DNA of 64,000 nt from Aquabacterium sp. (GTDB taxonomy: Bacteria; Pseudomonadota; Gammaproteobacteria; Burkholderiales; Burkholderiaceae_C), in the NCBI RefSeq assembly GCF_016195855.1, contig NZ_JACPYU010000008.1:1-64000 (forward strand). The letters are read 5' to 3'. Below, in pieces: positions 1 through 64,000 of the stretch. A model generated the notes under the pieces. That model was not told where the DNA came from. It saw nothing but the letters and a program-made list of their open reading frames with translations, and ran no database searches. Made by a program: the position numbers and the translations under genes. Position 1 is the stretch's first letter. Each line of letters starts with the position of its first letter.

Positions 1-38
1 ACAACGGCTGCCGCCCGCACAAGCGCCGCCGTATCTAA
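1..38 (+). CDS. rpsK: 30S ribosomal protein S11, C-terminal end (partial)
   Basis: The window opens inside the last codons of an open frame reading HNGCRPHKRRRI followed by TAA. This is the conserved basic C-terminus of ribosomal protein S11, which sits on the platform of the 30S subunit. The next gene downstream is rpsD, the usual order in the alpha operon (rpsM-rpsK-rpsD-rpoA-rplQ). Only 12 complete codons are visible. Confidence 0.93.
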   Translation, partial: NGCRPHKRRRI

Positions 39-57
39 TTTTCAACCAAGCCCACCG

Positions 58-77
58 CTACCCGCTGACGCGGGTAG
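58..77 (+). other. Hairpin between rpsK and rpsD
   Basis: An 8-bp perfect stem (CTACCCGC/GCGGGTAG) closes a TGAC tetraloop in the 83-base gap between rpsK and rpsD. No U-run follows, so it is not an intrinsic terminator. It may stabilise or process the operon mRNA, or affect rpsD translation; S4 autoregulates the alpha operon in some bacteria, but I see no pseudoknot here that would support that mechanism. Confidence 0.35.
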
Positions 78-121
78 CTCCCGTACAAATTGTGCGGAAG
101 ATGACATAAAAGGAAGCTCAA

Positions 122-745
122 GTGGCACGTTACCTCGGACCCAAGGCCAAACTGGCCCGCCGCGAAGGCACCGACCTGTTCCTCAAGAGCGCCCGCCGCC
201 CTATCAGCGACAAGGCCAAGTTCGACACCAAGCCCGGTCAACACGGCCGTACCTCCGGCTCGCGCACCTCTGACTTCGGTCTGCAACTGCGTGAAAAGCA
301 GAAGGTCAAGCGCATGTATGGCGTGCTGGAAAAGCAATTCCGCCGCTACTTCGCTGAAGCCGAGCGTCGCAAGGGCAACACCGGTTCGAACCTGCTGTTC
401 CTGCTGGAATCGCGCCTGGACAACGTCGTGTACCGCATGGGCTTTGCCTCGACCCGCGCCGAAGCTCGCCAGCTGGTGGGCCACAAGGGTGTGGTCGTGA
501 ACGGTCAAGTCGTGAACATCCCGTCCTTCCTGGTCAAGACCGGTGACGTGGTGGCTGTGCGCGAAAAGGCCAAGAAGCAAGTTCGCGTGCAAGAAGCATT
601 CAAGCTGGCCGATTCCATCGGTCTGCCCGGTTGGGTTACTGTTGATGGCGCCAAGCTGGAAGGCGTCTTCAAGAAGACCCCGGACCGCGATGAGTTCGGC
701 TCCGACATCAACGAATCGCTGATCGTCGAACTGTATTCTCGTTAA
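122..745 (+). CDS. rpsD: 30S ribosomal protein S4
   Basis: S4 is a primary 16S rRNA-binding protein that nucleates 30S body assembly. The 207-residue product starts [23 protein letters not shown] (first part shown by residues 1-20 of any S4) and carries the central S4 RNA-binding domain around residues 97-160, with [20 protein letters not shown] as its core. Length matches the family. The start is GTG, supported by an AAAGGAAG ribosome-binding site seven bases upstream. It follows rpsK and precedes rpoA in the conserved alpha operon. A long antisense frame covers the gene but is a shadow of its GC-rich codon use. Confidence 0.98.
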
Positions 746-888
746 TGCACACAGTGGCTGCGCTTCACGGCTTGTTGAGTCGTGTCGCGTGGCCTTGTGC
801 ATTTGTATCTCAGGGCCGGAGCATGTGCTCCGGTTGGTCCAGCAGCCTTATCGGTGTAACGAGCCGAGGGTATTGACAGGAAGACCTC

Positions 889-1875
889 ATGCAAACCAAT
901 TTGCTGAAACCCAAAGCCATCCAGGTGGAACCGCTCGGCGGTCACCGCGCCAAGGTCACGCTCGAACCGTTCGAGCGCGGCTATGGTCACACCCTCGGCA
1001 ACGCGCTGCGTCGCGTGCTGCTGTCGTCGATGGTCGGTTTCGCGCCCACGGAAGTCACCATCGCTGGTGTGCTCCACGAGTACTCGGCCATTGATGGCGT
1101 GCAAGAGGACGTGGTTCACATCATGCTGAACCTCAAGGGCGTCGTGTTCCGTCTGCACAACCGTGACGAAGTCACCCTGGTTCTGCGCAAGGACGGCGAA
1201 GGCCCCGTGACCGCTGCCGACATCCAGACACCTCACGACGTTGAAATCGTGAACCCTGGCCATGTCATTGCCCATCTGTCGCAAGGCGGCAAGCTGGACA
1301 TGCAGATCAAGGTGGAAAAGGGTCGCGGTTATGTACCCGGCAACATCCGTCGTTATGGCGAAGAGTCGAGCAAGGCCATCGGCCGCATCGTGCTGGACGC
1401 TTCGTTCTCGCCGGTTCGCCGCGTGAGCTACACGGTCGAAAGCGCCCGTGTGGAACAGCGTACCGACCTGGACAAGCTGGTCATGGAAATCGAAACCAAC
1501 GGCGCGATTTCGCCTGAGGAAGCGATCCGTGCTTCGGCCAAGATCCTGGTGGAACAACTGGCTGTGTTCGCGCAGCTGGAAGGCTCCGAGATCGCCGCGT
1601 TCGACGCGCCTGCCAAGTCGGCTCAGAACTTCGATCCGATCTTGCTGCGTCCTGTGGACGAGCTGGAACTGACCGTGCGTTCGGCCAACTGCCTGAAGGC
1701 CGAAAACATTTACTACATCGGCGACCTGATCCAGCGTACCGAGACCGAGCTGCTCAAGACCCCCAACCTGGGTCGCAAGTCGCTCAACGAGATCAAGGAA
1801 GTCCTGGCTTCCCGTGGTCTGGCACTGGGTTCGCGCCTGGAAGCCTGGCCTCCTCAAGGCCTGGACAAGCGTTGA
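889..1875 (+). CDS. rpoA: DNA-directed RNA polymerase subunit alpha
   Basis: This is the alpha subunit of RNA polymerase, which dimerises to scaffold beta/beta-prime assembly and contacts UP elements and activators through its C-terminal domain. The 328-residue protein has the N-terminal assembly domain (about 1-230; [20 protein letters not shown] near residue 30) and the alpha-CTD (about 245-315; [20 protein letters not shown], then the [20 protein letters not shown] helices). Length is typical. The 143-base gap after rpsD contains a short dyad (816-833). In this window alpha-CTD is the likely contact for the putative class II activator sites in the catabolic island. Confidence 0.99.
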
Positions 1876-1882
1876 TTTAGCC

Positions 1883-1957
1883 CACCCCCTACCGCCTTCG
1901 GCGGCCCCCTCAAAGGGGGCGCCACCTACAGACCGGCGGAGCCGGATCTGTGGTGGC
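1883..1957 (+). repeat. Tandem hairpin element between rpoA and rplQ
   Basis: The 208-base rpoA-rplQ gap holds adjacent stem-loops: CCGCC-TTC-GGCGG (1892-1904), then GCCCCC-TCAAA-GGGGGC (1904-1920), followed by an imperfect dyad (about 1929-1953, ACAGA..CCGGC / GCCGG..TCTGT). There is no U-run, so this is not an intrinsic terminator. Similar CG-rich tandem hairpins recur between genes in Burkholderiales genomes; I identify it as that kind of dispersed element from memory only. The rest of the gap shows no gene. Confidence 0.55.
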
Positions 1958-2083
1958 CGCTGGACAAGGTTGGGGACTTTGGCAGAGTTTTGTATTTTGA
2001 AGGTGGATGACCCGATAGGGCATCCGGTGCACCCGGCGGTACCTTGAAACGGCCGTCGGTTTTATAAGGAAAGGACTAGCACC

Positions 2084-2473
2084 ATGCGTCACGGAAATGG
2101 ACTCCGTAAACTGAACCGCACTTCGTCGCACCGTCTGGCGATGCTGCGCAACATGGCCAACTCGCTCATCGAGCACGAAGCCATCAAGACCACCGTGCCC
2201 AAGGCCAAGGAACTGCGTCGCGTTGTCGAGCCGCTGATCACCCTGGCCAAGGAACCCACGCTGGCCAACAAGCGTCTGGCTTTCGACCGTCTGCGTAACC
2301 GCGACAACGTGGTCAAGCTGTTCAACGTGCTGGGCCCCCGCTTCGCCAAGCGTCCTGGCGGCTACACCCGCATCCTGAAGATGGGCTTCCGCGTGGGCGA
2401 CAACGCTCCGATGGCCTACATGGAGCTGGTTGAGCGTACCGAAGAAGCTGCTGCCGAAGGCGCTGCTGAGTAA
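2084..2473 (+). CDS. rplQ: 50S ribosomal protein L17
   Basis: L17 is a large-subunit protein near the polypeptide exit tunnel. The 129-residue product begins [20 protein letters not shown], the family signature, and contains the conserved block [17 protein letters not shown]; the C-terminal tail is acidic and alanine-rich. An AAGGA ribosome-binding site lies about ten bases before the ATG. It is the last gene of the alpha operon; an intrinsic terminator follows at 2535. Unusually, it is separated from rpoA by 208 bases containing a hairpin repeat. Confidence 0.98.
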
Positions 2474-2534
2474 ATCGGATCCTCGGTGTGCACAGCACGC
2501 CGATGGATTGATGGCAGCATCAACGCTGACAAGA

Positions 2535-2566
2535 GCCCGCAACGCGCAAGCGCTGCGGGTTTTTTA
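2535..2566 (+). terminator. Intrinsic terminator after rplQ
   Basis: CCCGCA (2536-2541) pairs with TGCGGG (2554-2559), with further GCG/CGC pairing inside, and six T residues follow. The position 60 bases after the rplQ stop fits termination of the alpha operon. Confidence 0.8.
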
Positions 2567-2625
2567 TTTTGGGCCCCATTTGGAATTGTTTTGGATGAGC
2601 TGTAGCCAAAGCGTCAAAATCGTGC

Positions 2626-2631
2626 CATAAT
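2626..2631 (+). promoter_or_regulatory. Probable -10 box of the first initiator tRNA gene
   Basis: CATAAT (5 of 6 to TATAAT) lies 12 bases before the tRNA 5' end, so transcription would start just upstream of the mature tRNA. No convincing -35 hexamer is seen at 16-18 bases. Confidence 0.4.
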
Positions 2632-2643
2632 AGCTGTCTCTGT

Positions 2644-2720
<77 letters not shown>

Positions 2721-2749
2721 AGTTTTCTAAGGCATCAGCCAAGTCGATC

Positions 2750-2778
2750 AAAGCCAATCAACTGCATTGGCTTTTTTT
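2750..2778 (+). terminator. Intrinsic terminator after the first tRNA
   Basis: AAAGCCAAT (2750-2758) pairs with ATTGGCTTT (2765-2773), and the T-run extends to 2778. It lies between the two initiator tRNA genes, suggesting the copies are transcribed at least partly as separate units. Confidence 0.75.
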
Positions 2779-2811
2779 GATCCAGGGCTGGTGCATCGCG
2801 CAGATTTCTGT

Positions 2812-2888
<77 letters not shown>

Positions 2889-2893
2889 TCTAT

Positions 2894-2925
2894 CAAAAGG
2901 CCCTCTATACGAGGGCCTTTTTTTG
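2894..2925. terminator. Bidirectional terminator between tRNA-fMet and the ccm operon
   Basis: AAAGGCCCTC (2896-2905) pairs perfectly with GAGGGCCTTT (2911-2920) over ten bases, with a TATAC loop. A T-run follows on the plus strand and A residues precede the stem, giving a shorter U-run on the minus strand. It ends the tRNA transcript and, read the other way, the ccm operon; the last ccmH codons lie within it. Confidence 0.85.
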
Positions 2926-3324
2926 TTCGTCGCCCACATCGCGCGCCCTCATGTACCGCATGGCAGCCACGCCGCCCGCGATCATGAACAAGAGCGGGCC
3001 AGCCCACAGCGCCCATGTGGTGCGGTTGACGGGGGGCTTGTAGAGCACATAGTCCCCATAGCGCTGCACCATGAACTGCCGCACCGTTTCAACGGATGCG
3101 CCACGTGACAGCTGCTGGCGGATCTCAGCCTTGAGTTGCACGGCCAGTGGTGCTTGAGAGTCGGCAATGGACTGGTTCTGACACACCAGGCAACGCAGTT
3201 CGGTGGCCAGGTGTTGCACCTGCTCGTCCAGGCGGGATGCCGTGTCGGCGGCGTGAGACGTCAGGCTCAGCGCCAGCAAACTCAGTGCGGCCAGTGTGTG
3301 CTTGAGCTTCAACAGGTCAGCCAT
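2905..3324 (-). CDS. ccmH: Cytochrome c-type biogenesis protein CcmH
   Basis: CcmH keeps apocytochrome CXXCH cysteines reduced for haem ligation in System I maturation. The 139-residue protein has an N-terminal signal/anchor (about 8-25, ending SHA), the redox motif LRCLVC (Cys45, Cys48) followed by [13 protein letters not shown], the conserved [11 protein letters not shown], and a C-terminal membrane segment (about 107-125). It matches the short CcmH form without a fused CcmI TPR domain; a separate CcmI-like gene lies at 10600-11319. The start overlaps the end of ccmG by 8 bases, and the gene ends inside the bidirectional terminator. Confidence 0.96.
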
Positions 3325-3850
3325 GCGCCAGCTCCTTGATCAGCGGCAGGATGGTTTGCTGCCAGGCCTCTGGTGTCAGGGGACCGGCGTGCCGCATGCG
3401 GATGCGGCCTTGCTTGTCGACGACGAAGGTCTCAGGGACGCCATAGACGCCCAGTTCCATGCCGATCCGGCCGTCCGGATCTTGAGGTGTCGAGGTATAG
3501 GGGTTGCCTTGAGCATCCAGCCATGAAGCGCCTTGTTGCGCTTCATCCTCATAGCTGAGGCCGACGATGGCGATGCCGTGCCGCTGTTGGATGTCCAGCA
3601 AGAGTGGGTGCTCTTCGCGGCAGGAGGCACACCAGGACGCCCAGACATTGAGCAGCCAGACTTGCCCTTGCATGGTCTGGGGGGTGAACACAGCCTTGGT
3701 GCGATCAAGCTGTGGCGCGGTGAATGAAGGGGCTGGGTGATTGAGCAGGGCCGACGGCAGTGGCGGGGGCGCCTTGCCCAGTTGCGTGCCCAGCAGCCCC
3801 GCCAGCGTGACAAAGCAGGCCAGAGGGAGAACATGGCGGTTCATCATCAT
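3317..3850 (-). CDS. ccmG: Thiol:disulfide interchange protein CcmG/DsbE
   Basis: This is a membrane-anchored periplasmic thioredoxin that delivers reducing power to CcmH and apocytochrome c. With the start at the ATGA overlap with ccmF (3850), the product is 177 residues: an N-terminal anchor (about 7-24), then a thioredoxin fold with NVWASWCASC (Cys74, Cys77) and the cis-Pro loop GVYGVPETF. The family usually has WCxPC or WCxTC, so the active-site CASC is a mild variant. Three consecutive ATG codons precede NRH, so the exact start is uncertain by two residues; a longer upstream frame inside ccmF is not needed. Confidence 0.94.
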   Translation of the reverse strand: MMMNRHVLPLACFVTLAGLLGTQLGKAPPPLPSALLNHPAPSFTAPQLDRTKAVFTPQTMQGQVWLLNVWASWCASCREEHPLLLDIQQRHGIAIVGLSYEDEAQQGASWLDAQGNPYTSTPQDPDGRIGMELGVYGVPETFVVDKQGRIRMRHAGPLTPEAWQQTILPLIKELAHG

Positions 3851-5859
3851 GCGGCGGCCGTGGAAGAGGTGATGGATGCCCCCTGAGCGTCTTGCAGGCT
3901 GGCTTGTGCTCGGCTGGAGGCTGGCTTTGCTGCTCGTCGGTCGGTGGCGGCCAGTGCGCCACCGCAGGCCATGGCCAGGCAGGAAAGCCAGATCCAGCTC
4001 ATGAAGGGCTTGACCTGCAGCCTCATCGCCCACTGCCCATCGGGGCCTGGTTCGCCGAGCGAGACATACAGGTCCCTGAGCAGACTGCGGTCGATGGCCG
4101 CTTCGGTCATGGGCATGTTGCGCACGGTGTAGAGGCGCCGCTGTGGAAACAGCAGGGCTTCGACCTGGCCATGGCGGCTGACTTCGACGCGGGCTTGCGC
4201 CGCGCGGTAGTTGGGTCCGGCCACGGGTTCAACTTGCGTGAGCTGGAATTGGTAGGCGCCCAGCTGGACGTTGTTGCCGACTTTCAGGACCTGGTCTTGT
4301 GAATGCTCCAGCCCTTTGAGCAAGGTGACGCTCATCACGAACAAGGCCATGCCTGTATGGGCGAGGACCATGCCCCAGAAGGCCCTGGGCGTAGCGCGCA
4401 TGGTCCAGCGTTTGGGCGACGAGGGCGGTGCGGTGGTGCCCAGGACCTGCCGAGCGACCAACTGCGCGGTGCACACCAGCATCCATATGCCGGTCAACAG
4501 GCCCAGGGTCATCAAGGGACTGGACTGCGTGGCCAGCGCGGCGCCCAGTGTCAGCAAGAAGCTGATCGCGGCCGCTTGCGCTCCGCGGCGCTTGACGGAT
4601 GGCTTGTCGGCCTGCTTCCACACCAACATGGGCCCCAGCCCCAACAACACCAGCAAAGGCAGCATCAAAGGCACGAAGACGGCTTCGAAGTAGGGCGGGC
4701 CGACAGAGATGCGCCCCATGTCGAGCGCCTCCACGGCCAATGGGTAGAGGGTGCCCAGCAAGACGGAGCCCGCTGCGACCAGCAGGAAGAGGTTGTTGAT
4801 CAGCAAGGCGGCTTCCCGGGAGAACCATGAGAAGCCCTGGCGCTCGCGCCATGCGGGGGCTCGCCAGGCGTAAAGGCTCAGGGAGCCCCCCACGACGATG
4901 ACCAGCAGCGCGAGGATGAACTGGCCTCGCGCCGGGTCCGAGGCAAAGGCATGCACTGAGGTGACCACGCCGGAGCGGACCAGGAAGGTGCCCAGCAAGG
5001 ACAGCGAGAACGCCACGATGGACAGCAGCACGGACCAGCTTTTGAAGACTTCGCGTTGTGCCGTGGCCGTGAGTGAGTGGATGAGGGCCGTGCCAACCAG
5101 CCAGGGCATGAACGATGCGTTCTCGACGGCATCCCAGAACCACCATCCGCCCCAGCCCAGTTCGTAGTACGCCCAGAAGCTGCCCAGGAGGATGCCCCCC
5201 GTCAGAAAGGCCCACGCAGCCAGCGCCCAGGGACGCGCCCAGGCTGCCCAGCTTCTGTCTGGTTCTGGCCCCAGGAGGGCCGCGATGGCCAGGGCGAAGG
5301 TGATGGCGAAGCCGACATAGCCCATGTACAGCATGGGCGGGTGGAAGATCATGCCCGCGTCTTGCAGCAGGGGGTTGAGATCGGCGCCATCTGATACCGG
5401 CTCGGCCAGCAGTTGAAAGGGATCGGAGGTGAACAGGATGAAGCTCACGAAGCCGAAGCTGATCAGGCCCAGGACGGCCAGCACGCGCGCCAGGGTGTCA
5501 GCGGGCCAGTGCGGGCTGCGCCATACCAGGAGGCTGGTCCACAACTGGAGGATGAACACCCACAAGAGCAGCGAGCCCTCATGGCCGCCCCAGGCTGCCG
5601 CCAGGCGGTAGTACAGGGGCAAGGTCGAGTTCGAGTGCGCGGCCACATAGGCGACGCTGAAGTCATTGACACCCAGGCTCCACAGCAGGCACGCGAAAGA
5701 CGTGAAGATCAACAGGGACTGAACCAGCGCCAGGGGCCTGGCGAGCTTCATGCCGCTTGGTACGCTGCGCTGTGCCGCCCACAGGGGCAGGAGGCCCAAT
5801 GCCAGCGACACGCTCCAGGCCAGGAGCAAGGCATGGTGGCCCAGGTTGGCAGGGGTCAT
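3847..5859 (-). CDS. ccmF: Cytochrome c haem lyase subunit CcmF
   Basis: CcmF is the large multispanning component of the System I cytochrome c synthetase; it receives haem from holo-CcmE and ligates it to apocytochrome with CcmH. The 670-residue protein shows many hydrophobic segments and the tryptophan-rich WWD motif (WGGWWFWDAVENASFMPWL), where most family members have DPVEN. Length is normal. It overlaps ccmE upstream and ccmG downstream by four bases (ATGA), as expected for a translationally coupled operon. Confidence 0.97.
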   Translation of the reverse strand: MTPANLGHHALLLAWSVSLALGLLPLWAAQRSVPSGMKLARPLALVQSLLIFTSFACLLWSLGVNDFSVAYVAAHSNSTLPLYYRLAAAWGGHEGSLLLWVFILQLWTSLLVWRSPHWPADTLARVLAVLGLISFGFVSFILFTSDPFQLLAEPVSDGADLNPLLQDAGMIFHPPMLYMGYVGFAITFALAIAALLGPEPDRSWAAWARPWALAAWAFLTGGILLGSFWAYYELGWGGWWFWDAVENASFMPWLVGTALIHSLTATAQREVFKSWSVLLSIVAFSLSLLGTFLVRSGVVTSVHAFASDPARGQFILALLVIVVGGSLSLYAWRAPAWRERQGFSWFSREAALLINNLFLLVAAGSVLLGTLYPLAVEALDMGRISVGPPYFEAVFVPLMLPLLVLLGLGPMLVWKQADKPSVKRRGAQAAAISFLLTLGAALATQSSPLMTLGLLTGIWMLVCTAQLVARQVLGTTAPPSSPKRWTMRATPRAFWGMVLAHTGMALFVMSVTLLKGLEHSQDQVLKVGNNVQLGAYQFQLTQVEPVAGPNYRAAQARVEVSRHGQVEALLFPQRRLYTVRNMPMTEAAIDRSLLRDLYVSLGEPGPDGQWAMRLQVKPFMSWIWLSCLAMACGGALAATDRRAAKPASSRAQASLQDAQGASITSSTAAA

Positions 5860-6326
5860 GGCAGAAAGTCCTTTGCGTGTGGGTCAATGGGGGCGGTGCC
5901 ATGCTGGCCTTGCCGAGCAAGCGCCTTGCCGACCTGGGGGGGCATGTAGTTCTCGTCGTGTTTGGCCAGGACCTCGTCAGCCAGAAAGAGGCCGCTTGGG
6001 CCCATGTGGCCTTGTGCCACGACGCCCTTGCCTTCTTTGAACAGGTCAGGCAGCAAGCCCTTGTAGTGGACCGTCACGCGGTGCAGCTGGTCCGTCACCA
6101 CGAAGGTGGCGACCAGACCGTTTTCCATGCGCGCCAGGCTGCTGGGCTCCACCAGGCCACCCAGGCGAAATGAGCGGCCCTTTGGCGCCTCACCCGCCTG
6201 TATCTGGCTGGGTGTGAGGAAGAACACCAGGTTCTTCTGGAACGCTGACAGCACCAACCAGGCACTCAGGGCCAGGCCACTCAAGCTGAGGGCAACCAGC
6301 AGCAGGCGTTGCCGGCGCGGGCTCAC
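5856..6326 (-). CDS. ccmE: Cytochrome c maturation haem chaperone CcmE
   Basis: CcmE is the periplasmic haem chaperone that covalently binds haem b before passing it to CcmF. The chosen GTG at 6326 overlaps the ccmD stop (GTGA) and gives a normal 156-residue product beginning with basic residues and one membrane anchor (about 8-28). The OB-fold contains FRLGGLVEPSSLAR and ends with AKHDENYMPP, where His123 is the haem-attachment histidine. A longer in-frame ATG start would add 42 residues lying inside ccmD and is rejected. Confidence 0.95.
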   Translation of the reverse strand: MSPRRQRLLLVALSLSGLALSAWLVLSAFQKNLVFFLTPSQIQAGEAPKGRSFRLGGLVEPSSLARMENGLVATFVVTDQLHRVTVHYKGLLPDLFKEGKGVVAQGHMGPSGLFLADEVLAKHDENYMPPQVGKALARQGQHGTAPIDPHAKDFLP

Positions 6327-6544
6327 AGGGCGGCCCTCCCGGGATGGCGCGACGCAGCGTCGCGAGCGCGTTGCAAGGCAAGGCGTCGACCCTGGCGCAG
6401 GGCCCATGCCTCCCAGGTCAAAGCCACCCACGAGACCAGCACCGAGCCCCACACGTACAAGGCATAACCGCCCATGTCGAAGAAGGCTTGCCAGGTCGGC
6501 CAGTTCGTGGACCAGTTCAAGTGAAGGCTCATGGGTAGGTTCAT
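6323..6544 (-). CDS. ccmD: Haem exporter protein CcmD
   Basis: CcmD is a small single-pass membrane protein that stabilises the CcmC-CcmE haem-loading complex and is needed to release holo-CcmE. The 73-residue product has FFDMGGYALYVWGSVLVSW (about residues 21-39), the characteristic MGGYA motif running into one transmembrane helix, followed by a basic cytoplasmic tail. It starts at an ATGA overlap with the ccmC stop and ends at a GTGA overlap with ccmE. It is easily missed because a longer spurious frame covers it. Confidence 0.94.
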   Translation of the reverse strand: MNLPMSLHLNWSTNWPTWQAFFDMGGYALYVWGSVLVSWVALTWEAWALRQGRRLALQRARDAASRHPGRAAL

Positions 6545-7347
6545 GTGCGGACCTCCGGCAGTTGCTGCAGCCATTGGGCGCCGGCCTCGCGCTCCAGCAC
6601 GATGCGTCGCAGCCTGGTGAGGGCGGTGGCCGCTGCGTGGCTCCACAAACCCAGGGTGCAAAGGAGCAAGCCCAGGAGCATGGGTGTGGCCATGGTGGGC
6701 GCGGCCTTGAAGCTGATCGAGGCGCCTTGGTGCAGGGTGTTCCACCATGTCACCGAGAAATAGATGATGGGCACGTTGATCACCCCGACCAGGGCCAGCA
6801 TGGCACCGGCCTTGTCGCCGCGTCTTGGGTCGTCTGTGGCGGCTTGCAGCGCCATGAAACCGATGTAGAGGAAGAGCAGGATCAACTCGGATGTCAGCCG
6901 CGCATCCCAGACCCACCAGGCGCCCCAGGTGGGCCGGCCCCACAGGGCCCCGGTCCACAAGGCCAGGGCGGTGTAGAGCGCCCCGGTGGGGGCGAGTGCG
7001 CGGGCCATCATGGACGACAGGCGTGTGTTCAAGACCCATCCGATGATGGCCCAGCCCGCCATCACGACATAGATCACCATGGACAGCCAGGCGGCGGGCA
7101 CATGGATGAAGATGATGCGGTAGGCCTCGCCTTGCTGGTGATCGGTCGGGGCCAGCACCAAGCCGACATACAAGCCCAGCACGCCAAACAACAGCGCGCT
7201 CAACTGAAAGAGGCGGGCGAGCTTGCCTGCCAGCGCATAAGCGCGACTTGGCGCAGCGTAAGCCCGCCAGCCACGGGCATGGGCCGGGTGATCGGTGCGG
7301 TCGCGATGCAGGCTTGCCGGCTTGGTTTGGGGGGCGGTCAGGTCCAT
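6541..7347 (-). CDS. ccmC: Haem exporter protein CcmC
   Basis: CcmC is the integral membrane haem-handling protein that loads haem onto CcmE. It has six hydrophobic segments and the WWD motif PTWGAWWVWDARLTSELI. I place the start at the ATG at 7347 because AAGGAG lies ten bases upstream; this gives 268 residues. A TTG at 7368, overlapping the ccmB stop as TTGA, would add seven residues and cannot be excluded. The N-terminal 40 residues are hydrophilic and somewhat longer than in many homologues. Confidence 0.95.
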   Translation of the reverse strand: MDLTAPQTKPASLHRDRTDHPAHARGWRAYAAPSRAYALAGKLARLFQLSALLFGVLGLYVGLVLAPTDHQQGEAYRIIFIHVPAAWLSMVIYVVMAGWAIIGWVLNTRLSSMMARALAPTGALYTALALWTGALWGRPTWGAWWVWDARLTSELILLFLYIGFMALQAATDDPRRGDKAGAMLALVGVINVPIIYFSVTWWNTLHQGASISFKAAPTMATPMLLGLLLCTLGLWSHAAATALTRLRRIVLEREAGAQWLQQLPEVRT

Positions 7348-7364
7348 GGCGGCGTGGCTCCTTG

Positions 7365-8030
7365 TCAATCCAGGCTGAGCTTCAATGCGGCCGAGGTGGC
7401 CCAGGGGGACAGGGTCAGGCAGGCGGCCACCAGGCTGGCCAGCAACTGAAGATGGGGGGTGGCGTCGAAGGCGTTGGCTGCGTTGGTGGCTGCGGCGCCA
7501 AAGATCAGGGCAGGCAGGTACAGCGGCAGCACCAGCGCCGCGATCAGCAGGCCACCACCGCGCAAGCCCAGCGTGAGCGCCGCGCCGATGGCACCGAGCA
7601 GGCTGAAGGCCCAGGTCCCCAGGACCAGGCTCAGCGTGATGCGCGGCAGGGCCTCAGGTGCCAGCCCGAACTGGATCGAGATGATGGGTGCGAGCAGCAC
7701 CAGCGGCAAACCCGCCACCAGCCAATGCGAGAGCACCTTGGCGGCGATCAGCAGGCTGGGCGGGCAGGGCGACAGCAGCAGTTGCTCCAGTGTGCCGTCC
7801 ATGAAGTCGGCGACAAACAGGCGGTTCATGGACAGCATGGCCGACAGCAGTGCGCCGACCCACAAGATGGCCGGGGCCATGCGGCGCAGCAGCTCTTTGT
7901 CGGCGCCGACGGCCAGGGGGAACAGCGCGCCCACCATGGCGAAGAAGAACAAGGTGGTGAGAACCTCGACGGGCCGTCTGGCAGCGAGCTTGAGGTCGCG
8001 CTTCACGAGTGCGATCAGGATGGTGATCAT
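7365..8030 (-). CDS. ccmB: Haem exporter protein CcmB
   Basis: CcmB is the membrane subunit that, with the ATPase CcmA, forms an ABC-type complex releasing holo-CcmE from CcmCD. The 221-residue product has six predicted hydrophobic segments and family blocks KRDLKLAARRP at the N-terminus and MDGTLEQLLLSPCP around residue 80. Length is typical. It overlaps ccmA by four bases. Confidence 0.96.
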   Translation of the reverse strand: MITILIALVKRDLKLAARRPVEVLTTLFFFAMVGALFPLAVGADKELLRRMAPAILWVGALLSAMLSMNRLFVADFMDGTLEQLLLSPCPPSLLIAAKVLSHWLVAGLPLVLLAPIISIQFGLAPEALPRITLSLVLGTWAFSLLGAIGAALTLGLRGGGLLIAALVLPLYLPALIFGAAATNAANAFDATPHLQLLASLVAACLTLSPWATSAALKLSLD

Positions 8031-8722
8031 GCGGCGATCCCCATGGGGCGAACGACCCAGGCGGGGCTCGCCAGCGCATTGGTGACGGTGGCTGGGCAGG
8101 TGCGTGCCAGGCAGACCTCATGGTGAAGCAGACCATCCAGCGGCATGTCCTGGTGCGTGGTGTAGACCAGCACCGCGCCTTCAAACAGGTGCTGTCGCAA
8201 CAGGGACGTGAGTTGGGCAAGGGCTGGTTGGTCCAGCGCGTTGAAGGGTTCATCCAGGATGAGCAGCCTGGGTTGTGGTGTCAGGGCCAGACGGGCCAGG
8301 CTCACCCGCCGCCGCTGGCCTTGCGAGAGATGGCCGACCATGGTGTGTTTGAACTCACCCAGGCCCAAAGCGGTCAGGGCCTGTCTGGCCTGTTCGCTGC
8401 TGCAGGGGCGGCCAGACAGCAAGGTGGCCATGCGCAGGTTCTCGATGGCGGTGAGATCGTCTTTCAGCGCGCTGTGGTGGCCGAAGTAGAAAACGGCCCG
8501 GTGCAGCAGATCGGGCTGGCGATGGATGGCGCGGCCTTGCCACCTGACGTGGCCACTTGTGGGTTCGGTCAGCCCGCACAGGATGCGCAGCAAGGAGCTT
8601 TTGCCGGCGCCATTGGGGCCACTGACTTTCAGGGCCTCACCGGGCCTGACCATCAGGTCCAGCATGTCGAACAAGACGGTGCCTGCACGGGCACAGCTGA
8701 GCTGCTGTGTCTGGAGCGTCAT
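8027..8722 (-). CDS. ccmA: Haem exporter ATP-binding protein CcmA
   Basis: CcmA is the cytoplasmic ABC ATPase of the Ccm system. The 231-residue protein has Walker A GPNGAGKSS (35-43), the ABC signature LSQGQRRRVSLARL, and Walker B LLILDEPFNALD. It follows the GFA-family gene after only 19 bases, so transcription probably begins further upstream at the CcmI-like gene. The operon's product is needed for any c-type cytochrome, including the two diheme Rox-like proteins in this window. Confidence 0.96.
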   Translation of the reverse strand: MTLQTQQLSCARAGTVLFDMLDLMVRPGEALKVSGPNGAGKSSLLRILCGLTEPTSGHVRWQGRAIHRQPDLLHRAVFYFGHHSALKDDLTAIENLRMATLLSGRPCSSEQARQALTALGLGEFKHTMVGHLSQGQRRRVSLARLALTPQPRLLILDEPFNALDQPALAQLTSLLRQHLFEGAVLVYTTHQDMPLDGLLHHEVCLARTCPATVTNALASPAWVVRPMGIAA

Positions 8723-8741
8723 CGCTGTGCCTTTCCTGTGT

Positions 8742-9188
8742 TCATGCCGAGGCAGGTTGGGTGGCCAGGCAGGGGATGCCCTCCGGCACGGTCACCCAGG
8801 GTTGCTTGTGCTCGCACCACAGATGCAGTGCGGGCTGGAAGCGGGCTGGTTCATCGAGCGTGCCCGCTTTGATGAAGGCCATGGCCGGCCGCTGCGGTGA
8901 CTCGGTGAGCACGGGCGAGCCGCAGTCCGGGCAGAAGCGACGCAGCACCGTGCGCCCACTGTCGGCCTGGTGCGTGTGCGTGTGCAGCTCGCCTTGCCAG
9001 CTCAGGTCGGCACGGGGCACGGCGAGGATGACCGAGAAGGCCGAGCCGGACTGGCGCTGGCAGGCGCGGCAATGGCACACCAGGGTGGAGACGCGCTGCG
9101 TGCGGGCGCTGTAGCGCACCTGGCCACACAAGCATGCGCCGGTGAAGGCGATGTCAGCATCGCCCGAGCTGGCCTGTTCGCGGTTCAT
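8742..9188 (-). CDS. GFA-family zinc-binding protein (CENP-V/GFA domain)
   Basis: This 148-residue protein belongs to the glutathione-dependent formaldehyde-activating (GFA/CENP-V) fold. Cysteines expected for two zinc sites are visible: GACLCGQVRYS (Cys19, Cys21), VCHCRACQRQSG (Cys38, Cys40, Cys43) and FCPDCGSPV. Many family members have no proven substrate, and formaldehyde activation should not be assumed. The start at 9188 forms an ATGA overlap with the upstream aldehyde dehydrogenase, so the two are translationally coupled; both sit between a CcmI-like gene and ccmA. Confidence 0.85.
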   Translation of the reverse strand: MNREQASSGDADIAFTGACLCGQVRYSARTQRVSTLVCHCRACQRQSGSAFSVILAVPRADLSWQGELHTHTHQADSGRTVLRRFCPDCGSPVLTESPQRPAMAFIKAGTLDEPARFQPALHLWCEHKQPWVTVPEGIPCLATQPASA

Positions 9189-10603
9189 GTGGATGACCGC
9201 TTCAAGGAGATGGTCTGCGGCTGCGTGTAGGCCAACATGCCCTCGATGCCTTGCTCCACGCCCAGGCCCGATTGCTTGTGGCCGGCCATGGGCTTGTGGG
9301 GCGACAAGGTGTGGATCTCGTTGACCCAGACCGTGCCCGTCTGCAGGCGTTGGGCGATGGACAGCGCCAGAGACTGGTCGCGACACCAGACTGATCCACC
9401 CAGGCCGTAAGGGGAGTGGTTGGCGCGCTGGATCACCTCGTCGATGGCACGGAAGCGCAGCAGCGGCAGGATGGGCCCGAAAGGCTCTTCCTGCACGATG
9501 CGCGAGCTGTCGGGCGGGTTGTCGACCAGCGTGGCCGGGAAGAAGTAGCCGTTGGTGCTGATGGGTTGGCCGCCAGCCAGCAGGCGCCAGCCGTGTGACT
9601 GGCAATCGGCCACCAGGCCTTTGAGCCGCTCGAACAAGGCCTGGTTCTGCACGGGGCCCAGTTCGGACTCGGGGTTGGCGCCCGGGCCGACACGAACCTG
9701 CCTGGCCAGCTTGGCCAGGGCATCGGCCAGCTTGTCATAGATGTCTTCGTGGATGTACAGGCGCTTGATGGCCAGGCAGAACTGCGCGCTGTTGGCAAAG
9801 GCACCCCAGAACAGCACCGGCGCGATGGCGTCCACATCGACATCGGGCATGACGATGGCGGCGTCGTTGCCACCGAGCTCCAAGGTCAGACGCTTGAGCG
9901 TGGCCGACGCTGATGCCATCACCTTGCGCCCGGTGGCCGTGGAGCCGGTGAAGCTGATCTTGTCGATACCAGGGTGCGACGACAGCCAGGGGCCCAGGGC
10001 ATCGCCACCGCTGATGACGTTGAGCACACCGGGCGGCAGCACGTCGCGCAGCAGCTCACCGAGCTTCAAGGCTGTCAGCGGTGTGTTGGGCGAGGGCTTG
10101 AGCACCACGGTGTTGCCCGTCAGCAAGGCTGGCGCGATCTTGAAGAAGGCCAGTGCCACGGGAAAGTTCCAGGGCACGATGGCGCCCACGACGCCCAGCG
10201 GCACGCGGCGCACTTGCACCAGGGTGTCAGGCGTGTCTTCCAGCGTGATGGTCTCGGGCGTGAGCTTGGCCACTTCGGCGCACCAATGGGCTGAGATCAT
10301 GATCTCTTCCTTGGCGCGGGCCAGTGGCTTGCCTTGCTCTTGCGTGAGCAGGGTGGCCAGGGTGTCCAGATGGGTCATGAGCACGCCGGCGACGTTGCCC
10401 AGGATGGCCCTGCGTTCGTTCAAGGGGGTGGCCGACCAGGGCGCAAAGGCATGACGCGCAGCGGCGACGGCCTCGTCCAGTTGGGCTTGTGAGGCATCCG
10501 GTGCCTGCGCAAAGACTTCGCCGGTGGCCGGATCGATGACGGGGATGCTGGCCGCGCTGCTGGTGGCCTGGCCGCCGATGGTCATGGTGAGCTGGGTGTT
10601 CAT
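9185..10603 (-). CDS. NAD(P)-dependent aldehyde dehydrogenase
   Basis: This ALDH-superfamily enzyme of 472 residues would oxidise an aldehyde to a carboxylate. Catalytic features are complete: PWN (144-146), Lys169 in VVLKPS, FTGSTATG (218-225), general base Glu242 in LELGG, and nucleophile Cys276 in NSAQFCLA. It overlaps the CcmI-like gene upstream and the GFA gene downstream by four bases each. The sequence alone does not name the substrate. Oxidation of the oxo-aldehydes released by the nearby Rox-like enzymes is an attractive but unproven role, since no island-type operator precedes this operon. Confidence 0.93.
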   Translation of the reverse strand: MNTQLTMTIGGQATSSAASIPVIDPATGEVFAQAPDASQAQLDEAVAAARHAFAPWSATPLNERRAILGNVAGVLMTHLDTLATLLTQEQGKPLARAKEEIMISAHWCAEVAKLTPETITLEDTPDTLVQVRRVPLGVVGAIVPWNFPVALAFFKIAPALLTGNTVVLKPSPNTPLTALKLGELLRDVLPPGVLNVISGGDALGPWLSSHPGIDKISFTGSTATGRKVMASASATLKRLTLELGGNDAAIVMPDVDVDAIAPVLFWGAFANSAQFCLAIKRLYIHEDIYDKLADALAKLARQVRVGPGANPESELGPVQNQALFERLKGLVADCQSHGWRLLAGGQPISTNGYFFPATLVDNPPDSSRIVQEEPFGPILPLLRFRAIDEVIQRANHSPYGLGGSVWCRDQSLALSIAQRLQTGTVWVNEIHTLSPHKPMAGHKQSGLGVEQGIEGMLAYTQPQTISLKRSST

Positions 10604-11319
10604 GGGCGTTTGGCGTTGTGGGTGGAGGTCGCTGCGGGTGCAGGGTTGGCAGGCGTGCCGGCCGATCCTTGCTGGGCGGTGTTCACATTGGCTTCGCGCT
10701 GCTCGGCGGCCGAAATGGCCTGACGCAGTTGCTGCGCGAAGGGGTGCTGGGCATCCAGGTTGGCCAGTGCTTGTTGCCAGTGCGCCTTGGCCTTGGCGGG
10801 TTGCCCGCGGTCCATCTCGGTCTTGCCGAGCAGGGCATGGCCGAGCACATGGCCGGGGTTCTTCTTCAAGGCCTTGTTGATCAGGTCCTCGGACTCTTGG
10901 TTGAGCTGGCGCCCGTTGGCGTAGCCGATGGCCCTGGCCAGGTCCACCAGGGCATCGGCGTCTTCGGGTGCCAGGGCGACAACATGCTTGTTGGCATCGA
11001 CGGACTCCTGGGGCCGGTCCATGACCATGTAGGTACGCGCCAGCATGCGCCAGCCGTCAACGTCGTTTGGTGTTTTCTTGAGACGCGCTTCGAGCTTGGC
11101 AACCATCACGCTGGGATCTGGTTGCTGCTCGTCTGCGGCACTGGCGGCCGGTGCACTGGTGGGCGCGGTGGTCGCCTGCTTGGCCGGTGTGTTGACCTTG
11201 AGCTGATTGAGCGCGGCTGCGCCGGCTGCACTGGTGATCGCAATGAAGGCGGTGACACCGATGATCAGCTTGCGTGACGGGTGGGCGGTGGATTCAGTCA
11301 ATGAAGGTGAGGTACTCAC
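10600..11319 (-). CDS. CcmI-like TPR protein (cytochrome c maturation)
   Basis: The 239-residue product has a short basic N-terminus, one membrane segment (about 18-38), a linker rich in Ala/Thr/Pro, and a TPR region (about 75-200) with WRMLARTYMVMDRPQESV, ALVDLARAIGY and LGHALLGKTEMDRGQPAKA. This resembles the periplasmic TPR half of CcmI/CycH, which holds apocytochrome c for haem ligation. The usual first membrane segment and leucine-zipper loop of full CcmI are missing. The start is GTG with AAGG seven bases upstream. It heads the overlapping string CcmI-like-ALDH-GFA-ccmABCDEFGH. Confidence 0.8.
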   Translation of the reverse strand: MSTSPSLTESTAHPSRKLIIGVTAFIAITSAAGAAALNQLKVNTPAKQATTAPTSAPAASAADEQQPDPSVMVAKLEARLKKTPNDVDGWRMLARTYMVMDRPQESVDANKHVVALAPEDADALVDLARAIGYANGRQLNQESEDLINKALKKNPGHVLGHALLGKTEMDRGQPAKAKAHWQQALANLDAQHPFAQQLRQAISAAEQREANVNTAQQGSAGTPANPAPAATSTHNAKRP

Positions 11320-11343
11320 GTTGGGGCCTTGTCATGAGGTGGA

Positions 11344-11378
11344 TTAAAAAGGGGCACCACGCTTGCGGGTGGCGCCCC
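11344..11378 (-). terminator. Intrinsic terminator after the first Rox-like gene
   Basis: On the minus strand GGGGCGCCAC pairs with GTGGTGCCCC (ten pairs, one G-T wobble) around an eight-base loop, followed by a TTTTT run. It lies directly after the stop of the diheme cytochrome gene and separates it from the CcmI-like/ccm operon. Confidence 0.85.
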
Positions 11379-11386
11379 TTGTGCCA

Positions 11387-13480
<2,094 letters not shown>

Positions 13481-13615
13481 ATGAGGGTCTCCTGGATGGG
13501 CCAATCTGGCCGTTCTCAGCGGTGGGTGTGTCCTGGCCGAGCGCGACGGACAGGCAAGTGGTCGAGGTCATGTCGGGACGGGGCAACGATAGGCCTGGCC
13601 CCCTGTGCAGGGCTC

Positions 13616-13631
13616 TCGTCAGTTCTGACGA
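13616..13631. promoter_or_regulatory. Island palindrome site 1 (toward Rox-like gene 1)
   Basis: TCGTCA-GTTC-TGACGA is a perfect dyad with six-base arms and a four-base centre. Its centre is 35 bases upstream of the minus-strand hexamer TATCGT, giving a predicted start near 13578 and a leader of about 100 bases before the Rox-like gene. Confidence 0.75.
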
Positions 13632-13711
13632 TTTTTGGGCTGAGGGGGCGCGCTCGGGGGGGCTCGATCGGCCTTGGGCGTTGTGTGGCCGGCACAGCAG
13701 GGCGCTGAACT

Positions 13712-13727
13712 TCGTCGCTTCTGACGA
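13712..13727. promoter_or_regulatory. Island palindrome site 2 (toward the AMACR-like operon)
   Basis: TCGTCG-CTTC-TGACGA has the same 6-4-6 geometry as site 1 and ends 71 bases before the AMACR-like ATG. The -10 at the expected distance is weak (around 13752-13759). Confidence 0.7.
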
Positions 13728-13798
13728 TGGCCCCCCTTGCCTGTCGCGGCCACCATGACAGACCTGGACGTTGGCGTCCAAGCCACAGGAGGTGACCC

Positions 13799-14965
13799 AT
13801 GGCAGGTCCGCTTGAAGGACTGAAGGTGATCGAGATGTCGGGCAGTGGCGCCGCGCCTTTTGGTGTGATGCTGCTGGCCGACATGGGTGCAACGGTGTTG
13901 CGCGTGGTGCCCTCGGATGCCCCGGTGGCGGACGGCGGTGCCGATGTCCTGGGACGGGGGCGACAGTTCCTGCCTGTGGACCTGGCGCACCCCCTGGGCG
14001 TGCAGGCCCTGCTGCAATTGGTCCAGTCAGCGGACGTGTTGATCGAGGGCTATCGCCCCGGCGTCATGGAGGCCTGGGGCCTGGATACGGAGACCTGTCT
14101 GGCGCGCAACCCCCGCCTGGTCTATGCCAGGGCCACAGGGTGGGGGCAGCATGGCCCGCTGGCGCATGCACCGGGTTGCGACATCAACCACATCGCGCTC
14201 AGTGGTGCGTTGCATGCCATTGGTCGGGATCGTGATGCGCCCGTGCCGCCGCTGAACCTGGTGGGCGAAGGCGGTGGTGGCATGGTGCTGACGCTGGGGG
14301 TGCTGGCCGCCTTGTATGAGGTGGAGCGCTCGGGCTTCGGGCAGGTGGTGGACGTGGCATCCACCGAGTCGGCCGCGCTGCTGGCATCCCGTCTGTATGG
14401 GCTCAACGCCGAAGGTCGCTGGAGCAACCAGCGTGGCGAGAACCTGCTGGATGGCGGTGCGCCGTTCTATGACACCTACGCCTGTGCCGATGGCAAGTAC
14501 GTGGCCATTGGGGCGGTCGAGCCTGGCCTGTACCTCCAGTTGCTGGACTTGTGCGGCATACAGGACAAGGCTTTTGTCGAGCAGATGGACACGGCGCGTT
14601 GGCCCATGCTCAAGCTGCGCATGGCCGATGTCTTCCTGACCCGCACGCGTGACGAATGGTGCCGGCTGCTGGAAGGCAGCGAGGCCTGTTTTGCGCCGGT
14701 ACTGGACTGCGAAGAGGCGCCCCTGCACCCCCACAACCTGGCGCGAACCGCCTTCGTGACCGTGGATGGCATCGTGCAGCCCGCCCCCGCACCCCGCTTC
14801 AGCAGGACACCGTCGTCCGTGCCCCACAAACCATCGGCCTTGCCGCTGGACAGCCTGGCGCACCACTGGGGCGTCAGCAAGCAGGACGCGCGCTGCTGGC
14901 TTGACAGCGGGGCGATCGGCAGGGTTAGCGCGGCTGACCCGAAAGTGCCGGTCAAGGCAGACTGA
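13799..14965 (+). CDS. Alpha-methylacyl-CoA racemase-like protein with altered catalytic residues (CaiB/BaiF family)
   Basis: The 388-residue protein aligns over its length with AMACR/MCR enzymes, which invert the C2 stereocentre of 2-methylacyl-CoAs: LIEGYRPGVMEAWGLD, HAIGR, PPLNLVG, GQVVDVASTES, LDGGAPFYDTYACADGKYVA, AVEP and PAPRFSRT are conserved. The two catalytic positions differ. The usual GHDINY histidine is Cys127 (GCDINH), and the NLVGDFGGG aspartate is Glu157 with the next residue deleted (NLVGEGGGG). It may therefore be a racemase with changed chemistry, or a CoA-binding relative. It starts the operon with an acyl-CoA synthetase and an acyl-CoA dehydrogenase. Confidence 0.88.
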   Translation: MAGPLEGLKVIEMSGSGAAPFGVMLLADMGATVLRVVPSDAPVADGGADVLGRGRQFLPVDLAHPLGVQALLQLVQSADVLIEGYRPGVMEAWGLDTETCLARNPRLVYARATGWGQHGPLAHAPGCDINHIALSGALHAIGRDRDAPVPPLNLVGEGGGGMVLTLGVLAALYEVERSGFGQVVDVASTESAALLASRLYGLNAEGRWSNQRGENLLDGGAPFYDTYACADGKYVAIGAVEPGLYLQLLDLCGIQDKAFVEQMDTARWPMLKLRMADVFLTRTRDEWCRLLEGSEACFAPVLDCEEAPLHPHNLARTAFVTVDGIVQPAPAPRFSRTPSSVPHKPSALPLDSLAHHWGVSKQDARCWLDSGAIGRVSAADPKVPVKAD

Positions 14966-15026
14966 GGAAAACAGCAAATGTGCAGCCAGATTGATGGCTG
15001 CGTCGTGGCCAAACAAGGAGACCAGC

Positions 15027-16583
15027 ATGCAGCTCACTCAATCACTCCATAAAGCCCAACGCGAATGCCCCAACGCGGTGGCGGTGGCATTCGGCGATCA
15101 AAGCCTGAGCTTTGCGCAGTTCAAGGACCGGGTCATGAGGCTGGCCGCCGTGCTGCAGCAACTGGGCATGCAGCCCGGTGACCGGGTCGGCATGATGGCG
15201 CTCAACTCCCGTCGCTATGTGGAATACCTGTATGGCGTCTGGTGGGGCGGCGGGGCCATCAACCCCGTCAACGTGCGCTGGAGCCCTCAGGAGGTGGCGT
15301 ATTCGCTCGATGACTGCGACACGCGCATCCTGCTGGTGGACAAGACCTTCGCCCAGCAGGCCGCCATGCTGCGGGAGAAGTCCGCGTGCCTGCGCACCCT
15401 GGTCTACTGTGATGACGGCGAGGTGCCTGCGGGCATGCTCAGCTATGAGCAGCTGATGGCGCAAGCCCAGCCGGTGGACGACGCCTGGCGCGGTGGTGAT
15501 GACCTGGCCGCTGTCATGTACACAGGTGGCACGACGGGCATGCCCAAGGGGGTGATGCTCAGCCACGCCAACCTGTACCTCAATGCCTTGAGCGCGGTGG
15601 CGGCTGTGCCACGCCCCGGGGCCAAGGTCGGGCTGGTGGTGGCGCCCTTCTTCCATGTGGCCGGCTGCGGCCTGTCGCTGCAGTTGATCCAGCGCCTGGC
15701 CACGCAGGTCATCGTGCCGGTGTTCGATGAAGCCTTGATCCTGCAGGCCATCCAGACGCACAAGGTGACCGAGACCTTCCTGGTGCCCACCATGATCAAG
15801 CGCCTGATCGAGCACCCGCGCTTCAAGGACTTCGACCTCAGCAGCCTGGGCATGTTGTTGTACGGCGCCGCACCCATTGACGGGGTCTTGCTGGACCAGG
15901 CCATGAAGGCGCTGCCGCACACCGAGTTCTGCCAGGCCTACGGGATGACCGAGCTGGCGCCCACCATTTCCGTGCTGCTGCCGGCCGATCACCAACCCGG
16001 GCCTGATCAGGAGCGGCGCTTGCGCTCGGCGGGCCGGCCGGTGCCCATCGCAGAGGTCCGCATCGTGGACCCGATGGGGCAGGAGCTGGGGCCCAACCAG
16101 GTTGGCGAAATCGTGGCCCGGGGCCCCATGGTGATGATGGGCTACTGGAACAAGCCCGCGCAAACGGCGGCCGCCTTGCGCGACGGCTGGATGCACACGG
16201 GTGATGGCGGCTACATGGACGAGCAGGGCTATCTGTATGTGGTGGACCGTCTCAAGGACATGATCATCACGGGCGGCGAGAACGTCTACACCGCCGAGGT
16301 GGAGAACGCCATTGCCAAGCTGCCGGAGGTGTCCATGTCAGCCGTGATCGGTGTGCCCGATGACACCTGGGGCGAGCGGGTGCACGCCGTGATCGTGTTG
16401 CGCGATGGCGCCACGCTGGACGAAGCCCAGGTCATCACGCATTGCAAGAGCCTGATCGCAGGCTTCAAGTGCCCACGCAGCGTCGAGTTCAGGGCGGAGC
16501 TGCCCCTGTCGCCTGCGGGCAAGTTGCAAAAGTTCGTGTTGCGTGAGCCCTTCTGGGCCGGCCGCCAACGCGGTGTGAACTAG
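15027..16583 (+). CDS. Acyl-CoA synthetase (AMP-forming)
   Basis: This ANL-superfamily ligase would activate a carboxylic acid with ATP and CoA. The ATG at 15027 has AAGGAG six bases upstream and gives 518 residues; an in-frame extension into the preceding gene is not used. Motifs are MYTGGTTGMPKG (P-loop, about 165-176), YGMTELAPT (A5), the hinge DGWMHTGDGGYMDEQGYLYV, and the C-terminal catalytic lysine Lys499 in SPAGKLQ. In the island it is the natural candidate to form the CoA ester of isoprenoid acids before beta-oxidation. Chain-length specificity cannot be read from sequence. Confidence 0.93.
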   Translation: MQLTQSLHKAQRECPNAVAVAFGDQSLSFAQFKDRVMRLAAVLQQLGMQPGDRVGMMALNSRRYVEYLYGVWWGGGAINPVNVRWSPQEVAYSLDDCDTRILLVDKTFAQQAAMLREKSACLRTLVYCDDGEVPAGMLSYEQLMAQAQPVDDAWRGGDDLAAVMYTGGTTGMPKGVMLSHANLYLNALSAVAAVPRPGAKVGLVVAPFFHVAGCGLSLQLIQRLATQVIVPVFDEALILQAIQTHKVTETFLVPTMIKRLIEHPRFKDFDLSSLGMLLYGAAPIDGVLLDQAMKALPHTEFCQAYGMTELAPTISVLLPADHQPGPDQERRLRSAGRPVPIAEVRIVDPMGQELGPNQVGEIVARGPMVMMGYWNKPAQTAAALRDGWMHTGDGGYMDEQGYLYVVDRLKDMIITGGENVYTAEVENAIAKLPEVSMSAVIGVPDDTWGERVHAVIVLRDGATLDEAQVITHCKSLIAGFKCPRSVEFRAELPLSPAGKLQKFVLREPFWAGRQRGVN

Positions 16584-16607
16584 TTTCTGACCTTCAAGAG
16601 AATAGCC

Positions 16608-17756
16608 ATGGCATTGAACACCCGTCGCTCATGGAGCGACTCCGATCTGGACCTGTTTCGAGACAATGTGATCCGCTTCATCGAGGCGGAAGTGATGCCG
16701 GACGACGAGGCGGCCCGCCAGCGTGGCCATGTCGGGCACGAGCTCTGGCGCAAAGCGGGCGCCAATGGCCTGCTGTGCATCGACATCCCCGAAGAGTACG
16801 GCGGCTGCAGCGGCGACTTTCGCCACGAGGCCACGGTGTACGAAGAGCTCAACCGCCGTGCCCTGACGGGCATCAGCACCTCGGTGCACGCCATCGTGGC
16901 GCATTACATCCTCAACCACGGCACCGAGCAGCAAAAGCGCCGCTTCCTGCCGCGCATGGCCAGTGGCGAGCTGGTGGGCGCCATCGCGATGACGGAGCCC
17001 GGCACGGGGTCTGACCTGCAGGGCATCCGCACCCGCGCGCAACGCGAGGGCGATCACTATGTGTTGTCGGGCACCAAGACCTTCATCACCAATGGCTTCC
17101 TGGCCGGCCTGGTGCTGGTGGTGGCCAAGACCGACACGACGCAGGGTGCCAAAGGCACCTCCATCCTGATCGTGGAGACGCAAGGCTGCCCCGGCTACAG
17201 CGTGGGCCGTGTGCTGGACAAGATCGGCCTGAAAGCGCAGGACACCTCCGAGCTGTTCTTTGACGAGGTCAAGGTGCCGGCTTGCAATCTGCTGGGCGAG
17301 GTCGAGGGCAAAGGCTTCTACCAGCTCATGGGTGACCTGCCTTACGAACGCCTGATCATCGCGGTCAATGCCTTGGCCGCCATGGAAGGCGCGTATGAGG
17401 CCACCTTGGACTATGTGCGTGATCGCAAGGCCTTCGGCCAGCCCATTGGCGACTTCCAGAACACCCGGTTCAAGCTCGCCGAAGTGGCCACGCAGATCAC
17501 CGTGGGCCGGGCCTTTGTGGACCAGTGCATCACGCGGCTGGTGGACGGCACGCTGGACACGGCCACCGCCTCGATGGCCAAGCTCTGGACCACGGAAGCG
17601 CAGGGCCGGGTGATCGACGAGTGCCTGCAGCTGTTTGGCGGCTACGGCTACATGAACGAGTACATGATCGGCCGCATGTACACCGATGCGCGTGTGCAGC
17701 GCATTTATGGCGGCACCAACGAGATCATGAAAGAGGTGATCGCCCGATCACTGTGA
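16608..17756 (+). CDS. Acyl-CoA dehydrogenase (LCAD/IVD-like)
   Basis: This is a 382-residue flavoprotein predicted to desaturate acyl-CoA at C2-C3. MTEPGTGSDLQG (128-139) and the helical C-terminal domain (DRKAFGQPIGDFQ, QLFGGYGYMNEY) are standard. The MCAD-type catalytic glutamate is absent: the C-terminal motif reads IYGGTNEIMKE. Instead Glu247 in LPYERLIIA occupies the position used by long-chain and isovaleryl-CoA dehydrogenases, which fits branched or long substrates. It is third in the operon after the AMACR-like gene and the synthetase. Confidence 0.93.
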   Translation: MALNTRRSWSDSDLDLFRDNVIRFIEAEVMPDDEAARQRGHVGHELWRKAGANGLLCIDIPEEYGGCSGDFRHEATVYEELNRRALTGISTSVHAIVAHYILNHGTEQQKRRFLPRMASGELVGAIAMTEPGTGSDLQGIRTRAQREGDHYVLSGTKTFITNGFLAGLVLVVAKTDTTQGAKGTSILIVETQGCPGYSVGRVLDKIGLKAQDTSELFFDEVKVPACNLLGEVEGKGFYQLMGDLPYERLIIAVNALAAMEGAYEATLDYVRDRKAFGQPIGDFQNTRFKLAEVATQITVGRAFVDQCITRLVDGTLDTATASMAKLWTTEAQGRVIDECLQLFGGYGYMNEYMIGRMYTDARVQRIYGGTNEIMKEVIARSL

Positions 17757-17804
17757 TGACAGGGGCTGGTTCGGGAGGGCCAGCCCGCTGCGTCTTGCAG
17801 GTCG

Positions 17805-20549
17805 TCAGCGGATCACCGCGAGTTTGCGTGCGATGGCCACGGCCTGTGTGCGGCTGTGGGCCCCCAGCTTCATGTTGATGTTGCGCAGGTGGGTGCGCAC
17901 GGTGCTGTCAGACACAAAGAGCTTTTCAGCCATGGCGCTGTTGGAGTAGCCCTCGGCCAGCAACTGCAGCACGCGGATCTCTTTGCGCGTCAAGGGCTCT
18001 GACAGCGCCTCACCTGGCTTGATGGCGGACTCGCCCTCCATGGCTGGTGCAGGGCCTGCAGCCTTGATCAGCCTTTGCAGGTGTTCGTGGAAGATGGGGT
18101 CGTCCGTGAGCTGGCGGCGGCCCGTGGGCTCACCTTGCAGGTGGGCATAACAGCGGTGCAACAGGGCCGCCGCCGCCTGGCCTTCATCCAGGATCAGCTG
18201 CATGAAGCCTTCCTGACAGGTTTGGTGCAGCACGTCCAGCAAGGTGTCCATGGCCGCGGGCAGGTTGCCGCTGCGTTGCAAGGCCAGGGCCTTGAGCACG
18301 CGCAGCTTGAGGACCCGCCCATGGCGGGTGCGCTCCAGCGCATCCTGGATGTCCTCGTGCGCACTGAGCAGCGCCCGGGCGGGGTCACCGAAGGTGATCT
18401 CCCAGCGCAGGTGGCCCAGTTGCAGGTCCTCCAGCTCCTGGGCGGGCAGCCGTTGGCGAGACACGCGTGACCACAGGGCCTGGTCATTGGCCCGGTCCAG
18501 CTCGTCACGCGAGACCTGTGCATGCCCTTGCAGCAAGAGCATGCGGGCGCGCTCCAGCTTGGCGCTGGCCACCACCCGCGGCAGCTGACGGTGGTGGCCC
18601 AGGTACTCCAGCTCGGTCAGCACATGAAAGGCCGCGTCGATGTCGCCCCGGTGGAAGGCGATGCGCGAGCGCAGCACGTGGCTGAGGATCATGTGATCGG
18701 GCAGGCCCACATCGCGCGCCAATGGCAGGTAGATGTTGAGCAGGTGCTCGGCCTCATCGAGCTGGTTGGTCTCGTACACCACGGCGGCATAGAAGACGCC
18801 GGCCCAGGCATGGCCATTGGTGTGGTTGTAGCCGGTCTTGTGCTCGCCCGTGGCGGCCAGGCGAAAGCGTGCCGTGGCCTGGCGCAGGCGACCTTCCTGC
18901 AGGTCCAGCAGGCCTTCCATGGATTCGGTGTAGATGCGCACAAAGGTGCTGGTGCCTTGTGTGGAGCGGGCGCTGTCCAGCAGGCGATGGGCTTCATGGT
19001 GATGCCCCATCACGGAGGCCACATTGGCCATGGCATTGGTCAGCACGCTGTCGGCAAAGGGCTTGCCGCTGGGCAGCTCGGCCAGGGATTCGCGCCCGAT
19101 GCGGTAGGCCTCCTCGTAGCGGTCCATCATGGCCAGCAAGAGCGGGTGCAGGGCCCTGATGTTGGCGCGCACATCGGCGTCCTGGCCGCCCACCAGCAAG
19201 GCCTGCTCCAGTTGCGGCATGGCCTGCCAGGGCCCTTGTGTGAAGCAGATCGTCCACACGGACACGGCCATGAGGCGCGGGTTGGCGCGCAGGGATTCTT
19301 TGGGAATCAAGGCAAACCAACGTGACAGCAGCCGCAACTGGCCGTTGGCCAGGAACTGGTCTGCCCAGGGTGTCAGCAGGGTCAGGGCATGTGGGAAGTC
19401 GCCACCCTCGATGGCGTGGTCGATCGCCTGGACGGGATGGCCGTTGGATTCATACCAGGCGGAAGCCGCCAGGTGCAGACGGGAGCATTCTTCCGGTTGT
19501 TCACGCATCAGCTGGTTGCGCAGGAAGTCGGCAAACAGGCTGTGATAGCGCCATGAGGGCAAGGTGCTGGGGCCGTCATGGATGGGGTTGAGGAAAAGGT
19601 TGGCCGTATCGAGCTGCTCCAGGATGCGGGCGCAGTCCAGCCGCGGGTTGAGCGCCTGGCACAGCGGTGCATGCAGCTGCCTGAGCACGCTGGTGCGCAA
19701 GAGGAAGCTGCGCACGTCCTCGCTTTGCCGCGACAGCACGTCTTCGGCCAGGTAGTCGGCAATGGCCCGGTTCGAGCCAGAGAAGCGCTCGATGAAGTCG
19801 GCGCTCTGCCCGCGGCGTTCCAGGGCCATGGACGCCAGCCACAGCGCGGCCACCCAGCCTTCGGTCTTCTCATGCAGCTGGGTGATGGCCGCTGCAGGCA
19901 GGTTGGTCAACTTGCGCAACTGGAAGAACAGGCGCGTTTCTTCCAGCGTGAAGCGCAGATGCTCCGCGTCGATCTCGGTCAGCTGGCCACGTGCCCGCAG
20001 GCGGCCCAGGCCCAGATCGGGCAGGCTGCGTGAGCCAATGACGATCTGGCCTCGGCGCGGCAGCCTGTCGAGCATCTCGCGCACCAGTCCCAGCACAGCC
20101 TGCTCCTGGATGCACTCGAAATCGTCCAGGAACAAGGCAAAAGGCGAGCTGTGATCGGCCAGGACGTTGAGCACATCGGCTTGAGCGCGATCGTCGTCGG
20201 TCTCCGTGGTCAGGCGTGCCACGGCATCACTCAAGCCTTTGAGGAAGCGGGACACGTCGTTGTCCGAGCGATCCAGCGTCAGCCAGGCCGTGGCCACGCC
20301 TTCTTCTTCCAGGCAGATGCGGGCTTGCTGCATGGCTGTGGTCTTGCCATAGCCGGCGGGTGCGCGCACCAGGATCAACTTCGCACTGATGGCCTGCCGG
20401 ATGCGATCGCATGCGGTGGCCCTCAGCACCTGCGTATAGCTTGCGTTTAACGCATCTGCCTTGTTGGGCGGGTGCGCTGGGTTGACGGCCTCGGCCGGTG
20501 CTTGAGAGGGGGCCGCGACAGGACATTGCAGCGGGAAGAGGGTGCCCAT
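17805..20549 (-). CDS. LuxR-family regulator of the MalT/LAL type, paralogue 1
   Basis: This large ATP-dependent transcription factor has a STAND NTPase domain with Walker A APAGYGKTT (63-71) and FLDDFE as Walker B, a winged-helix/TPR-like middle, and a C-terminal LuxR HTH (LTRKEIRVLQLLAEGYSNSA, then SDSTVRTHLRNIN). I choose the ATG at 20549, which has AGGA six bases upstream, giving 914 residues; a start 26 codons earlier is possible. Such proteins usually activate catabolic operons when bound to an inducer and ATP. A second paralogue lies at 44454-47294. The island palindromes are their likely targets, one of them (20654) between this gene and the adjacent thiolase. Confidence 0.9.
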   Translation of the reverse strand: MGTLFPLQCPVAAPSQAPAEAVNPAHPPNKADALNASYTQVLRATACDRIRQAISAKLILVRAPAGYGKTTAMQQARICLEEEGVATAWLTLDRSDNDVSRFLKGLSDAVARLTTETDDDRAQADVLNVLADHSSPFALFLDDFECIQEQAVLGLVREMLDRLPRRGQIVIGSRSLPDLGLGRLRARGQLTEIDAEHLRFTLEETRLFFQLRKLTNLPAAAITQLHEKTEGWVAALWLASMALERRGQSADFIERFSGSNRAIADYLAEDVLSRQSEDVRSFLLRTSVLRQLHAPLCQALNPRLDCARILEQLDTANLFLNPIHDGPSTLPSWRYHSLFADFLRNQLMREQPEECSRLHLAASAWYESNGHPVQAIDHAIEGGDFPHALTLLTPWADQFLANGQLRLLSRWFALIPKESLRANPRLMAVSVWTICFTQGPWQAMPQLEQALLVGGQDADVRANIRALHPLLLAMMDRYEEAYRIGRESLAELPSGKPFADSVLTNAMANVASVMGHHHEAHRLLDSARSTQGTSTFVRIYTESMEGLLDLQEGRLRQATARFRLAATGEHKTGYNHTNGHAWAGVFYAAVVYETNQLDEAEHLLNIYLPLARDVGLPDHMILSHVLRSRIAFHRGDIDAAFHVLTELEYLGHHRQLPRVVASAKLERARMLLLQGHAQVSRDELDRANDQALWSRVSRQRLPAQELEDLQLGHLRWEITFGDPARALLSAHEDIQDALERTRHGRVLKLRVLKALALQRSGNLPAAMDTLLDVLHQTCQEGFMQLILDEGQAAAALLHRCYAHLQGEPTGRRQLTDDPIFHEHLQRLIKAAGPAPAMEGESAIKPGEALSEPLTRKEIRVLQLLAEGYSNSAMAEKLFVSDSTVRTHLRNINMKLGAHSRTQAVAIARKLAVIR

Positions 20550-20653
20550 GGTGCTTCCTGCAAGTTGATTTCTTCTGGGTGTGAAGGGCATTGTCTGCCT
20601 CGCCCATCGCCCCGTCTCTACGTGCAATACCTGAGTGGTGGCACGTGCGATTT

Positions 20654-20669
20654 CCGTCGCTTCCGACGA
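20654..20669. promoter_or_regulatory. Island palindrome site 3
   Basis: CCGTCG-CTTC-CGACGA has the same 6-4-6 layout with one mismatch in the left arm. Its centre is 33 bases before TAGACT (20692-20697), a plausible -10 that places the start about 24 bases before the thiolase ATG. On the minus strand a weaker TATTGC (20624-20629) lies 35 bases away, so the regulator gene may also be controlled here. Confidence 0.75.
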
Positions 20670-20728
20670 TGCGTGAGCACCGCGTGCTTTCTAGACTGAC
20701 TCGAAGCAGATCGACAGCCTGGAGGCTC

Positions 20729-21933
20729 ATGAACGACGTTTATGTTTACGACCATGTGCGCACCCCGCGCGGCAAAGGCCGGCCCGATGGGGCGCTGCAT
20801 GAAGTCACGCCCGTGCGGCTGGCCGCATGCGTGCTGAGTGGCTTGCAGGCACGACAGGCATGGGATACGGACCTGATCGACGAGGTCGGGCTGGGCGTGG
20901 TGATGCCCGTTGGCGAGCAAGGTGCCGACATCACACGCACGGCCTTGCTGGAGGCCGGGTACAGCGAGGACATCGCGGGCTATCAACTCAACCGCTTTTG
21001 CACATCGGCGCTGGACACCGTGAAGATGGGCTGTGCCCTGATCGGCTCGGGCCAGGCTGAGGCGGTCATTGGTGGCGGGGTGGAGTCCATGTCGCGCGTG
21101 CCGATTGGCTGTGACGGTGGTGCGAGCTACACCGACCCTGCGGTGGGGCGCCGCCACCCCTATATCCCCAACGGGGTGGCGGCCGACCTGATGGCCACGC
21201 GCGCCGGGCTGGAGCGGGCCGAGCTGGATGCCTATGCGGTGGAAAGCCAGCGCCGCGCGGCCCATGCGCAAGCCCATGGTCACTTCAGTCAATCGCTGTT
21301 GCCCTTGCTGGACCTTCTGGGGCAGCCGCTGCTGCAGCACGATGAGGCCGTGCGGCCCCGGACCACGCTGGCAGACCTGGCTCGCCTCAAGCCCGCCTTC
21401 GAGGCGCTGGGCGCGGCCGGCTATGACGACATCCTCTTGCGGCGTTACCCGGAGTTGGCCGCCATTGCGCACCTGCACACCAGCGGCAATTCGAGCGCCA
21501 TCGTCGATGGGGCCTGCGCCGTGCTGATGGGCAGCGCCGCGTTCGGGCACAAGGCGGGGCTGCGGCCCAGGGCCCGTGTGCGTGCGGTGCTCAGCGGGGC
21601 CTCCGAGCCTTTGCTGAGCCTGGGTGGCCCCATGCCCGTGAGCCGCAAGGCCTTGCAGCGTTGCGGCATGCGCGTGGCCGACATCGACCTCTTCGAGGTC
21701 AACGAAGCCTTTGCCGTGGTGCCGCTTTGCTACATGCGCGAGATGGGTGTGGAGGCGGACAAGGTCAACGTCAATGGTGGCGCGATTGCGCTGGGGCACC
21801 CACTGGGTGCCACCGGTGCCATCTTGCTGGGGACCGCGCTGGATGAACTGGAGCGGCGTGATCTGAACACAGCTTTGATCACGTTGTGTGCGGCGGCAGG
21901 GCAGGCCACTGCCTTGGTGATGGAGCGAGTGTG

Positions 21934-21934
<1 letters not shown>
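20729..21934 (+). CDS. Acetyl-CoA acyltransferase (thiolase), FadA-like
   Basis: This predicted 3-ketoacyl-CoA thiolase releases acetyl- or propionyl-CoA in the last step of beta-oxidation. GGAGG lies just before the ATG at 20729, giving 401 residues. The nucleophile is Cys91 in NRFCTSALD, and [15 protein letters not shown] supplies the conserved histidine. The second catalytic cysteine is Cys387, but the usual CxGGG motif reads LCAAAGQA, an unusual replacement of the glycine loop. The stop overlaps the next start by one base (TGATG). Confidence 0.92.
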
Positions 21935-24341
<2,407 letters not shown>

Positions 24342-24354
24342 GGCCAGACCAGAT

Positions 24355-24370
24355 TCGTCACTTTCGACGA
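24355..24370. promoter_or_regulatory. Island palindrome site 4 (fadB operon)
   Basis: TCGTCA-CTTT-CGACGA lies in the 117-base gap before fadB. Its centre is 34 bases upstream of TACAGT (24394-24399), a good -10 hexamer, giving a leader of about 50 bases. Confidence 0.78.
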
Positions 24371-24458
24371 TGTACCCCCGCCGCCCCGCTGCCTACAGTG
24401 GGCAGCATCAACAGGCCGTCATCGGGATGGCCCATCACACCCCAAGAGGAGCCTACCC

Positions 24459-26609
24459 GTGTTTGACGGCCAGAACATTCAACTGACGCGATTCGATGGT
24501 GGCATTGTCGAGCTGTGCTTCAACGCCAAGCAAGACGCCATCAACAAGCTGGACACGCAGACGGTCACGGAGTTCCGGCAGGTCACCGAGATCCTGTCGG
24601 CGGTCTCGGGCATCAAAGGGGTGCTGATCACCAGTGCCAAGGACGTCTTCATCGTGGGCGCCGATATCAAGGGATTTGATCGCATCTTCAAGCAGACGGC
24701 CGAGGAGATCGCGGCAGACGTGCTCAAGAAGAACGACATCTTCGTGGCCTTTGACGACCTGCCCTTTCCGAGTGTGGTGGCCATCAATGGCTTCGCGCTG
24801 GGCGGTGGGCTGGAGCTGGCCCTGTCTGCCAGCTACCGCGTGATGTCAACGGCTGCCCAGGTGGGGCTGCCGGAGGTGAAGCTGGGCTTGTTCCCGGGCT
24901 TTGGTGGCACCGTGCGCATGTGCCGCATCGCGGGGCCTGCCGTGGCCACGGACTGGGTGGTGAGCGGCAAGCCCGCCAAGGGTCCGGCCGCCTTGGCTGC
25001 GGGCGTCGTGGATGAATTGTGCGAGCCCACCGAGTTGCGCGCACGGGCCCTGGCGGTCCTGGAGGAGGCGATGTCCGGGCAACGCGATTGGCGCGCTGTT
25101 CAACGGCGCAAGCAGGCGCCCGTGGCTTTGCAGGACGATGAGCTCAAGGGCATCTTCGATGCGGCTCACCTCAAGGCGCAGGGCTTGGCTGCAGCCCATC
25201 AACCTGCGGCATCGATCGCCGTGGAGATGATGGCCCAGGCTTCCCGGGTGGACCGTTCGCAGGCCCTGGCCCTGGAGGCGCAGGCTTTCGGGCGTGTGGC
25301 CAAGACGCAGGCCGCCAGCTCGCTGGTGCAGCTCTTCCTCAATGACCAGATCGTCAAGAAGCGCGGCCGCCAGTTCACCGGCCAGGCCAGGCCCGTCAAG
25401 CAGCTTGGCGTACTCGGGGCCGGCATCATGGGCGGCGGCATCGCGTATGTGAACGCGCTGCGCGGTACGCCCGTGGTCTTGAAGGACATCTCGCCCGCTC
25501 AGCTTGATCTGGGGCTGACCGAAGCCAGCAAGCTGCTGGCCAAGCAGGTCAAGACGGGCCGCCTGACGCAGGCCGTCGCCGATCAGGTGCAGGCTGCCAT
25601 CCAGCCACGCCTGAACGATGAGGGGCTGGGCCAGGTCGACATGGTGATCGAGGCGATCATCGAGCGCCTGGAGATCAAGCAACAGGTGATCAAGACGCTG
25701 GAGGGCGTGGTCCGCCCGGACACGGTCATCGCCTCCAACACATCGAGCTTGCGCATCGATGACATCGCCAGCGCCCTGCAGCGGCCCGAGAACCTGGTGG
25801 GCATGCACTTCTTCAACCCGGTGCCCGCCATGCCCCTGGTGGAAATCGTCAAGGGCAGCCGCTCCAGCAACGAGGCCGTCGCCACCGCGGTGGCGCAGGC
25901 CGTGGCCATGGGCAAGACGCCGATCGTGGTGCAGGACTGCCCGGGCTTCCTGGTCAACCGCCTCATCACGCCGTATGTCGCCGGCTTCCTGCAACTCATT
26001 GCCGATGGTGCGGACTTTGAAGAGGTCGACAAGGTGATGGAAGCCTTTGGTTGGCCCATGGGGCCTGCCTACCTGCAGGACGTGGTCGGCATGGACACCA
26101 GCGTGCATGTGGCTGAGGTCATCGCAGCAGGCTACCCCGAGCGCATGAAGCCGGTGGCGGCCAATGCCGTGCGCTTGCTGGTCGACCACAAGCGCTACGG
26201 CCAAAAGAGCGGCAGTGGCTTCTACCAGTATGTGGCGGGCGAGGGTGGGCGACTGCAGAAGCAGCACGCGCCCGAGGCCCATGCTCTGCTGGCAGCGGTC
26301 CAGCCATCGGGTCGGCGCCGCTTCGACGCTTCCGAAGTGGAAGACCGGATGATGCTGCCCCTGATCGTGGAGGCCGCTCATGCGCTGGAGGAAGGCGTGG
26401 TCGAGACCCCGGCCGAGCTGGACACGGCCATGTTGTTGGGTTTGGGCTTCCCGGCCTACCTGGGTGGGCCTTTGAAGTACGCGGACTGGCTGGGCCTCAC
26501 CGAGGTGGTGGCGCGGTGCGACCGTTATGCCCACCTCGGCCCGGCCTACCAGGCCACGCCCCGCATGCGCGAGATGGCGCGGGACGGTGCCCGTTACCAC
26601 GGCCGCTGA
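24459..26609 (+). CDS. fadB: Multifunctional fatty acid oxidation complex subunit FadB
   Basis: This enzyme combines enoyl-CoA hydratase and 3-hydroxyacyl-CoA dehydrogenase activities. The GTG start at 24459 has AGAGGAG upstream and gives 716 residues, close to E. coli FadB. The crotonase domain has Glu119 (GGGLELAL) and Glu139 (GLPEVKLG); the NAD site is GAGIMG (320-325); the catalytic histidine is His450 in GMHFFNP. Two C-terminal dehydrogenase domains follow. It leads an operon with an HSD10-like dehydrogenase, a thiolase and a PaaG-like protein, which together give a full beta-oxidation set. Confidence 0.96.
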   Translation: MFDGQNIQLTRFDGGIVELCFNAKQDAINKLDTQTVTEFRQVTEILSAVSGIKGVLITSAKDVFIVGADIKGFDRIFKQTAEEIAADVLKKNDIFVAFDDLPFPSVVAINGFALGGGLELALSASYRVMSTAAQVGLPEVKLGLFPGFGGTVRMCRIAGPAVATDWVVSGKPAKGPAALAAGVVDELCEPTELRARALAVLEEAMSGQRDWRAVQRRKQAPVALQDDELKGIFDAAHLKAQGLAAAHQPAASIAVEMMAQASRVDRSQALALEAQAFGRVAKTQAASSLVQLFLNDQIVKKRGRQFTGQARPVKQLGVLGAGIMGGGIAYVNALRGTPVVLKDISPAQLDLGLTEASKLLAKQVKTGRLTQAVADQVQAAIQPRLNDEGLGQVDMVIEAIIERLEIKQQVIKTLEGVVRPDTVIASNTSSLRIDDIASALQRPENLVGMHFFNPVPAMPLVEIVKGSRSSNEAVATAVAQAVAMGKTPIVVQDCPGFLVNRLITPYVAGFLQLIADGADFEEVDKVMEAFGWPMGPAYLQDVVGMDTSVHVAEVIAAGYPERMKPVAANAVRLLVDHKRYGQKSGSGFYQYVAGEGGRLQKQHAPEAHALLAAVQPSGRRRFDASEVEDRMMLPLIVEAAHALEEGVVETPAELDTAMLLGLGFPAYLGGPLKYADWLGLTEVVARCDRYAHLGPAYQATPRMREMARDGARYHGR

Positions 26610-26652
26610 CCCCCTCGACGACGACGCTCATCCACCCCATTTGAGGACCTCC

Positions 26653-27435
26653 ATGAAACTTGATGCTTCCGTTTCTGCCATCGTGACCGGTGGCGCATCC
26701 GGGCTGGGCGCGGCCACGGCCCGACGCCTGGCTGCTTGCGGCGTGAAAGTCGCCATCTTCGATCTCAATGCCGACCTGGGTGAGCCCCTGGCGCGTGAAC
26801 TCGGCGGCATCTTTTGCCCGGTGGATGTCACCAGCGACGAGGATGTGAGCCAAGCCCTGGCACGTGCCCGTGCGGTACACGGCCAGGAGCGGGTGCTGGT
26901 CAATTGCGCGGGCACCGGCAATGCCATCAAGACGGCCAGCCGGGACAAGGCCACAGGCGAGATCCGCCACTTCCCTTCGCTCAACTTCGACCGCATCGTC
27001 CAGATCAACCTGGTTGGCACGTTTCGCTGCATTGCCCAGTCGGCAGCCGGTATGCTGAGCTTGCCGCCTTTGGCCGATGGGGAGCGGGGCGTGATCGTCA
27101 ACACGGCCTCGGTGGCGGCAGAAGACGGGCAGATGGGGCAGGCGGCCTACTCGGCTTCCAAGGCCGCCATCGTGGGCATGACCTTGCCCATCGCCCGCGA
27201 CCTGATGGGTGAAGGCGTGCGCGTCAACACCATCCTGCCCGGCATTTTCAACACCCCTTTGCTGCAAGGCGCACCAGAGAACGTCAAGGCCGCACTGGCC
27301 GAATCGGTGCCCTTCCCCAAACGCCTGGGCGAGCCCGATGAGTTCGCCTCGCTGGCTGAACAGCTGATCACCAATGGCTACTTCAACGGTGCCTGCATCA
27401 GGCTGGATGGCGCCATCCGCATGCCACCGCGCTGA
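26653..27435 (+). CDS. Short-chain dehydrogenase, HSD10-like (2-methyl-3-hydroxyacyl-CoA dehydrogenase candidate)
   Basis: This 260-residue SDR has TGGASGLG (12-19), NCAG, and the Ser153-Tyr166-Lys170 catalytic set (NTASVAAEDGQ, YSASK). The sequence around it (GVIVNTASVAAEDGQMGQAA, RDLMGEGVRVNTILPGIFNTPL) is typical of HSD10/type 2 3-hydroxyacyl-CoA dehydrogenases, which oxidise 2-methyl-3-hydroxybutyryl-CoA in isoleucine degradation. That specificity suits the 2-methyl branches expected from isoprenoid beta-oxidation. GAGG precedes the ATG at 26653. The gene is second in the fadB operon. Confidence 0.9.
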   Translation: MKLDASVSAIVTGGASGLGAATARRLAACGVKVAIFDLNADLGEPLARELGGIFCPVDVTSDEDVSQALARARAVHGQERVLVNCAGTGNAIKTASRDKATGEIRHFPSLNFDRIVQINLVGTFRCIAQSAAGMLSLPPLADGERGVIVNTASVAAEDGQMGQAAYSASKAAIVGMTLPIARDLMGEGVRVNTILPGIFNTPLLQGAPENVKAALAESVPFPKRLGEPDEFASLAEQLITNGYFNGACIRLDGAIRMPPR

Positions 27436-27479
27436 GCCGCTGGCTGCTATCCCCCAACTTAACGCACACATCAAACATC

Positions 27480-28658
27480 ATGTCTGAAGCCTATATTGTT
27501 GCTGCTGCCCGTACACCGGGTGGTCGTCGCGCTGGCCGCCTGTCCGGCTGGCATCCTGCGGATCTGGCCGCGCAGGTGCTGGATGCCCTGGTGGCCCGCA
27601 CGGGCGCCGATCCGGCCCTCATCGACGACGTCATCATGGGCTGTGTCGGTCAGATTGGCGAGCAGGCCTGCAATGTGGCGCGCAATGCCGTCCTGTCGTC
27701 CTGCTTGCCTGAGTCTGTGCCCGGCACCTCGGTCGATCGGCAATGTGGGTCCTCGCAGCAGGCACTGCACTTTGCGGCCCAGGCCGTCATGTCAGGCACG
27801 ATGGATGTGGTGATTGCCGCGGGGGTGGAGAGCATGTCGCGCGTGCCCATGGGCACGCCCATGACGCTGCCGGCCAAGAACAACATGGGCTTTTATGTCA
27901 GCCCCGGCATGCACAAGCGCTATGACGGCGTGGAGTTCAGCCAGTTCGCGGGTGCCGAGCAGATCGCCCGCAAGTACGAGCTGAGCAAGGACGAGCTGGA
28001 TGCCTATGCCTACCTCAGCCACCGCCGCGCGATCGAAGCAACCAGGCTGGGCCGCTTCGAAGAAGAAGTGCTGCCCGTGGCGGTGCGCATGGCCGAAGGC
28101 CACTGCCCCGATGAGCTGACCACGGTGGACGAAGGCATCCGCTTCGAGGCCTCGCTGGAGGGCATCGCCTCGGTCAAGCTGATCCAGGAGGGGGGGCGCC
28201 TGACGGCGGCCTCGGCCAGCCAGATCTGCGACGGCGCCAGTGGCGTGATGGTGGTCAACGAGCGGGGGCTCAAGGCCCTGGGCGTCAAGCCCCTGGCGCG
28301 TGTCCACCAGATGACGGTCATCGGGCACGACCCGGTCATCATGCTGGAGGCACCGATCCCGGCCACGCAGCTTGCGCTCAAGCGTTGCGGCCTCAGCCTG
28401 GATGACATCGATGCCTACGAGGTGAACGAGGCCTTTGCATCGGTGCCGCTGGCCTGGCAGAAGGCGCTGGGCGCCAACCCTGATCGCCTCAATGTCAATG
28501 GCGGGGCCATTGCCCTGGGCCACCCCTTGGGGGCTTCAGGTACCCGCTTGATGACGACCTTGCTGCACGTGCTGGAGCAGCGCGGCTGGCGCTACGGCTT
28601 GCAGACCATGTGCGAGGGTGGTGGCCTGGCCAATGTCACCATCGTTGAACGGCTGTGA
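27480..28658 (+). CDS. Acetyl-CoA acetyltransferase/acyltransferase (thiolase)
   Basis: This 392-residue thiolase has the complete catalytic triad at classic positions: Cys89 (DRQCGSSQQAL), His348 ([15 protein letters not shown]) and Cys378 (TMCEGGG). Unlike the thiolase at 20729, the C-terminal CxGGG motif is intact. It cleaves 3-ketoacyl-CoA with CoA; with alternating straight and 2-methyl positions it would release acetyl-CoA and propionyl-CoA. It lies between the HSD10-like and PaaG-like genes in the fadB operon. Confidence 0.94.
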   Translation: MSEAYIVAAARTPGGRRAGRLSGWHPADLAAQVLDALVARTGADPALIDDVIMGCVGQIGEQACNVARNAVLSSCLPESVPGTSVDRQCGSSQQALHFAAQAVMSGTMDVVIAAGVESMSRVPMGTPMTLPAKNNMGFYVSPGMHKRYDGVEFSQFAGAEQIARKYELSKDELDAYAYLSHRRAIEATRLGRFEEEVLPVAVRMAEGHCPDELTTVDEGIRFEASLEGIASVKLIQEGGRLTAASASQICDGASGVMVVNERGLKALGVKPLARVHQMTVIGHDPVIMLEAPIPATQLALKRCGLSLDDIDAYEVNEAFASVPLAWQKALGANPDRLNVNGGAIALGHPLGASGTRLMTTLLHVLEQRGWRYGLQTMCEGGGLANVTIVERL

Positions 28659-28681
28659 CGGCATCAAGCAGGGAGCCAGAG

Positions 28682-29482
28682 ATGACCAGTGCGGTACGTT
28701 ATGAACAAGATGGCGATGTGGGCGTCATCTACCTGGCCAATGCGGCCAGGATGAACCCCTTGTCCGAGGAGATGCAGCAGGGCCTGCTGGAACTGCTGGA
28801 GCGCATCGAGCGCGAGCGCAGTGTCAGGGCTGTCCTGCTGATCGGGGAGGGCAAGTCGTTTTGTGTCGGTGCCGACCTCAATGGCATGCAAGCGGCAGAG
28901 GGCGACACCCGCAGCCTGGGGCAACGCACGGCCGACACCATGATGGTGTTGTCCAACCCCTTGATTTTGCGTTTGCAGTCCATGTCGGTGCCGGTGGTGT
29001 CAGCGCTCAACGGGGTGGCGGCCGGTGCCGGCGTGGGCCTGGCCTTGGCGGCCGATGTGGTCATCGCGGCGCGCTCGGCCTACTTCTATCTGCCCTTCAT
29101 GCCCAAGCTGGGCATCGTGCCGGATCTGGGCAGCAGCTGGTTTCTCACGCAGCAGCTGGGGCGGGTGCGGGCGACGGCGCTGACCTTGTTGGGCGACCGC
29201 CTGTCGGCCGAGCAGGCGCAGCAATGGGGCTTGATCTGGGAGGTGTGTGACGACGCCTACCTTGATACCCAGGCCAGGGGGCTGTGCAAGCGCCTGGCGG
29301 CACTGCCGCCCCATGCAGTGGTGGAGACGCGGGCGGCGGTGGCGGCAGCGCTGGTCAACGGCTTGAGTGAGCAGTTGAACTATGAGGCGCAGCGCCAGCG
29401 GGAGTTGATTGACCGGGCGTCGTTTGTGGAAGGGGTGAGCGCGTTCCTGGCGCGGCGTGAGCCTGTGTTCAAGGCTGGTTGA
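28682..29482 (+). CDS. Enoyl-CoA hydratase/isomerase family protein, PaaG-like
   Basis: This is a 266-residue crotonase-fold protein. The start at 28682 is preceded by AGGGAG; an upstream in-frame GTG is less likely. The oxyanion-hole region reads SFCVGADLNGM and ALNGVAAGAGVG. Both hydratase glutamates are missing (AGAGVGLALAAD and LPFMPKLGIVPDLGSSW), but Asp148 in IVPDLG occupies the PaaG/isomerase position. It is therefore better read as an enoyl-CoA isomerase, for example for moving the 4-ene double bonds of isoprenoid acyl-CoAs, than as a hydratase. It ends the fadB operon before a strong terminator. Confidence 0.85.
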   Translation: MTSAVRYEQDGDVGVIYLANAARMNPLSEEMQQGLLELLERIERERSVRAVLLIGEGKSFCVGADLNGMQAAEGDTRSLGQRTADTMMVLSNPLILRLQSMSVPVVSALNGVAAGAGVGLALAADVVIAARSAYFYLPFMPKLGIVPDLGSSWFLTQQLGRVRATALTLLGDRLSAEQAQQWGLIWEVCDDAYLDTQARGLCKRLAALPPHAVVETRAAVAAALVNGLSEQLNYEAQRQRELIDRASFVEGVSAFLARREPVFKAG

Positions 29483-29540
29483 TATTCAGATACTCATTGA
29501 AGTTCAGATTTTCATTGCATGTCGCTCCTCGTGACGGCTT

Positions 29541-29574
29541 GACCGGTGTGTTGTCGGACGCACCGGTCTTTTTT
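29541..29574 (+). terminator. Intrinsic terminator of the fadB operon
   Basis: GACCGGTG (29541-29548) pairs perfectly with CACCGGTC (29561-29568), followed by six T residues, 58 bases after the last stop codon. Confidence 0.88.
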
Positions 29575-29653
29575 GCATTTTCGGTTTGCCGCTCTTCTGC
29601 TTTTGGTTTGCCGTGCTGAGAGTGGGCGCTTTGGCGGTGCTTCCGCAGGTCGG

Positions 29654-29763
29654 GGGTTGAGGTGGCATCTGGCCGGGCTTCATGTTGACGGTCCTGCCAA
29701 AGGCAGGACTGCCCTGCGCTGCGCGGCGTCCCCAAGGCGCCCGGCCAGATGCCACCTCAACCC
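29654..29763. repeat. 25-bp perfect inverted repeat with nested hairpin
   Basis: The arms 29654-29678 and 29739-29763 are exact reverse complements over 25 bases and enclose 60 bases. Inside is a second stem, GTCCTGCC-AAA-GGCAGGAC (29691-29709). No transposase or tidy coding frame is present. It lies in the 714-base non-coding stretch between two convergent operons. Part of it (around 29664-29718) recurs in inverted orientation at about 30057-30112. Confidence 0.8.
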
Positions 29764-29939
29764 TTTTCCGACCTGCTCTTGGTACGCGAAGGTTGTTGGG
29801 CCGAGATAGGCAAGGGCCCTTGCTTTGACGCAGCTTAAGCGTCAAGCCGTCGCACGCGAAACCAACGTCGCCTGCATCAAGCGGGGCGCAAGAAGGACTG
29901 AGGCGGTATTTGGCTGGGCGCCTTGGTGGTGCTGAGGAG

Positions 29940-30112
29940 CGGAGCAAAGAAGTGGGCGCGCGTAGCGCGCATCGTGAACTGACTCGCCGGGGTTGTTCGA
30001 GCGAAGCAGACAGCGTCTGCGCAGCGAGTTCCCCGGCGCCACTTCTTTGCGAGCACCGCAAGGCAGTCCCGCTTGCAAAGCGGGACCACCAACATGAAGC
30101 CTGGCCAAATAC
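29940..30112. repeat. Second nested-palindrome element, partly inverted copy of the first
   Basis: GCAAAGAAGTGG (29944-29955) is the exact complement of CCACTTCTTTGC (30039-30050). Within it CGCCGGGG (29985-29992) pairs with CCCCGGCG (30031-30038), and shorter dyads sit inside. Next to it GTCCCGCTT/AAGCGGGAC (30066-30086) forms a hairpin. Read on the minus strand, 30057-30112 repeats the GGCTTCATGTTG block of the first element. Open frames here are spurious products of the palindromes; the rest of 29575-30196 shows no supported gene. Confidence 0.7.
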
Positions 30113-30196
30113 CGACTCGGTCCGCGCCTCGCGCTGCACTGAGAAAGCGCCTCAACCTCAGCAAGACGCCAAGCAAAACCGACACAAGCAGAAACG

Positions 30197-30973
30197 TCAA
30201 AGCGTGCTGACCAGGTGCCCCCCATCCACCGCCAACACCGCCCCCGTCATATAGGCCCCCGCATCCGAAGCCAGCAGCAAGAGCGGCCCATCCAGGTCAC
30301 CGGGCTGGCCAAACCGCCTCTGCGGAATCCGGCCCTGCAGCCGCTGCCCCGCCTCGCTTTGCAGAAAACCGCTGTTCAAGTCGGTTTCGATGTATCCCGG
30401 TGCCAGGGCATTGACGCGTATGCCGTACCGGGCCCATTCCAGCGCCAGCGCCTTGGTCAGGTGAATGAGGCCCGCCTTGGAGGCGCAGTAGGGCGCCACG
30501 GCACCTCCCACGCGCAAGCCCAGGATGGAAGCCACATTGACGATGCAGCCGCCACGCCCTGCCTGCTGCAGATGGCGCGCGGCCTCGGTGGCGACCAGCC
30601 AGGCGCCTTTCAGATTGGTGTCCATGACCTCATCCCATTGGGACTCGGTCTGCGACAGGGCAGGGGCCGACGTTGCCAGGCCGGCGTTGTTGACAACGAC
30701 GTCTGGTGCCACCCAACGCTGCGCGACCTCTTCAAAGGCCGCCGCCACCGATGAGGCCGAGCTGACGTCCATCTCGACGGCATGAGCCTGCAGGCCCTGC
30801 TGCTGCATCTCGGCCACCAGGCCTTGCAGACGTGCCAGCCTGCGTGCCGCCAGCATGACGCGGGCGCCCGCGCGGGCCATCGTCCAGGCACTGTGCAGGC
30901 CCAGGCCGCTGGAGGCGCCGGTGATCAGGGCCGTGCGTCCGTTCAAGGAGAAGCTGGGGCCGGGTGTGCTCAT
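30197..30973 (-). CDS. Short-chain dehydrogenase/reductase, LvaD-like candidate
   Basis: This 258-residue SDR has TGASSGLG (18-25), NNAG, and Ser149, Tyr162 and Lys166 (NVASILG, YCASK). It starts at an ATGA overlap with the preceding acyl-CoA dehydrogenase, so the two are translationally coupled. In the levulinate (lva) pathway an SDR reduces 4-oxopentanoyl-CoA to 4-hydroxypentanoyl-CoA beside an ACAD10/11-type dehydrogenase and a kinase; all three types are present in this regulon. That role is inference; ordinary 3-hydroxyacyl-CoA dehydrogenase activity is the alternative. Confidence 0.88.
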   Translation of the reverse strand: MSTPGPSFSLNGRTALITGASSGLGLHSAWTMARAGARVMLAARRLARLQGLVAEMQQQGLQAHAVEMDVSSASSVAAAFEEVAQRWVAPDVVVNNAGLATSAPALSQTESQWDEVMDTNLKGAWLVATEAARHLQQAGRGGCIVNVASILGLRVGGAVAPYCASKAGLIHLTKALALEWARYGIRVNALAPGYIETDLNSGFLQSEAGQRLQGRIPQRRFGQPGDLDGPLLLLASDAGAYMTGAVLAVDGGHLVSTL

Positions 30974-32136
30974 GTGGTGCCTCCCTTGGCGATGCGGCGG
31001 CCCATGCGCCAGCGGTGCGTTTCGTTGGGGCCGTCGTAGATGCGGAAGGCCCGCATGTCGCGGAAGATGGTCGCCACGATGCTCAGGTCGGTGACACCCC
31101 GGCCACCCAGCACCTGCACGCTGCGGTCCACCACGCGCCACTGTGCTTCCGAGCACAGCACCTTGGCCATGCTGGATTCGTGGCCGCCATCTTCACCCTG
31201 ATCCAGTACCCAGGCCGCGTGCCAGATGGTCAGCCGGGCGGCGTGCATGTCCATCTCGTTGTCGGCCAGCATGAAGCCGACACCCTCGTGGCGCACCAGT
31301 ACCTGACCAAATGCTTCGCGCTCGCGCGCATAGGCCACGGCCGTGTCATGGGCGCGCCGTGCCGCCCCCAGCCAGCGCATGCAATGGGTCAGGCGGGCTG
31401 GCGCCAGGCGCACCTGGGCATAACGAAAGCCCTGACCGATGGTGCCCAGGCAGTTTGCTGCAGGGACCTTGAGGCCCTCGAAATGCACAATGGCGTGGCC
31501 ACCGGCGAAGCACGAGTCCAAGGCGTCCAGCTGCCGCTCGATGCGGATGCCGGGCTGGTCCATGTCGGCGAGGAACATCGTGGCCGAGCCGTCTTCCATG
31601 CGGGCCATGACGATGCCCACCCCGGCACCAACGGCGCCGGTGATGTGGATCTTGGTGCCCCGGATCACATAGTGGTCGCCTTCCAGCCTGGCCTGGGTTT
31701 GCAGCATGCTGGGGTCCGAGCCTGCGCCGGGTGCCGGCTCGGTCATGCAGAAGCAAGAGCGGATGTCACCCGCCACCAGCGGGGCCAGCCAGCGGTCTTT
31801 CTGAGCAGGCGTTGCGACCAGTTCCATCAGGTGGATGTTGCCCTCGTCAGGCGCGGCGATGTTGAGGGCCAGGGGCCCCAGTGGCGAGTAGCCCGCTTCT
31901 TCAAAGACGATGGCCTTGTCGATGTGGCTCAGGCCCAGTCCACCCAGGCTGGTGGCTGCATGCGGTGTCAACAGGCCGGCCTGGCGGGCGCGGTCTTGCA
32001 AGGCCCGCCTGAGTTCATCGGTGGGCCCGTGGGGTGTGCGCCGTGGGTCGCTTTCCAGGGGGATGACCTGCTCTGCAATGAACTGCCGGGTTCGTGCCTG
32101 CAGTTCACGCTGTGGGGGTGAGAGACAGAAATCCAT
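30970..32136 (-). CDS. Acyl-CoA dehydrogenase, ACAD10/11 (LvaC) type
   Basis: This is a 388-residue acyl-CoA dehydrogenase-fold protein. MTEPAPGAGSDPSML matches the flavin/substrate loop, and the C-terminus reads RIYDGPNETHRWRMGRR, the motif of ACAD10/11 relatives in which Asp (here Asp368) replaces the MCAD glutamate. In mammals and in the bacterial lva pathway these enzymes act with an APH-like kinase to convert 4-hydroxyacyl-CoA through a phosphorylated intermediate into 3-hydroxyacyl-CoA. Such a kinase is encoded at 35127-36164 in the same proposed regulon. An ordinary dehydrogenase role is not excluded. Confidence 0.92.
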   Translation of the reverse strand: MDFCLSPPQRELQARTRQFIAEQVIPLESDPRRTPHGPTDELRRALQDRARQAGLLTPHAATSLGGLGLSHIDKAIVFEEAGYSPLGPLALNIAAPDEGNIHLMELVATPAQKDRWLAPLVAGDIRSCFCMTEPAPGAGSDPSMLQTQARLEGDHYVIRGTKIHITGAVGAGVGIVMARMEDGSATMFLADMDQPGIRIERQLDALDSCFAGGHAIVHFEGLKVPAANCLGTIGQGFRYAQVRLAPARLTHCMRWLGAARRAHDTAVAYAREREAFGQVLVRHEGVGFMLADNEMDMHAARLTIWHAAWVLDQGEDGGHESSMAKVLCSEAQWRVVDRSVQVLGGRGVTDLSIVATIFRDMRAFRIYDGPNETHRWRMGRRIAKGGTT

Positions 32137-32166
32137 GTCGCTTGATGGTGGAGTGAGAAAGAGGGA

Positions 32167-33723
32167 TCAGGCGGCCACACGCCAGTGCAGGCGTTGTTCG
32201 GGCCCGGCGTCGACCGTGCCTTGCAAGCCCACCGGGCTGTTGCTCAGCGAGGTGAGGCGGGCCATGGTCACCAGGTCATCGGCCGGGACGCGGGCCATCA
32301 GCCGCGCACCTTCAGGCGTGCGGGCGATGACGGTGCCAAACTCCGGCTTGCCCTGGCGATCAAAGATGACGGTGTGGGTTTCGAGTTGGGCTGGGCCCTC
32401 ATGGTGCGCAACAAGCAGGGGAGCGGGTCCGCGCAGCACGTCGGCCTGGGTTTGGGCGCCACCATCGGATTGCAGCTGGCCATGGGGTGATGGCGCGGTG
32501 GACAGCACCACCGCATGGTGCTTGGTCAGGTACTCGCCTTGCCCATAAAGCAGCCCTTTGTCGCCAGGCTTGGCGCGCAGGGCTCGCACCATGGCCGCGG
32601 TGCCATGGCTCATGTAATTGTTGAGCGGGCCGCCGAAGTAGCTCAGGCCACCGGTGACGGACAGGCTGGCATCGGCCGGCAAGCCCAGCACCCGCCTGGC
32701 CAGTTTGGGCACCACGGGAAAGCAGCTGTAGAGCTCCATGTGCTGAAAGGGTTGGCTCCCCCCACCAGCGATGTCCTTGGCCGCTTCCAGCACAGCTTCC
32801 TGCGCCGGGACATGCCAGTAGTTGGCTCTGGCCAGGTAGTCACGCGACTCCTGCGCCTGGGCGCCGCCCAGGACGTACACCAGCTTGTCATCAGGGATGC
32901 CCAGCTCATGGGCCAGCTGCAGATTGGTCAGGATGATGGCCGCGCCCATGTTCACCAGGGGGTTGGCAACCATGGACAAGGTATAGGGCCAGGTGATCAG
33001 CCGGTTGCGCTCATGGGGCGTGATGATGTCCTGGGCCGCAAGGCGCCGGCGCTGCCAGGCGTAAGGGTTGCCTTCGGCCACTTCAGATAGGTGTGACCAC
33101 ATGGTGCCGGATTCCATCTGGGCCTGCTGAGGCGTCTGTGAGGTGGCGGCGGTCAAGGCGTTCTCGAAGAAGGCATAGACCTGTACGGGTGACACCATGC
33201 CGTGGGCCACGGCAATCGGGTGGCAGATGTCGGCGCCCCTGAGCAAGCTGGCGTGCTGGTCGCGTGGGGTCCAGTTCAAGGGCGTACCGGTTTTGGCCGC
33301 GCTGGCCACGGTGTGGCTGGACTCCGCGCCGACGATGGCGGCAATGGCGCTCTCGCCCTCGGCAATGCGCCTGGCCGCTTCGTGCAGCAGCCGAACGGGC
33401 GACTCACCACCAGCCTGGGCGTAAGCACGGTGCCGAGGTGCCATGTGCATGCGCGCCGAGAGCAAGGCCGGCGCGTCTTCGTACGGCCAGGAGTGCTCGC
33501 ACACCACATCCAGTGAATCGACCGCCTGCAGGAGCGCCGCCCCCACATGCGGCTGTGCGTTCTCCAATGCATCAGTCTGTGCGGCGTGCAGCGCGGCCGC
33601 CATCAAGGACAGCGGCTCCAGCCCGGCGGCGAGGTCCTGGGGGCGCCAGGTGATCTCACCCACACCAATGATGACGGGGGTGCGCGCCACGTTCAGGGAT
33701 GCGGTGTGCGGACGTGTGCTCAT
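32167..33723 (-). CDS. Thiolase-like protein type 1 (TLP1), no cysteine nucleophile
   Basis: This 518-residue protein has the thiolase fold plus about 120 extra C-terminal residues resembling the TLP1 additional domain (OB-like). The nucleophilic cysteine is absent; the region reads AGGESPVRLLHEAARRIAEG and GAESSHT. Conserved pieces of the family include ELYSCFPVVPKL and GGLSYFGGPLNNYMSH. Mycobacterial TLP1 is reported to lack thiolase activity, so another CoA-ester reaction, such as retro-aldol cleavage, is possible. The start has GGAGAGG upstream. The gene leads an operon with the ACAD10/11-type gene and the SDR. Confidence 0.85.
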   Translation of the reverse strand: MSTRPHTASLNVARTPVIIGVGEITWRPQDLAAGLEPLSLMAAALHAAQTDALENAQPHVGAALLQAVDSLDVVCEHSWPYEDAPALLSARMHMAPRHRAYAQAGGESPVRLLHEAARRIAEGESAIAAIVGAESSHTVASAAKTGTPLNWTPRDQHASLLRGADICHPIAVAHGMVSPVQVYAFFENALTAATSQTPQQAQMESGTMWSHLSEVAEGNPYAWQRRRLAAQDIITPHERNRLITWPYTLSMVANPLVNMGAAIILTNLQLAHELGIPDDKLVYVLGGAQAQESRDYLARANYWHVPAQEAVLEAAKDIAGGGSQPFQHMELYSCFPVVPKLARRVLGLPADASLSVTGGLSYFGGPLNNYMSHGTAAMVRALRAKPGDKGLLYGQGEYLTKHHAVVLSTAPSPHGQLQSDGGAQTQADVLRGPAPLLVAHHEGPAQLETHTVIFDRQGKPEFGTVIARTPEGARLMARVPADDLVTMARLTSLSNSPVGLQGTVDAGPEQRLHWRVAA

Positions 33724-33778
33724 ATGGCCTCTCCTCTATAGCGACATGCAGTGTCATGGTGGAGGGCGCTGGCGGCGA

Positions 33779-33794
33779 TCGTCCGTTGCGACGA
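33779..33794. promoter_or_regulatory. Island palindrome site 5 (toward TLP1 operon)
   Basis: TCGTCC-GTTG-CGACGA lies 55 bases upstream of the TLP1 start. The minus-strand hexamer at the usual 34-base distance is GACACT, a weak -10 (3 of 6). Confidence 0.7.
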
Positions 33795-33835
33795 ATTCAA
33801 GCCATGCGGGCGGGGTGATCAATAGGCAGGCTTCT

Positions 33836-33851
33836 TCGTCAAATGCGACGA
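33836..33851. promoter_or_regulatory. Island palindrome site 6 (toward CaiB-type gene)
   Basis: TCGTCA-AATG-CGACGA has its centre 34 bases upstream of AAGAAT (33875-33880; 4 of 6 to the -10 consensus), 61 bases before the CoA-transferase ATG. Sites 5 and 6 together serve one divergent promoter region. Confidence 0.73.
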
Positions 33852-33912
33852 TTGACCGTGCTCAGGTGGGCTTGAAGAATTCGCGGCAGATCAACCCCCA
33901 ACGGAATGGAAC

Positions 33913-35124
33913 ATGGACAGCAAACCGAAGCAGCCCGCCATGCTCGAAGGCATCCGCATCACGGATCTCAGCACGGTGATCTTTGGCCCCTATGCCACGC
34001 AGGTGCTGGCGGACCTGGGGGCGGATGTGATCAAGGTCGAGCCCACCGGGGGGGACACCATCCGCATCCTGGGGCACCCCCCCAAGACGCCGGGCATGAG
34101 CCCACTGCACATGCGCCTGAACAGAGGCAAGCGCTCGGTGGACTGGGACTTGCGCAGCGAAGCGGGCCGCGAAGCCTTGCGCAGGCTGGTGCAAAGCAGC
34201 GACGTCTTCGTGCACAACGTCCGCGCAGAAGCCATGGACAGGCTGGGTTTTGGCTACGAGGCCGTTCGCGCCATCAAGCCGGACATCATCTACCTGCACT
34301 GCACGGGCTTTGACCAAAGCGGCCCCTACGCGGGCTTGCAAGCCTATGACGACGTCATCCAGGCCGCAGCGGGTGTGGCGACCTTGCTGCCCTATGTCGA
34401 TGGGCAACCGCGCCCTCGCTATCTGCCCATGACCTTGGCCGACAAGGTGTCGGGCCTGCACGCGGCCTACGCGATCACGGCGGCCCTGGTGCACCGCTTG
34501 CGCACAGGGCAGGGGCAGTTCGTCGAGGTGCCCATGTTCGAATCGGTGGCCAGCTTCAACCTGCTGGAGCACCTGTTCGACCATACCTTCGTGCCGCCGA
34601 CGGGGTCAGCCCGCTATCCCCGCCAGTTGGACCCGGCTCGCCAGCCGATGCGCACCCGTGACGGCTGGATCTCGATTGCACCGTATCTCGACGACCGCTG
34701 GGTGCGCTTCTTCGAGGCGGTAGGCCGAGGGGATGTGCTGAGCGAGCCGCGCTTCAAGGACCCTGTTGTCCGCCGCAGCAACATGGACCAGATGTACATG
34801 CTGATGTCGGAGATCACGCCGACGAAGCGCACCGACGAGTGGCTGGCCTTGCTGGAAACAATCAATGTGCCGGCCATGCGTGTCAACGAGATCGAAGACC
34901 TGCTCGATGACCCGCAGATCAAGGCCAGCGGGCTCTTGCAGCAGCGCGAGCACCCGACGGAGGGCGCCTACATCGAGGTGGGCGCGCCGGTGCGCTTCTC
35001 GGCCTGGGAGGCGTCGCCCGCGCGGCATGCGCCTGGGCTGGGTCAACACAGCGAGGAGGTGGCCGGCGAGCTGGGGGTGTGCTTGTCGGTGCCGTCAACG
35101 CCCAAGGTGGCGGGCAGCCGCTGA
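33913..35124 (+). CDS. CaiB/BaiF-type (family III) CoA-transferase
   Basis: This 403-residue family III CoA-transferase would move CoA from one acyl-CoA to another acid through an aspartyl-CoA intermediate. The catalytic aspartate is Asp177 in LPMTLADKVSGLHA, matching the formyl-CoA transferase active site, which distinguishes it from the AMACR-like paralogue at 13799. Other family blocks are GPYATQVLADLGADVIKVE and GQGQFVEVPMFES. It has its own island operator, and its stop is two bases from the convergent kinase gene. It could recycle CoA between pathway end products and incoming isoprenoid acids. Confidence 0.9.
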   Translation: MDSKPKQPAMLEGIRITDLSTVIFGPYATQVLADLGADVIKVEPTGGDTIRILGHPPKTPGMSPLHMRLNRGKRSVDWDLRSEAGREALRRLVQSSDVFVHNVRAEAMDRLGFGYEAVRAIKPDIIYLHCTGFDQSGPYAGLQAYDDVIQAAAGVATLLPYVDGQPRPRYLPMTLADKVSGLHAAYAITAALVHRLRTGQGQFVEVPMFESVASFNLLEHLFDHTFVPPTGSARYPRQLDPARQPMRTRDGWISIAPYLDDRWVRFFEAVGRGDVLSEPRFKDPVVRRSNMDQMYMLMSEITPTKRTDEWLALLETINVPAMRVNEIEDLLDDPQIKASGLLQQREHPTEGAYIEVGAPVRFSAWEASPARHAPGLGQHSEEVAGELGVCLSVPSTPKVAGSR

Positions 35125-35126
35125 AC

Positions 35127-36164
35127 TCAAACGCCGTCCAGCACCTGGATGGCCGCTTGCGCAAAGGCGGCGCTTTGATCGCCAACGCGGCCGGCATCTT
35201 CTGCGGCGGCATTGCCGGCCAGCGCACGCGCACGCACCCCTTCCAGGATCACCGCGAAGCGGAACAGCGAGAACGCCAGGTGGAAGGGCGCCACCCGATC
35301 TGGGCGCCCACTGCAACGGTGGTAGTGCGCCAGGTACTCGGCCTGTGTGGGCAAGCCCTGGGCCTGCAAGTCCAGGCCCAGCAGGCCATCGAAGGATGCG
35401 GGCGGCGTGTGCCAGGCCATGGCGGAGTAAGCCGCATCCGCGAGCGGGTGCCCCAGGGTCGACAGCTCCCAGTCCAGCACGGCGATCACACGCGGCTCAC
35501 TGGGGTGGAACATCAGGTTGCCCAGACGGAAGTCGCCGTGCGCGATGCGGGTGTCATCGCCCTTGGGGATGTGCGCGGGCAGCCAGGCAATGAGGCGCTC
35601 GATGTGGGTGTCTTCCCGCGTGCGCGAGGCGGCCCATTGCCGGCTCCATCGCGCGATCTGCCGGGCGAAGAAGTTGCCGGGTTTGCCGTAGTCGCTCAGG
35701 CCCAGTGCGGCCCAGTCCAGGCTGTGCAGGGTGGCCAGGGTTTCGGCCATGGCCATCCAGTAGGCCTGGCGTTGGGCGGGTTCGATTTCGGGCAGCGCGT
35801 GGCTGGACATCACGCGGCCCGCCAGCTTGTCCATCACGTAGAACGGCGTGCCGATGACCTGCGCGTCTGCGCAAAAGGCCCGCATCTTCGGCACGGGCAG
35901 GCCGCTGTTGGCCAGCGCACGCTGGATGCGGTATTCGCGGTCCACCGCGTGCGCGGAAGGCAGCAAGGGCCCGGGCGGCTGCTTGCGCAGCACCAGCGCG
36001 CATTCGGGGAAGTCCACAAAAAAAGTGGGGTTGGACTGCCCACCATGGATGCGCGTAAGGTGCATGGGGCCTTGTGCCCCTGCGACATGCTGGCCCAGCC
36101 AGGTTTGCAGCGCCTGCGTTTGCGCGGTGTTCAGCACAGGGGGCGCCTTCTCATGCATGGGCAT
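35127..36164 (-). CDS. APH-family phosphotransferase (ACAD10/11 kinase, LvaA-like)
   Basis: This 345-residue aminoglycoside-phosphotransferase-fold kinase has a glycine-rich loop (HGGQSNPTFFV), VLRKQPPG with the ATP-binding lysine near 61, catalytic HGDFRLGN (209-216, Asp211) and Mg-binding DWE (231-233). This pattern is that of the kinase domain of ACAD10/11 and of LvaA, which phosphorylate 4-hydroxyacyl-CoAs, rather than of drug-resistance enzymes. It overlaps the alcohol dehydrogenase stop by 14 bases and is the last gene of the DUF1302 operon. No separate LvaB-like small subunit is recognised in the window. Confidence 0.9.
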   Translation of the reverse strand: MPMHEKAPPVLNTAQTQALQTWLGQHVAGAQGPMHLTRIHGGQSNPTFFVDFPECALVLRKQPPGPLLPSAHAVDREYRIQRALANSGLPVPKMRAFCADAQVIGTPFYVMDKLAGRVMSSHALPEIEPAQRQAYWMAMAETLATLHSLDWAALGLSDYGKPGNFFARQIARWSRQWAASRTREDTHIERLIAWLPAHIPKGDDTRIAHGDFRLGNLMFHPSEPRVIAVLDWELSTLGHPLADAAYSAMAWHTPPASFDGLLGLDLQAQGLPTQAEYLAHYHRCSGRPDRVAPFHLAFSLFRFAVILEGVRARALAGNAAAEDAGRVGDQSAAFAQAAIQVLDGV

Positions 36165-37257
36165 CAGGCATCACGATGATGGGCTTGACGGTGCGCCCGC
36201 TCTTGCAATCGGCGATGGCGTCGTTGATGGCATCCAGCGGGTAGTGCCGGCACAGGCGGTCAAAGGGCAGCAGGCCGGCGCGGTGCAGCTCGATCAAGCG
36301 CGGGATGAACACCGCCGGCACGCTGTCGCCTTCAATGGACGAGCGGATGGTGCGCCCACCCAGCAGCAGCGCAGCATTGAGCTTCAGGCTCGCGCCCGGT
36401 GGGGCCATGCCCAGCATCAAGGTGGTACCTGTGCGGTGCGTGGAGGCGATGGCGGCGCCCATCACCGCGGGCACGCCGGTGGCGTCGATGGCGAAGTCCA
36501 CGCCGCCGGGCACCTGTGCGTGAACCTGGGCATCACTTGGCGTGTCACCAGCCTGGATCAGGGCGGTGGCACCCAGCTCGGCGGCCAGGTCCAGCCGGGA
36601 GGCATGCAGGTCCACCGCCAGGATGCGGGTGCAGCCGACTGTCTTGGCCGCCATGATGGCCGACAGGCCGACTGCGCCCAGGCCATGAACCACCAGGCTC
36701 GATCCCGCCTGGGGCTTGAGCACATTGAGCACGCCGCCCGCACCGGTCTGCACGCCGCAAGCCAGCGGGGCCAGGTCAACCAGCGGCAGGTGCTTGGGCA
36801 CCCGCACCGCATTGCGCTCATGCACCAGCGCATGGCTGGCCAGCGACGATTGGCCGAAGAAGCCCGCAGACACGGCCTGGCTGCCCGCATGGTGCGTGCA
36901 CGAGCCATCGGCGCGGCGCGTGGCCAGGTTCAGCTGGCGCGCGTACTGGCAGTACGCGGGTTGGCCGCTCTGGCAGCTGGCGCAATGCCCGCAAGACGCG
37001 AAGCTCAGGATCACGTGGTCACCAGGGATCAGGTGCTCGACGCGTGGGCCAACCCGCTGGACCACGCCCACCCCCTCGTGGCCCAGGATGCCGGGCAGCG
37101 GGTAGGGCAGGTGCTGGTCTAGCGCCACGATATCGGTGTGGCACAGGCCGGTGGCGATGACGCGCACCAGCACCTCGTCACCCTGGGGCGCATCAAGCTC
37201 AAGGTGCTCGATGGTGAACCGGCCGGGCTCGCGCACGACGGCGGCTTGAATGTCCAT
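36151..37257 (-). CDS. Zinc-dependent alcohol dehydrogenase (MDR family)
   Basis: This 368-residue medium-chain alcohol dehydrogenase has catalytic zinc ligands Cys39 (GLCHTD), His60-Glu61 (GHEGVG) and Cys167 (PLACGVQTG), a structural zinc lobe CGHCASCQSGQPAYC (Cys89, 92, 95, 103) and the NAD motif GLGAVG. The closest recognisable type is the class III/aryl-alcohol group. It would interconvert an alcohol and an aldehyde, possibly handling aldehydes released by Rox-type cleavage. It lies between the RND pump and the kinase gene in the same transcription unit. Confidence 0.92.
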   Translation of the reverse strand: MDIQAAVVREPGRFTIEHLELDAPQGDEVLVRVIATGLCHTDIVALDQHLPYPLPGILGHEGVGVVQRVGPRVEHLIPGDHVILSFASCGHCASCQSGQPAYCQYARQLNLATRRADGSCTHHAGSQAVSAGFFGQSSLASHALVHERNAVRVPKHLPLVDLAPLACGVQTGAGGVLNVLKPQAGSSLVVHGLGAVGLSAIMAAKTVGCTRILAVDLHASRLDLAAELGATALIQAGDTPSDAQVHAQVPGGVDFAIDATGVPAVMGAAIASTHRTGTTLMLGMAPPGASLKLNAALLLGGRTIRSSIEGDSVPAVFIPRLIELHRAGLLPFDRLCRHYPLDAINDAIADCKSGRTVKPIIVMPDAHA

Positions 37258-37293
37258 GATGGGCCTTTCAGGCGGATGGATGGTGTGTGGCCA

Positions 37294-39774
37294 TCACTTG
37301 GTTTGCAAGGCGAGGTCTTCGTCGTCAGCGGGGCCGGCCTTGGTGACCTGGCTGGATGACTTGCGGTGGGTGCTTGAACTCGGCTTCGAGGCGGAGGGCG
37401 CACTGGTGTTGGCTTTGCCCACGGCATGCCCCAGGCCCATGACCTTGGCCAGGGCGGGGATGAGCAGCACCGCGCCGATCATGTTCCACAAGAACATGAA
37501 GGTCAGCAGCAGGCCCATGTCGGCCTGGAACTTGATGTCGGACATGACCCAGGTGGCCACGCCAGCGGCCAGCGAGATGCCGGTGAAGGCCACGGCCAGC
37601 CCGGTGGTCTTCATGGTCTCCAGATAGGCCTCGGGCAGCGACAGGCCCTGGTGCAGGTACTGCTCCAGCCGGTTGTAGAGGTAGATGCCATAGTCCACAC
37701 CGATGCCCACGCCCAAGGCGATGACCGGCAATGTGGCGACCTTGACACCCAGCCCCATCGCCGCCATCACGGCCTCACACAGGATGGAGGTGATGACCAG
37801 CGGGATCAGCAGGCACAGGGTGACACGCAGCGACCTGAATTCCAGCATCAACAGCACGGCCACGATGGCGTAGACCAGCCACAGCATGGGGCGCCAGGCC
37901 TTTTCCACAACCGCGTTGGTGGCTGACTCGATGCCGGCGTTGCCGGCGGCCATCAGGATCTCCACATGGGTGCCGCTGTGGCTGCTGACGAAGCCCTCGA
38001 CCGTCTTGACGACGCGGTTGAGCGTGGCGGCCTTGTGGTCGGCCAGGTAGGCCACCACCGGCAACATCGAGCAATCGTCGTTGTAGAAGGACTGCGGGAT
38101 GGCCTTGTGGGCCGAGTTGGAGATGTAGCGGTTGCGCGTGACCGCCGCCCACTTCAGGTTGCCGCCATAGGTGCCGGCGATGACCTGCTTCATCCAGTCG
38201 AACAGCGACACCGTGCTCTGGACGCCCGGTGTTTCTTCCAGCGCCCATTGCAGCTGCGTCACGGTAGAGGCCGTGGGGTAGGCGCCGCATTCGCCCGCGG
38301 GTGTCTTGACCATCACCACGAACACATCGGTGCTGGTGGCGTAGTGCCTGGCGAAGAAGTCAATGTCCTTGTTGTAGACCGAGCTAGGGCGCAGCTCGGG
38401 GGCGCCGGGGTCCAGGTCACCGATCTCCAGTTGGCGGCTCATGGCGTAGCCCGTGGCTGCCACCAGGCCCGCCACACCCAGCACGCCCCAGGCGCGCCAG
38501 CCCGTGGCCAGTGAGGCCAGGGCATGGCCCAGCCGATGCGGGCCGGCCTGGCGCCGCTTTGCGGCCTTCAGGCCACGGGCCGACATGCCCGCGTACGACA
38601 TGGCAATGGGCAGCAGGAACATCTTGGTGAAGATGATCACGCCCACACCCACGCTGGCGCTGATGGCCAGCTCGCGGATGACGCCGATGTCGATCATCCA
38701 CATGGTGGAGAAGCCCACCACATCGCACAGCAGGGCCACCGTACCCGGCACGAACAGCAAGGCGAAGGTGGCCTTGGCCGCACTCAGCTTGCTGGCGCCT
38801 TGTGCGCTTGCACTGGCAAAGGTGTTGATGTTCTGCACGGCATGCGACACGCCGATGGCAAAGGTCAGGAAGGGGACCAGGATGGAGTAGGGGTCCAGGC
38901 CAAAACCCAGCAGGTGCATGAGGCCCAGGTGCCAGAGCACGGCCAGCAGGCAGCAGCCGATGGTGACCAGGGTCACACGCCAGCAACGCGAGTAGGCCCA
39001 CAAGAGTATGGCGGTGAGGCCCACCGTCAACAGGAAGAACAAGCCGATCGATGCCGCGCCGTGGATCAGGTCACCCACCAGCTTGGCAAAGCCCACGATG
39101 TGGATGCGGATGGTCTTGCTCTCGTAGCGTTGGCGCAGTTGCGCTTCCAGCCGTTCGGAGAACTGGCCATAGTCCAGGTGGGCACCGGTGTCGGGGTCGT
39201 TCTCCAGCAAGGGTGCCAGGATGACGCTGGAGCGGTGGTCGTTGGCCACCAGCGTGCCAACGAGCCCGGCTTTGGCCACGTTGTCGCGCACGATGGCGGC
39301 ATCCTGCTTGACCGAGATGCTGCTGAAGTCGGCGGGGATGACCTTGCCCGATCGCAAGCCATCCTCGGTGGCCTCGAACCACAGGGTGTTGGGCGTCCAC
39401 AAGGACTTCAGGTTGCCGCGGTCGATGCCGGGGATGTAGAAGACCTCGTCCGTGATCTTGCGCAGGACTTCCAGGTACTCCCGGCTGTAGATGTCGCCGT
39501 CCGTGGTTTCAACGGCAATGCGCACGGTATTGCCCAAAGGGCGCAGCTCGTTGATGAAGCGCAGGCTGTTGAGCACGAAGGGGTGGTTGCCGGGCACCAT
39601 CTTCTGGAAGCTGGCATCGGCCTTGAGCAGCGAGGCCTGCCACAGCATCAGGCATGACACGATGGCGAAGAAGGCCAGCCACCAGGGGCGGCGGCTGAAC
39701 AGCGCGCGCTCGGCCTTGTTCACCAGTCGGGATGGCGGGGGTGAAGAGCCAGGTGTGGGTGTTGCAGAGGTCAT
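37294..39774 (-). CDS. MMPL/RND-family transporter
   Basis: This large inner-membrane protein (826 residues from the ATG at 39774; an earlier frame start overlaps the upstream gene and is less likely) has the MMPL layout. One helix is followed by a large periplasmic domain, a group of membrane helices with LTFAIGVSHAVQNIN, then a second helix, periplasmic domain and bundle (LPVIALGVGIGVDYGIYLY). RND pumps of this group move hydrophobic molecules or lipids. It sits with YCF48-like, DUF1329 and DUF1302 genes, a set I recall from clusters degrading very hydrophobic substrates, so uptake or surface handling of isoprenoid oligomers is a fair inference. Confidence 0.9.
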   Translation of the reverse strand: MTSATPTPGSSPPPSRLVNKAERALFSRRPWWLAFFAIVSCLMLWQASLLKADASFQKMVPGNHPFVLNSLRFINELRPLGNTVRIAVETTDGDIYSREYLEVLRKITDEVFYIPGIDRGNLKSLWTPNTLWFEATEDGLRSGKVIPADFSSISVKQDAAIVRDNVAKAGLVGTLVANDHRSSVILAPLLENDPDTGAHLDYGQFSERLEAQLRQRYESKTIRIHIVGFAKLVGDLIHGAASIGLFFLLTVGLTAILLWAYSRCWRVTLVTIGCCLLAVLWHLGLMHLLGFGLDPYSILVPFLTFAIGVSHAVQNINTFASASAQGASKLSAAKATFALLFVPGTVALLCDVVGFSTMWMIDIGVIRELAISASVGVGVIIFTKMFLLPIAMSYAGMSARGLKAAKRRQAGPHRLGHALASLATGWRAWGVLGVAGLVAATGYAMSRQLEIGDLDPGAPELRPSSVYNKDIDFFARHYATSTDVFVVMVKTPAGECGAYPTASTVTQLQWALEETPGVQSTVSLFDWMKQVIAGTYGGNLKWAAVTRNRYISNSAHKAIPQSFYNDDCSMLPVVAYLADHKAATLNRVVKTVEGFVSSHSGTHVEILMAAGNAGIESATNAVVEKAWRPMLWLVYAIVAVLLMLEFRSLRVTLCLLIPLVITSILCEAVMAAMGLGVKVATLPVIALGVGIGVDYGIYLYNRLEQYLHQGLSLPEAYLETMKTTGLAVAFTGISLAAGVATWVMSDIKFQADMGLLLTFMFLWNMIGAVLLIPALAKVMGLGHAVGKANTSAPSASKPSSSTHRKSSSQVTKAGPADDEDLALQTK

Positions 39775-39802
39775 GGTGTCGGGTTGTGATCCGTTGGGCG
39801 AG

Positions 39803-40963
39803 TCAGGGCAGGGCATGCCGGTTGGCACCGCCCAGGCCCACGGTGAGCACGTCAAAGGCCAGGGCGCCGTGGGGCTTGGACCAGGTCGAGAGCACCAGGG
39901 TCATGGCGCCCACACGGCGCACGGGCAGCCGCTGCCCCATCAAGGCCCAGTTCTCGCCCTGGTCAGGGCTGGTCAGCAGTTGGCCCTCTTCGTCCACCAG
40001 CAAGGCGGCACCGTTGAGCATGGTGGCCGACACGATGGATTTCATGGTCGGGCTCAGCAGCGGCTTCCAGGCCTGCCCGCCGTCGGTGGAGCGAAACAGG
40101 TGGCCGTTGAAGCCGTAGGCGAGCAGGGCGTCGCCCGGCAGGGCGAGCACCCCATACAGATGCCCCTTGTAGCCCGTGTTGCTGCGCGTCCAGCTGCGCC
40201 CCATGTCTGTTGACACGAAGACGGTGCCGGCCTCGGCGGCGATGTAGACATGGCCGTCTGCACTCAGGGTCAGGGCATTCAGGTGCAGCCCTTCGGCGTT
40301 GTCCAGCCGGTCGCCGATGTAGCTCCAGTGCTTGCCGCCGTCGTCGGTGGTGAAGAGCTGGCCAAAGGAGCCGGCCGCAAAGCCGGTCTTGTCATTGGCA
40401 AAGCGCACGGCCAGCAAAGGCCGGGATGGCCCCGCTTCCACGGCAGCTTGCGAGCCCGCCACCGCGTCTTCCAGCGCCATGCGCAGGTTCGAAGGCGCCT
40501 CAGGCGTGCCAGCGCGGGAGGCCGGCAGCCTGGCCAGTTGGGCGCGTGCGGCTTCCAGCATTTGCTGATCGCCCTGGCGGCCATCGAACTGGCGCGCCCA
40601 GGTTACGCCGCCGTCGTGCGTGGCCAGGATGACGCCATCGTGGCCGGCCGCCCAGCCCGATTGCGCGCTGGGAAAATGAACCGCGGTGAGCATGACCGAC
40701 GTCGGGGTGGGGGACTGCGACCAGGCGACGCCCCCGTCTTGCGACAGCATCACCAGGCCGGCCTCACCCACCGCCACCAGGCGCTTGCCGGTGTTGGCCA
40801 CATCGACCAGCAATTTGCGCTGGCCGTGGTGGGTGATGGGCGAGCGGGCCTGCAGCAGGTCAACATGCGGGGGCAGCGGATCGGGTGGCGACACGCTGGC
40901 CGACACGGCGACACTCACCACCAGCAGCGCGCCCCATGACAGACGGGCAGACAGCTTGTTCAC
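39803..40963 (-). CDS. YCF48-like/Asp-box beta-propeller exported protein
   Basis: This 386-residue protein has a cleavable-looking N-terminal signal (about 1-24) and six Asp-box repeats of the S-x-D-x-G-x-x-W type (SQDGGVAW, THDGGVTW, TDDGGKHW, STDMGRSW, STDGGQAW, SPDQGENW), indicating a beta-propeller like YCF48. It starts at a GTG only three bases after the DUF1329 stop. Its constant neighbours suggest a periplasmic partner of the MMPL pump; no enzymatic residues are evident. Confidence 0.87.
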   Translation of the reverse strand: MNKLSARLSWGALLVVSVAVSASVSPPDPLPPHVDLLQARSPITHHGQRKLLVDVANTGKRLVAVGEAGLVMLSQDGGVAWSQSPTPTSVMLTAVHFPSAQSGWAAGHDGVILATHDGGVTWARQFDGRQGDQQMLEAARAQLARLPASRAGTPEAPSNLRMALEDAVAGSQAAVEAGPSRPLLAVRFANDKTGFAAGSFGQLFTTDDGGKHWSYIGDRLDNAEGLHLNALTLSADGHVYIAAEAGTVFVSTDMGRSWTRSNTGYKGHLYGVLALPGDALLAYGFNGHLFRSTDGGQAWKPLLSPTMKSIVSATMLNGAALLVDEEGQLLTSPDQGENWALMGQRLPVRRVGAMTLVLSTWSKPHGALAFDVLTVGLGGANRHALP

Positions 40964-40966
40964 GAC

Positions 40967-42328
40967 TCAGTTCCCCATCCGGCGCAAGGCATCCGGCGTG
41001 AAGTCGGCGGGCTTGAGCGCGACGTTGAACTGAAGTGGCTTTTCCTCGTTGGTCAGGCCACTGGAAACATAACGGCGCGATTGCAGGTCGTACTGGGCCG
41101 AGCCACCGATGAAGTAGGTTGGCGCGTTGTAGTACTGCAGGCCGAACACCTCCAGCACGCGCCAGAGGTCGCCGCGGCCGTCGTACAGGTCGGCATGGGC
41201 GATCTGCCAGGAATCCTCGTCAATGAAGTAGGCCCGCTTGCGGTAGACGTGGTTCTTGCCCGGCTTGAGCGAGCCTTCCACGACCCACACGCGGTGCAGT
41301 TCATAACGAACCAGGTCCTGGTTCATGGTGCCCGGCTTGATGATGTCGCTGTACTTGAGGGTCTTGTCGGTGAGGCGGTTGTTGTTGTAGGAGATGATCA
41401 TCTCCTTCTTGCCCACGAGCTTCCACTCGAAGCGATCGGGCGAGCCGTTGAAGGCATCGTAGTCGTCCACCGTGGAGAGCCCGTCCACGCCATTGCGCGG
41501 CGTGTCGTAAGCGACCTCGGGGGCGCGCAGCACGCGCCGTGTGCCGGGGTTGTAGACCCAGGCTGCACGGGGTTGCTTGACCTGGTCGATGAAGTCATGC
41601 GCCAGCAGGGCTTCGCCCGCGATGTTGGACGGGGCCTTGTAGGTGGTGCGGAAGTAGAACAGGGCATTGGCGTTCTTGATGCCGGTGCCGAAGATGGTTT
41701 CCTCATGGCGCTTGACGGGTGTGAAAGCGCCATTGGTCTGCACGGGGAACTCGGTCTGATCGCGGATCAGGGTGTCGCCCCGGTAGCGGAACACGTGGTT
41801 CCACATCACCTCGACGCCGGTGTTGGGCAGCGGGAAGGGCACCGTGCTGGAGGACAGGTTCAGGACCGAGTCGCCATCATTGCCCGTGTCGATCTTGCCG
41901 GCCTCGGCCTTGATGGCGTTGTAGACCGCATCGGGGTAGCCCGCCGAGCGACGCGTCGGGTAGACGTTCATCTTGTACGTCGGGTAGCGCTTGAGCAGGG
42001 CCAACTGGCCCGGGGCCAGCTTGTCCTTGTACTGGTCTGCATTGGCGCCGGTGATGGTGAACAGAGGCTTGTCGGCGGCAAAGGGGTCAGCCCAGCCCTT
42101 GCCGGGGTCAAAGCCTGCGGGGGCCTTGACGATGCCGCCGCTCCAGGCGGGGATGGAGCCGTCCTTGTTGCCAGCACGCTCTGCGCCAACGGGGGTGAGG
42201 TCCTTGCCCAGGCGTTCGAGTTGCTCGGCGCTGGTCTTGCCAGATGCGGTCAGGGCGATGGCCAGCATGCCGGCCAGTGTCAGCACCAGGGTGCGGGTAT
42301 GCGAGAGAGAAGGCATGAGGTCAGTCAT
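40967..42328 (-). CDS. DUF1329 outer-membrane lipid-handling protein
   Basis: This 453-residue exported protein belongs to the DUF1329 family, thought to adopt a LolB-like lipid-binding fold. A signal peptide ends near SGKTSA; family blocks include LTPVGAERAGNKDGSIPAWSGG (family N-terminus, first part), NHVFRYRGD, and RKRAYFIDEDSWQIAHADLYDG in the C-terminal half. I use the ATG at 42328 because the preceding GGAGA lies eight bases upstream; a start five codons earlier is possible. It follows DUF1302 after 32 bases. Function is unknown, but the pair is typical of hydrophobic-compound clusters. Confidence 0.9.
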   Translation of the reverse strand: MTDLMPSLSHTRTLVLTLAGMLAIALTASGKTSAEQLERLGKDLTPVGAERAGNKDGSIPAWSGGIVKAPAGFDPGKGWADPFAADKPLFTITGANADQYKDKLAPGQLALLKRYPTYKMNVYPTRRSAGYPDAVYNAIKAEAGKIDTGNDGDSVLNLSSSTVPFPLPNTGVEVMWNHVFRYRGDTLIRDQTEFPVQTNGAFTPVKRHEETIFGTGIKNANALFYFRTTYKAPSNIAGEALLAHDFIDQVKQPRAAWVYNPGTRRVLRAPEVAYDTPRNGVDGLSTVDDYDAFNGSPDRFEWKLVGKKEMIISYNNNRLTDKTLKYSDIIKPGTMNQDLVRYELHRVWVVEGSLKPGKNHVYRKRAYFIDEDSWQIAHADLYDGRGDLWRVLEVFGLQYYNAPTYFIGGSAQYDLQSRRYVSSGLTNEEKPLQFNVALKPADFTPDALRRMGN

Positions 42329-42360
42329 GAAGTGGGTCTCCATAGCGGGTATCGGTCTTC

Positions 42361-44181
42361 TTAGAAGCTGGCGCTCAACACCAGAGAGAGGAAGTCGCGG
42401 TCATGGAAGCTGTCAAAGCGCGCGTTGGCGTTGAAGGTCGTGTAGCTCAGGTCCACCGCATAGCGCTTCTGGTAGTCCAGCTTGACGCCCGGGCTGATGA
42501 CATGGCGCCCCTGGCTGAAGACACTGTCGGCCGACCAGCCCTGCACGTCCTTGGCCAGGAAGAGCCGGGGCTTGACCACAAAGCCTTCGATCAGATTGGG
42601 GTACTCCAGCTCGACCAGGCCGCGCACGCCCCAGGCGGTGGAGGTGAAGTAGCCGTCTTGCGTGCAGTTGCGGGTGTTGGTTGCCGCTGCGGGGCAGGCG
42701 CCGCCAAAGGACGCGTGAGGGCCCGCGCCGTATTCGAAGCCACGGCCGTAGCGCACACCGCTGTAGGGATCTCCGATGCCCATCCAGTGCTGGAAGGCCA
42801 CTTCACCCATCACGGTGCCCGACGATGCCCCCAGCACATTGGAGACCAGCTTCAAGGTCGAGAACTGGAACTGCGTCTTGTTCTTGCGGTCATAGCCCAC
42901 GTTGTAGGTGCCGGAAGCCAGCGGGGCCGCCGCGAAGCCCCAGCGCGAGGCCATGGGGCCAAGGCCTTGAACCATCGCGTAGAAGCCGTCCACCGAGTTG
43001 ATCTGCACGGGGAAGTCCTTCGTGTAGCTCATCTCGCCGGCGACCGACCAGCCGTTGACCACGGTCGATGCGCTCAGGCCCGTCACCTTGATCTTGTCGG
43101 CCGAGTAGTCCCAGAAGACCGAGCCCAGCGAGGGCGAGTTGGTGTAGGCCGAGCCTGCCACGCTGCTGTTGTCCCGCACGCCGGACAGGTTGGGCACGTG
43201 GGTGTTGTACTGCACGTGGTACAGGCCGAACTCGGTGTCGATGGCCTCGACCATCTTCTTGGCGGCCAGGCCAAACTGGTTCTTGTCCGAGCCTTCGCGG
43301 TCGGCCGACAGCGGGAAGCGGAAGTTCGCGCCACCCAGGCCGGGTACACCGTTCCAGCCGAGATAGGAGTCTGAGCCGGCCACATCCTGGTTCACCAGGA
43401 TCGAGCCTTTGGTGCAGTTCAGAGCCGTGGCCGGCGACCAGAAGGTGCCGCAGCCGTCGATGCTGGTGCGCTTCCATTGCAGCTGGTAGAAGCCCTCCAG
43501 CGACAAGCCACCGCCCAGGCCCAGGTTGGCCGAAATCTGCGGGACCGGCAAGATGGCCTCTTTGAGCAGGGTGCCCGATTGCCGCAAGGCATTGATGTCC
43601 AGCACCTGGTACTGGTTGACGCCGGGCACAAACAGGCTCTCACCAAAGTTGACAACGTGCTGTCCCAGACGCACTTTGAGCTGGGCGTCTTCAGAGAGGT
43701 CCACGCCGCCATAGACATAGGCGTCCAGCAGCTCAACCCCGCTGAACTTGGACAGGTTGGTGTCGAAGTCGTCGTCCCTGAGTTTGGTGTCGGGCACGAA
43801 GTCATTGGTGGCCGCGCCAAAGGGAACGGACTTGTGGCTCAGGCGGTAGTTGTCCCATGCCTTGGCACGCACCATGGCACCGAACTGACCCTTGTGGATG
43901 TCCACGTCACCGACCAGACGTGCCAGGGTGCTGAAGTTCTTCCACTTGCCCCAGTTCTTGTCGGCCGAGCCGGTGTAGGCCGAGCCGGTGCCGCCATCGT
44001 TCTGGCCGATCAGATCGGAGTCGGGGGACTTGGTTCGCCAGCCGCCGGTGAGCGAGGCATTGAGTGACCAGGTGGCTTCCAGGCCATCACCCAGGTCAGT
44101 GGTGCCAGCCAGGGCAGGCAGCGGGGCGCTCCATGCCAGGTAGACGAGGGTCGACAGACCCACGGACTTCACAACGCGCAT
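42361..44181 (-). CDS. DUF1302 porin-like outer-membrane protein
   Basis: This 606-residue protein has a signal peptide (about 1-25, ending ALA), extensive alternating beta-strand sequence, and a terminal phenylalanine (LSLVLSASF) as expected for a BAM-inserted outer-membrane barrel. Family blocks include LRLVGDV-type strands and the KVRLGQHVVNFGESLF motif. GAGGAGA precedes the ATG. It is the first gene of an operon running through DUF1329, YCF48-like, MMPL, alcohol dehydrogenase and kinase, and its promoter carries an island operator. It is the best candidate for outer-membrane passage of the substrate. Confidence 0.9.
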   Translation of the reverse strand: MRVVKSVGLSTLVYLAWSAPLPALAGTTDLGDGLEATWSLNASLTGGWRTKSPDSDLIGQNDGGTGSAYTGSADKNWGKWKNFSTLARLVGDVDIHKGQFGAMVRAKAWDNYRLSHKSVPFGAATNDFVPDTKLRDDDFDTNLSKFSGVELLDAYVYGGVDLSEDAQLKVRLGQHVVNFGESLFVPGVNQYQVLDINALRQSGTLLKEAILPVPQISANLGLGGGLSLEGFYQLQWKRTSIDGCGTFWSPATALNCTKGSILVNQDVAGSDSYLGWNGVPGLGGANFRFPLSADREGSDKNQFGLAAKKMVEAIDTEFGLYHVQYNTHVPNLSGVRDNSSVAGSAYTNSPSLGSVFWDYSADKIKVTGLSASTVVNGWSVAGEMSYTKDFPVQINSVDGFYAMVQGLGPMASRWGFAAAPLASGTYNVGYDRKNKTQFQFSTLKLVSNVLGASSGTVMGEVAFQHWMGIGDPYSGVRYGRGFEYGAGPHASFGGACPAAATNTRNCTQDGYFTSTAWGVRGLVELEYPNLIEGFVVKPRLFLAKDVQGWSADSVFSQGRHVISPGVKLDYQKRYAVDLSYTTFNANARFDSFHDRDFLSLVLSASF

Positions 44182-44310
44182 GCATGTCTCCTCATGCTTG
44201 ATCTCACCGGTACGCAGGACCGGTTTGCCTGCCTGCGGAAGGTGATGCGCTCAATGGGATCAGACTCCTGCAGGTGTAGGCAATTTAGGCAGTCGTTGCA
44301 TTTGGCAACA

Positions 44311-44326
44311 TCGTCACTTCAGACGA
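44311..44326. promoter_or_regulatory. Island palindrome site 7 (DUF1302 operon)
   Basis: TCGTCA-CTTC-AGACGA lies between the DUF1302 operon and the second LAL regulator. Its centre is 34 bases from the minus-strand hexamer TAAATT (44282-44287; 4 of 6). No similar -10 is evident toward the regulator gene. Confidence 0.75.
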
Positions 44327-44453
44327 TTTGGCTGGCCTGCAACTGCGTGAAACCCCTCTGATGCCTTGTCGTGAAATAACGCAATATCCCCGGCTGCGGT
44401 GGCCTCAGGCAGCACGCTGCCGCCTGGGGTCTCATCACTCACAAGGCATCAAC

Positions 44454-47294
44454 ATGGGCGATTCCCTTGCCGCATCCTCGGTCCCCACAGCCGGTGCGGG
44501 GCCCTGGGGCGATGTTCAACTTCAAGGGGTGATGGTCAACAAGACCACGCCACCGGTCGCCAGCCCATCCGAGGTGCTTCGGCAGGCGATCTGCGAGCGG
44601 GCGCTCCAGGCCCAGCAAGCGCGTGTGGTGCTGGTCCGTGCCCCTGTCGGGTATGGCAAGACCACGGCGCTGCGCCAGATTCGGGGCCGGCTGTCGCAGT
44701 TGGGCGTGGCCACCGGTTGGTTGACGCTGGACCGCGCCGACAACGACTTGCCCCGGTTTCTCCAGGCCCTGGCCTGGGCTTTGGCGGGTGTTCTGCCTGC
44801 GGGCGCATCGGGGCAGTTGGGGCCGTCTGGACAGTCAGGAGCGGGCGCCTTGCTCAACCAGCTCGCATCCAGCCCCCGTCCGTTCACGCTGTTTCTGGAT
44901 GACGTGGAAGCCATCCACGATGCGCAGGTGCTGGACGTGCTCAAGGAGCTGATCATCCACCTGCCCGATGGTTCAAGGGTGATGGCCGCTTCCCGATCCA
45001 TGCCGGAGTGGGGGCTGGCGCGTTTGCGCGTCCATGGTCAGTTGCTGGAAATCGATGTTCAGGACCTGCGGTTCACGCAGGACGAGGCCAGCAGCTTCTT
45101 TGCACGCCGCCGGCATGGCCCCTTGCCCGCCGCTGCAATGGCTGAGTTGTGGCGCAAGACAGAGGGCTGGATCGCGGCCATGTGGCTGGCGTCCGTGGCC
45201 CTGGATCGCAAGGGGGCCGACAGCGCCTTCATCGCGTCCTTCTCCGGCTCCAACAAGGCCGTGGCCCATTACCTGGCCAAGGCGGTGCTGGCCGAATTGC
45301 CCGCCGATGTGCGGCAGTTTCTGTTGCGCACCAGCATCCTCCATCAGATGACGGTACCTTTGTGCCACGCGCTGACGCCTCGTTGCGAAGCGCAAGGCCT
45401 GGCCGACATGGAGCGCATGCTGGACTGGCTGGAGGAGGCCGAGTTCTTTGTTCGCCCGGTGGCGCAGGATGGGCAGGACGGTGTGGGGCGCAGCTGGCGC
45501 TATCACGGCCTCTTTGTCGACTTTCTGCGGGATCAGCTTCGTCGGGATCAGCCGCATGAATACACGCGCCTGCATCTGGCTGCTTCAGCCTGGTTCGAGT
45601 CGCAGGGCCGCCCGGTACCCGCGATCGACCACGCCCTGGAGGGTGGCGATGTGCCCCAGGCGCTGACCCTGTTGTCCCAGCATGCGCAGCGCTTCGTGGA
45701 GCAAGGGCGCATGCGCATGCTGACCCGTTGGTTCACGCTGATTCCCTCATCCCAGCTGGTGCCCTATCCGCTGCTGGAGAGCATCGCCATCTGGGCCACC
45801 TTCTTCACCAAGGGGCCCGCCGAGGCCTTGAGCGCGCTGCAACGGTCGGGGTGCGAGTCCAGCACCGACACGTTGGTGCAGGCCAAGTTGCGCACCTTGC
45901 GGCCTTTGCTGATGGCCCTCCTGGACCGTTACGAGGAAGCCCTGACTTTGGGGCGGGATGCCCTGACCCAACTGCCCAGTGGCTGCTCGTTCTCGGACAT
46001 TGGCCTGGCCAATGCCATGGCCCATGTGGCCTCGGTGGTGGGCGATGCGGGCATGACGCGCCAACTGCTGGATGAGGCACGGCGCACCCCGCGCAGCAAC
46101 CCGTTCACGCGGACCTTCACCGAATCCGTGGAAGGGATGCTGGACCTGCACGATGGGCGCCTTCAGCAGGCAACGGCCCGCTTGCGCATGGCCGTGGGCG
46201 AGAGTGGCAGCGCCATGCCGGTGGTCACGCCGGCCAACCAGATCGAGGGCAACGCCTGGGCCGGCGTGCTCTATGCCGCGGCCTTGTATGACGCCAACCG
46301 CCTGGATGACGCGCAGCAGCGGCTTCATGTCTACAGCCCCTTGGCCAAGGAGACGGGCCTGCCCGACCACATGATCCTGGGGCATGCGCTGCGCGCGCGC
46401 ATTGCCTACAGCCGGGGTGATCTGGACCTGTGCCAGGAGGCGCTGAGTGACCTGGAATACCTCGGCCACCAGCGGCAGCTGCCGCGTGCCGTGGCGGCCG
46501 CCCACCTGGAGCGCGCGCGCGTCTTGCTCCTTCAAGGGCAGGCCAGGCCGGCCCGGGATGCGCTGGACGCCGCAGACCTGCCCGGCCTGTGGGAGCGCGT
46601 CAACCGGCAAAGGCTGGTGGCGCACGACATCGAGTACCTGCAGCTGGCGCGCATCCGGTGGGAGCTGCACCATGGTGACGCGCGGCGTGCCGTGGCCCTG
46701 ATCGAGTCGGAGCTGGCGGCAGCCGAGCAAGTCGGCCGAGGGCGCCGGGCGCTCAAGCTCCATTTGCTGCTGGCCCTGGGGCAGCAGCAGTGCGCGGACA
46801 TCGCGGGCAGCATCCAGACCGCCGAGCGGGCCTTGAGGCAAGCCTGCCGTGATGGCTTCGTGCGCATGGTGCTGGATGAAGGGCCGGTACTGCTGCCGGT
46901 GGTTCAACGCCTGCAGCGACCGCATGTGGCCGACCCAGCTCCCGATCATGGCGCCGATCATGCCGCCGAGTACGTGGGCGCCTCCAGGGACCCGATCTGG
47001 GATGACTATCTGCAGACCCTGGTGAGCGCGCTGCAGGACATGGGCGCGGCCCATCAGGCCCATGCCGAGCCCTTGCCGGCTGCTCGCGAGGCCGAACTGG
47101 CCGGCATGACCCCTCAGGAGATCCGCGTGCTGCACCTGCTGGCGCAAGGGTGCTCCAACAGCGACATGGCGAGCCGGCTCAAGGTGTCTGACAGCACGGT
47201 GAGGACGCACTTGCGCAACATCAACGCCAAGCTGGGCGCACACAACCGCATGCAGGCCATCGCCGCAGCACGCCGGCTGGCCGTGATCGCCTGA
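44454..47294 (+). CDS. LuxR-family regulator of the MalT/LAL type, paralogue 2
   Basis: This 946-residue paralogue of the regulator at 17805-20549 has the same layout: Walker A APVGYGKTT (63-71), FLDDVE, a long helical repeat region and a C-terminal HTH (MTPQEIRVLHLLAQGCSNSD, SDSTVRTHLRNINAKLGAH). The recognition helices of the two proteins (VSDSTVRTHLRNIN) are identical over their core, so they probably read the same DNA site. AAGG lies seven bases before the ATG at 44454. The regulatory halves differ more, which allows different inducers or heteromeric control. Confidence 0.9.
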   Translation: MGDSLAASSVPTAGAGPWGDVQLQGVMVNKTTPPVASPSEVLRQAICERALQAQQARVVLVRAPVGYGKTTALRQIRGRLSQLGVATGWLTLDRADNDLPRFLQALAWALAGVLPAGASGQLGPSGQSGAGALLNQLASSPRPFTLFLDDVEAIHDAQVLDVLKELIIHLPDGSRVMAASRSMPEWGLARLRVHGQLLEIDVQDLRFTQDEASSFFARRRHGPLPAAAMAELWRKTEGWIAAMWLASVALDRKGADSAFIASFSGSNKAVAHYLAKAVLAELPADVRQFLLRTSILHQMTVPLCHALTPRCEAQGLADMERMLDWLEEAEFFVRPVAQDGQDGVGRSWRYHGLFVDFLRDQLRRDQPHEYTRLHLAASAWFESQGRPVPAIDHALEGGDVPQALTLLSQHAQRFVEQGRMRMLTRWFTLIPSSQLVPYPLLESIAIWATFFTKGPAEALSALQRSGCESSTDTLVQAKLRTLRPLLMALLDRYEEALTLGRDALTQLPSGCSFSDIGLANAMAHVASVVGDAGMTRQLLDEARRTPRSNPFTRTFTESVEGMLDLHDGRLQQATARLRMAVGESGSAMPVVTPANQIEGNAWAGVLYAAALYDANRLDDAQQRLHVYSPLAKETGLPDHMILGHALRARIAYSRGDLDLCQEALSDLEYLGHQRQLPRAVAAAHLERARVLLLQGQARPARDALDAADLPGLWERVNRQRLVAHDIEYLQLARIRWELHHGDARRAVALIESELAAAEQVGRGRRALKLHLLLALGQQQCADIAGSIQTAERALRQACRDGFVRMVLDEGPVLLPVVQRLQRPHVADPAPDHGADHAAEYVGASRDPIWDDYLQTLVSALQDMGAAHQAHAEPLPAAREAELAGMTPQEIRVLHLLAQGCSNSDMASRLKVSDSTVRTHLRNINAKLGAHNRMQAIAAARRLAVIA

Positions 47295-47342
47295 ATGGCC
47301 TGAATGGCCTGAGCCAGGCGGGTGCGCGGCGCGTGTGTGGGC

Positions 47343-48509
47343 TCAGGCGGCCATGGCATCGACCAGATCGTCGCGCAAGGCGGCCACCCGCTGCAGGTGC
47401 CAGTCGACGTTGCCAAACAGGCTCTCGATCTCCGTGGCCCTTCGGAAGAAATGCCCGATGGCCAGCTCTTCCGTCATGCCCATGCCTCCGTGGATCTGAA
47501 CGGCGCCTTGGCCCACGAGCTTGCAGGCCTTGGCCGTGGCGATCTTGGCAGACGACACGGCCAAGGCGCGTGCGGCAGGTGTCGCGTGCAGGGCGTCCAC
47601 CACCGAGGCGGTCAACGCTGCAGCTTGTTCCAGCGACAAGTACATGTCAGCCAGGCGGTGCTGCAGGGCCTGGAAGCTGCTGATGGGCGCACCAAACTGC
47701 TTGCGTTGGCGTGCGTAGTCCACCGTGTCATGCAGCAGGCGCTGCAAGACCCCGATGGCTTCGGCGCAAAGGGCCAGGGTGGCCTCGTCCATCACCTGCT
47801 CGATCAGTGGCAAGGCCCCGCCAACGGGCCCCATGATCTGGCTGGGTGAGATGGCCACGTGGTCGAAGGTCAATTCGCTGGCCACGCCCCCATCGAGTGT
47901 GCGCACATCGTTGCAGTGCACGCCCGCCGTGTGCGCCGGGATGCAGACCAGCGAGATGCCATCGCGCTCCCAGGGCGCTCCCAGGCTGCGCGCCGTGACC
48001 AGCAGGTGCGTGGCCCATGGGGCGCAACGCACCACGGTCTTGCGGCCCTGGAGGATGTGCTTGTGGCCGCCCTCAACGGGTGTCAGGGTGGTGCGCACAT
48101 CGTGCCAGTCGTGGCGGCTGCTGGGTTCGGTGGCAGCGAAGGCCACGACCGCATCACCATGGAGCATGCGCGTCAGCATCTGCCGGGCCTCGGGGGTGGC
48201 CAGGCGCTTGAACACCCCGCCGGCAATCACGATGGTCGACAGGTAAGGCTCGGCTGCCAGCGACGCGCCCAGGGTCTCCATCACCACCAGGTTGTCGAAC
48301 ATGTCGCCGCCCAGGCCACCGAGTTCTTCGCTGAACGGCAGCCCGAGAATGCCCAGCTCATTGGTGAGTTCGTGCCACAGCGGCGGCCAGTTGCCGGCCG
48401 TGGCCAGCAGATGGGCGCGTTGCTCCGTCTTGTAGCGGTCCGACAGGAGGCGGGCCAGGCTGTCGCGCAGCATGGTCTGGGTTTCATTCAATTGAAAGCA
48501 ACTGTCCAT
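47343..48509 (-). CDS. Acyl-CoA dehydrogenase-family subunit without catalytic glutamate
   Basis: This 388-residue protein has the acyl-CoA dehydrogenase fold, but its C-terminus reads QIHGGMGMTEELAIGHFFRR and lacks a glutamate base at either usual site. The flavin loop ATEPSSRHDW is also degenerate. This resembles the non-catalytic partner of alpha2-beta2 dehydrogenases such as ChsE/FadE pairs of steroid side-chain degradation. The probable partner is encoded 15 bases upstream at 48525-49709. Its stop lies close to the convergent regulator gene, with a dyad (47308-47316/47340-47348) between them. Confidence 0.88.
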   Translation of the reverse strand: MDSCFQLNETQTMLRDSLARLLSDRYKTEQRAHLLATAGNWPPLWHELTNELGILGLPFSEELGGLGGDMFDNLVVMETLGASLAAEPYLSTIVIAGGVFKRLATPEARQMLTRMLHGDAVVAFAATEPSSRHDWHDVRTTLTPVEGGHKHILQGRKTVVRCAPWATHLLVTARSLGAPWERDGISLVCIPAHTAGVHCNDVRTLDGGVASELTFDHVAISPSQIMGPVGGALPLIEQVMDEATLALCAEAIGVLQRLLHDTVDYARQRKQFGAPISSFQALQHRLADMYLSLEQAAALTASVVDALHATPAARALAVSSAKIATAKACKLVGQGAVQIHGGMGMTEELAIGHFFRRATEIESLFGNVDWHLQRVAALRDDLVDAMAA

Positions 48510-48524
48510 GGTGCTGTCCTTTCC

Positions 48525-49709
48525 TTATTGCGCCAGCAGGTGCGCGGCGACGAGGTTGCGCTGGATCTCATTGGTGCCGGCATAGATGGAGGCGGCCCGG
48601 TCGTTCAGGTAGGCCGACATCGCGAACGAGGCCTCTTCGTCCAGCCCTTGCTGCGCGCACAGGTGCATGGGGGTGCGAACCTGCCCGCGGTGTGCGGCAA
48701 TCAGGATGCCGATCTCGGTCAGGTGCTGTCGCAGCTCGGTGCCCAGCAGCTTGGTCACCGACGGCCTGATCCCCGGTGGTGTGCCCATGGCATCGGCCCT
48801 GAGGGCGCGGATCTCCAGGGCCTCCACGGCATCGATCTGGCAATGCGCCTCGGCGAGCTTGAGCTTGATCAGCTGCCGCTCCAGGCTATGGGGCGGTTGG
48901 TGCGCAAAGGCGTCCTGCGCGGCCTTGTCCAGGCGCCGCATGCGTGCGCGCAGTTGGGGTGCCCAGGCGCTGCCCCGTTCATGTTGAAGCAGGTATTTCG
49001 CAATCGCCCAGCCCTGGTTCTCTTCGCCGATCAGGCCTGAAGCCGGCACCCTGAGGTCATCGAAGAAGACCTGGTTGAGTTCATGGTCCCCCGAGATGCT
49101 GATGATGGGACGGATGGTGATGCCCGGTGTGCCCAGGTCAAAGCACAGGAAGCTGATGCCCTGCTGCGGCTTGCCGCCTGTGGCCGTGCGCACCAGGCAG
49201 AACATCTTGTTGGCGTACTGGGCATGCGTTGTCCAGATCTTGGTGCCATTGATGATGTAGTGAGCACCATCGCGCACGGCCCGGCATTGAAGCGAGGCCA
49301 GGTCCGAGCCCGATTGCGGCTCGGAGTAGCCCTGCGCCCAATAGTCGTCCCCGCTGCGTATGCCGGGCAACCAGCGCGCCTGTTGTTCTGGCGTGCCAAA
49401 GGCGATGATCACCGGGCCCACCATGCCGGTGCCCATGGGCGCCAGAGGGGGCGCATCGGCGGCGGCCAGCTCACAGGCAAAGAGGTAGTGCTGCATGGGC
49501 GTCCAGCCTGTGCCCCCATGCTCGGTGGGCCAGCGCGGCACGCTCCAGCCTTGGGCGGCGAGGATCTGGTGCCAGCGGATGCCGTCGGGGTAGTCGGTGA
49601 AGATGCCCGATGCACGGCGGCCGGCCAGGCGCAGATCTTGCGTCAGTGCGGTGTCGAGAAAGGCCCGCACTTCATCCCGAAATGCGTTTTCAGATTCAGT
49701 CAAGACCAT
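48525..49709 (-). CDS. Acyl-CoA dehydrogenase, catalytic partner subunit
   Basis: From the ATG at 49709 (GGAG nine bases upstream) the product is 394 residues. It has YSEPQSGSDLASL for flavin/substrate binding, and Glu244 in LLQHERGSAW at the LCAD-type base position; the C-terminus reads SIYAGTNEIQRN. The N-terminal part (PRWPTEHGGTGWTPMQHYLF) is characteristic of FadE-type subunits used in heteromeric dehydrogenases for bulky substrates. With the adjacent gene it likely forms one enzyme. A longer frame start upstream lies within the globin gene on the other strand and is rejected. Confidence 0.92.
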   Translation of the reverse strand: MVLTESENAFRDEVRAFLDTALTQDLRLAGRRASGIFTDYPDGIRWHQILAAQGWSVPRWPTEHGGTGWTPMQHYLFACELAAADAPPLAPMGTGMVGPVIIAFGTPEQQARWLPGIRSGDDYWAQGYSEPQSGSDLASLQCRAVRDGAHYIINGTKIWTTHAQYANKMFCLVRTATGGKPQQGISFLCFDLGTPGITIRPIISISGDHELNQVFFDDLRVPASGLIGEENQGWAIAKYLLQHERGSAWAPQLRARMRRLDKAAQDAFAHQPPHSLERQLIKLKLAEAHCQIDAVEALEIRALRADAMGTPPGIRPSVTKLLGTELRQHLTEIGILIAAHRGQVRTPMHLCAQQGLDEEASFAMSAYLNDRAASIYAGTNEIQRNLVAAHLLAQ

Positions 49710-49765
49710 GTGAGTCCACTCCAATACGGTGCGGACAGTTTTGCAGTTTGTGAATGTCGACTGAA

Positions 49766-49781
49766 TCGTCGAAACAGACGA
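49766..49781. promoter_or_regulatory. Island palindrome site 8 (shared by ACAD pair and globin)
   Basis: TCGTCG-AAAC-AGACGA is almost exactly midway between the divergent start codons (56 and 57 bases). Toward the globin, TAGACT (49803-49808) lies 32 bases from its centre; toward the dehydrogenases, AAAACT (minus strand, 49737-49742) lies 34 bases away. Confidence 0.75.
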
Positions 49782-49838
49782 ACCCAAAACCCATGGGATT
49801 CGTAGACTGGCGAACACGCTGAACAAAAGGAGTTTGAG

Positions 49839-50261
49839 ATGGATCCCAAAGTGATTGAACTGGTGCAGGGCAGTTGGCGCTCGGTCGAGCCTATCGCACC
49901 GCAGGCCGCCGCGCTCTTCTATGGCAAGCTGTTTGAAGCCGACCCTGCGCTGAAGAGCCTGTTCAAGGGTGACATGGCACAGCAAGGTGCCAAGCTCATG
50001 CAGATGATTGGCGCCGCTGTGCGAGGGTTGAACGATGTGCCTGCCCTGTTGCCGGTGTTGCAGGCGCTGGGCGCGCGCCATCAAGGCTATGGCGTGAAGC
50101 CGCAGGACTACGAGGTTGTGGGTGCGGCCTTGCTCGACACCTTGGCCCAAGGCTTGGGCGAAGCGTTCACCACCGAGGTGCGGGACGCCTGGACCACGGT
50201 CTACCAGACCATGGCCAGTGTCATGACCCAGGCTGCGGAACAAGCGCGCGCGGCGGCCTGA
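49839..50261 (+). CDS. Single-domain bacterial haemoglobin
   Basis: This 140-residue globin-fold protein resembles Vitreoscilla haemoglobin and the globin domain of flavohaemoproteins. His81 in ALGARHQGYGV is the proximal haem ligand, followed by the conserved VKPQDYEVVGAALLDTL. There is no FAD/NAD reductase domain. It shares one island operator with the dehydrogenase pair and precedes the second Rox-like oxygenase, so it may help oxygen supply or nitric-oxide protection during oxygen-dependent polymer cleavage. That role is inference. Confidence 0.92.
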   Translation: MDPKVIELVQGSWRSVEPIAPQAAALFYGKLFEADPALKSLFKGDMAQQGAKLMQMIGAAVRGLNDVPALLPVLQALGARHQGYGVKPQDYEVVGAALLDTLAQGLGEAFTTEVRDAWTTVYQTMASVMTQAAEQARAAA

Positions 50262-50276
50262 GTCTGATCGGCAAAA

Positions 50277-50292
50277 TCGTCTGAAAGGACGA
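50277..50292. promoter_or_regulatory. Island palindrome site 9 (Rox-like gene 2)
   Basis: TCGTCT-GAAA-GGACGA starts 16 bases after the globin stop and ends 89 bases before the Rox-like ATG. Its centre is 34 bases upstream of TAGTGT (50316-50321), a modest -10 match. Confidence 0.7.
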
Positions 50293-50381
50293 GAGGGTTG
50301 GGAGATTCGGACCTCTAGTGTGCGGGGCTGCACGCGGCCACAAGCCGGTGCAGCTGGCCCTCACCCCCTGGAGAACCGATC

Positions 50382-52418
50382 ATGAACACCTTTCGCTTCA
50401 GCGCCGTGGCGACAGCCACCTCGTGCGTGCTCAGTGCAGCAAGCACCGCACACGCCAACCAGTTGCCCTTGCTGGATCAGCCGGCCCATCGTGCGCCCTG
50501 GGCGGCGGCCTGTGCCAACCAGCCCGACTCGACGCCCTTGCCCCTGGACGCCCGCACGCTGGTCGTGCCCGGCGTGAACAGGCCCGGTGCGGCCATCCAG
50601 TTCAATGCCTGGTTTGTGGACCTGCACAACCCGCCTGAGCCTTACCTCAACAAGTTGCCCCCCAAGCCCAAGACCTGTGGCGAGTTCAGGGCCGCCTCGG
50701 TGAGGGGTTTCAAGCTCATGACGGGCAAGCAGTACTTCCAGCCCTTTGGCACGATCGCGGGCTACAACAAGCTGTGGAAGGTCTGGGGCTTGAGCAGCCG
50801 CCCGGCCGATTTCGACGAGCAGGTCATGAAGCGCTATGGCTCTGGTCCTGCGCCTTGGCGCAACCCCTATGCGCTGCCTGGCGAAGATCCCAACACAAGC
50901 AACGGCGGATCGGGCCAGCTGCCTTTGGGCCTGCTGCAGGTCAAGGATGACCAGGGCCGCTGGAATGGCCTGCTGGGGTCCACCTGCTCGGGCTGCCACG
51001 ACTCCCGGCTGGGCTCGCCCGATGAGCGGCCCTTTGCCTTTGGGCGCGCCAACGATGCCGGCGACGCGGGCGTCGGGCAGTCCGACACCTTCCGGGCCAA
51101 CGGGCCCACGGTGATCTTGCAACTGGCCCCCTTGCCATGGAGCGTCGGGCGGGGCACCAGTGACGCCATCGGCATCCTGGATGCGCTGCCGGCGCTGTGG
51201 GACATGGATTCGCTGCTCTTCTCACCCAGCCTGATGGAGTGGTTCCCTTCGCATGCGGCGGGCATGTCCAAGGCGCCCAACTGGTGGCACCGGGCCTGGA
51301 AGACACGGCAGTTCTGGGACGGTGCACTGACCTCTGACAACGTGCGATCGGAGATGGCTTTCGCGGTGGCCAACCTCATGCGCAATGCCGCCACACGGCG
51401 CGACATCTACTACGAGTTCGAGGACATCAATGTGTGGCTGATGTCGCTGTCACCACCCGCCTACAACCATGAAGGTGGCGCCATCGACACGGCGCTGGCA
51501 GAGCAGGGGGCGGTCATCTTCCATGAGCGCGACCTGTGGGCCGCAGGCGCCAATGCCGACATCCCCAAGCAAGCCGGCAACGGCTCTTGTGCCAGTTGCC
51601 ATGGGGTGTACTCACCGCGCCATGCCGCTGACCCGGCCTACCTGCCCGACCCTCGCCTCAAGGGTGTGGCCGGCGTCATCACGCCCATCGAGACCATCCA
51701 GACCGATGACAAGCGTGTGGGCCTGATGCAGGACGAGCGCAAACGCCGCGCCTGGCAGACCTCCTGGTTTGCCTACAACGAACTCAATCCACAGTGGCAG
51801 GGCTGGAATGACAAGCTGCTGACCAGCCAGCTCAGGCGCATCCCGCGCAGGGCCTATGACCTGGGCAAGGGGCCGGTCCCCAAGTATTCGCCCACTGGCC
51901 CCAATGAATGGCTCAAGCCCTTTGGCTATGTGGCCCCGCCCTTGTATGGCGCCTGGCAGAGCGCCCCCTATTTCCACAACGGCAGCGTGCCCACCATCTG
52001 GGATGTGCTCAAGCCATCTGATCGGCCCAAGATCTGGCAGCGCTGGTACACCGCGCCCGGCATCGGGGGCAAGAACAAGGGCTACGACGCCAGCCTGGCC
52101 GCCTATGACTTCAAGAAGCTGGGGTGGCGTTACACCGAGCTGCCCTGCAACAACCAGCAGGCCAGCGCTGCGCCTTACCTGCCGTGCAGCAACGGCATGA
52201 GCACGGTGGACCAGGTCTTCGCGTCCATCGCCAACGTGGTGGCGGTCAACAACTCACTGGCCTATCAGTCGCCGCCCCCGGTGACGGACCAGCAGATCCA
52301 GTCGCGCATGATCTTCAACAGCTATCTGTACAGCCAGGGCAATGGGGGCCACACCTTCACCCAGTCCCTGACGGATGAGGAGCGCTGGGCCCTCATCGAG
52401 TACCTCAAGACCTTGTGA
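50382..52418 (+). CDS. RoxA/RoxB-type diheme c rubber oxygenase-like protein, paralogue 2
   Basis: This 678-residue exported cytochrome is close to the length I recall for RoxA. A signal peptide ends near AHA (about residue 25). Haem motifs are CSGCH (202-206) and CASCH (403-407). Recalled RoxA active-site residues Ala251, Ile252, Leu254, Ile255, Phe301, Trp302 and Phe317 map to Ala262, Ile263, Ile265, Leu266, Phe311, Trp312 and Phe327 with an offset of 10-11. His657 in GGHTFTQ fits the second axial ligand of haem 2. It is very similar to the protein at 11387-13480. A diheme peroxidase-like function is the main alternative. Confidence 0.84.
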   Translation: MNTFRFSAVATATSCVLSAASTAHANQLPLLDQPAHRAPWAAACANQPDSTPLPLDARTLVVPGVNRPGAAIQFNAWFVDLHNPPEPYLNKLPPKPKTCGEFRAASVRGFKLMTGKQYFQPFGTIAGYNKLWKVWGLSSRPADFDEQVMKRYGSGPAPWRNPYALPGEDPNTSNGGSGQLPLGLLQVKDDQGRWNGLLGSTCSGCHDSRLGSPDERPFAFGRANDAGDAGVGQSDTFRANGPTVILQLAPLPWSVGRGTSDAIGILDALPALWDMDSLLFSPSLMEWFPSHAAGMSKAPNWWHRAWKTRQFWDGALTSDNVRSEMAFAVANLMRNAATRRDIYYEFEDINVWLMSLSPPAYNHEGGAIDTALAEQGAVIFHERDLWAAGANADIPKQAGNGSCASCHGVYSPRHAADPAYLPDPRLKGVAGVITPIETIQTDDKRVGLMQDERKRRAWQTSWFAYNELNPQWQGWNDKLLTSQLRRIPRRAYDLGKGPVPKYSPTGPNEWLKPFGYVAPPLYGAWQSAPYFHNGSVPTIWDVLKPSDRPKIWQRWYTAPGIGGKNKGYDASLAAYDFKKLGWRYTELPCNNQQASAAPYLPCSNGMSTVDQVFASIANVVAVNNSLAYQSPPPVTDQQIQSRMIFNSYLYSQGNGGHTFTQSLTDEERWALIEYLKTL

Positions 52419-52430
52419 GCCCAGGCCGGC

Positions 52431-53486
52431 TCACGATGCCTGGATCGTCTGCGGCGAGGCGCGCATCTCCGATGGCGTCTTGTCGTAGACGCGCTTGAAT
52501 GCCCGGCTGAAGCTGCCCACCTCGTTGAAGCCGGCCTCCACGGCAATCTGGGACACAGGCTTGTTGGTGTGCAGGAGCTGGGCCTTGGCGTGCTCGATGC
52601 GGATCTGCGCGTTCAGCTGGGCAAAGGTGTTGTGCTCTTCCTGCAGCCGGCGGCTGAGCGTGCGTGAGGACAATTCAAGGCGCTGGGCCACCGAGGCCAG
52701 CTCGCTGGGCAGGCCGGCATGCACATCGCGCTGGATGAGCTGGCGCACCTTGTGGGTAAAGGGCTGCTGGGGTGCCAGCACCGCCACCTGCTCCTTGAGC
52801 ACGGATTCCAGTGCGTTGCGCGAGCCCCGGCTGGTCATGATCAGCGGGCGGTCCAGGAACTCTTCGGGGAAGACGAGCTTGTCTTCGCGGCAACCGTAAT
52901 GGATGCAGCGCGGGGGCGTGCCGGGGATGTACATCGGCACCCCATCGGGTTGATGGCGGAAGTAATAGTCGCCATCCGGGCGTGGGGTGTCGGCGTAGTT
53001 CTTGAACTGGCCGTAGCAGCCCAGGGTGATCTCGGTGATCAGGTTGTTGAACGCGCCAAAGTCGGTGCGGCGCTCGAAGATCAGGTGGACCTGGTGGTCG
53101 ATGATCTCCATCCGCAAGCCGAAGGCCGGCATGACCAGCGGCCCGAACTGGATGGCGTAGTCGATGCACTCACGCATGTTGGTGGCCACGATGGCCAGCA
53201 AGCCCAGCGGCCCGTGCGCCGAGACGGGGAAGCACTCCAGGATCTGCTCGCTGTGGGCGCGGTCGTCGCTGCAGTGTTGCGACAGGATGCGCAGCAGCGC
53301 GGCAAAGTGCTCGCCGTGCACGAAGCCCGGCGGGACATCGGGGGCGTCGCTGCCGCGGGTCGGGTCGATGCCCAAGGTGGCCAGCCACTCGGCTGCCGTG
53401 GGCGAGCTCAGCCCTTTGGCCCGCATGAAAGCCTCCCCGACCTCCTGGTACTGGATCGGAAACATCAGCGCGCGCAAGGGGATCAT
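52431..53486 (-). CDS. AraC-family transcriptional regulator (OruR/ArgR-type)
   Basis: This 351-residue regulator has an N-terminal AraC-binding-like domain (about 15-215) and a C-terminal double HTH (about 245-340) with LASVAQRLELSSRTLSRRLQ and VSQIAVEAGFNEVGSFSRAF. I use the ATG at 53486; a TTG ten codons upstream is possible. It is convergent with the second Rox-like gene, 12 bases from its stop. It may sense a lipid or fatty acid, as relatives do, but no island palindrome precedes it and its targets are unknown. Confidence 0.9.
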   Translation of the reverse strand: MIPLRALMFPIQYQEVGEAFMRAKGLSSPTAAEWLATLGIDPTRGSDAPDVPPGFVHGEHFAALLRILSQHCSDDRAHSEQILECFPVSAHGPLGLLAIVATNMRECIDYAIQFGPLVMPAFGLRMEIIDHQVHLIFERRTDFGAFNNLITEITLGCYGQFKNYADTPRPDGDYYFRHQPDGVPMYIPGTPPRCIHYGCREDKLVFPEEFLDRPLIMTSRGSRNALESVLKEQVAVLAPQQPFTHKVRQLIQRDVHAGLPSELASVAQRLELSSRTLSRRLQEEHNTFAQLNAQIRIEHAKAQLLHTNKPVSQIAVEAGFNEVGSFSRAFKRVYDKTPSEMRASPQTIQAS

Positions 53487-53567
53487 TCGCTCGATACCTG
53501 GATCTGGAAGCAACAACGCGAGCTTGCCTCAAGAAGGCTTGCTCGCGCCATGAACCACATCAAGCGG

Positions 53568-53599
53568 TCAAAAAAACACCAGGCCGCTTGCGACCTGGT
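53568..53599 (-). terminator. Intrinsic terminator of the PEP-CTERM gene
   Basis: On the minus strand ACCAGG (53599-53594) pairs with CCTGGT (53583-53578) around a GC-rich loop, and a T-run follows (53576-53569). It starts 11 bases beyond the PEP-CTERM stop. Confidence 0.8.
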
Positions 53600-53609
53600 T
53601 CACGTTTGA

Positions 53610-54371
53610 TCAGCCGCGACGGCGGCGGGCCACGACGGCCATGCCGACCAGGCCCATGCCCATCAGCGCGTAAGTGCCGGGTTCGGGCACGGCCGGGGTG
53701 GTGGCCGTCACGGTCAGGTGCGAGGTGATGGTGCCGAAGTCGGTCACGCCGGACAGGGCGCTCTTGCCCAGGGTCAGCAGGCCCAGCGACTTGGCGATGG
53801 CGTCAAAGGCCGTGGTGGTCACCGTCAGGCCGGAGAAGGTGGTGGTGAAGTTGCCGGCGGTGGTGATGGCGCTGTCACCCTGGATGCTGGCGATGTTCCA
53901 GATGACCAGGTCATTGATGGTGCCCACGCCGTTGCCGCCGCTCAGGGTGCCGTGCACGACCTTGGCGGTGCGGTCGATCCACAGGTCACCGATGGTGACG
54001 AAGCCGCCGCTGGAGACGCTCTTGAGTGCAGGCTGGGCCTGGTTCGAGCCACCCACGCTGTAGGCGTTCAGGATGCGGTTGGTGCTGTCGTTGATGTCGA
54101 AGGATTTCAGCTGGGCGGTGATGTCGGCCTGGGTGTAGAAGCCGTCGACGTCCTTCTGGATCACGCCCGTGGTGCCATTGACGGGGCTCAGGACCACCTT
54201 GCCGGTGTCCAGCGCGCCCAGCAGGTCGGCGCTGAAGGAGATGGTGTCGGCCCCGGTGAGCTGCAGGCCCTGGTAGGAGCCGCCCGATGCGACGGTCACG
54301 GTGGCGGCCTGGGCGCCCAGTGCGGCCAGCAGGGCGGTTGCGATCAGGGTCTTCTGGATGGAATGGGTCAT
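53610..54371 (-). CDS. PEP-CTERM sorting-domain protein
   Basis: This 253-residue exported protein has a signal peptide (ending GAQA, about residue 22), a Thr/Gly/Ser-rich body with no recognised enzyme motif, and a C-terminal PEP-CTERM signal: VPEPGTYALMG, a hydrophobic stretch, then RRRRG. Exosortase would cleave near PEP and release or anchor the protein at the surface or in the exopolysaccharide matrix. No exosortase gene is in the window. The 198-base gap upstream has no island operator. Confidence 0.92.
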   Translation of the reverse strand: MTHSIQKTLIATALLAALGAQAATVTVASGGSYQGLQLTGADTISFSADLLGALDTGKVVLSPVNGTTGVIQKDVDGFYTQADITAQLKSFDINDSTNRILNAYSVGGSNQAQPALKSVSSGGFVTIGDLWIDRTAKVVHGTLSGGNGVGTINDLVIWNIASIQGDSAITTAGNFTTTFSGLTVTTTAFDAIAKSLGLLTLGKSALSGVTDFGTITSHLTVTATTPAVPEPGTYALMGMGLVGMAVVARRRRG

Positions 54372-54569
54372 TGTCTGCCTCTAGAAAGGGTTACATCAGG
54401 AACAACATCAACACCGACAGATGGCGTGCATCTGTGGAGTCGATAGTAAGAACGGGTTGTTTGATGCGGGAGGCAGGAATGGCCGGCGAAGCCAAAACGT
54501 GGCGGGCCAAGCCGGTTGGCAGTGTGCAAAGACTCCCCCGGTCAGGGGGGGGCTGCCGATGCGGTCGGC

Positions 54570-55781
54570 TCAGATCAGGCCGATGTCGCGCGGCTGGCAG
54601 GCGGGGAACACCTTGTCGATGGCCGAGGGCGACAGGCCGTACTGACGCTGAAACAGGCCGGCCAGGGTGGCACGGTAGTCGTTGAGCACGGGCAGGTCAC
54701 GGTTTTGAAAGAGGGTGCGGGCTTCGATGCTGGTTTGCTCGCCCAGCACCTTCTGGCCGCGCAGGCCCCCGCCCAGTGCCCAGTAGACACTGCCGTGGCC
54801 GTGGTCCGTGCCACGGTTGCCGTTTTCGCGCATGGTGCGCCCAAACTCACTGATCACCACGACGGTGGTCTGCTTCCACATGGTGGGGCCTATTTCGTCG
54901 GCAAAGCCGGCCAGGCCGCTGGCCAACTGGCCCAGGCGGGTGGCGAGGTAGCCCGTCAACTGGCCCTGGCCGACATGGGTGTCCCAGCCGCCCACGTCCA
55001 CAAAGCCCAGGGCATAGCGCTCGCGCATGAGCCTGGCCATGCGGCGGGCTTCTTGTTCAAAGCCATTGGTGGACACGGCGTTGCGGCTGGCGGCCTCCAT
55101 CTCGCCAGCCATGTTGCCGGCCATGGTGCTGCTGACCTCCTGGCGCACCTCGAAGCCTTCCTGCACTTTGGCGCCCAGCGGATGGTGCTGGTACATGCTG
55201 GCCAGGGCCGATTGCAGGGGCTTGTTCAGGCCGTTCTTGAGCTGGCCCTTGAGCGAGGTGTTGGCGATGTCGACAGGCCCACGGAACACCGCAGGCAGCT
55301 GGTCCGTGAACGACATGGCCGGGCTGCCTGGCAGCACGGACGCCAGCCTGTTGAGGAAGCCGGACTGGAAGTTGCGCTGCGGGCCCAGTGGCTGCCCCAG
55401 CTCGATGCTGTCCTGGGTTTCGAAATGGCTGCGAGAGGTGTCGTCCGTGCCGGCAAAGGGGATGAAGCTCAGCTGCCTGGCCTGCAGCAGCGGGCGCAGC
55501 GGCGCTTCAACGGCGGGGTGCAGGGCCCATTGCTCGGTGAGGGGCACCGCGCCAGCCTGGTCGCCCGCAGCCAGGGGAATGGCGATGTGGGGGCGCACTT
55601 CCTGATAGAAGCTACCACTGGTGGGCACGAGCAGGCTGAGCGCGTCGTAACCGCCCCGCAGGAAGACCAACAGGAAGCGGGGGCTGTCGGGTGAGGCCGC
55701 CAGCAGGCGGCTGCTGAAGGTCAAGGTGGCCACACCTGCGCTGGCAGCGCAGGTGTGGCTCAGGAAGGTGCGGCGTTGCAT
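54570..55781 (-). CDS. DUF1501 exported protein
   Basis: This 403-residue DUF1501 protein is related to sulfatase/alkaline-phosphatase-fold proteins. It has a Tat-like N-terminus (RRTFLSH followed by a hydrophobic stretch to LLAA) and blocks LVFLRGGYDALSLLVP, GGWDTHVGQGQ, SEFGRTMRENGNRGTDHGHG and a C-terminal GLFQRQYGLS. It is 20 bases downstream of the DUF1800 gene, and the two almost always occur together. Their function is unknown; several such pairs occur beside exported or surface proteins. Confidence 0.9.
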   Translation of the reverse strand: MQRRTFLSHTCAASAGVATLTFSSRLLAASPDSPRFLLVFLRGGYDALSLLVPTSGSFYQEVRPHIAIPLAAGDQAGAVPLTEQWALHPAVEAPLRPLLQARQLSFIPFAGTDDTSRSHFETQDSIELGQPLGPQRNFQSGFLNRLASVLPGSPAMSFTDQLPAVFRGPVDIANTSLKGQLKNGLNKPLQSALASMYQHHPLGAKVQEGFEVRQEVSSTMAGNMAGEMEAASRNAVSTNGFEQEARRMARLMRERYALGFVDVGGWDTHVGQGQLTGYLATRLGQLASGLAGFADEIGPTMWKQTTVVVISEFGRTMRENGNRGTDHGHGSVYWALGGGLRGQKVLGEQTSIEARTLFQNRDLPVLNDYRATLAGLFQRQYGLSPSAIDKVFPACQPRDIGLI

Positions 55782-55801
55782 GGCGGGCCTCGCGGGTCGG
55801 G

Positions 55802-57391
55802 TCAGCGGTACATGAACTCGGGTGCGGACAGGTACAAGGTGTTCCAGTCTTGCGGCGAGCTGGTGTTGTCCAGGGCCTGGCGCGTGTCCGGGCCGAGCAT
55901 GGCGCGGGTGAACTGGTAGTAGCTGGCACGCGCCAGCTGGGGGAAGGCGGCTTGCTCGGTGGCTTGGCTGCCTTCTTCGGATTTGAACAAGCCGGCACTG
56001 TGCGTGCCAATGGCCCGCGCGATCTCGAAACGCACCGCCATCTGGCCCGAGCTGGACCAGGCATCAGCGGTGAGCGGGTAGCCGTCAGGCGTCTGGCGGT
56101 TGTAGAGGCCTTCGCCCAGCCGGTTGAGCCAGTTGAAGATGGGCGTCGTGTTGCGGATGACCTTGTCGTCGTAGGCGGCGCGCAGGGCCGAGATCACGTA
56201 GTGCATCGGGTCTTTGAACTTGCCGGGCTCGGCCTGCGTGAACTCGGGCGCACCGAGCAGCACGTTCAGGGTGTCGCCGATGTGGCCCTGGCTGGACAGG
56301 AAGGCCTCGCTCATGCGCTGCACCAGCGGCTCGGGCGGGGTGTCGGACAGCAGGTAGCGGGCCATCTTGCCGCAGACGAAGCGGGCGGTGGCCGGTTGGG
56401 TGGCCAGCGTGTCGAGCACCTCGTCCAGTTCGGTGGCGCCGCGCCCCTGGATGCGCCGGCCCAGCACGGTCTTGTCGCCGAAATCATGCCGTGCGGGGTT
56501 GAACTCGTAGGCGCCCTCACGCACGTAGAACCCGGCCAGCTCGCGGCGCAGGTGCGGCGTCTTGTCGCTGTGCTGCACGCCGTGGCCGGTCAGCACGCGG
56601 GCCAGTTCCTGCACATCGCGCTGCGTGTAGCCGGCATCGACGCCCAGGGTGTGCAGCTCCAGCAGTTCGCGGGCGTGGTTCTCGTTGAGGCGGTTGGCGG
56701 CATTCTGGTCGTTGTCCAGATAACGAAGCATGGCGGGGTGGCGGGTGGCCGCGCCCAGCAGGTCTCTGAAGCGGCCCAGTGCGTGAGGACGCAGCGCGCG
56801 CTCTTCGTAGTCGCCCAGCATGGCACGGATGTTGTGCTTGTGCTGGTGCACATTGAAGTGGTTGAACCAGAACCAGCTCATGTGCTCGCGCAGTTGCTGG
56901 GGCGAGTACAGGGCGCGCAAGAGGTGTCGGCTGGCGGCCTCTCGGGCCAGGCGGGTGAGCTCCTTCTGGTAGGGCTGTTTGTCGTCGGCCTGCTTGAGGC
57001 TGTCGAGGTCGGCCAGCAGTGCCATGAGCGGCTTTTGCGTGATGGTCAGGCTGTCAATCTGGCCTTGCACAGCGGGCGGCAGGGCGGCAGGGGGTGCCGA
57101 GGCGGTTTGCTGGGCGATGTAGCGGGCGGGGCCCAGTTGCAGGGCCAGGTTCAGCTCGCTGTCGCTGGCACCCCAGCTGAGGCGGTTGACCAGCACATGG
57201 AGCCTGGGGTCGCCCGCTGGTGTATGGGCCCTGGCCCGGGCCAGGGCCGGCTTGTCGCTGGCCTGAGGGGGCTGGCTCGCGCAGGCTGTCAGCATGCCGC
57301 AGGAGCCTGTCGCGGCACCGGCCGCCAGCGACAGGAGTGTTCGGCGGCGAATCAGGTCTGGCAAGGTGGGGTGCGGCGGTGAGGTGCTCAT
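55802..57391 (-). CDS. DUF1800 exported lipoprotein
   Basis: This 529-residue DUF1800 protein (start at the ATG at 57391; an ATG 13 codons earlier is possible) has a Tat-like RRRTLLSL motif and an LTAC lipobox, suggesting export and lipid anchoring. Family blocks are VNRLSWGASDSELN, HMSWFWFNHFNVHQ, LNENHARELLELHTLGVDAGYTQRDVQE (central part) and the C-terminal DTLNVLLGAPEF. It forms the usual pair with DUF1501. The reaction is not known. Confidence 0.9.
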   Translation of the reverse strand: MSTSPPHPTLPDLIRRRTLLSLAAGAATGSCGMLTACASQPPQASDKPALARARAHTPAGDPRLHVLVNRLSWGASDSELNLALQLGPARYIAQQTASAPPAALPPAVQGQIDSLTITQKPLMALLADLDSLKQADDKQPYQKELTRLAREAASRHLLRALYSPQQLREHMSWFWFNHFNVHQHKHNIRAMLGDYEERALRPHALGRFRDLLGAATRHPAMLRYLDNDQNAANRLNENHARELLELHTLGVDAGYTQRDVQELARVLTGHGVQHSDKTPHLRRELAGFYVREGAYEFNPARHDFGDKTVLGRRIQGRGATELDEVLDTLATQPATARFVCGKMARYLLSDTPPEPLVQRMSEAFLSSQGHIGDTLNVLLGAPEFTQAEPGKFKDPMHYVISALRAAYDDKVIRNTTPIFNWLNRLGEGLYNRQTPDGYPLTADAWSSSGQMAVRFEIARAIGTHSAGLFKSEEGSQATEQAAFPQLARASYYQFTRAMLGPDTRQALDNTSSPQDWNTLYLSAPEFMYR

Positions 57392-57579
57392 GGTTGGTTG
57401 AACGCGCCTGCCAGCTGGCCTGTTGACCATGGTGAAAAGGGGCTGTGTAAAGTTGCCCGCGCCAGCGCGCTCGGGCGGGTGCCTTGTTCGTGGCGGCGTT
57501 CACGCTTTTGAGGCCCACACGAGCAGGGTGGCAGGCGTTTCGCTCAAGCCTGGCTGAGGGCTGCCGACACCGATGTGTC

Positions 57580-58764
57580 ATGCCTGAAAACAACACGCCT
57601 TCCCCGTCCGGTCTGGCGCGCCTGCTCAACGCGGTCTTGAGCACGGATCCCAAACAAAGGGGGCGCGTCTCGCGTTCCTTGATGGCTGCCTTCGTCTATG
57701 TGGTGGGGGGCCTGCTGTGCGAATTTGGCTTGCGCCGATGGCCGCTGTCCCTCGCCGGCGTGCGTGTGTACGAGTTGCTCGGCTTGCTGGTTTGCGCCGG
57801 CACCTATGTGGCCTTGCGCAGCGGCTGGAGCCTGCGCTTCGGTGATCCCTCGCTGACCATGCTCCAGATCGCAGCGGCGCAGCTGTCCGGCGCCCTGTTC
57901 TACGCGGTGATGAGCCCGGTGCGCGGTGCCATGTTGTCGCTGCAGGTGATGATCGCGCTGTTCGCCATCTTCAGCCTCAAGCTGCGCGAGCAGTTGCAGG
58001 TGACGGGCCAGGCCTTGCTGGTGATGGGCCTGACCATGGTGGCGCTGGCCTGGTGGTGGCCCCAGACCTATGAGCCCGCCGTGGAATGGGTGCATTTCAC
58101 GGTGCTGCTGACCATCCTCACGCCGGTGTCGCTGCTGGGTGTGCAACTCACGAGCATGCGCCTGAACCTGGCGCAGCAAAAGGCCGATCTCGAAACCGCA
58201 CTGGACCGCATCCAGGCATTGGTGGACAAGGACGAGATGACGGGGCTGCTCAACCGCCGGGCCATGCGCGAGATGATCCTGCACCACTTGAAACTGCAAT
58301 CACGCAGTGGCGATGGCAGCGTGCTGGCCTTGATCAACCTGGATGCCTTCAGGCGCATCAACGACCTGTATGGCCATGCGGTGGGCGACGACGCCTTGCG
58401 CCTGTTTGCGCAAGAGGTGCGCAAGGTCCTGCGGGACACCGATCTGGTGGCGCGCTGGGGTGGCGAGGAGTTCCTGGTTCTGTTGACGGCGACCACAGCC
58501 GATCAGGCCCTGGTGGCCATGGACCGTTTGCGCGATGGCTTGACGAAAGCCGATGGCCCCCCTCAGGCCCCTGACTTGCGTGTGCATTTCTCGGCCGGTG
58601 TGGCCGAGATGACGCCGCTGGAGTCCATGGACAAGGCGCTTGAACGGGCGGAAGCTGCGCTGCACCGTGCCAAGGTGCTGGGCCGCAACCGCAGCGAGCT
58701 GGCCTTGGAGCCGGCCTTGTCCGAGGTCGCCACGGCCTTGATCAAATCGACGCGGACCTTCTGA
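57580..58764 (+). CDS. Membrane-bound diguanylate cyclase (GGDEF domain)
   Basis: This 394-residue protein (ATG at 57580) has about six N-terminal membrane segments (40-195), a short coiled linker, and a GGDEF domain (about 230-375). The active-site loop is GGEEF (294-298), and an inhibitory RxxD site (RDTD, 285-288) sits five residues before it, so the enzyme should make c-di-GMP and be feedback-inhibited. KDEMTGLLNRRAM is the usual domain entry. It stands alone and divergent from the DUF1800 gene. Confidence 0.93.
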   Translation: MPENNTPSPSGLARLLNAVLSTDPKQRGRVSRSLMAAFVYVVGGLLCEFGLRRWPLSLAGVRVYELLGLLVCAGTYVALRSGWSLRFGDPSLTMLQIAAAQLSGALFYAVMSPVRGAMLSLQVMIALFAIFSLKLREQLQVTGQALLVMGLTMVALAWWWPQTYEPAVEWVHFTVLLTILTPVSLLGVQLTSMRLNLAQQKADLETALDRIQALVDKDEMTGLLNRRAMREMILHHLKLQSRSGDGSVLALINLDAFRRINDLYGHAVGDDALRLFAQEVRKVLRDTDLVARWGGEEFLVLLTATTADQALVAMDRLRDGLTKADGPPQAPDLRVHFSAGVAEMTPLESMDKALERAEAALHRAKVLGRNRSELALEPALSEVATALIKSTRTF

Positions 58765-58922
58765 GCTGACGGGGCTTTGACAAGCCGTCCGGGAAGCCCT
58801 CGGGCCCGTTCGCTGGCCCCGGTTGGCCATACCCGAGCGCACTGGCAAGATGTCAACCTTGCGCACGGGCCATCCTGACCTATGCTTGTCACCATGCGTG
58901 CAGAACATGGGGACCCCACAAC

Positions 58923-60323
58923 ATGAACGATTTGACCGCCGTGACCTCGTACAGCAATCTGACCTATGAGCAAATCGAGGTGGGCGCCAGCGTGGAGGTG
59001 GCGCACAGCGTGACGCGCGACGACGTGGCCCTGCTGGCCCTGGTGTCGGGTGATGCGTCCATCCTGGCGGCCGACGGCCTGCCCGCCGGCCAGCGCGAGC
59101 CCGTGTGCGAGGGCGTGAGCGCAGAGGCCTTGATCCATGGCGTGCTCAAGCGCCGCCTGCCGGGCCCGGGCACCACCATCGTGGCCCATCATCTGGAATA
59201 CGCAGGCCAGGTGAGCATGGGCGACCAGTTGCTGGCCAAGGTCACGGTGGTGGCCAAGCAGCCGCCTGATCGCCTGGTCATGGACTGCGTGGTGATGCGC
59301 GGCGAGACGGTCCTGCTCAATGGCCGGGTCACGGTGGCCGCGCCCTCGCGCAACCAGACGGTGGACCAACGCGACCAACCCGCCGTGATCCTGCGCCGCA
59401 ACGATGTCTTTGGCCGCCTGTTCAGCGCGTGTGAAGACATGCCGCCCGTGCCTTGTGCGGTGGTGCACCCTTGTGATGCCGATTCGCTGGCTGGCGCGCT
59501 GGAGGCCGCACGACATGGCCTGATCGAGCCCGTGCTGGTGGGCCCACGCGCCAAGATCCAGGCCGTGGCCAAGGCCGGCGGCTGGGACATCTCGGCTTAC
59601 CGCCTGGAAGACACCGAGCACAGCCATGCCGCCGCCGAGCGCGCCGTGGCCCTGGCCCGTTCGGGCGAGGTGCAGGCCCTCATGAAAGGCAGCCTGCACA
59701 CCGACGAGTTGATGGCCGCCGTGGTGCCCTCGGCCACGGGCTTGCGCACCGGCCGGCGCATCAGCCATGTCTTCGTGATGGACGTGCCCACCTACCCGCG
59801 CATGCTGCTGGTGACCGATGCGGCCGTGAACATCGCGCCGACGATCGAATGCAAGCTCGACATCGTGCAGAACGCCATCGACCTGGCGCACGTGCTGGGC
59901 GTGCCGGAGCCGCGCGTGGCCATCCTCGCCGCGGTGGAGACCGTCAACCCCGAGATGCAGGCCACGATCGATGCGGCCATGCTGTGCAAGATGGCCGATC
60001 GCGGCCAGATCACCGGCGGCATCGTCGATGGCCCGCTGGCTTTCGACAACGCCGTGAGCCTGGAGGCCGCGCGCACCAAGCACATCCAGTCGGCCGTGGC
60101 GGGCCTGGCCGACATCCTGGTCGTACCCAATATCGAAGCGGGCAACATGGTGGCCAAGCAGTTGCAATACCTGGCCGGGGCCGACAGCGCCGGCATCGTG
60201 CTGGGCACGCGGGTGCCCATTGTGCTGACCAGCCGGGCTGATTCGGTGCGCACGCGCCTGGCCTCCACCGCTGTGCTCAAGCTCCTGGCCCATGCGCGTG
60301 CCAAGGCCGCTCCCGCTACCTGA
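58923..60323 (+). CDS. MaoC-phosphate acetyl/butyryltransferase fusion
   Basis: This 466-residue protein has an N-terminal MaoC-like hot-dog domain (about 10-140; TVTRDD-type region, VSGD, LPGPGTTIVAHHLEYAG) fused to a PTA/PTB domain (about 160-455; MKGSLHTDELMAAVV, TDAAVNIAPTI, ITGGIVDGPLAFDNA, NIEAGNMVAKQLQYLAGAD). It would transfer an acetyl or short acyl group between CoA and phosphate, and the MaoC part may hydrate crotonyl-CoA-like esters. It lies eight bases upstream of ackA, so the pair can convert acyl-CoA to the acid with ATP formation. Confidence 0.93.
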   Translation: MNDLTAVTSYSNLTYEQIEVGASVEVAHSVTRDDVALLALVSGDASILAADGLPAGQREPVCEGVSAEALIHGVLKRRLPGPGTTIVAHHLEYAGQVSMGDQLLAKVTVVAKQPPDRLVMDCVVMRGETVLLNGRVTVAAPSRNQTVDQRDQPAVILRRNDVFGRLFSACEDMPPVPCAVVHPCDADSLAGALEAARHGLIEPVLVGPRAKIQAVAKAGGWDISAYRLEDTEHSHAAAERAVALARSGEVQALMKGSLHTDELMAAVVPSATGLRTGRRISHVFVMDVPTYPRMLLVTDAAVNIAPTIECKLDIVQNAIDLAHVLGVPEPRVAILAAVETVNPEMQATIDAAMLCKMADRGQITGGIVDGPLAFDNAVSLEAARTKHIQSAVAGLADILVVPNIEAGNMVAKQLQYLAGADSAGIVLGTRVPIVLTSRADSVRTRLASTAVLKLLAHARAKAAPAT

Positions 60324-60331
60324 GGCCGCCC

Positions 60332-61537
60332 ATGACCGATGCGATTGCCGTTGTCAACGCGGGCTCGTCCAGCCTGAAGTTTTCTGTCTTCACCTCCAAG
60401 GCCTTCAAGCCGCTGCTGCACGGGCAGGTCGAAGGCCTGGGTAGCCTGGGCCATGGCGCGCATGCCATCGCCAAGGCACACGACGGCCACGTGTTGCTGG
60501 AGCAGCGCTGGGCGCCTGATGCGCACATGGGCCACGAAGCCGCGCTGGCCTACCTGCTGCAGGCCTTGCCGCCGCACCTGCAAGGCCACCACTTGGTGGC
60601 GGTGGGGCACCGCATCGTGCATGGTGGCGTGCATTGCCATGAGCCGGTGTTGTTGAGCGAGGCCGTGCTGGCCGAATTGCACACCCTGATCCCGCTGGCG
60701 CCGCTGCACCAGCCGCACAACCTGTCGCCCGTGGCCGCGCTGCACAAGCTGGCGCCCCACCTGCCGCAGGTGGCTTGCTTTGACACCGCCTTTCACGCCG
60801 GCAACCCCGAGGTGGCCACGCGCTTTGCCTTGCCCTTCGAGCTGCACGACGCCGGGGTGCGCCGTTATGGCTTCCACGGCTTGTCCTACGAGTACATCGC
60901 CTCGCGTCTGCCGCACGTCGATGCACACGCCGCCAAAGGCCGCACGGTGGTCATGCACCTGGGCAACGGTGCCAGCATGTGCGCCTTGAAAGCGGGGCGC
61001 AGCGTCGCCAGTTCCATGGGTTTCACCGCGCTGGACGGCCTGCCCATGGGCACCCGCTGCGGCAGCATCGACGCCGGTGTCCTGCTGTGGCTGATGGACC
61101 AGCGCGGCCTGAATGCCCGCCAGATCGAGCACCTGCTCTACAGCGAATCCGGCTTGCTGGGCGTGTCCGGGCTGTCGTCCGACATGCGCACTTTGCTGGA
61201 CAGCGACAGTGCCAAAGCACGCGAGGCGGTGGACCTGTACGTGTACCGCATCGGGCGTGAACTGGGCTCGCTGAGCGCAGCCCTGGGTGGGCTGGATGCC
61301 ATCGTGTTCACCGCCGGCATAGGCGAGCACGCCGCGCCGATCCGCGAGCGGGTTGTGCGCGATGCGGCCTGGCTGGGCATCGACCTGGACGAGGCCGCCA
61401 ATTTGCAGCAGGTGGCCGACGGGCAGGCCTTGCGCATCAGCAAAACGGACAGCCGGGTGGCCGCCTGGGTCATCCCGACCAACGAAGAGTTGATGATTGC
61501 GCGGCACACCGCACGCCTGGTCGCCCAACCGGCCTAG
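60332..61537 (+). CDS. ackA: Acetate kinase
   Basis: Acetate kinase interconverts acetyl phosphate plus ADP with acetate plus ATP. The 401-residue protein has the N-terminal signature VNAGSSSLKFSVF, VGHRIVHGG, the catalytic aspartate in CFDTAFH, the second signature YGFHGLSYEYI, the phosphate loop HLGNGASM and GIGEHAAPIR. Length is typical. It follows the MaoC-Pta gene closely and probably uses its product. Confidence 0.96.
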   Translation: MTDAIAVVNAGSSSLKFSVFTSKAFKPLLHGQVEGLGSLGHGAHAIAKAHDGHVLLEQRWAPDAHMGHEAALAYLLQALPPHLQGHHLVAVGHRIVHGGVHCHEPVLLSEAVLAELHTLIPLAPLHQPHNLSPVAALHKLAPHLPQVACFDTAFHAGNPEVATRFALPFELHDAGVRRYGFHGLSYEYIASRLPHVDAHAAKGRTVVMHLGNGASMCALKAGRSVASSMGFTALDGLPMGTRCGSIDAGVLLWLMDQRGLNARQIEHLLYSESGLLGVSGLSSDMRTLLDSDSAKAREAVDLYVYRIGRELGSLSAALGGLDAIVFTAGIGEHAAPIRERVVRDAAWLGIDLDEAANLQQVADGQALRISKTDSRVAAWVIPTNEELMIARHTARLVAQPA

Positions 61538-61569
61538 GGGCTGTCCGGGAAGCTGGTCTGCCACCGCGC

Positions 61570-61575
61570 TACAAT
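61570..61575 (+). promoter_or_regulatory. Probable -10 box upstream of ilvE
   Basis: TACAAT (5 of 6 to the consensus) lies 74 bases before the ilvE ATG, predicting a leader of about 60 bases. No clear -35 hexamer is found at normal spacing. Confidence 0.4.
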
Positions 61576-61643
61576 CTAAGGTTCGATGAGCGCCCGTTTC
61601 CGTTGTTTCCCCGGGGCGGCGCACCCCTTTGAGAGGATTTCCC

Positions 61644-62567
61644 ATGTCGATGGACGATCGCGACGGCAAGATCTGGATGGACGGCCAGATGGTGGAATGG
61701 CGTGACGCCAAGATCCACGTGCTGACCCACACGCTGCACTACGGTTGCGGCGCTTTCGAAGGCGTGCGCGCCTACAACACGGTCAATGGCCCGGCGATCT
61801 TCCGCCTGCGCGAGCACACCGAGCGCCTGTTCAACAGCGCCAAGATCCTGCGCATGCCCATGCCCTTCACGCAAGAGCAGATCAGCCAGGCCCAACTGGA
61901 TGTGGTCAAGGCCAACAACCTGGAAAGCGGTTACATCCGCCCCCTGGTGTGGCTGGGCTCTGAAAAACTGGGCGTGAGCCCCAAGGGTGCCAAGGTGCAC
62001 GTCATGGTGGCCGCCTGGACCTGGGGCGCCTACCTGGGCGAAGAGGGCATGAAGCGCGGCATCCGCGTCAAGACCTCCAGCTACACCCGCCACCATGTCA
62101 ACATCACGATGACGCAAGCCAAGGCGGTGAGCAACTACACCAACTCCATCCTGGCCAATATGGAAGCCACGGATGACGGCTACGACGAAGCCATGCTGCT
62201 GGACAGCGCCGGTTTCGTGTCCGAAGGCGCCGGTGAGAACCTCTTCATCATCAAGAACGGCGTGATCTACACGCCCGACCTGTCGGCTGGCGCCCTGAAC
62301 GGCATCACCCGCAACACGATTTTCGCGATCGCCAAGGACATGGGCCTGGAGATCAAGGAAAAGCGCATCACCCGTGACGAGGTCTACATCTGCGATGAAG
62401 CCTTCTTCACCGGTACCGCTGCTGAAGTGACCCCGATCCGTGAGCTGGACCGTGTCCAGATCGGCATCGGCTCGCGTGGCCCCATCACCGAGAAGATCCA
62501 GGCTGCGTTCTTTGACATCGTCAATGGCCGCAACCCCAAGTACGCCGAGTGGCTGACCAAGGTCTGA
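61644..62567 (+). CDS. ilvE: Branched-chain amino acid aminotransferase
   Basis: This fold-type IV PLP aminotransferase makes leucine, isoleucine and valine from their 2-keto acids. The ATG at 61644 follows AGAGGA and gives 307 residues. Conserved features are HTLHYGCGAFEGVRAY, RLxEHTxRL, the PLP lysine Lys160 in AKAVSNY, and the phosphate-binding FFTGTAAEVTPI. The next gene starts 16 bases after its stop. Confidence 0.96.
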   Translation: MSMDDRDGKIWMDGQMVEWRDAKIHVLTHTLHYGCGAFEGVRAYNTVNGPAIFRLREHTERLFNSAKILRMPMPFTQEQISQAQLDVVKANNLESGYIRPLVWLGSEKLGVSPKGAKVHVMVAAWTWGAYLGEEGMKRGIRVKTSSYTRHHVNITMTQAKAVSNYTNSILANMEATDDGYDEAMLLDSAGFVSEGAGENLFIIKNGVIYTPDLSAGALNGITRNTIFAIAKDMGLEIKEKRITRDEVYICDEAFFTGTAAEVTPIRELDRVQIGIGSRGPITEKIQAAFFDIVNGRNPKYAEWLTKV

Positions 62568-62583
62568 TCGAGAGGGCATCGCC

Positions 62584-62799
62584 ATGAGCAACACGCAAAA
62601 ACCGAAGGCCGTGGTGGAAGTGACCGCCGCTGACGTGCAGGGCCCCGGCGTGGTCTTCTGCCCGAACCCGAAGATGGCGCTGTGGAGCACCCACCCCCGC
62701 GTCTTCATCGACGTGGCCCACTCCGGCGAAGGCATGTGCCCTTACTGCGGCACCGTCTACAAGGTCAAGGAAGGCGAGCACATCGGCCACGGTCACTGA
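62584..62799 (+). CDS. Small zinc-finger protein (zf-CHCC, NDUFS6-like)
   Basis: This 71-residue protein has the CHCC zinc-finger pattern: Cys26 (VFCPNPK), His37 (STHPRVFID) and Cys52/Cys55 (MCPYCG), with a His-rich tail. The family is related to the zinc-binding accessory subunit NDUFS6 of complex I and is common after ilvE in Betaproteobacteria. The molecular role in bacteria is not settled. Confidence 0.92.
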   Translation: MSNTQKPKAVVEVTAADVQGPGVVFCPNPKMALWSTHPRVFIDVAHSGEGMCPYCGTVYKVKEGEHIGHGH

Positions 62800-62831
62800 C
62801 CCGCGCAAGCGATCTTCGCGTTCTCCTTGTG

Positions 62832-62856
62832 CAAGCCCGGCTCCGTGCCGGGCTTG
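62832..62856 (+). terminator. Possible terminator or attenuator hairpin before purU
   Basis: CAAGCCCGG (62832-62840) pairs with CCGGGCTTG (62848-62856) around CTCCGTG. The following sequence is only modestly T-rich (TGCGTTTC), so termination may be weak. Confidence 0.5.
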
Positions 62857-62877
62857 TGCGTTTCAAGGCACGTTTTT

Positions 62878-62909
62878 CATGATGGGCCCCTACAATCGGG
62901 GCCATCATG
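62878..62909. promoter_or_regulatory. Dyad over the purU start with an embedded -10-like box
   Basis: CATGATGG(G)CCCC and GGGGCCATCATG form a 12-bp dyad with one extra G. The loop contains TACAAT (62891-62896), and the right arm contains the purU ATG (62907). A promoter here would give an almost leaderless mRNA, whereas read-through from upstream would place the start codon in a hairpin. Confidence 0.45.
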
Positions 62910-63791
62910 AAAAGCCCGCAAGAATTCGTCCTGACCCTGTCCTGCGTGGACACCAAAGGCATCGTTCACGCCGTGTCAGGCCTGCTCTACAAGGCGGGCT
63001 GCAACATCATCGACTCGCAGCAGTTCGGTGACGTGCAAAGCGAGGACAGCACCGGGCTGTTCTTCATGCGTGTTCACTTTTCGGCACCCGAACACCTGGC
63101 CGACATCAAGACCCTGGACAAGCTGTTTGGTCACGTGCGCCAGCAGTTCGCCATGACGGCCCAGATCCACGCGCTGGCCCGCAAGCCCCGCGTGCTGATC
63201 ATGGTCAGCAAGCATGGCCACTGCTTCAACGACCTGCTGTTCCGTTGGCGCTCGGGCTGGTTGCCCATTGATGTCCCGGCCATCGTGTCCAACCACCCGG
63301 ATTACGCCGAGCTGGCCGCCAGCTACGGCATCCCCTTTCACCACCTGCCGCTGCCCACCGGGTCGGGTGCGGAGGTCAAGCGTGCCCAGGAGCAGCAGGT
63401 GGAAGCCCTGGTCGAGCGCGAAGGCATCGACCTGGTTGTGCTGGCCCGCTACATGCAGATCCTCAGCCCCGAGTTCTGCGCCTTCCTCAAAGGCCGGGCC
63501 ATCAACATCCACCACAGCTTCCTGCCCAGCTTCAAGGGCGCCAAGCCCTACTACCAGGCGCATGACCGCGGCGTGAAGCTGATCGGCGCCACGGCCCACT
63601 ATGTGACGGCCGATCTGGACGAAGGCCCCATCATCGAGCAGGATGTCGAGCGTGTGGACCACACCTTGAGCCCTGAAGATTTCACCGCCGTGGGCCGCGA
63701 CGTCGAATGCGTGGTCCTGGCCCGTGCCGTGAAATGGCACACCGAACACCGCGTGTTGATGAACGGTCACAAGACCGTCGTCTTCAAGTAG
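62907..63791 (+). CDS. purU: Formyltetrahydrofolate deformylase
   Basis: PurU hydrolyses 10-formyl-THF to THF and formate, balancing one-carbon pools and feeding PurT. The 294-residue protein has an N-terminal ACT domain (about 8-85; LSCVDTKGIVHAVSGLLYKA) and a C-terminal formyltransferase fold with Asn200, His202 and Asp238 in INIHHSFLPSFKGAKPYYQA and LDEGPIIEQDV. Length is normal. An inverted repeat with a TACAAT core covers its start. Confidence 0.96.
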   Translation: MKSPQEFVLTLSCVDTKGIVHAVSGLLYKAGCNIIDSQQFGDVQSEDSTGLFFMRVHFSAPEHLADIKTLDKLFGHVRQQFAMTAQIHALARKPRVLIMVSKHGHCFNDLLFRWRSGWLPIDVPAIVSNHPDYAELAASYGIPFHHLPLPTGSGAEVKRAQEQQVEALVEREGIDLVVLARYMQILSPEFCAFLKGRAINIHHSFLPSFKGAKPYYQAHDRGVKLIGATAHYVTADLDEGPIIEQDVERVDHTLSPEDFTAVGRDVECVVLARAVKWHTEHRVLMNGHKTVVFK

Positions 63792-63821
63792 CCAGCCCTT
63801 TCATTTCGCCAGGACCCGACC

Positions 63822-64000
63822 ATGAGCGATCCGCGCGCCCGCAAAGTCTCCCAGGCAGCCCTGATGAGCACGGCCGACGAGACCGAAGCCTCCTTCTACG
63901 AGGCCATGCAACAAGGTGACCTGGACAAGATGATGTCCGTCTGGGCCGACGACGAAGAGATCGCCTGCGTGCACCCGGGCGGCCCGCGTGTGGTGGGCAC
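63822..64000 (+). CDS. SnoaL-like/NTF2-fold protein, N-terminal part (cut by window end)
   Basis: An open frame begins 30 bases after purU and runs off the window. The visible 59 residues contain STADETEASFYEAMQQGDLD and MMSVWADDEEIACVHPGGPR, typical of the SnoaL_3/DUF4440 NTF2-like family. These are small cone-shaped proteins of varied or unknown activity. The C-terminal half is not available. Confidence 0.8.
   Translation, partial: MSDPRARKVSQAALMSTADETEASFYEAMQQGDLDKMMSVWADDEEIACVHPGGPRVVG

Follow-up and report, generated by a model that had tools for sequence, protein, structure and literature searches.

A conserved palindrome as the predicted operator of a LAL-type activator in a rubber-degradation island of Aquabacterium sp.

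The window analysed here, a stretch of 64,000 nucleotides from Aquabacterium sp. (contig NZ_JACPYU010000008.1, positions 1 to 64,000), carries a rubber-degradation island in which Pfam recognizes two RoxA-like oxygenases, two CoA-transferases, an acyl-CoA ligase, four acyl-CoA dehydrogenases and FadB, as well as thiolases, hydratases, SDRs, a nitronate-monooxygenase family protein, a DUF1302/DUF1329/YCF48/MMPL set and a globin (Table 1), while NCBIfam mostly gives general names for the beta-oxidation enzymes. The RoxA-like cytochrome domain and the full-length similarity to PDB 4b2n, which we take to be RoxA, place the two predicted diheme oxygenases in the RoxA/RoxB family. The only regulators among the window proteins scanned are LAL1, LAL2 and, at the edge, an AraC-family protein next to roxA (52431-53516). 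By LAL we mean a protein of about 900-1000 aa with an N-terminal Walker A NTPase, a MalT TPR region and a C-terminal GerE HTH; judged by their domains LAL1 and LAL2 fit this description, both having PF17874 and PF00196 above cut-off and a visible GYGKTT Walker A stretch, with NTPase Pfam matches below cut-off. The true start of LAL2 probably lies further downstream than 44328.

Table 1. Palindromic sites, regulators, oxygenase genes and target operons of the island (window coordinates; -10-like boxes with their strand where given).
Feature	Coordinates	Strand	Remarks
Palindrome TCGTCAGTTCTGACGA	13616..13631		faces roxB (-); -10-like TATCGT 13586-13591 (-)
Palindrome TCGTCGCTTCTGACGA	13712..13727		faces CoA-transferase operon (+); weak -10-like CACCAT, score 2.4, 13751-13756
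One-change palindrome CCGTCGCTTCCGACGA	20654..20669		between LAL1 (-) and thiolase (+); -10-like TAGACT 20692-20697 (+)
Palindrome TCGTCACTTTCGACGA	24355..24370		before fadB-like operon (+); -10-like TACAGT 24394-24399
Palindrome TCGTCCGTTGCGACGA	33779..33794		faces thiolase-like/ACAD/SDR operon (-); weak -10-like GACACT, score 2.5, 33750-33755 (-)
Palindrome TCGTCAAATGCGACGA	33836..33851		faces second CoA-transferase gene (+); -10-like AAGAAT 33875-33880
Palindrome TCGTCACTTCAGACGA	44311..44326		between DUF1302 transport operon (-) and LAL2 (+); -10-like TAAATT 44282-44287, facing transport operon
Palindrome TCGTCGAAACAGACGA	49766..49781		between acyl-CoA dehydrogenase operon (-) and globin (+); -10-like TAGACT 49803-49808 (+); weaker AAAACT 49737-49742 (-)
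Palindrome TCGTCTGAAAGGACGA	50277..50292		before roxA (+); -10-like TCTAGT 50314-50319, or TAGTGT 2 bases on
LAL1, MalT-like regulator with LuxR/GerE HTH	17805..20627	-	PF17874, PF00196; clade of motif-bearing LALs; proposed binder
LAL2, paralogue of LAL1	44328..47294	+	49% identity to LAL1; HTH stretch VSDSTVRTHLRNIN common to both
roxB-like second rubber-oxygenase gene	11387..13480	-	PF21419; 77-79% identity to other Rox
roxA-like rubber-oxygenase gene	50382..52418	+	PF21419; PDB 4b2n over residues 22-678
Target operon: CoA-transferase family III, acyl-CoA ligase, acyl-CoA dehydrogenase	13799..17756	+
Target operon: thiolase, enoyl-CoA hydratase, nitronate-monooxygenase family protein	20729..24341	+
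Target operon: FadB, SDR, thiolase, enoyl-CoA hydratase	24459..29482	+
Target operon: thiolase-like protein, acyl-CoA dehydrogenase, SDR	30197..33723	-
Target gene: second CoA-transferase family III	33913..35124	+
Target operon: DUF1302, DUF1329, YCF48/BNR, MMPL transport set, then Zn-ADH, APH-like protein	35127..44181	-
Target operon: two acyl-CoA dehydrogenases	47343..49710	-	start = ATG
Target gene: globin	49839..50261	+	PF00042

Nearly every operon of the island is preceded by the palindrome TCGTC-N6-GACGA. The window holds eight exact copies (all sites of Table 1 except 20654), against a chance mean of 0.02 and maximum of 1, and none of 100 shuffles of the window reached eight; with one mismatch allowed there are 16 matches against a chance mean of 1.23 and maximum of 4, among them 20654 and seven further positions (24241, 24742, 31844, 37997, 40341, 52861 and 63937). 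The nine positions listed by an earlier note on this DNA are thereby borne out, eight of them exact and one with a single change. No exact copy falls in the window outside 13616-50292. The 6-4-6 geometry that it had proposed, with arms of six bases, has to be given up: positions 6 and 11 are complementary at two of the nine sites only (13616 and 20654), so that the palindrome is 5-6-5. All nine sites are intergenic, as claimed, when gene starts are set by Pfam domain starts and ATGs, mechanical longest-ORF calling placing 20654, 49766 and 50277 within over-extended ORFs. The distance to the start codon, given earlier as 55-130 bases, is roughly right at about 56-135 nt to the assigned gene, and the central STTY on one strand is found strictly at six sites and fails at 33779, 33836 and 50277.

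A contig scan with two strict peptide patterns gave three further Rox loci, in A. soli SJQ9, Roseateles sp. YR242 and Ca. A. excrementipullorum, each with two exact palindromes, 65-66 bp apart, before the Rox gene, and the island stretches fetched from these relatives contain additional copies before orthologous genes. Across five orthologous promoters, all 70 of 70 arm bases are identical as compared with 354 of 1073 other bases, in an alignment of two or three species each that covers seven of the nine window sites (49766 and 50277 being left out). The arms of 13616 are conserved in A. soli and Ca. A. excrementipullorum, and the 16 letters of 20654, read on the other strand, also stand upstream of the LAL1 orthologue in seven genomes (L101-L107). 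Such conservation across species beside both regulator and target genes is what would be expected of the predicted operator of a LAL regulon.

The sites also share a layout with respect to the putative promoters. From 103 collected sites, one without flanks and nine below the score cut were removed, leaving 93, and the removal of near-copies gave a set of 78, which still holds some in-gene sites; orientation was decided from nothing but the site itself and five flanking bases. A -10-like box (score of at least 2.65) follows 22-26 nt past the site in 56 of these 78, in at least one direction, compared with 1-9 of 78 for other five-base windows, and the best offset is 24 in both directions. In the window, seven of the nine sites reach this score with the box facing the catabolic gene, the weak boxes being those of 13712 and 33779. 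Towards LAL1 and LAL2 themselves the boxes are weaker still (2.2 and 1.9), so autoregulation is unsupported. No TTGACA is found in the consensus after the site. If the box is indeed a -10 element, the centre of the site would fall near -43, where class II activators sit, and the layout would be that of a class II activator.

The earlier note had proposed a genome-wide count, expecting enrichment in the island with few intergenic copies elsewhere. Over the genome as a whole the bare motif shows no enrichment, with 32 exact copies in 4.88 Mb versus 33 for the reversed control pattern, and the bare count is uninformative as a test of it. What stands out is the distribution: eight of the 32 are intergenic and lie within these 64 kb, whereas 22 of the 24 copies outside the window lie inside reading frames (23 by mechanical ORF calling, C13:68566 being reclassified as preceding a gene because the protein domain begins well inside the longest ORF). 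Of the in-frame copies, 19 are located over 400 nt away from the longest possible start, the other three being at 22, 88 and 253 nt. The copy at 22 nt (C18:78670, L042), in an acyl-CoA dehydrogenase-like ORF, has no -10-like box in either direction and was dismissed as chance; the one at 88 nt (C8:6402, L032) has a weak box only (2.4). Only two of the 24, namely C13:68566 and C17:173449, and none of the 22 in-frame copies, are accompanied on either side by a -10-like box 22-26 nt away, which brings the sites of this genome to eleven. Searched for the stricter oriented form YCGTCNSTTYNGACGAT, the genome yields seven exact matches, C17:173449 and six within the island.

At C13:68566 the gene behind the site belongs to the nitronate-monooxygenase family, and TAGCAT stands at +24. 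C17:173449, intergenic and on another contig than the island, precedes a gene for a 347-aa protein with an MPAB/Lcp (Lcp/DUF2236-family) oxygenase catalytic domain (PF09995, 51 bits against a cut-off of 23), whose PDB matches are weak, the best being trans-anethole oxygenase (E 7e-6), with rubber oxygenase 5o1m/5o1l at E 0.001-0.002. In island stretches of A. soli and Ca. A. excrementipullorum its orthologues (70% and 71%, respectively) directly follow a palindrome, and TAGCGT stands at +24 in the promoters of all three genomes; for Roseateles sp. YR242 no match was obtained.

Full-length Rox was detected, with two candidates scored per genome, in only one of 399 family genomes, that of the window (two Rox), and on plasmids the search gave one weak partial match. 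Close LAL1 orthologues, scored in the same manner, are present in 26 other genomes of this set, "close" meaning E <=1e-280, a limit set at a visible gap after looking. The upstream zone (750 nt before the Walker A stretch) of 29 LAL loci from these and near genomes contains an exact site in 13, a site with at most one mismatch in 22 and no site in seven; 40 other, mostly more distant LALs (L130-L169, taken from a ranked list and not at random, a few of them at 44-54% identity) have no exact and six one-mismatch upstream sites. The motif form TCGTCNSTTYNGACGAT is present in 26 of 26 close-LAL genomes, one of nine intermediate ones and 18 of 363 others (own genome apart), these 18 having one or two copies each, and the control pattern gives four matches in all 399. 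Fisher's test yields p 4e-29 for this co-occurrence, a value that ignores relatedness and the limit set after looking; with the intermediate group merged the counts are 27/35 versus 18/363. In a LAL tree built without L081, L190 and rows shorter than about 780 aa, all LALs with exact sites fall in one 37-row group (window LAL1 being labelled "exact" although its site has one change) and six one-mismatch rows fall outside it. Sixteen 20-kb LAL surroundings each show some island-like genes and 1-4 exact copies, many before operons and a few in-gene, and exact copies are present in all 25 related-island stretches (L170-L194). The predicted operator thus has a broader reach than the earlier note assumed, since the motif accompanies the LAL clade in relatives for which the search gave no full-length Rox.

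Taken together, conservation, spacing, sites upstream of LAL genes and co-occurrence support the earlier note in proposing an operator role for the palindromes at the catabolic operons, with LAL1 and LAL2 as candidate binders, and we would put at roughly 85% the probability that the palindromes serve a LAL (MalT/AlkS-like) activator, LAL1 and/or LAL2. The presence of the LAL is inseparable from the presence of its island, and co-occurrence alone therefore names no binder. For this reason one has to consider a different regulator whose gene lies elsewhere, such as an activator of the CRP/FNR family. The sites of CRP-family proteins have a 5-6-5 layout and are centred near -42, so that the arrangement of the arms and their spacing from the -10 box would both suit such a protein, and the confounding of LAL with island works in its favour; we nevertheless regard it as unlikely, given that the motif tracks the LAL clade, that sites lie upstream of the LAL gene itself in 22 of 29 loci and that no CRP-type domain was seen among the window proteins scanned. 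Still less probable is binding by the AraC-family protein beside roxA: it is a third regulator beside the island, but AraC proteins usually bind direct repeats and no match to it was found in the 25 related-island stretches (partial coverage), all of which carry the exact motif.

The same palindromes could also be read as repressor operators, at which a LAL or some other protein blocks transcription until an inducer comes, and repressors, too, typically have palindromes near promoters. Repressor sites are usually variable in position and overlap the promoter, whereas here a near-fixed spacing of about 24 nt separates the end of the site from the -10-like box; we thus hold repression to be improbable, even though SCO6993, a LAL with footprints, is described as a repressor (PMC9628970). 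Finally, a repeat element, a hairpin or a mere effect of base composition might account for a bare pattern that is no commoner than its reversed control, but the clustering, the intergenic placement, the conservation and the fixed -10 spacing would all be unexpected, and this explanation is hardly credible.

If the LAL reading is correct, LAL1 and/or LAL2, charged with ATP and an inducer, would bind as dimers to TTTCGTC-N-STTY-N-GACGATG, with the centre of the site some 43 bp before the transcription start. The dimer would touch RNA polymerase at the -35 position and so switch on promoters that have a TAGACT-like -10 box and lack a -35 box, and sites between divergent genes could serve one or both sides. 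The inducer may be an isoprenoid cleavage product or a CoA ester of it.

The regulon, as predicted from these promoters, is wider than rubber use, the motif standing before beta-oxidation genes in relatives without a detected full-length Rox, and it is probably older. LAL, motif and beta-oxidation genes occur without Rox, and all four Rox genomes, including that of the window, have both LAL and motif; the simplest reading would be that Rox joined a regulon already in place, and recruitment of Rox by a LAL beta-oxidation regulon is accordingly our best reading. The Rox genes, the globin, the DUF1302/DUF1329/MMPL transport set and the Lcp-family oxygenase have the same palindrome and -10 promoter unit in this genome. 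It is tempting to go further and, at somewhat less than even odds, to hypothesize that one LAL operator joins two oxygenases of unrelated type, the diheme RoxA/RoxB and the Lcp/DUF2236-family enzyme, with uptake and isoprenoid beta-oxidation as a single rubber regulon, whose promoters were added to an older LAL lipid/terpenoid programme, with the LAL sensing a common isoprenoid intermediate and the Lcp-family gene having kept its operator-promoter unit when it was separated from the island here. For Rox-based rubber degradation the analysis yields a candidate activator, an operator of exact layout and eleven sites in one genome; the scan rule (palindrome plus -10 spacing) has already flagged an unlinked candidate oxygenase, the LAL clade gains a sequence-defined candidate operator, and a route is suggested by which a polymer-cleaving enzyme gets wired into an existing catabolic programme.

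The island oxygenases belong to the same enzyme family as RoxA/RoxB of Steroidobacter cummioxidans 35Y and Rhizobacter gummiphilus NS21. Term searches in papers on these two systems gave no regulator of rox genes, nor was a regulator or operator of Gram-negative Rox-based rubber degradation met with in the literature searched, mostly without subscription papers; searches for DUF1302 and DUF1329 with LuxR, and for beta-oxidation regulons under a LAL, returned no paper on this system, and a site sequence sought in PMC3367932 was not found there. The transport operon resembles the AmeABCD set for monoterpene transport in Castellaniella defragrans, in which AmeA is reported to be a DUF1302 protein, AmeB a DUF1329 protein and AmeD an inner-membrane RND transporter, the terms "LuxR" and "regulator" being absent from its main text by term search (PMC6394551). 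As regards LALs, SCO6993 of Streptomyces coelicolor is reported to bind palindromes, also at its own promoter; SCO6993 differs, however, in repressing antibiotic regulators, and its authors were unable to predict a consensus (PMC9628970). With MalT of the E. coli maltose regulon the island LALs share the P-loop region (weak Pfam matches here), the MalT TPR and the GerE HTH, and the half-site GACGA resembles the MalT box GGA[TG]GA as quoted in PMC9628970. MalT boxes are short motifs, whereas the half-sites here form an inverted repeat with fixed spacing, and a maltose-system MalT-box regulon was rejected, the targets being beta-oxidation and oxygenase genes and the half-site GACGA instead of GGA[TG]GA. 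Besides MalT, the nearest likeness is with AlkS of Pseudomonas putida GPo1, described as a LuxR/MalT-family activator of alkBFGHJKL and alkST, its own gene included, and hence of a hydrocarbon pathway (PMC3664771); AlkS serves two plasmid gene clusters, whereas the present motif is found upstream of some ten operons and again in other genera.

Two of the LALs found in relatives (L184 in G018 and L129 in G136) carry the VADTTVRTHLRHIN helix; the zone upstream of each gene was searched and held no motif site, yet the palindrome does occur in exact copies at a distance of about 1-5 kb from these genes. In Roseateles sp. YR242, the match to the second LAL (L190, G400:C14) is broken into pieces inside a very long open frame.

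Features discussed here (G000, the window's own genome; G091, a family genome; C, contigs; L, fetched stretches)
Feature	Location	Remark
Lcp/DUF2236-family oxygenase gene	G000:C17:173494-174534 (L041:1495-2538)	outside island
Motif copy	G000:C13:68566 (L028:5067)	precedes nitronate-monooxygenase family gene
Globin gene	window:49839-50261	flanked by two palindromes, adjoins roxA
RoxA C-terminus-like short stretch	G091:C1:2581069-2581257 (L049)	69-aa frame
CcmF, CcmE, CcmH-type TPR gene	window:3847-11319	near second rox gene

An exact motif copy also stands upstream of the Lcp/DUF2236-family oxygenase gene, whose orthologues lie within the island stretches of two relatives (Aquabacterium soli and Ca. 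A. excrementipullorum). The C13 copy, identical in sequence to window site 49766, is accompanied by a -10-like box, and the gene that it precedes is situated 18 kb past the island.

A search of stretches from related islands gave no match to the globin. In the Rox search of family genomes, the G091 fragment resembled RoxA residues 613-678 (51%), and no further Rox was present in this genome among the matches listed. Separated from the second rox gene by an aldehyde dehydrogenase gene, the neighbouring ccm genes would be fitting for the maturation need of a diheme cytochrome.
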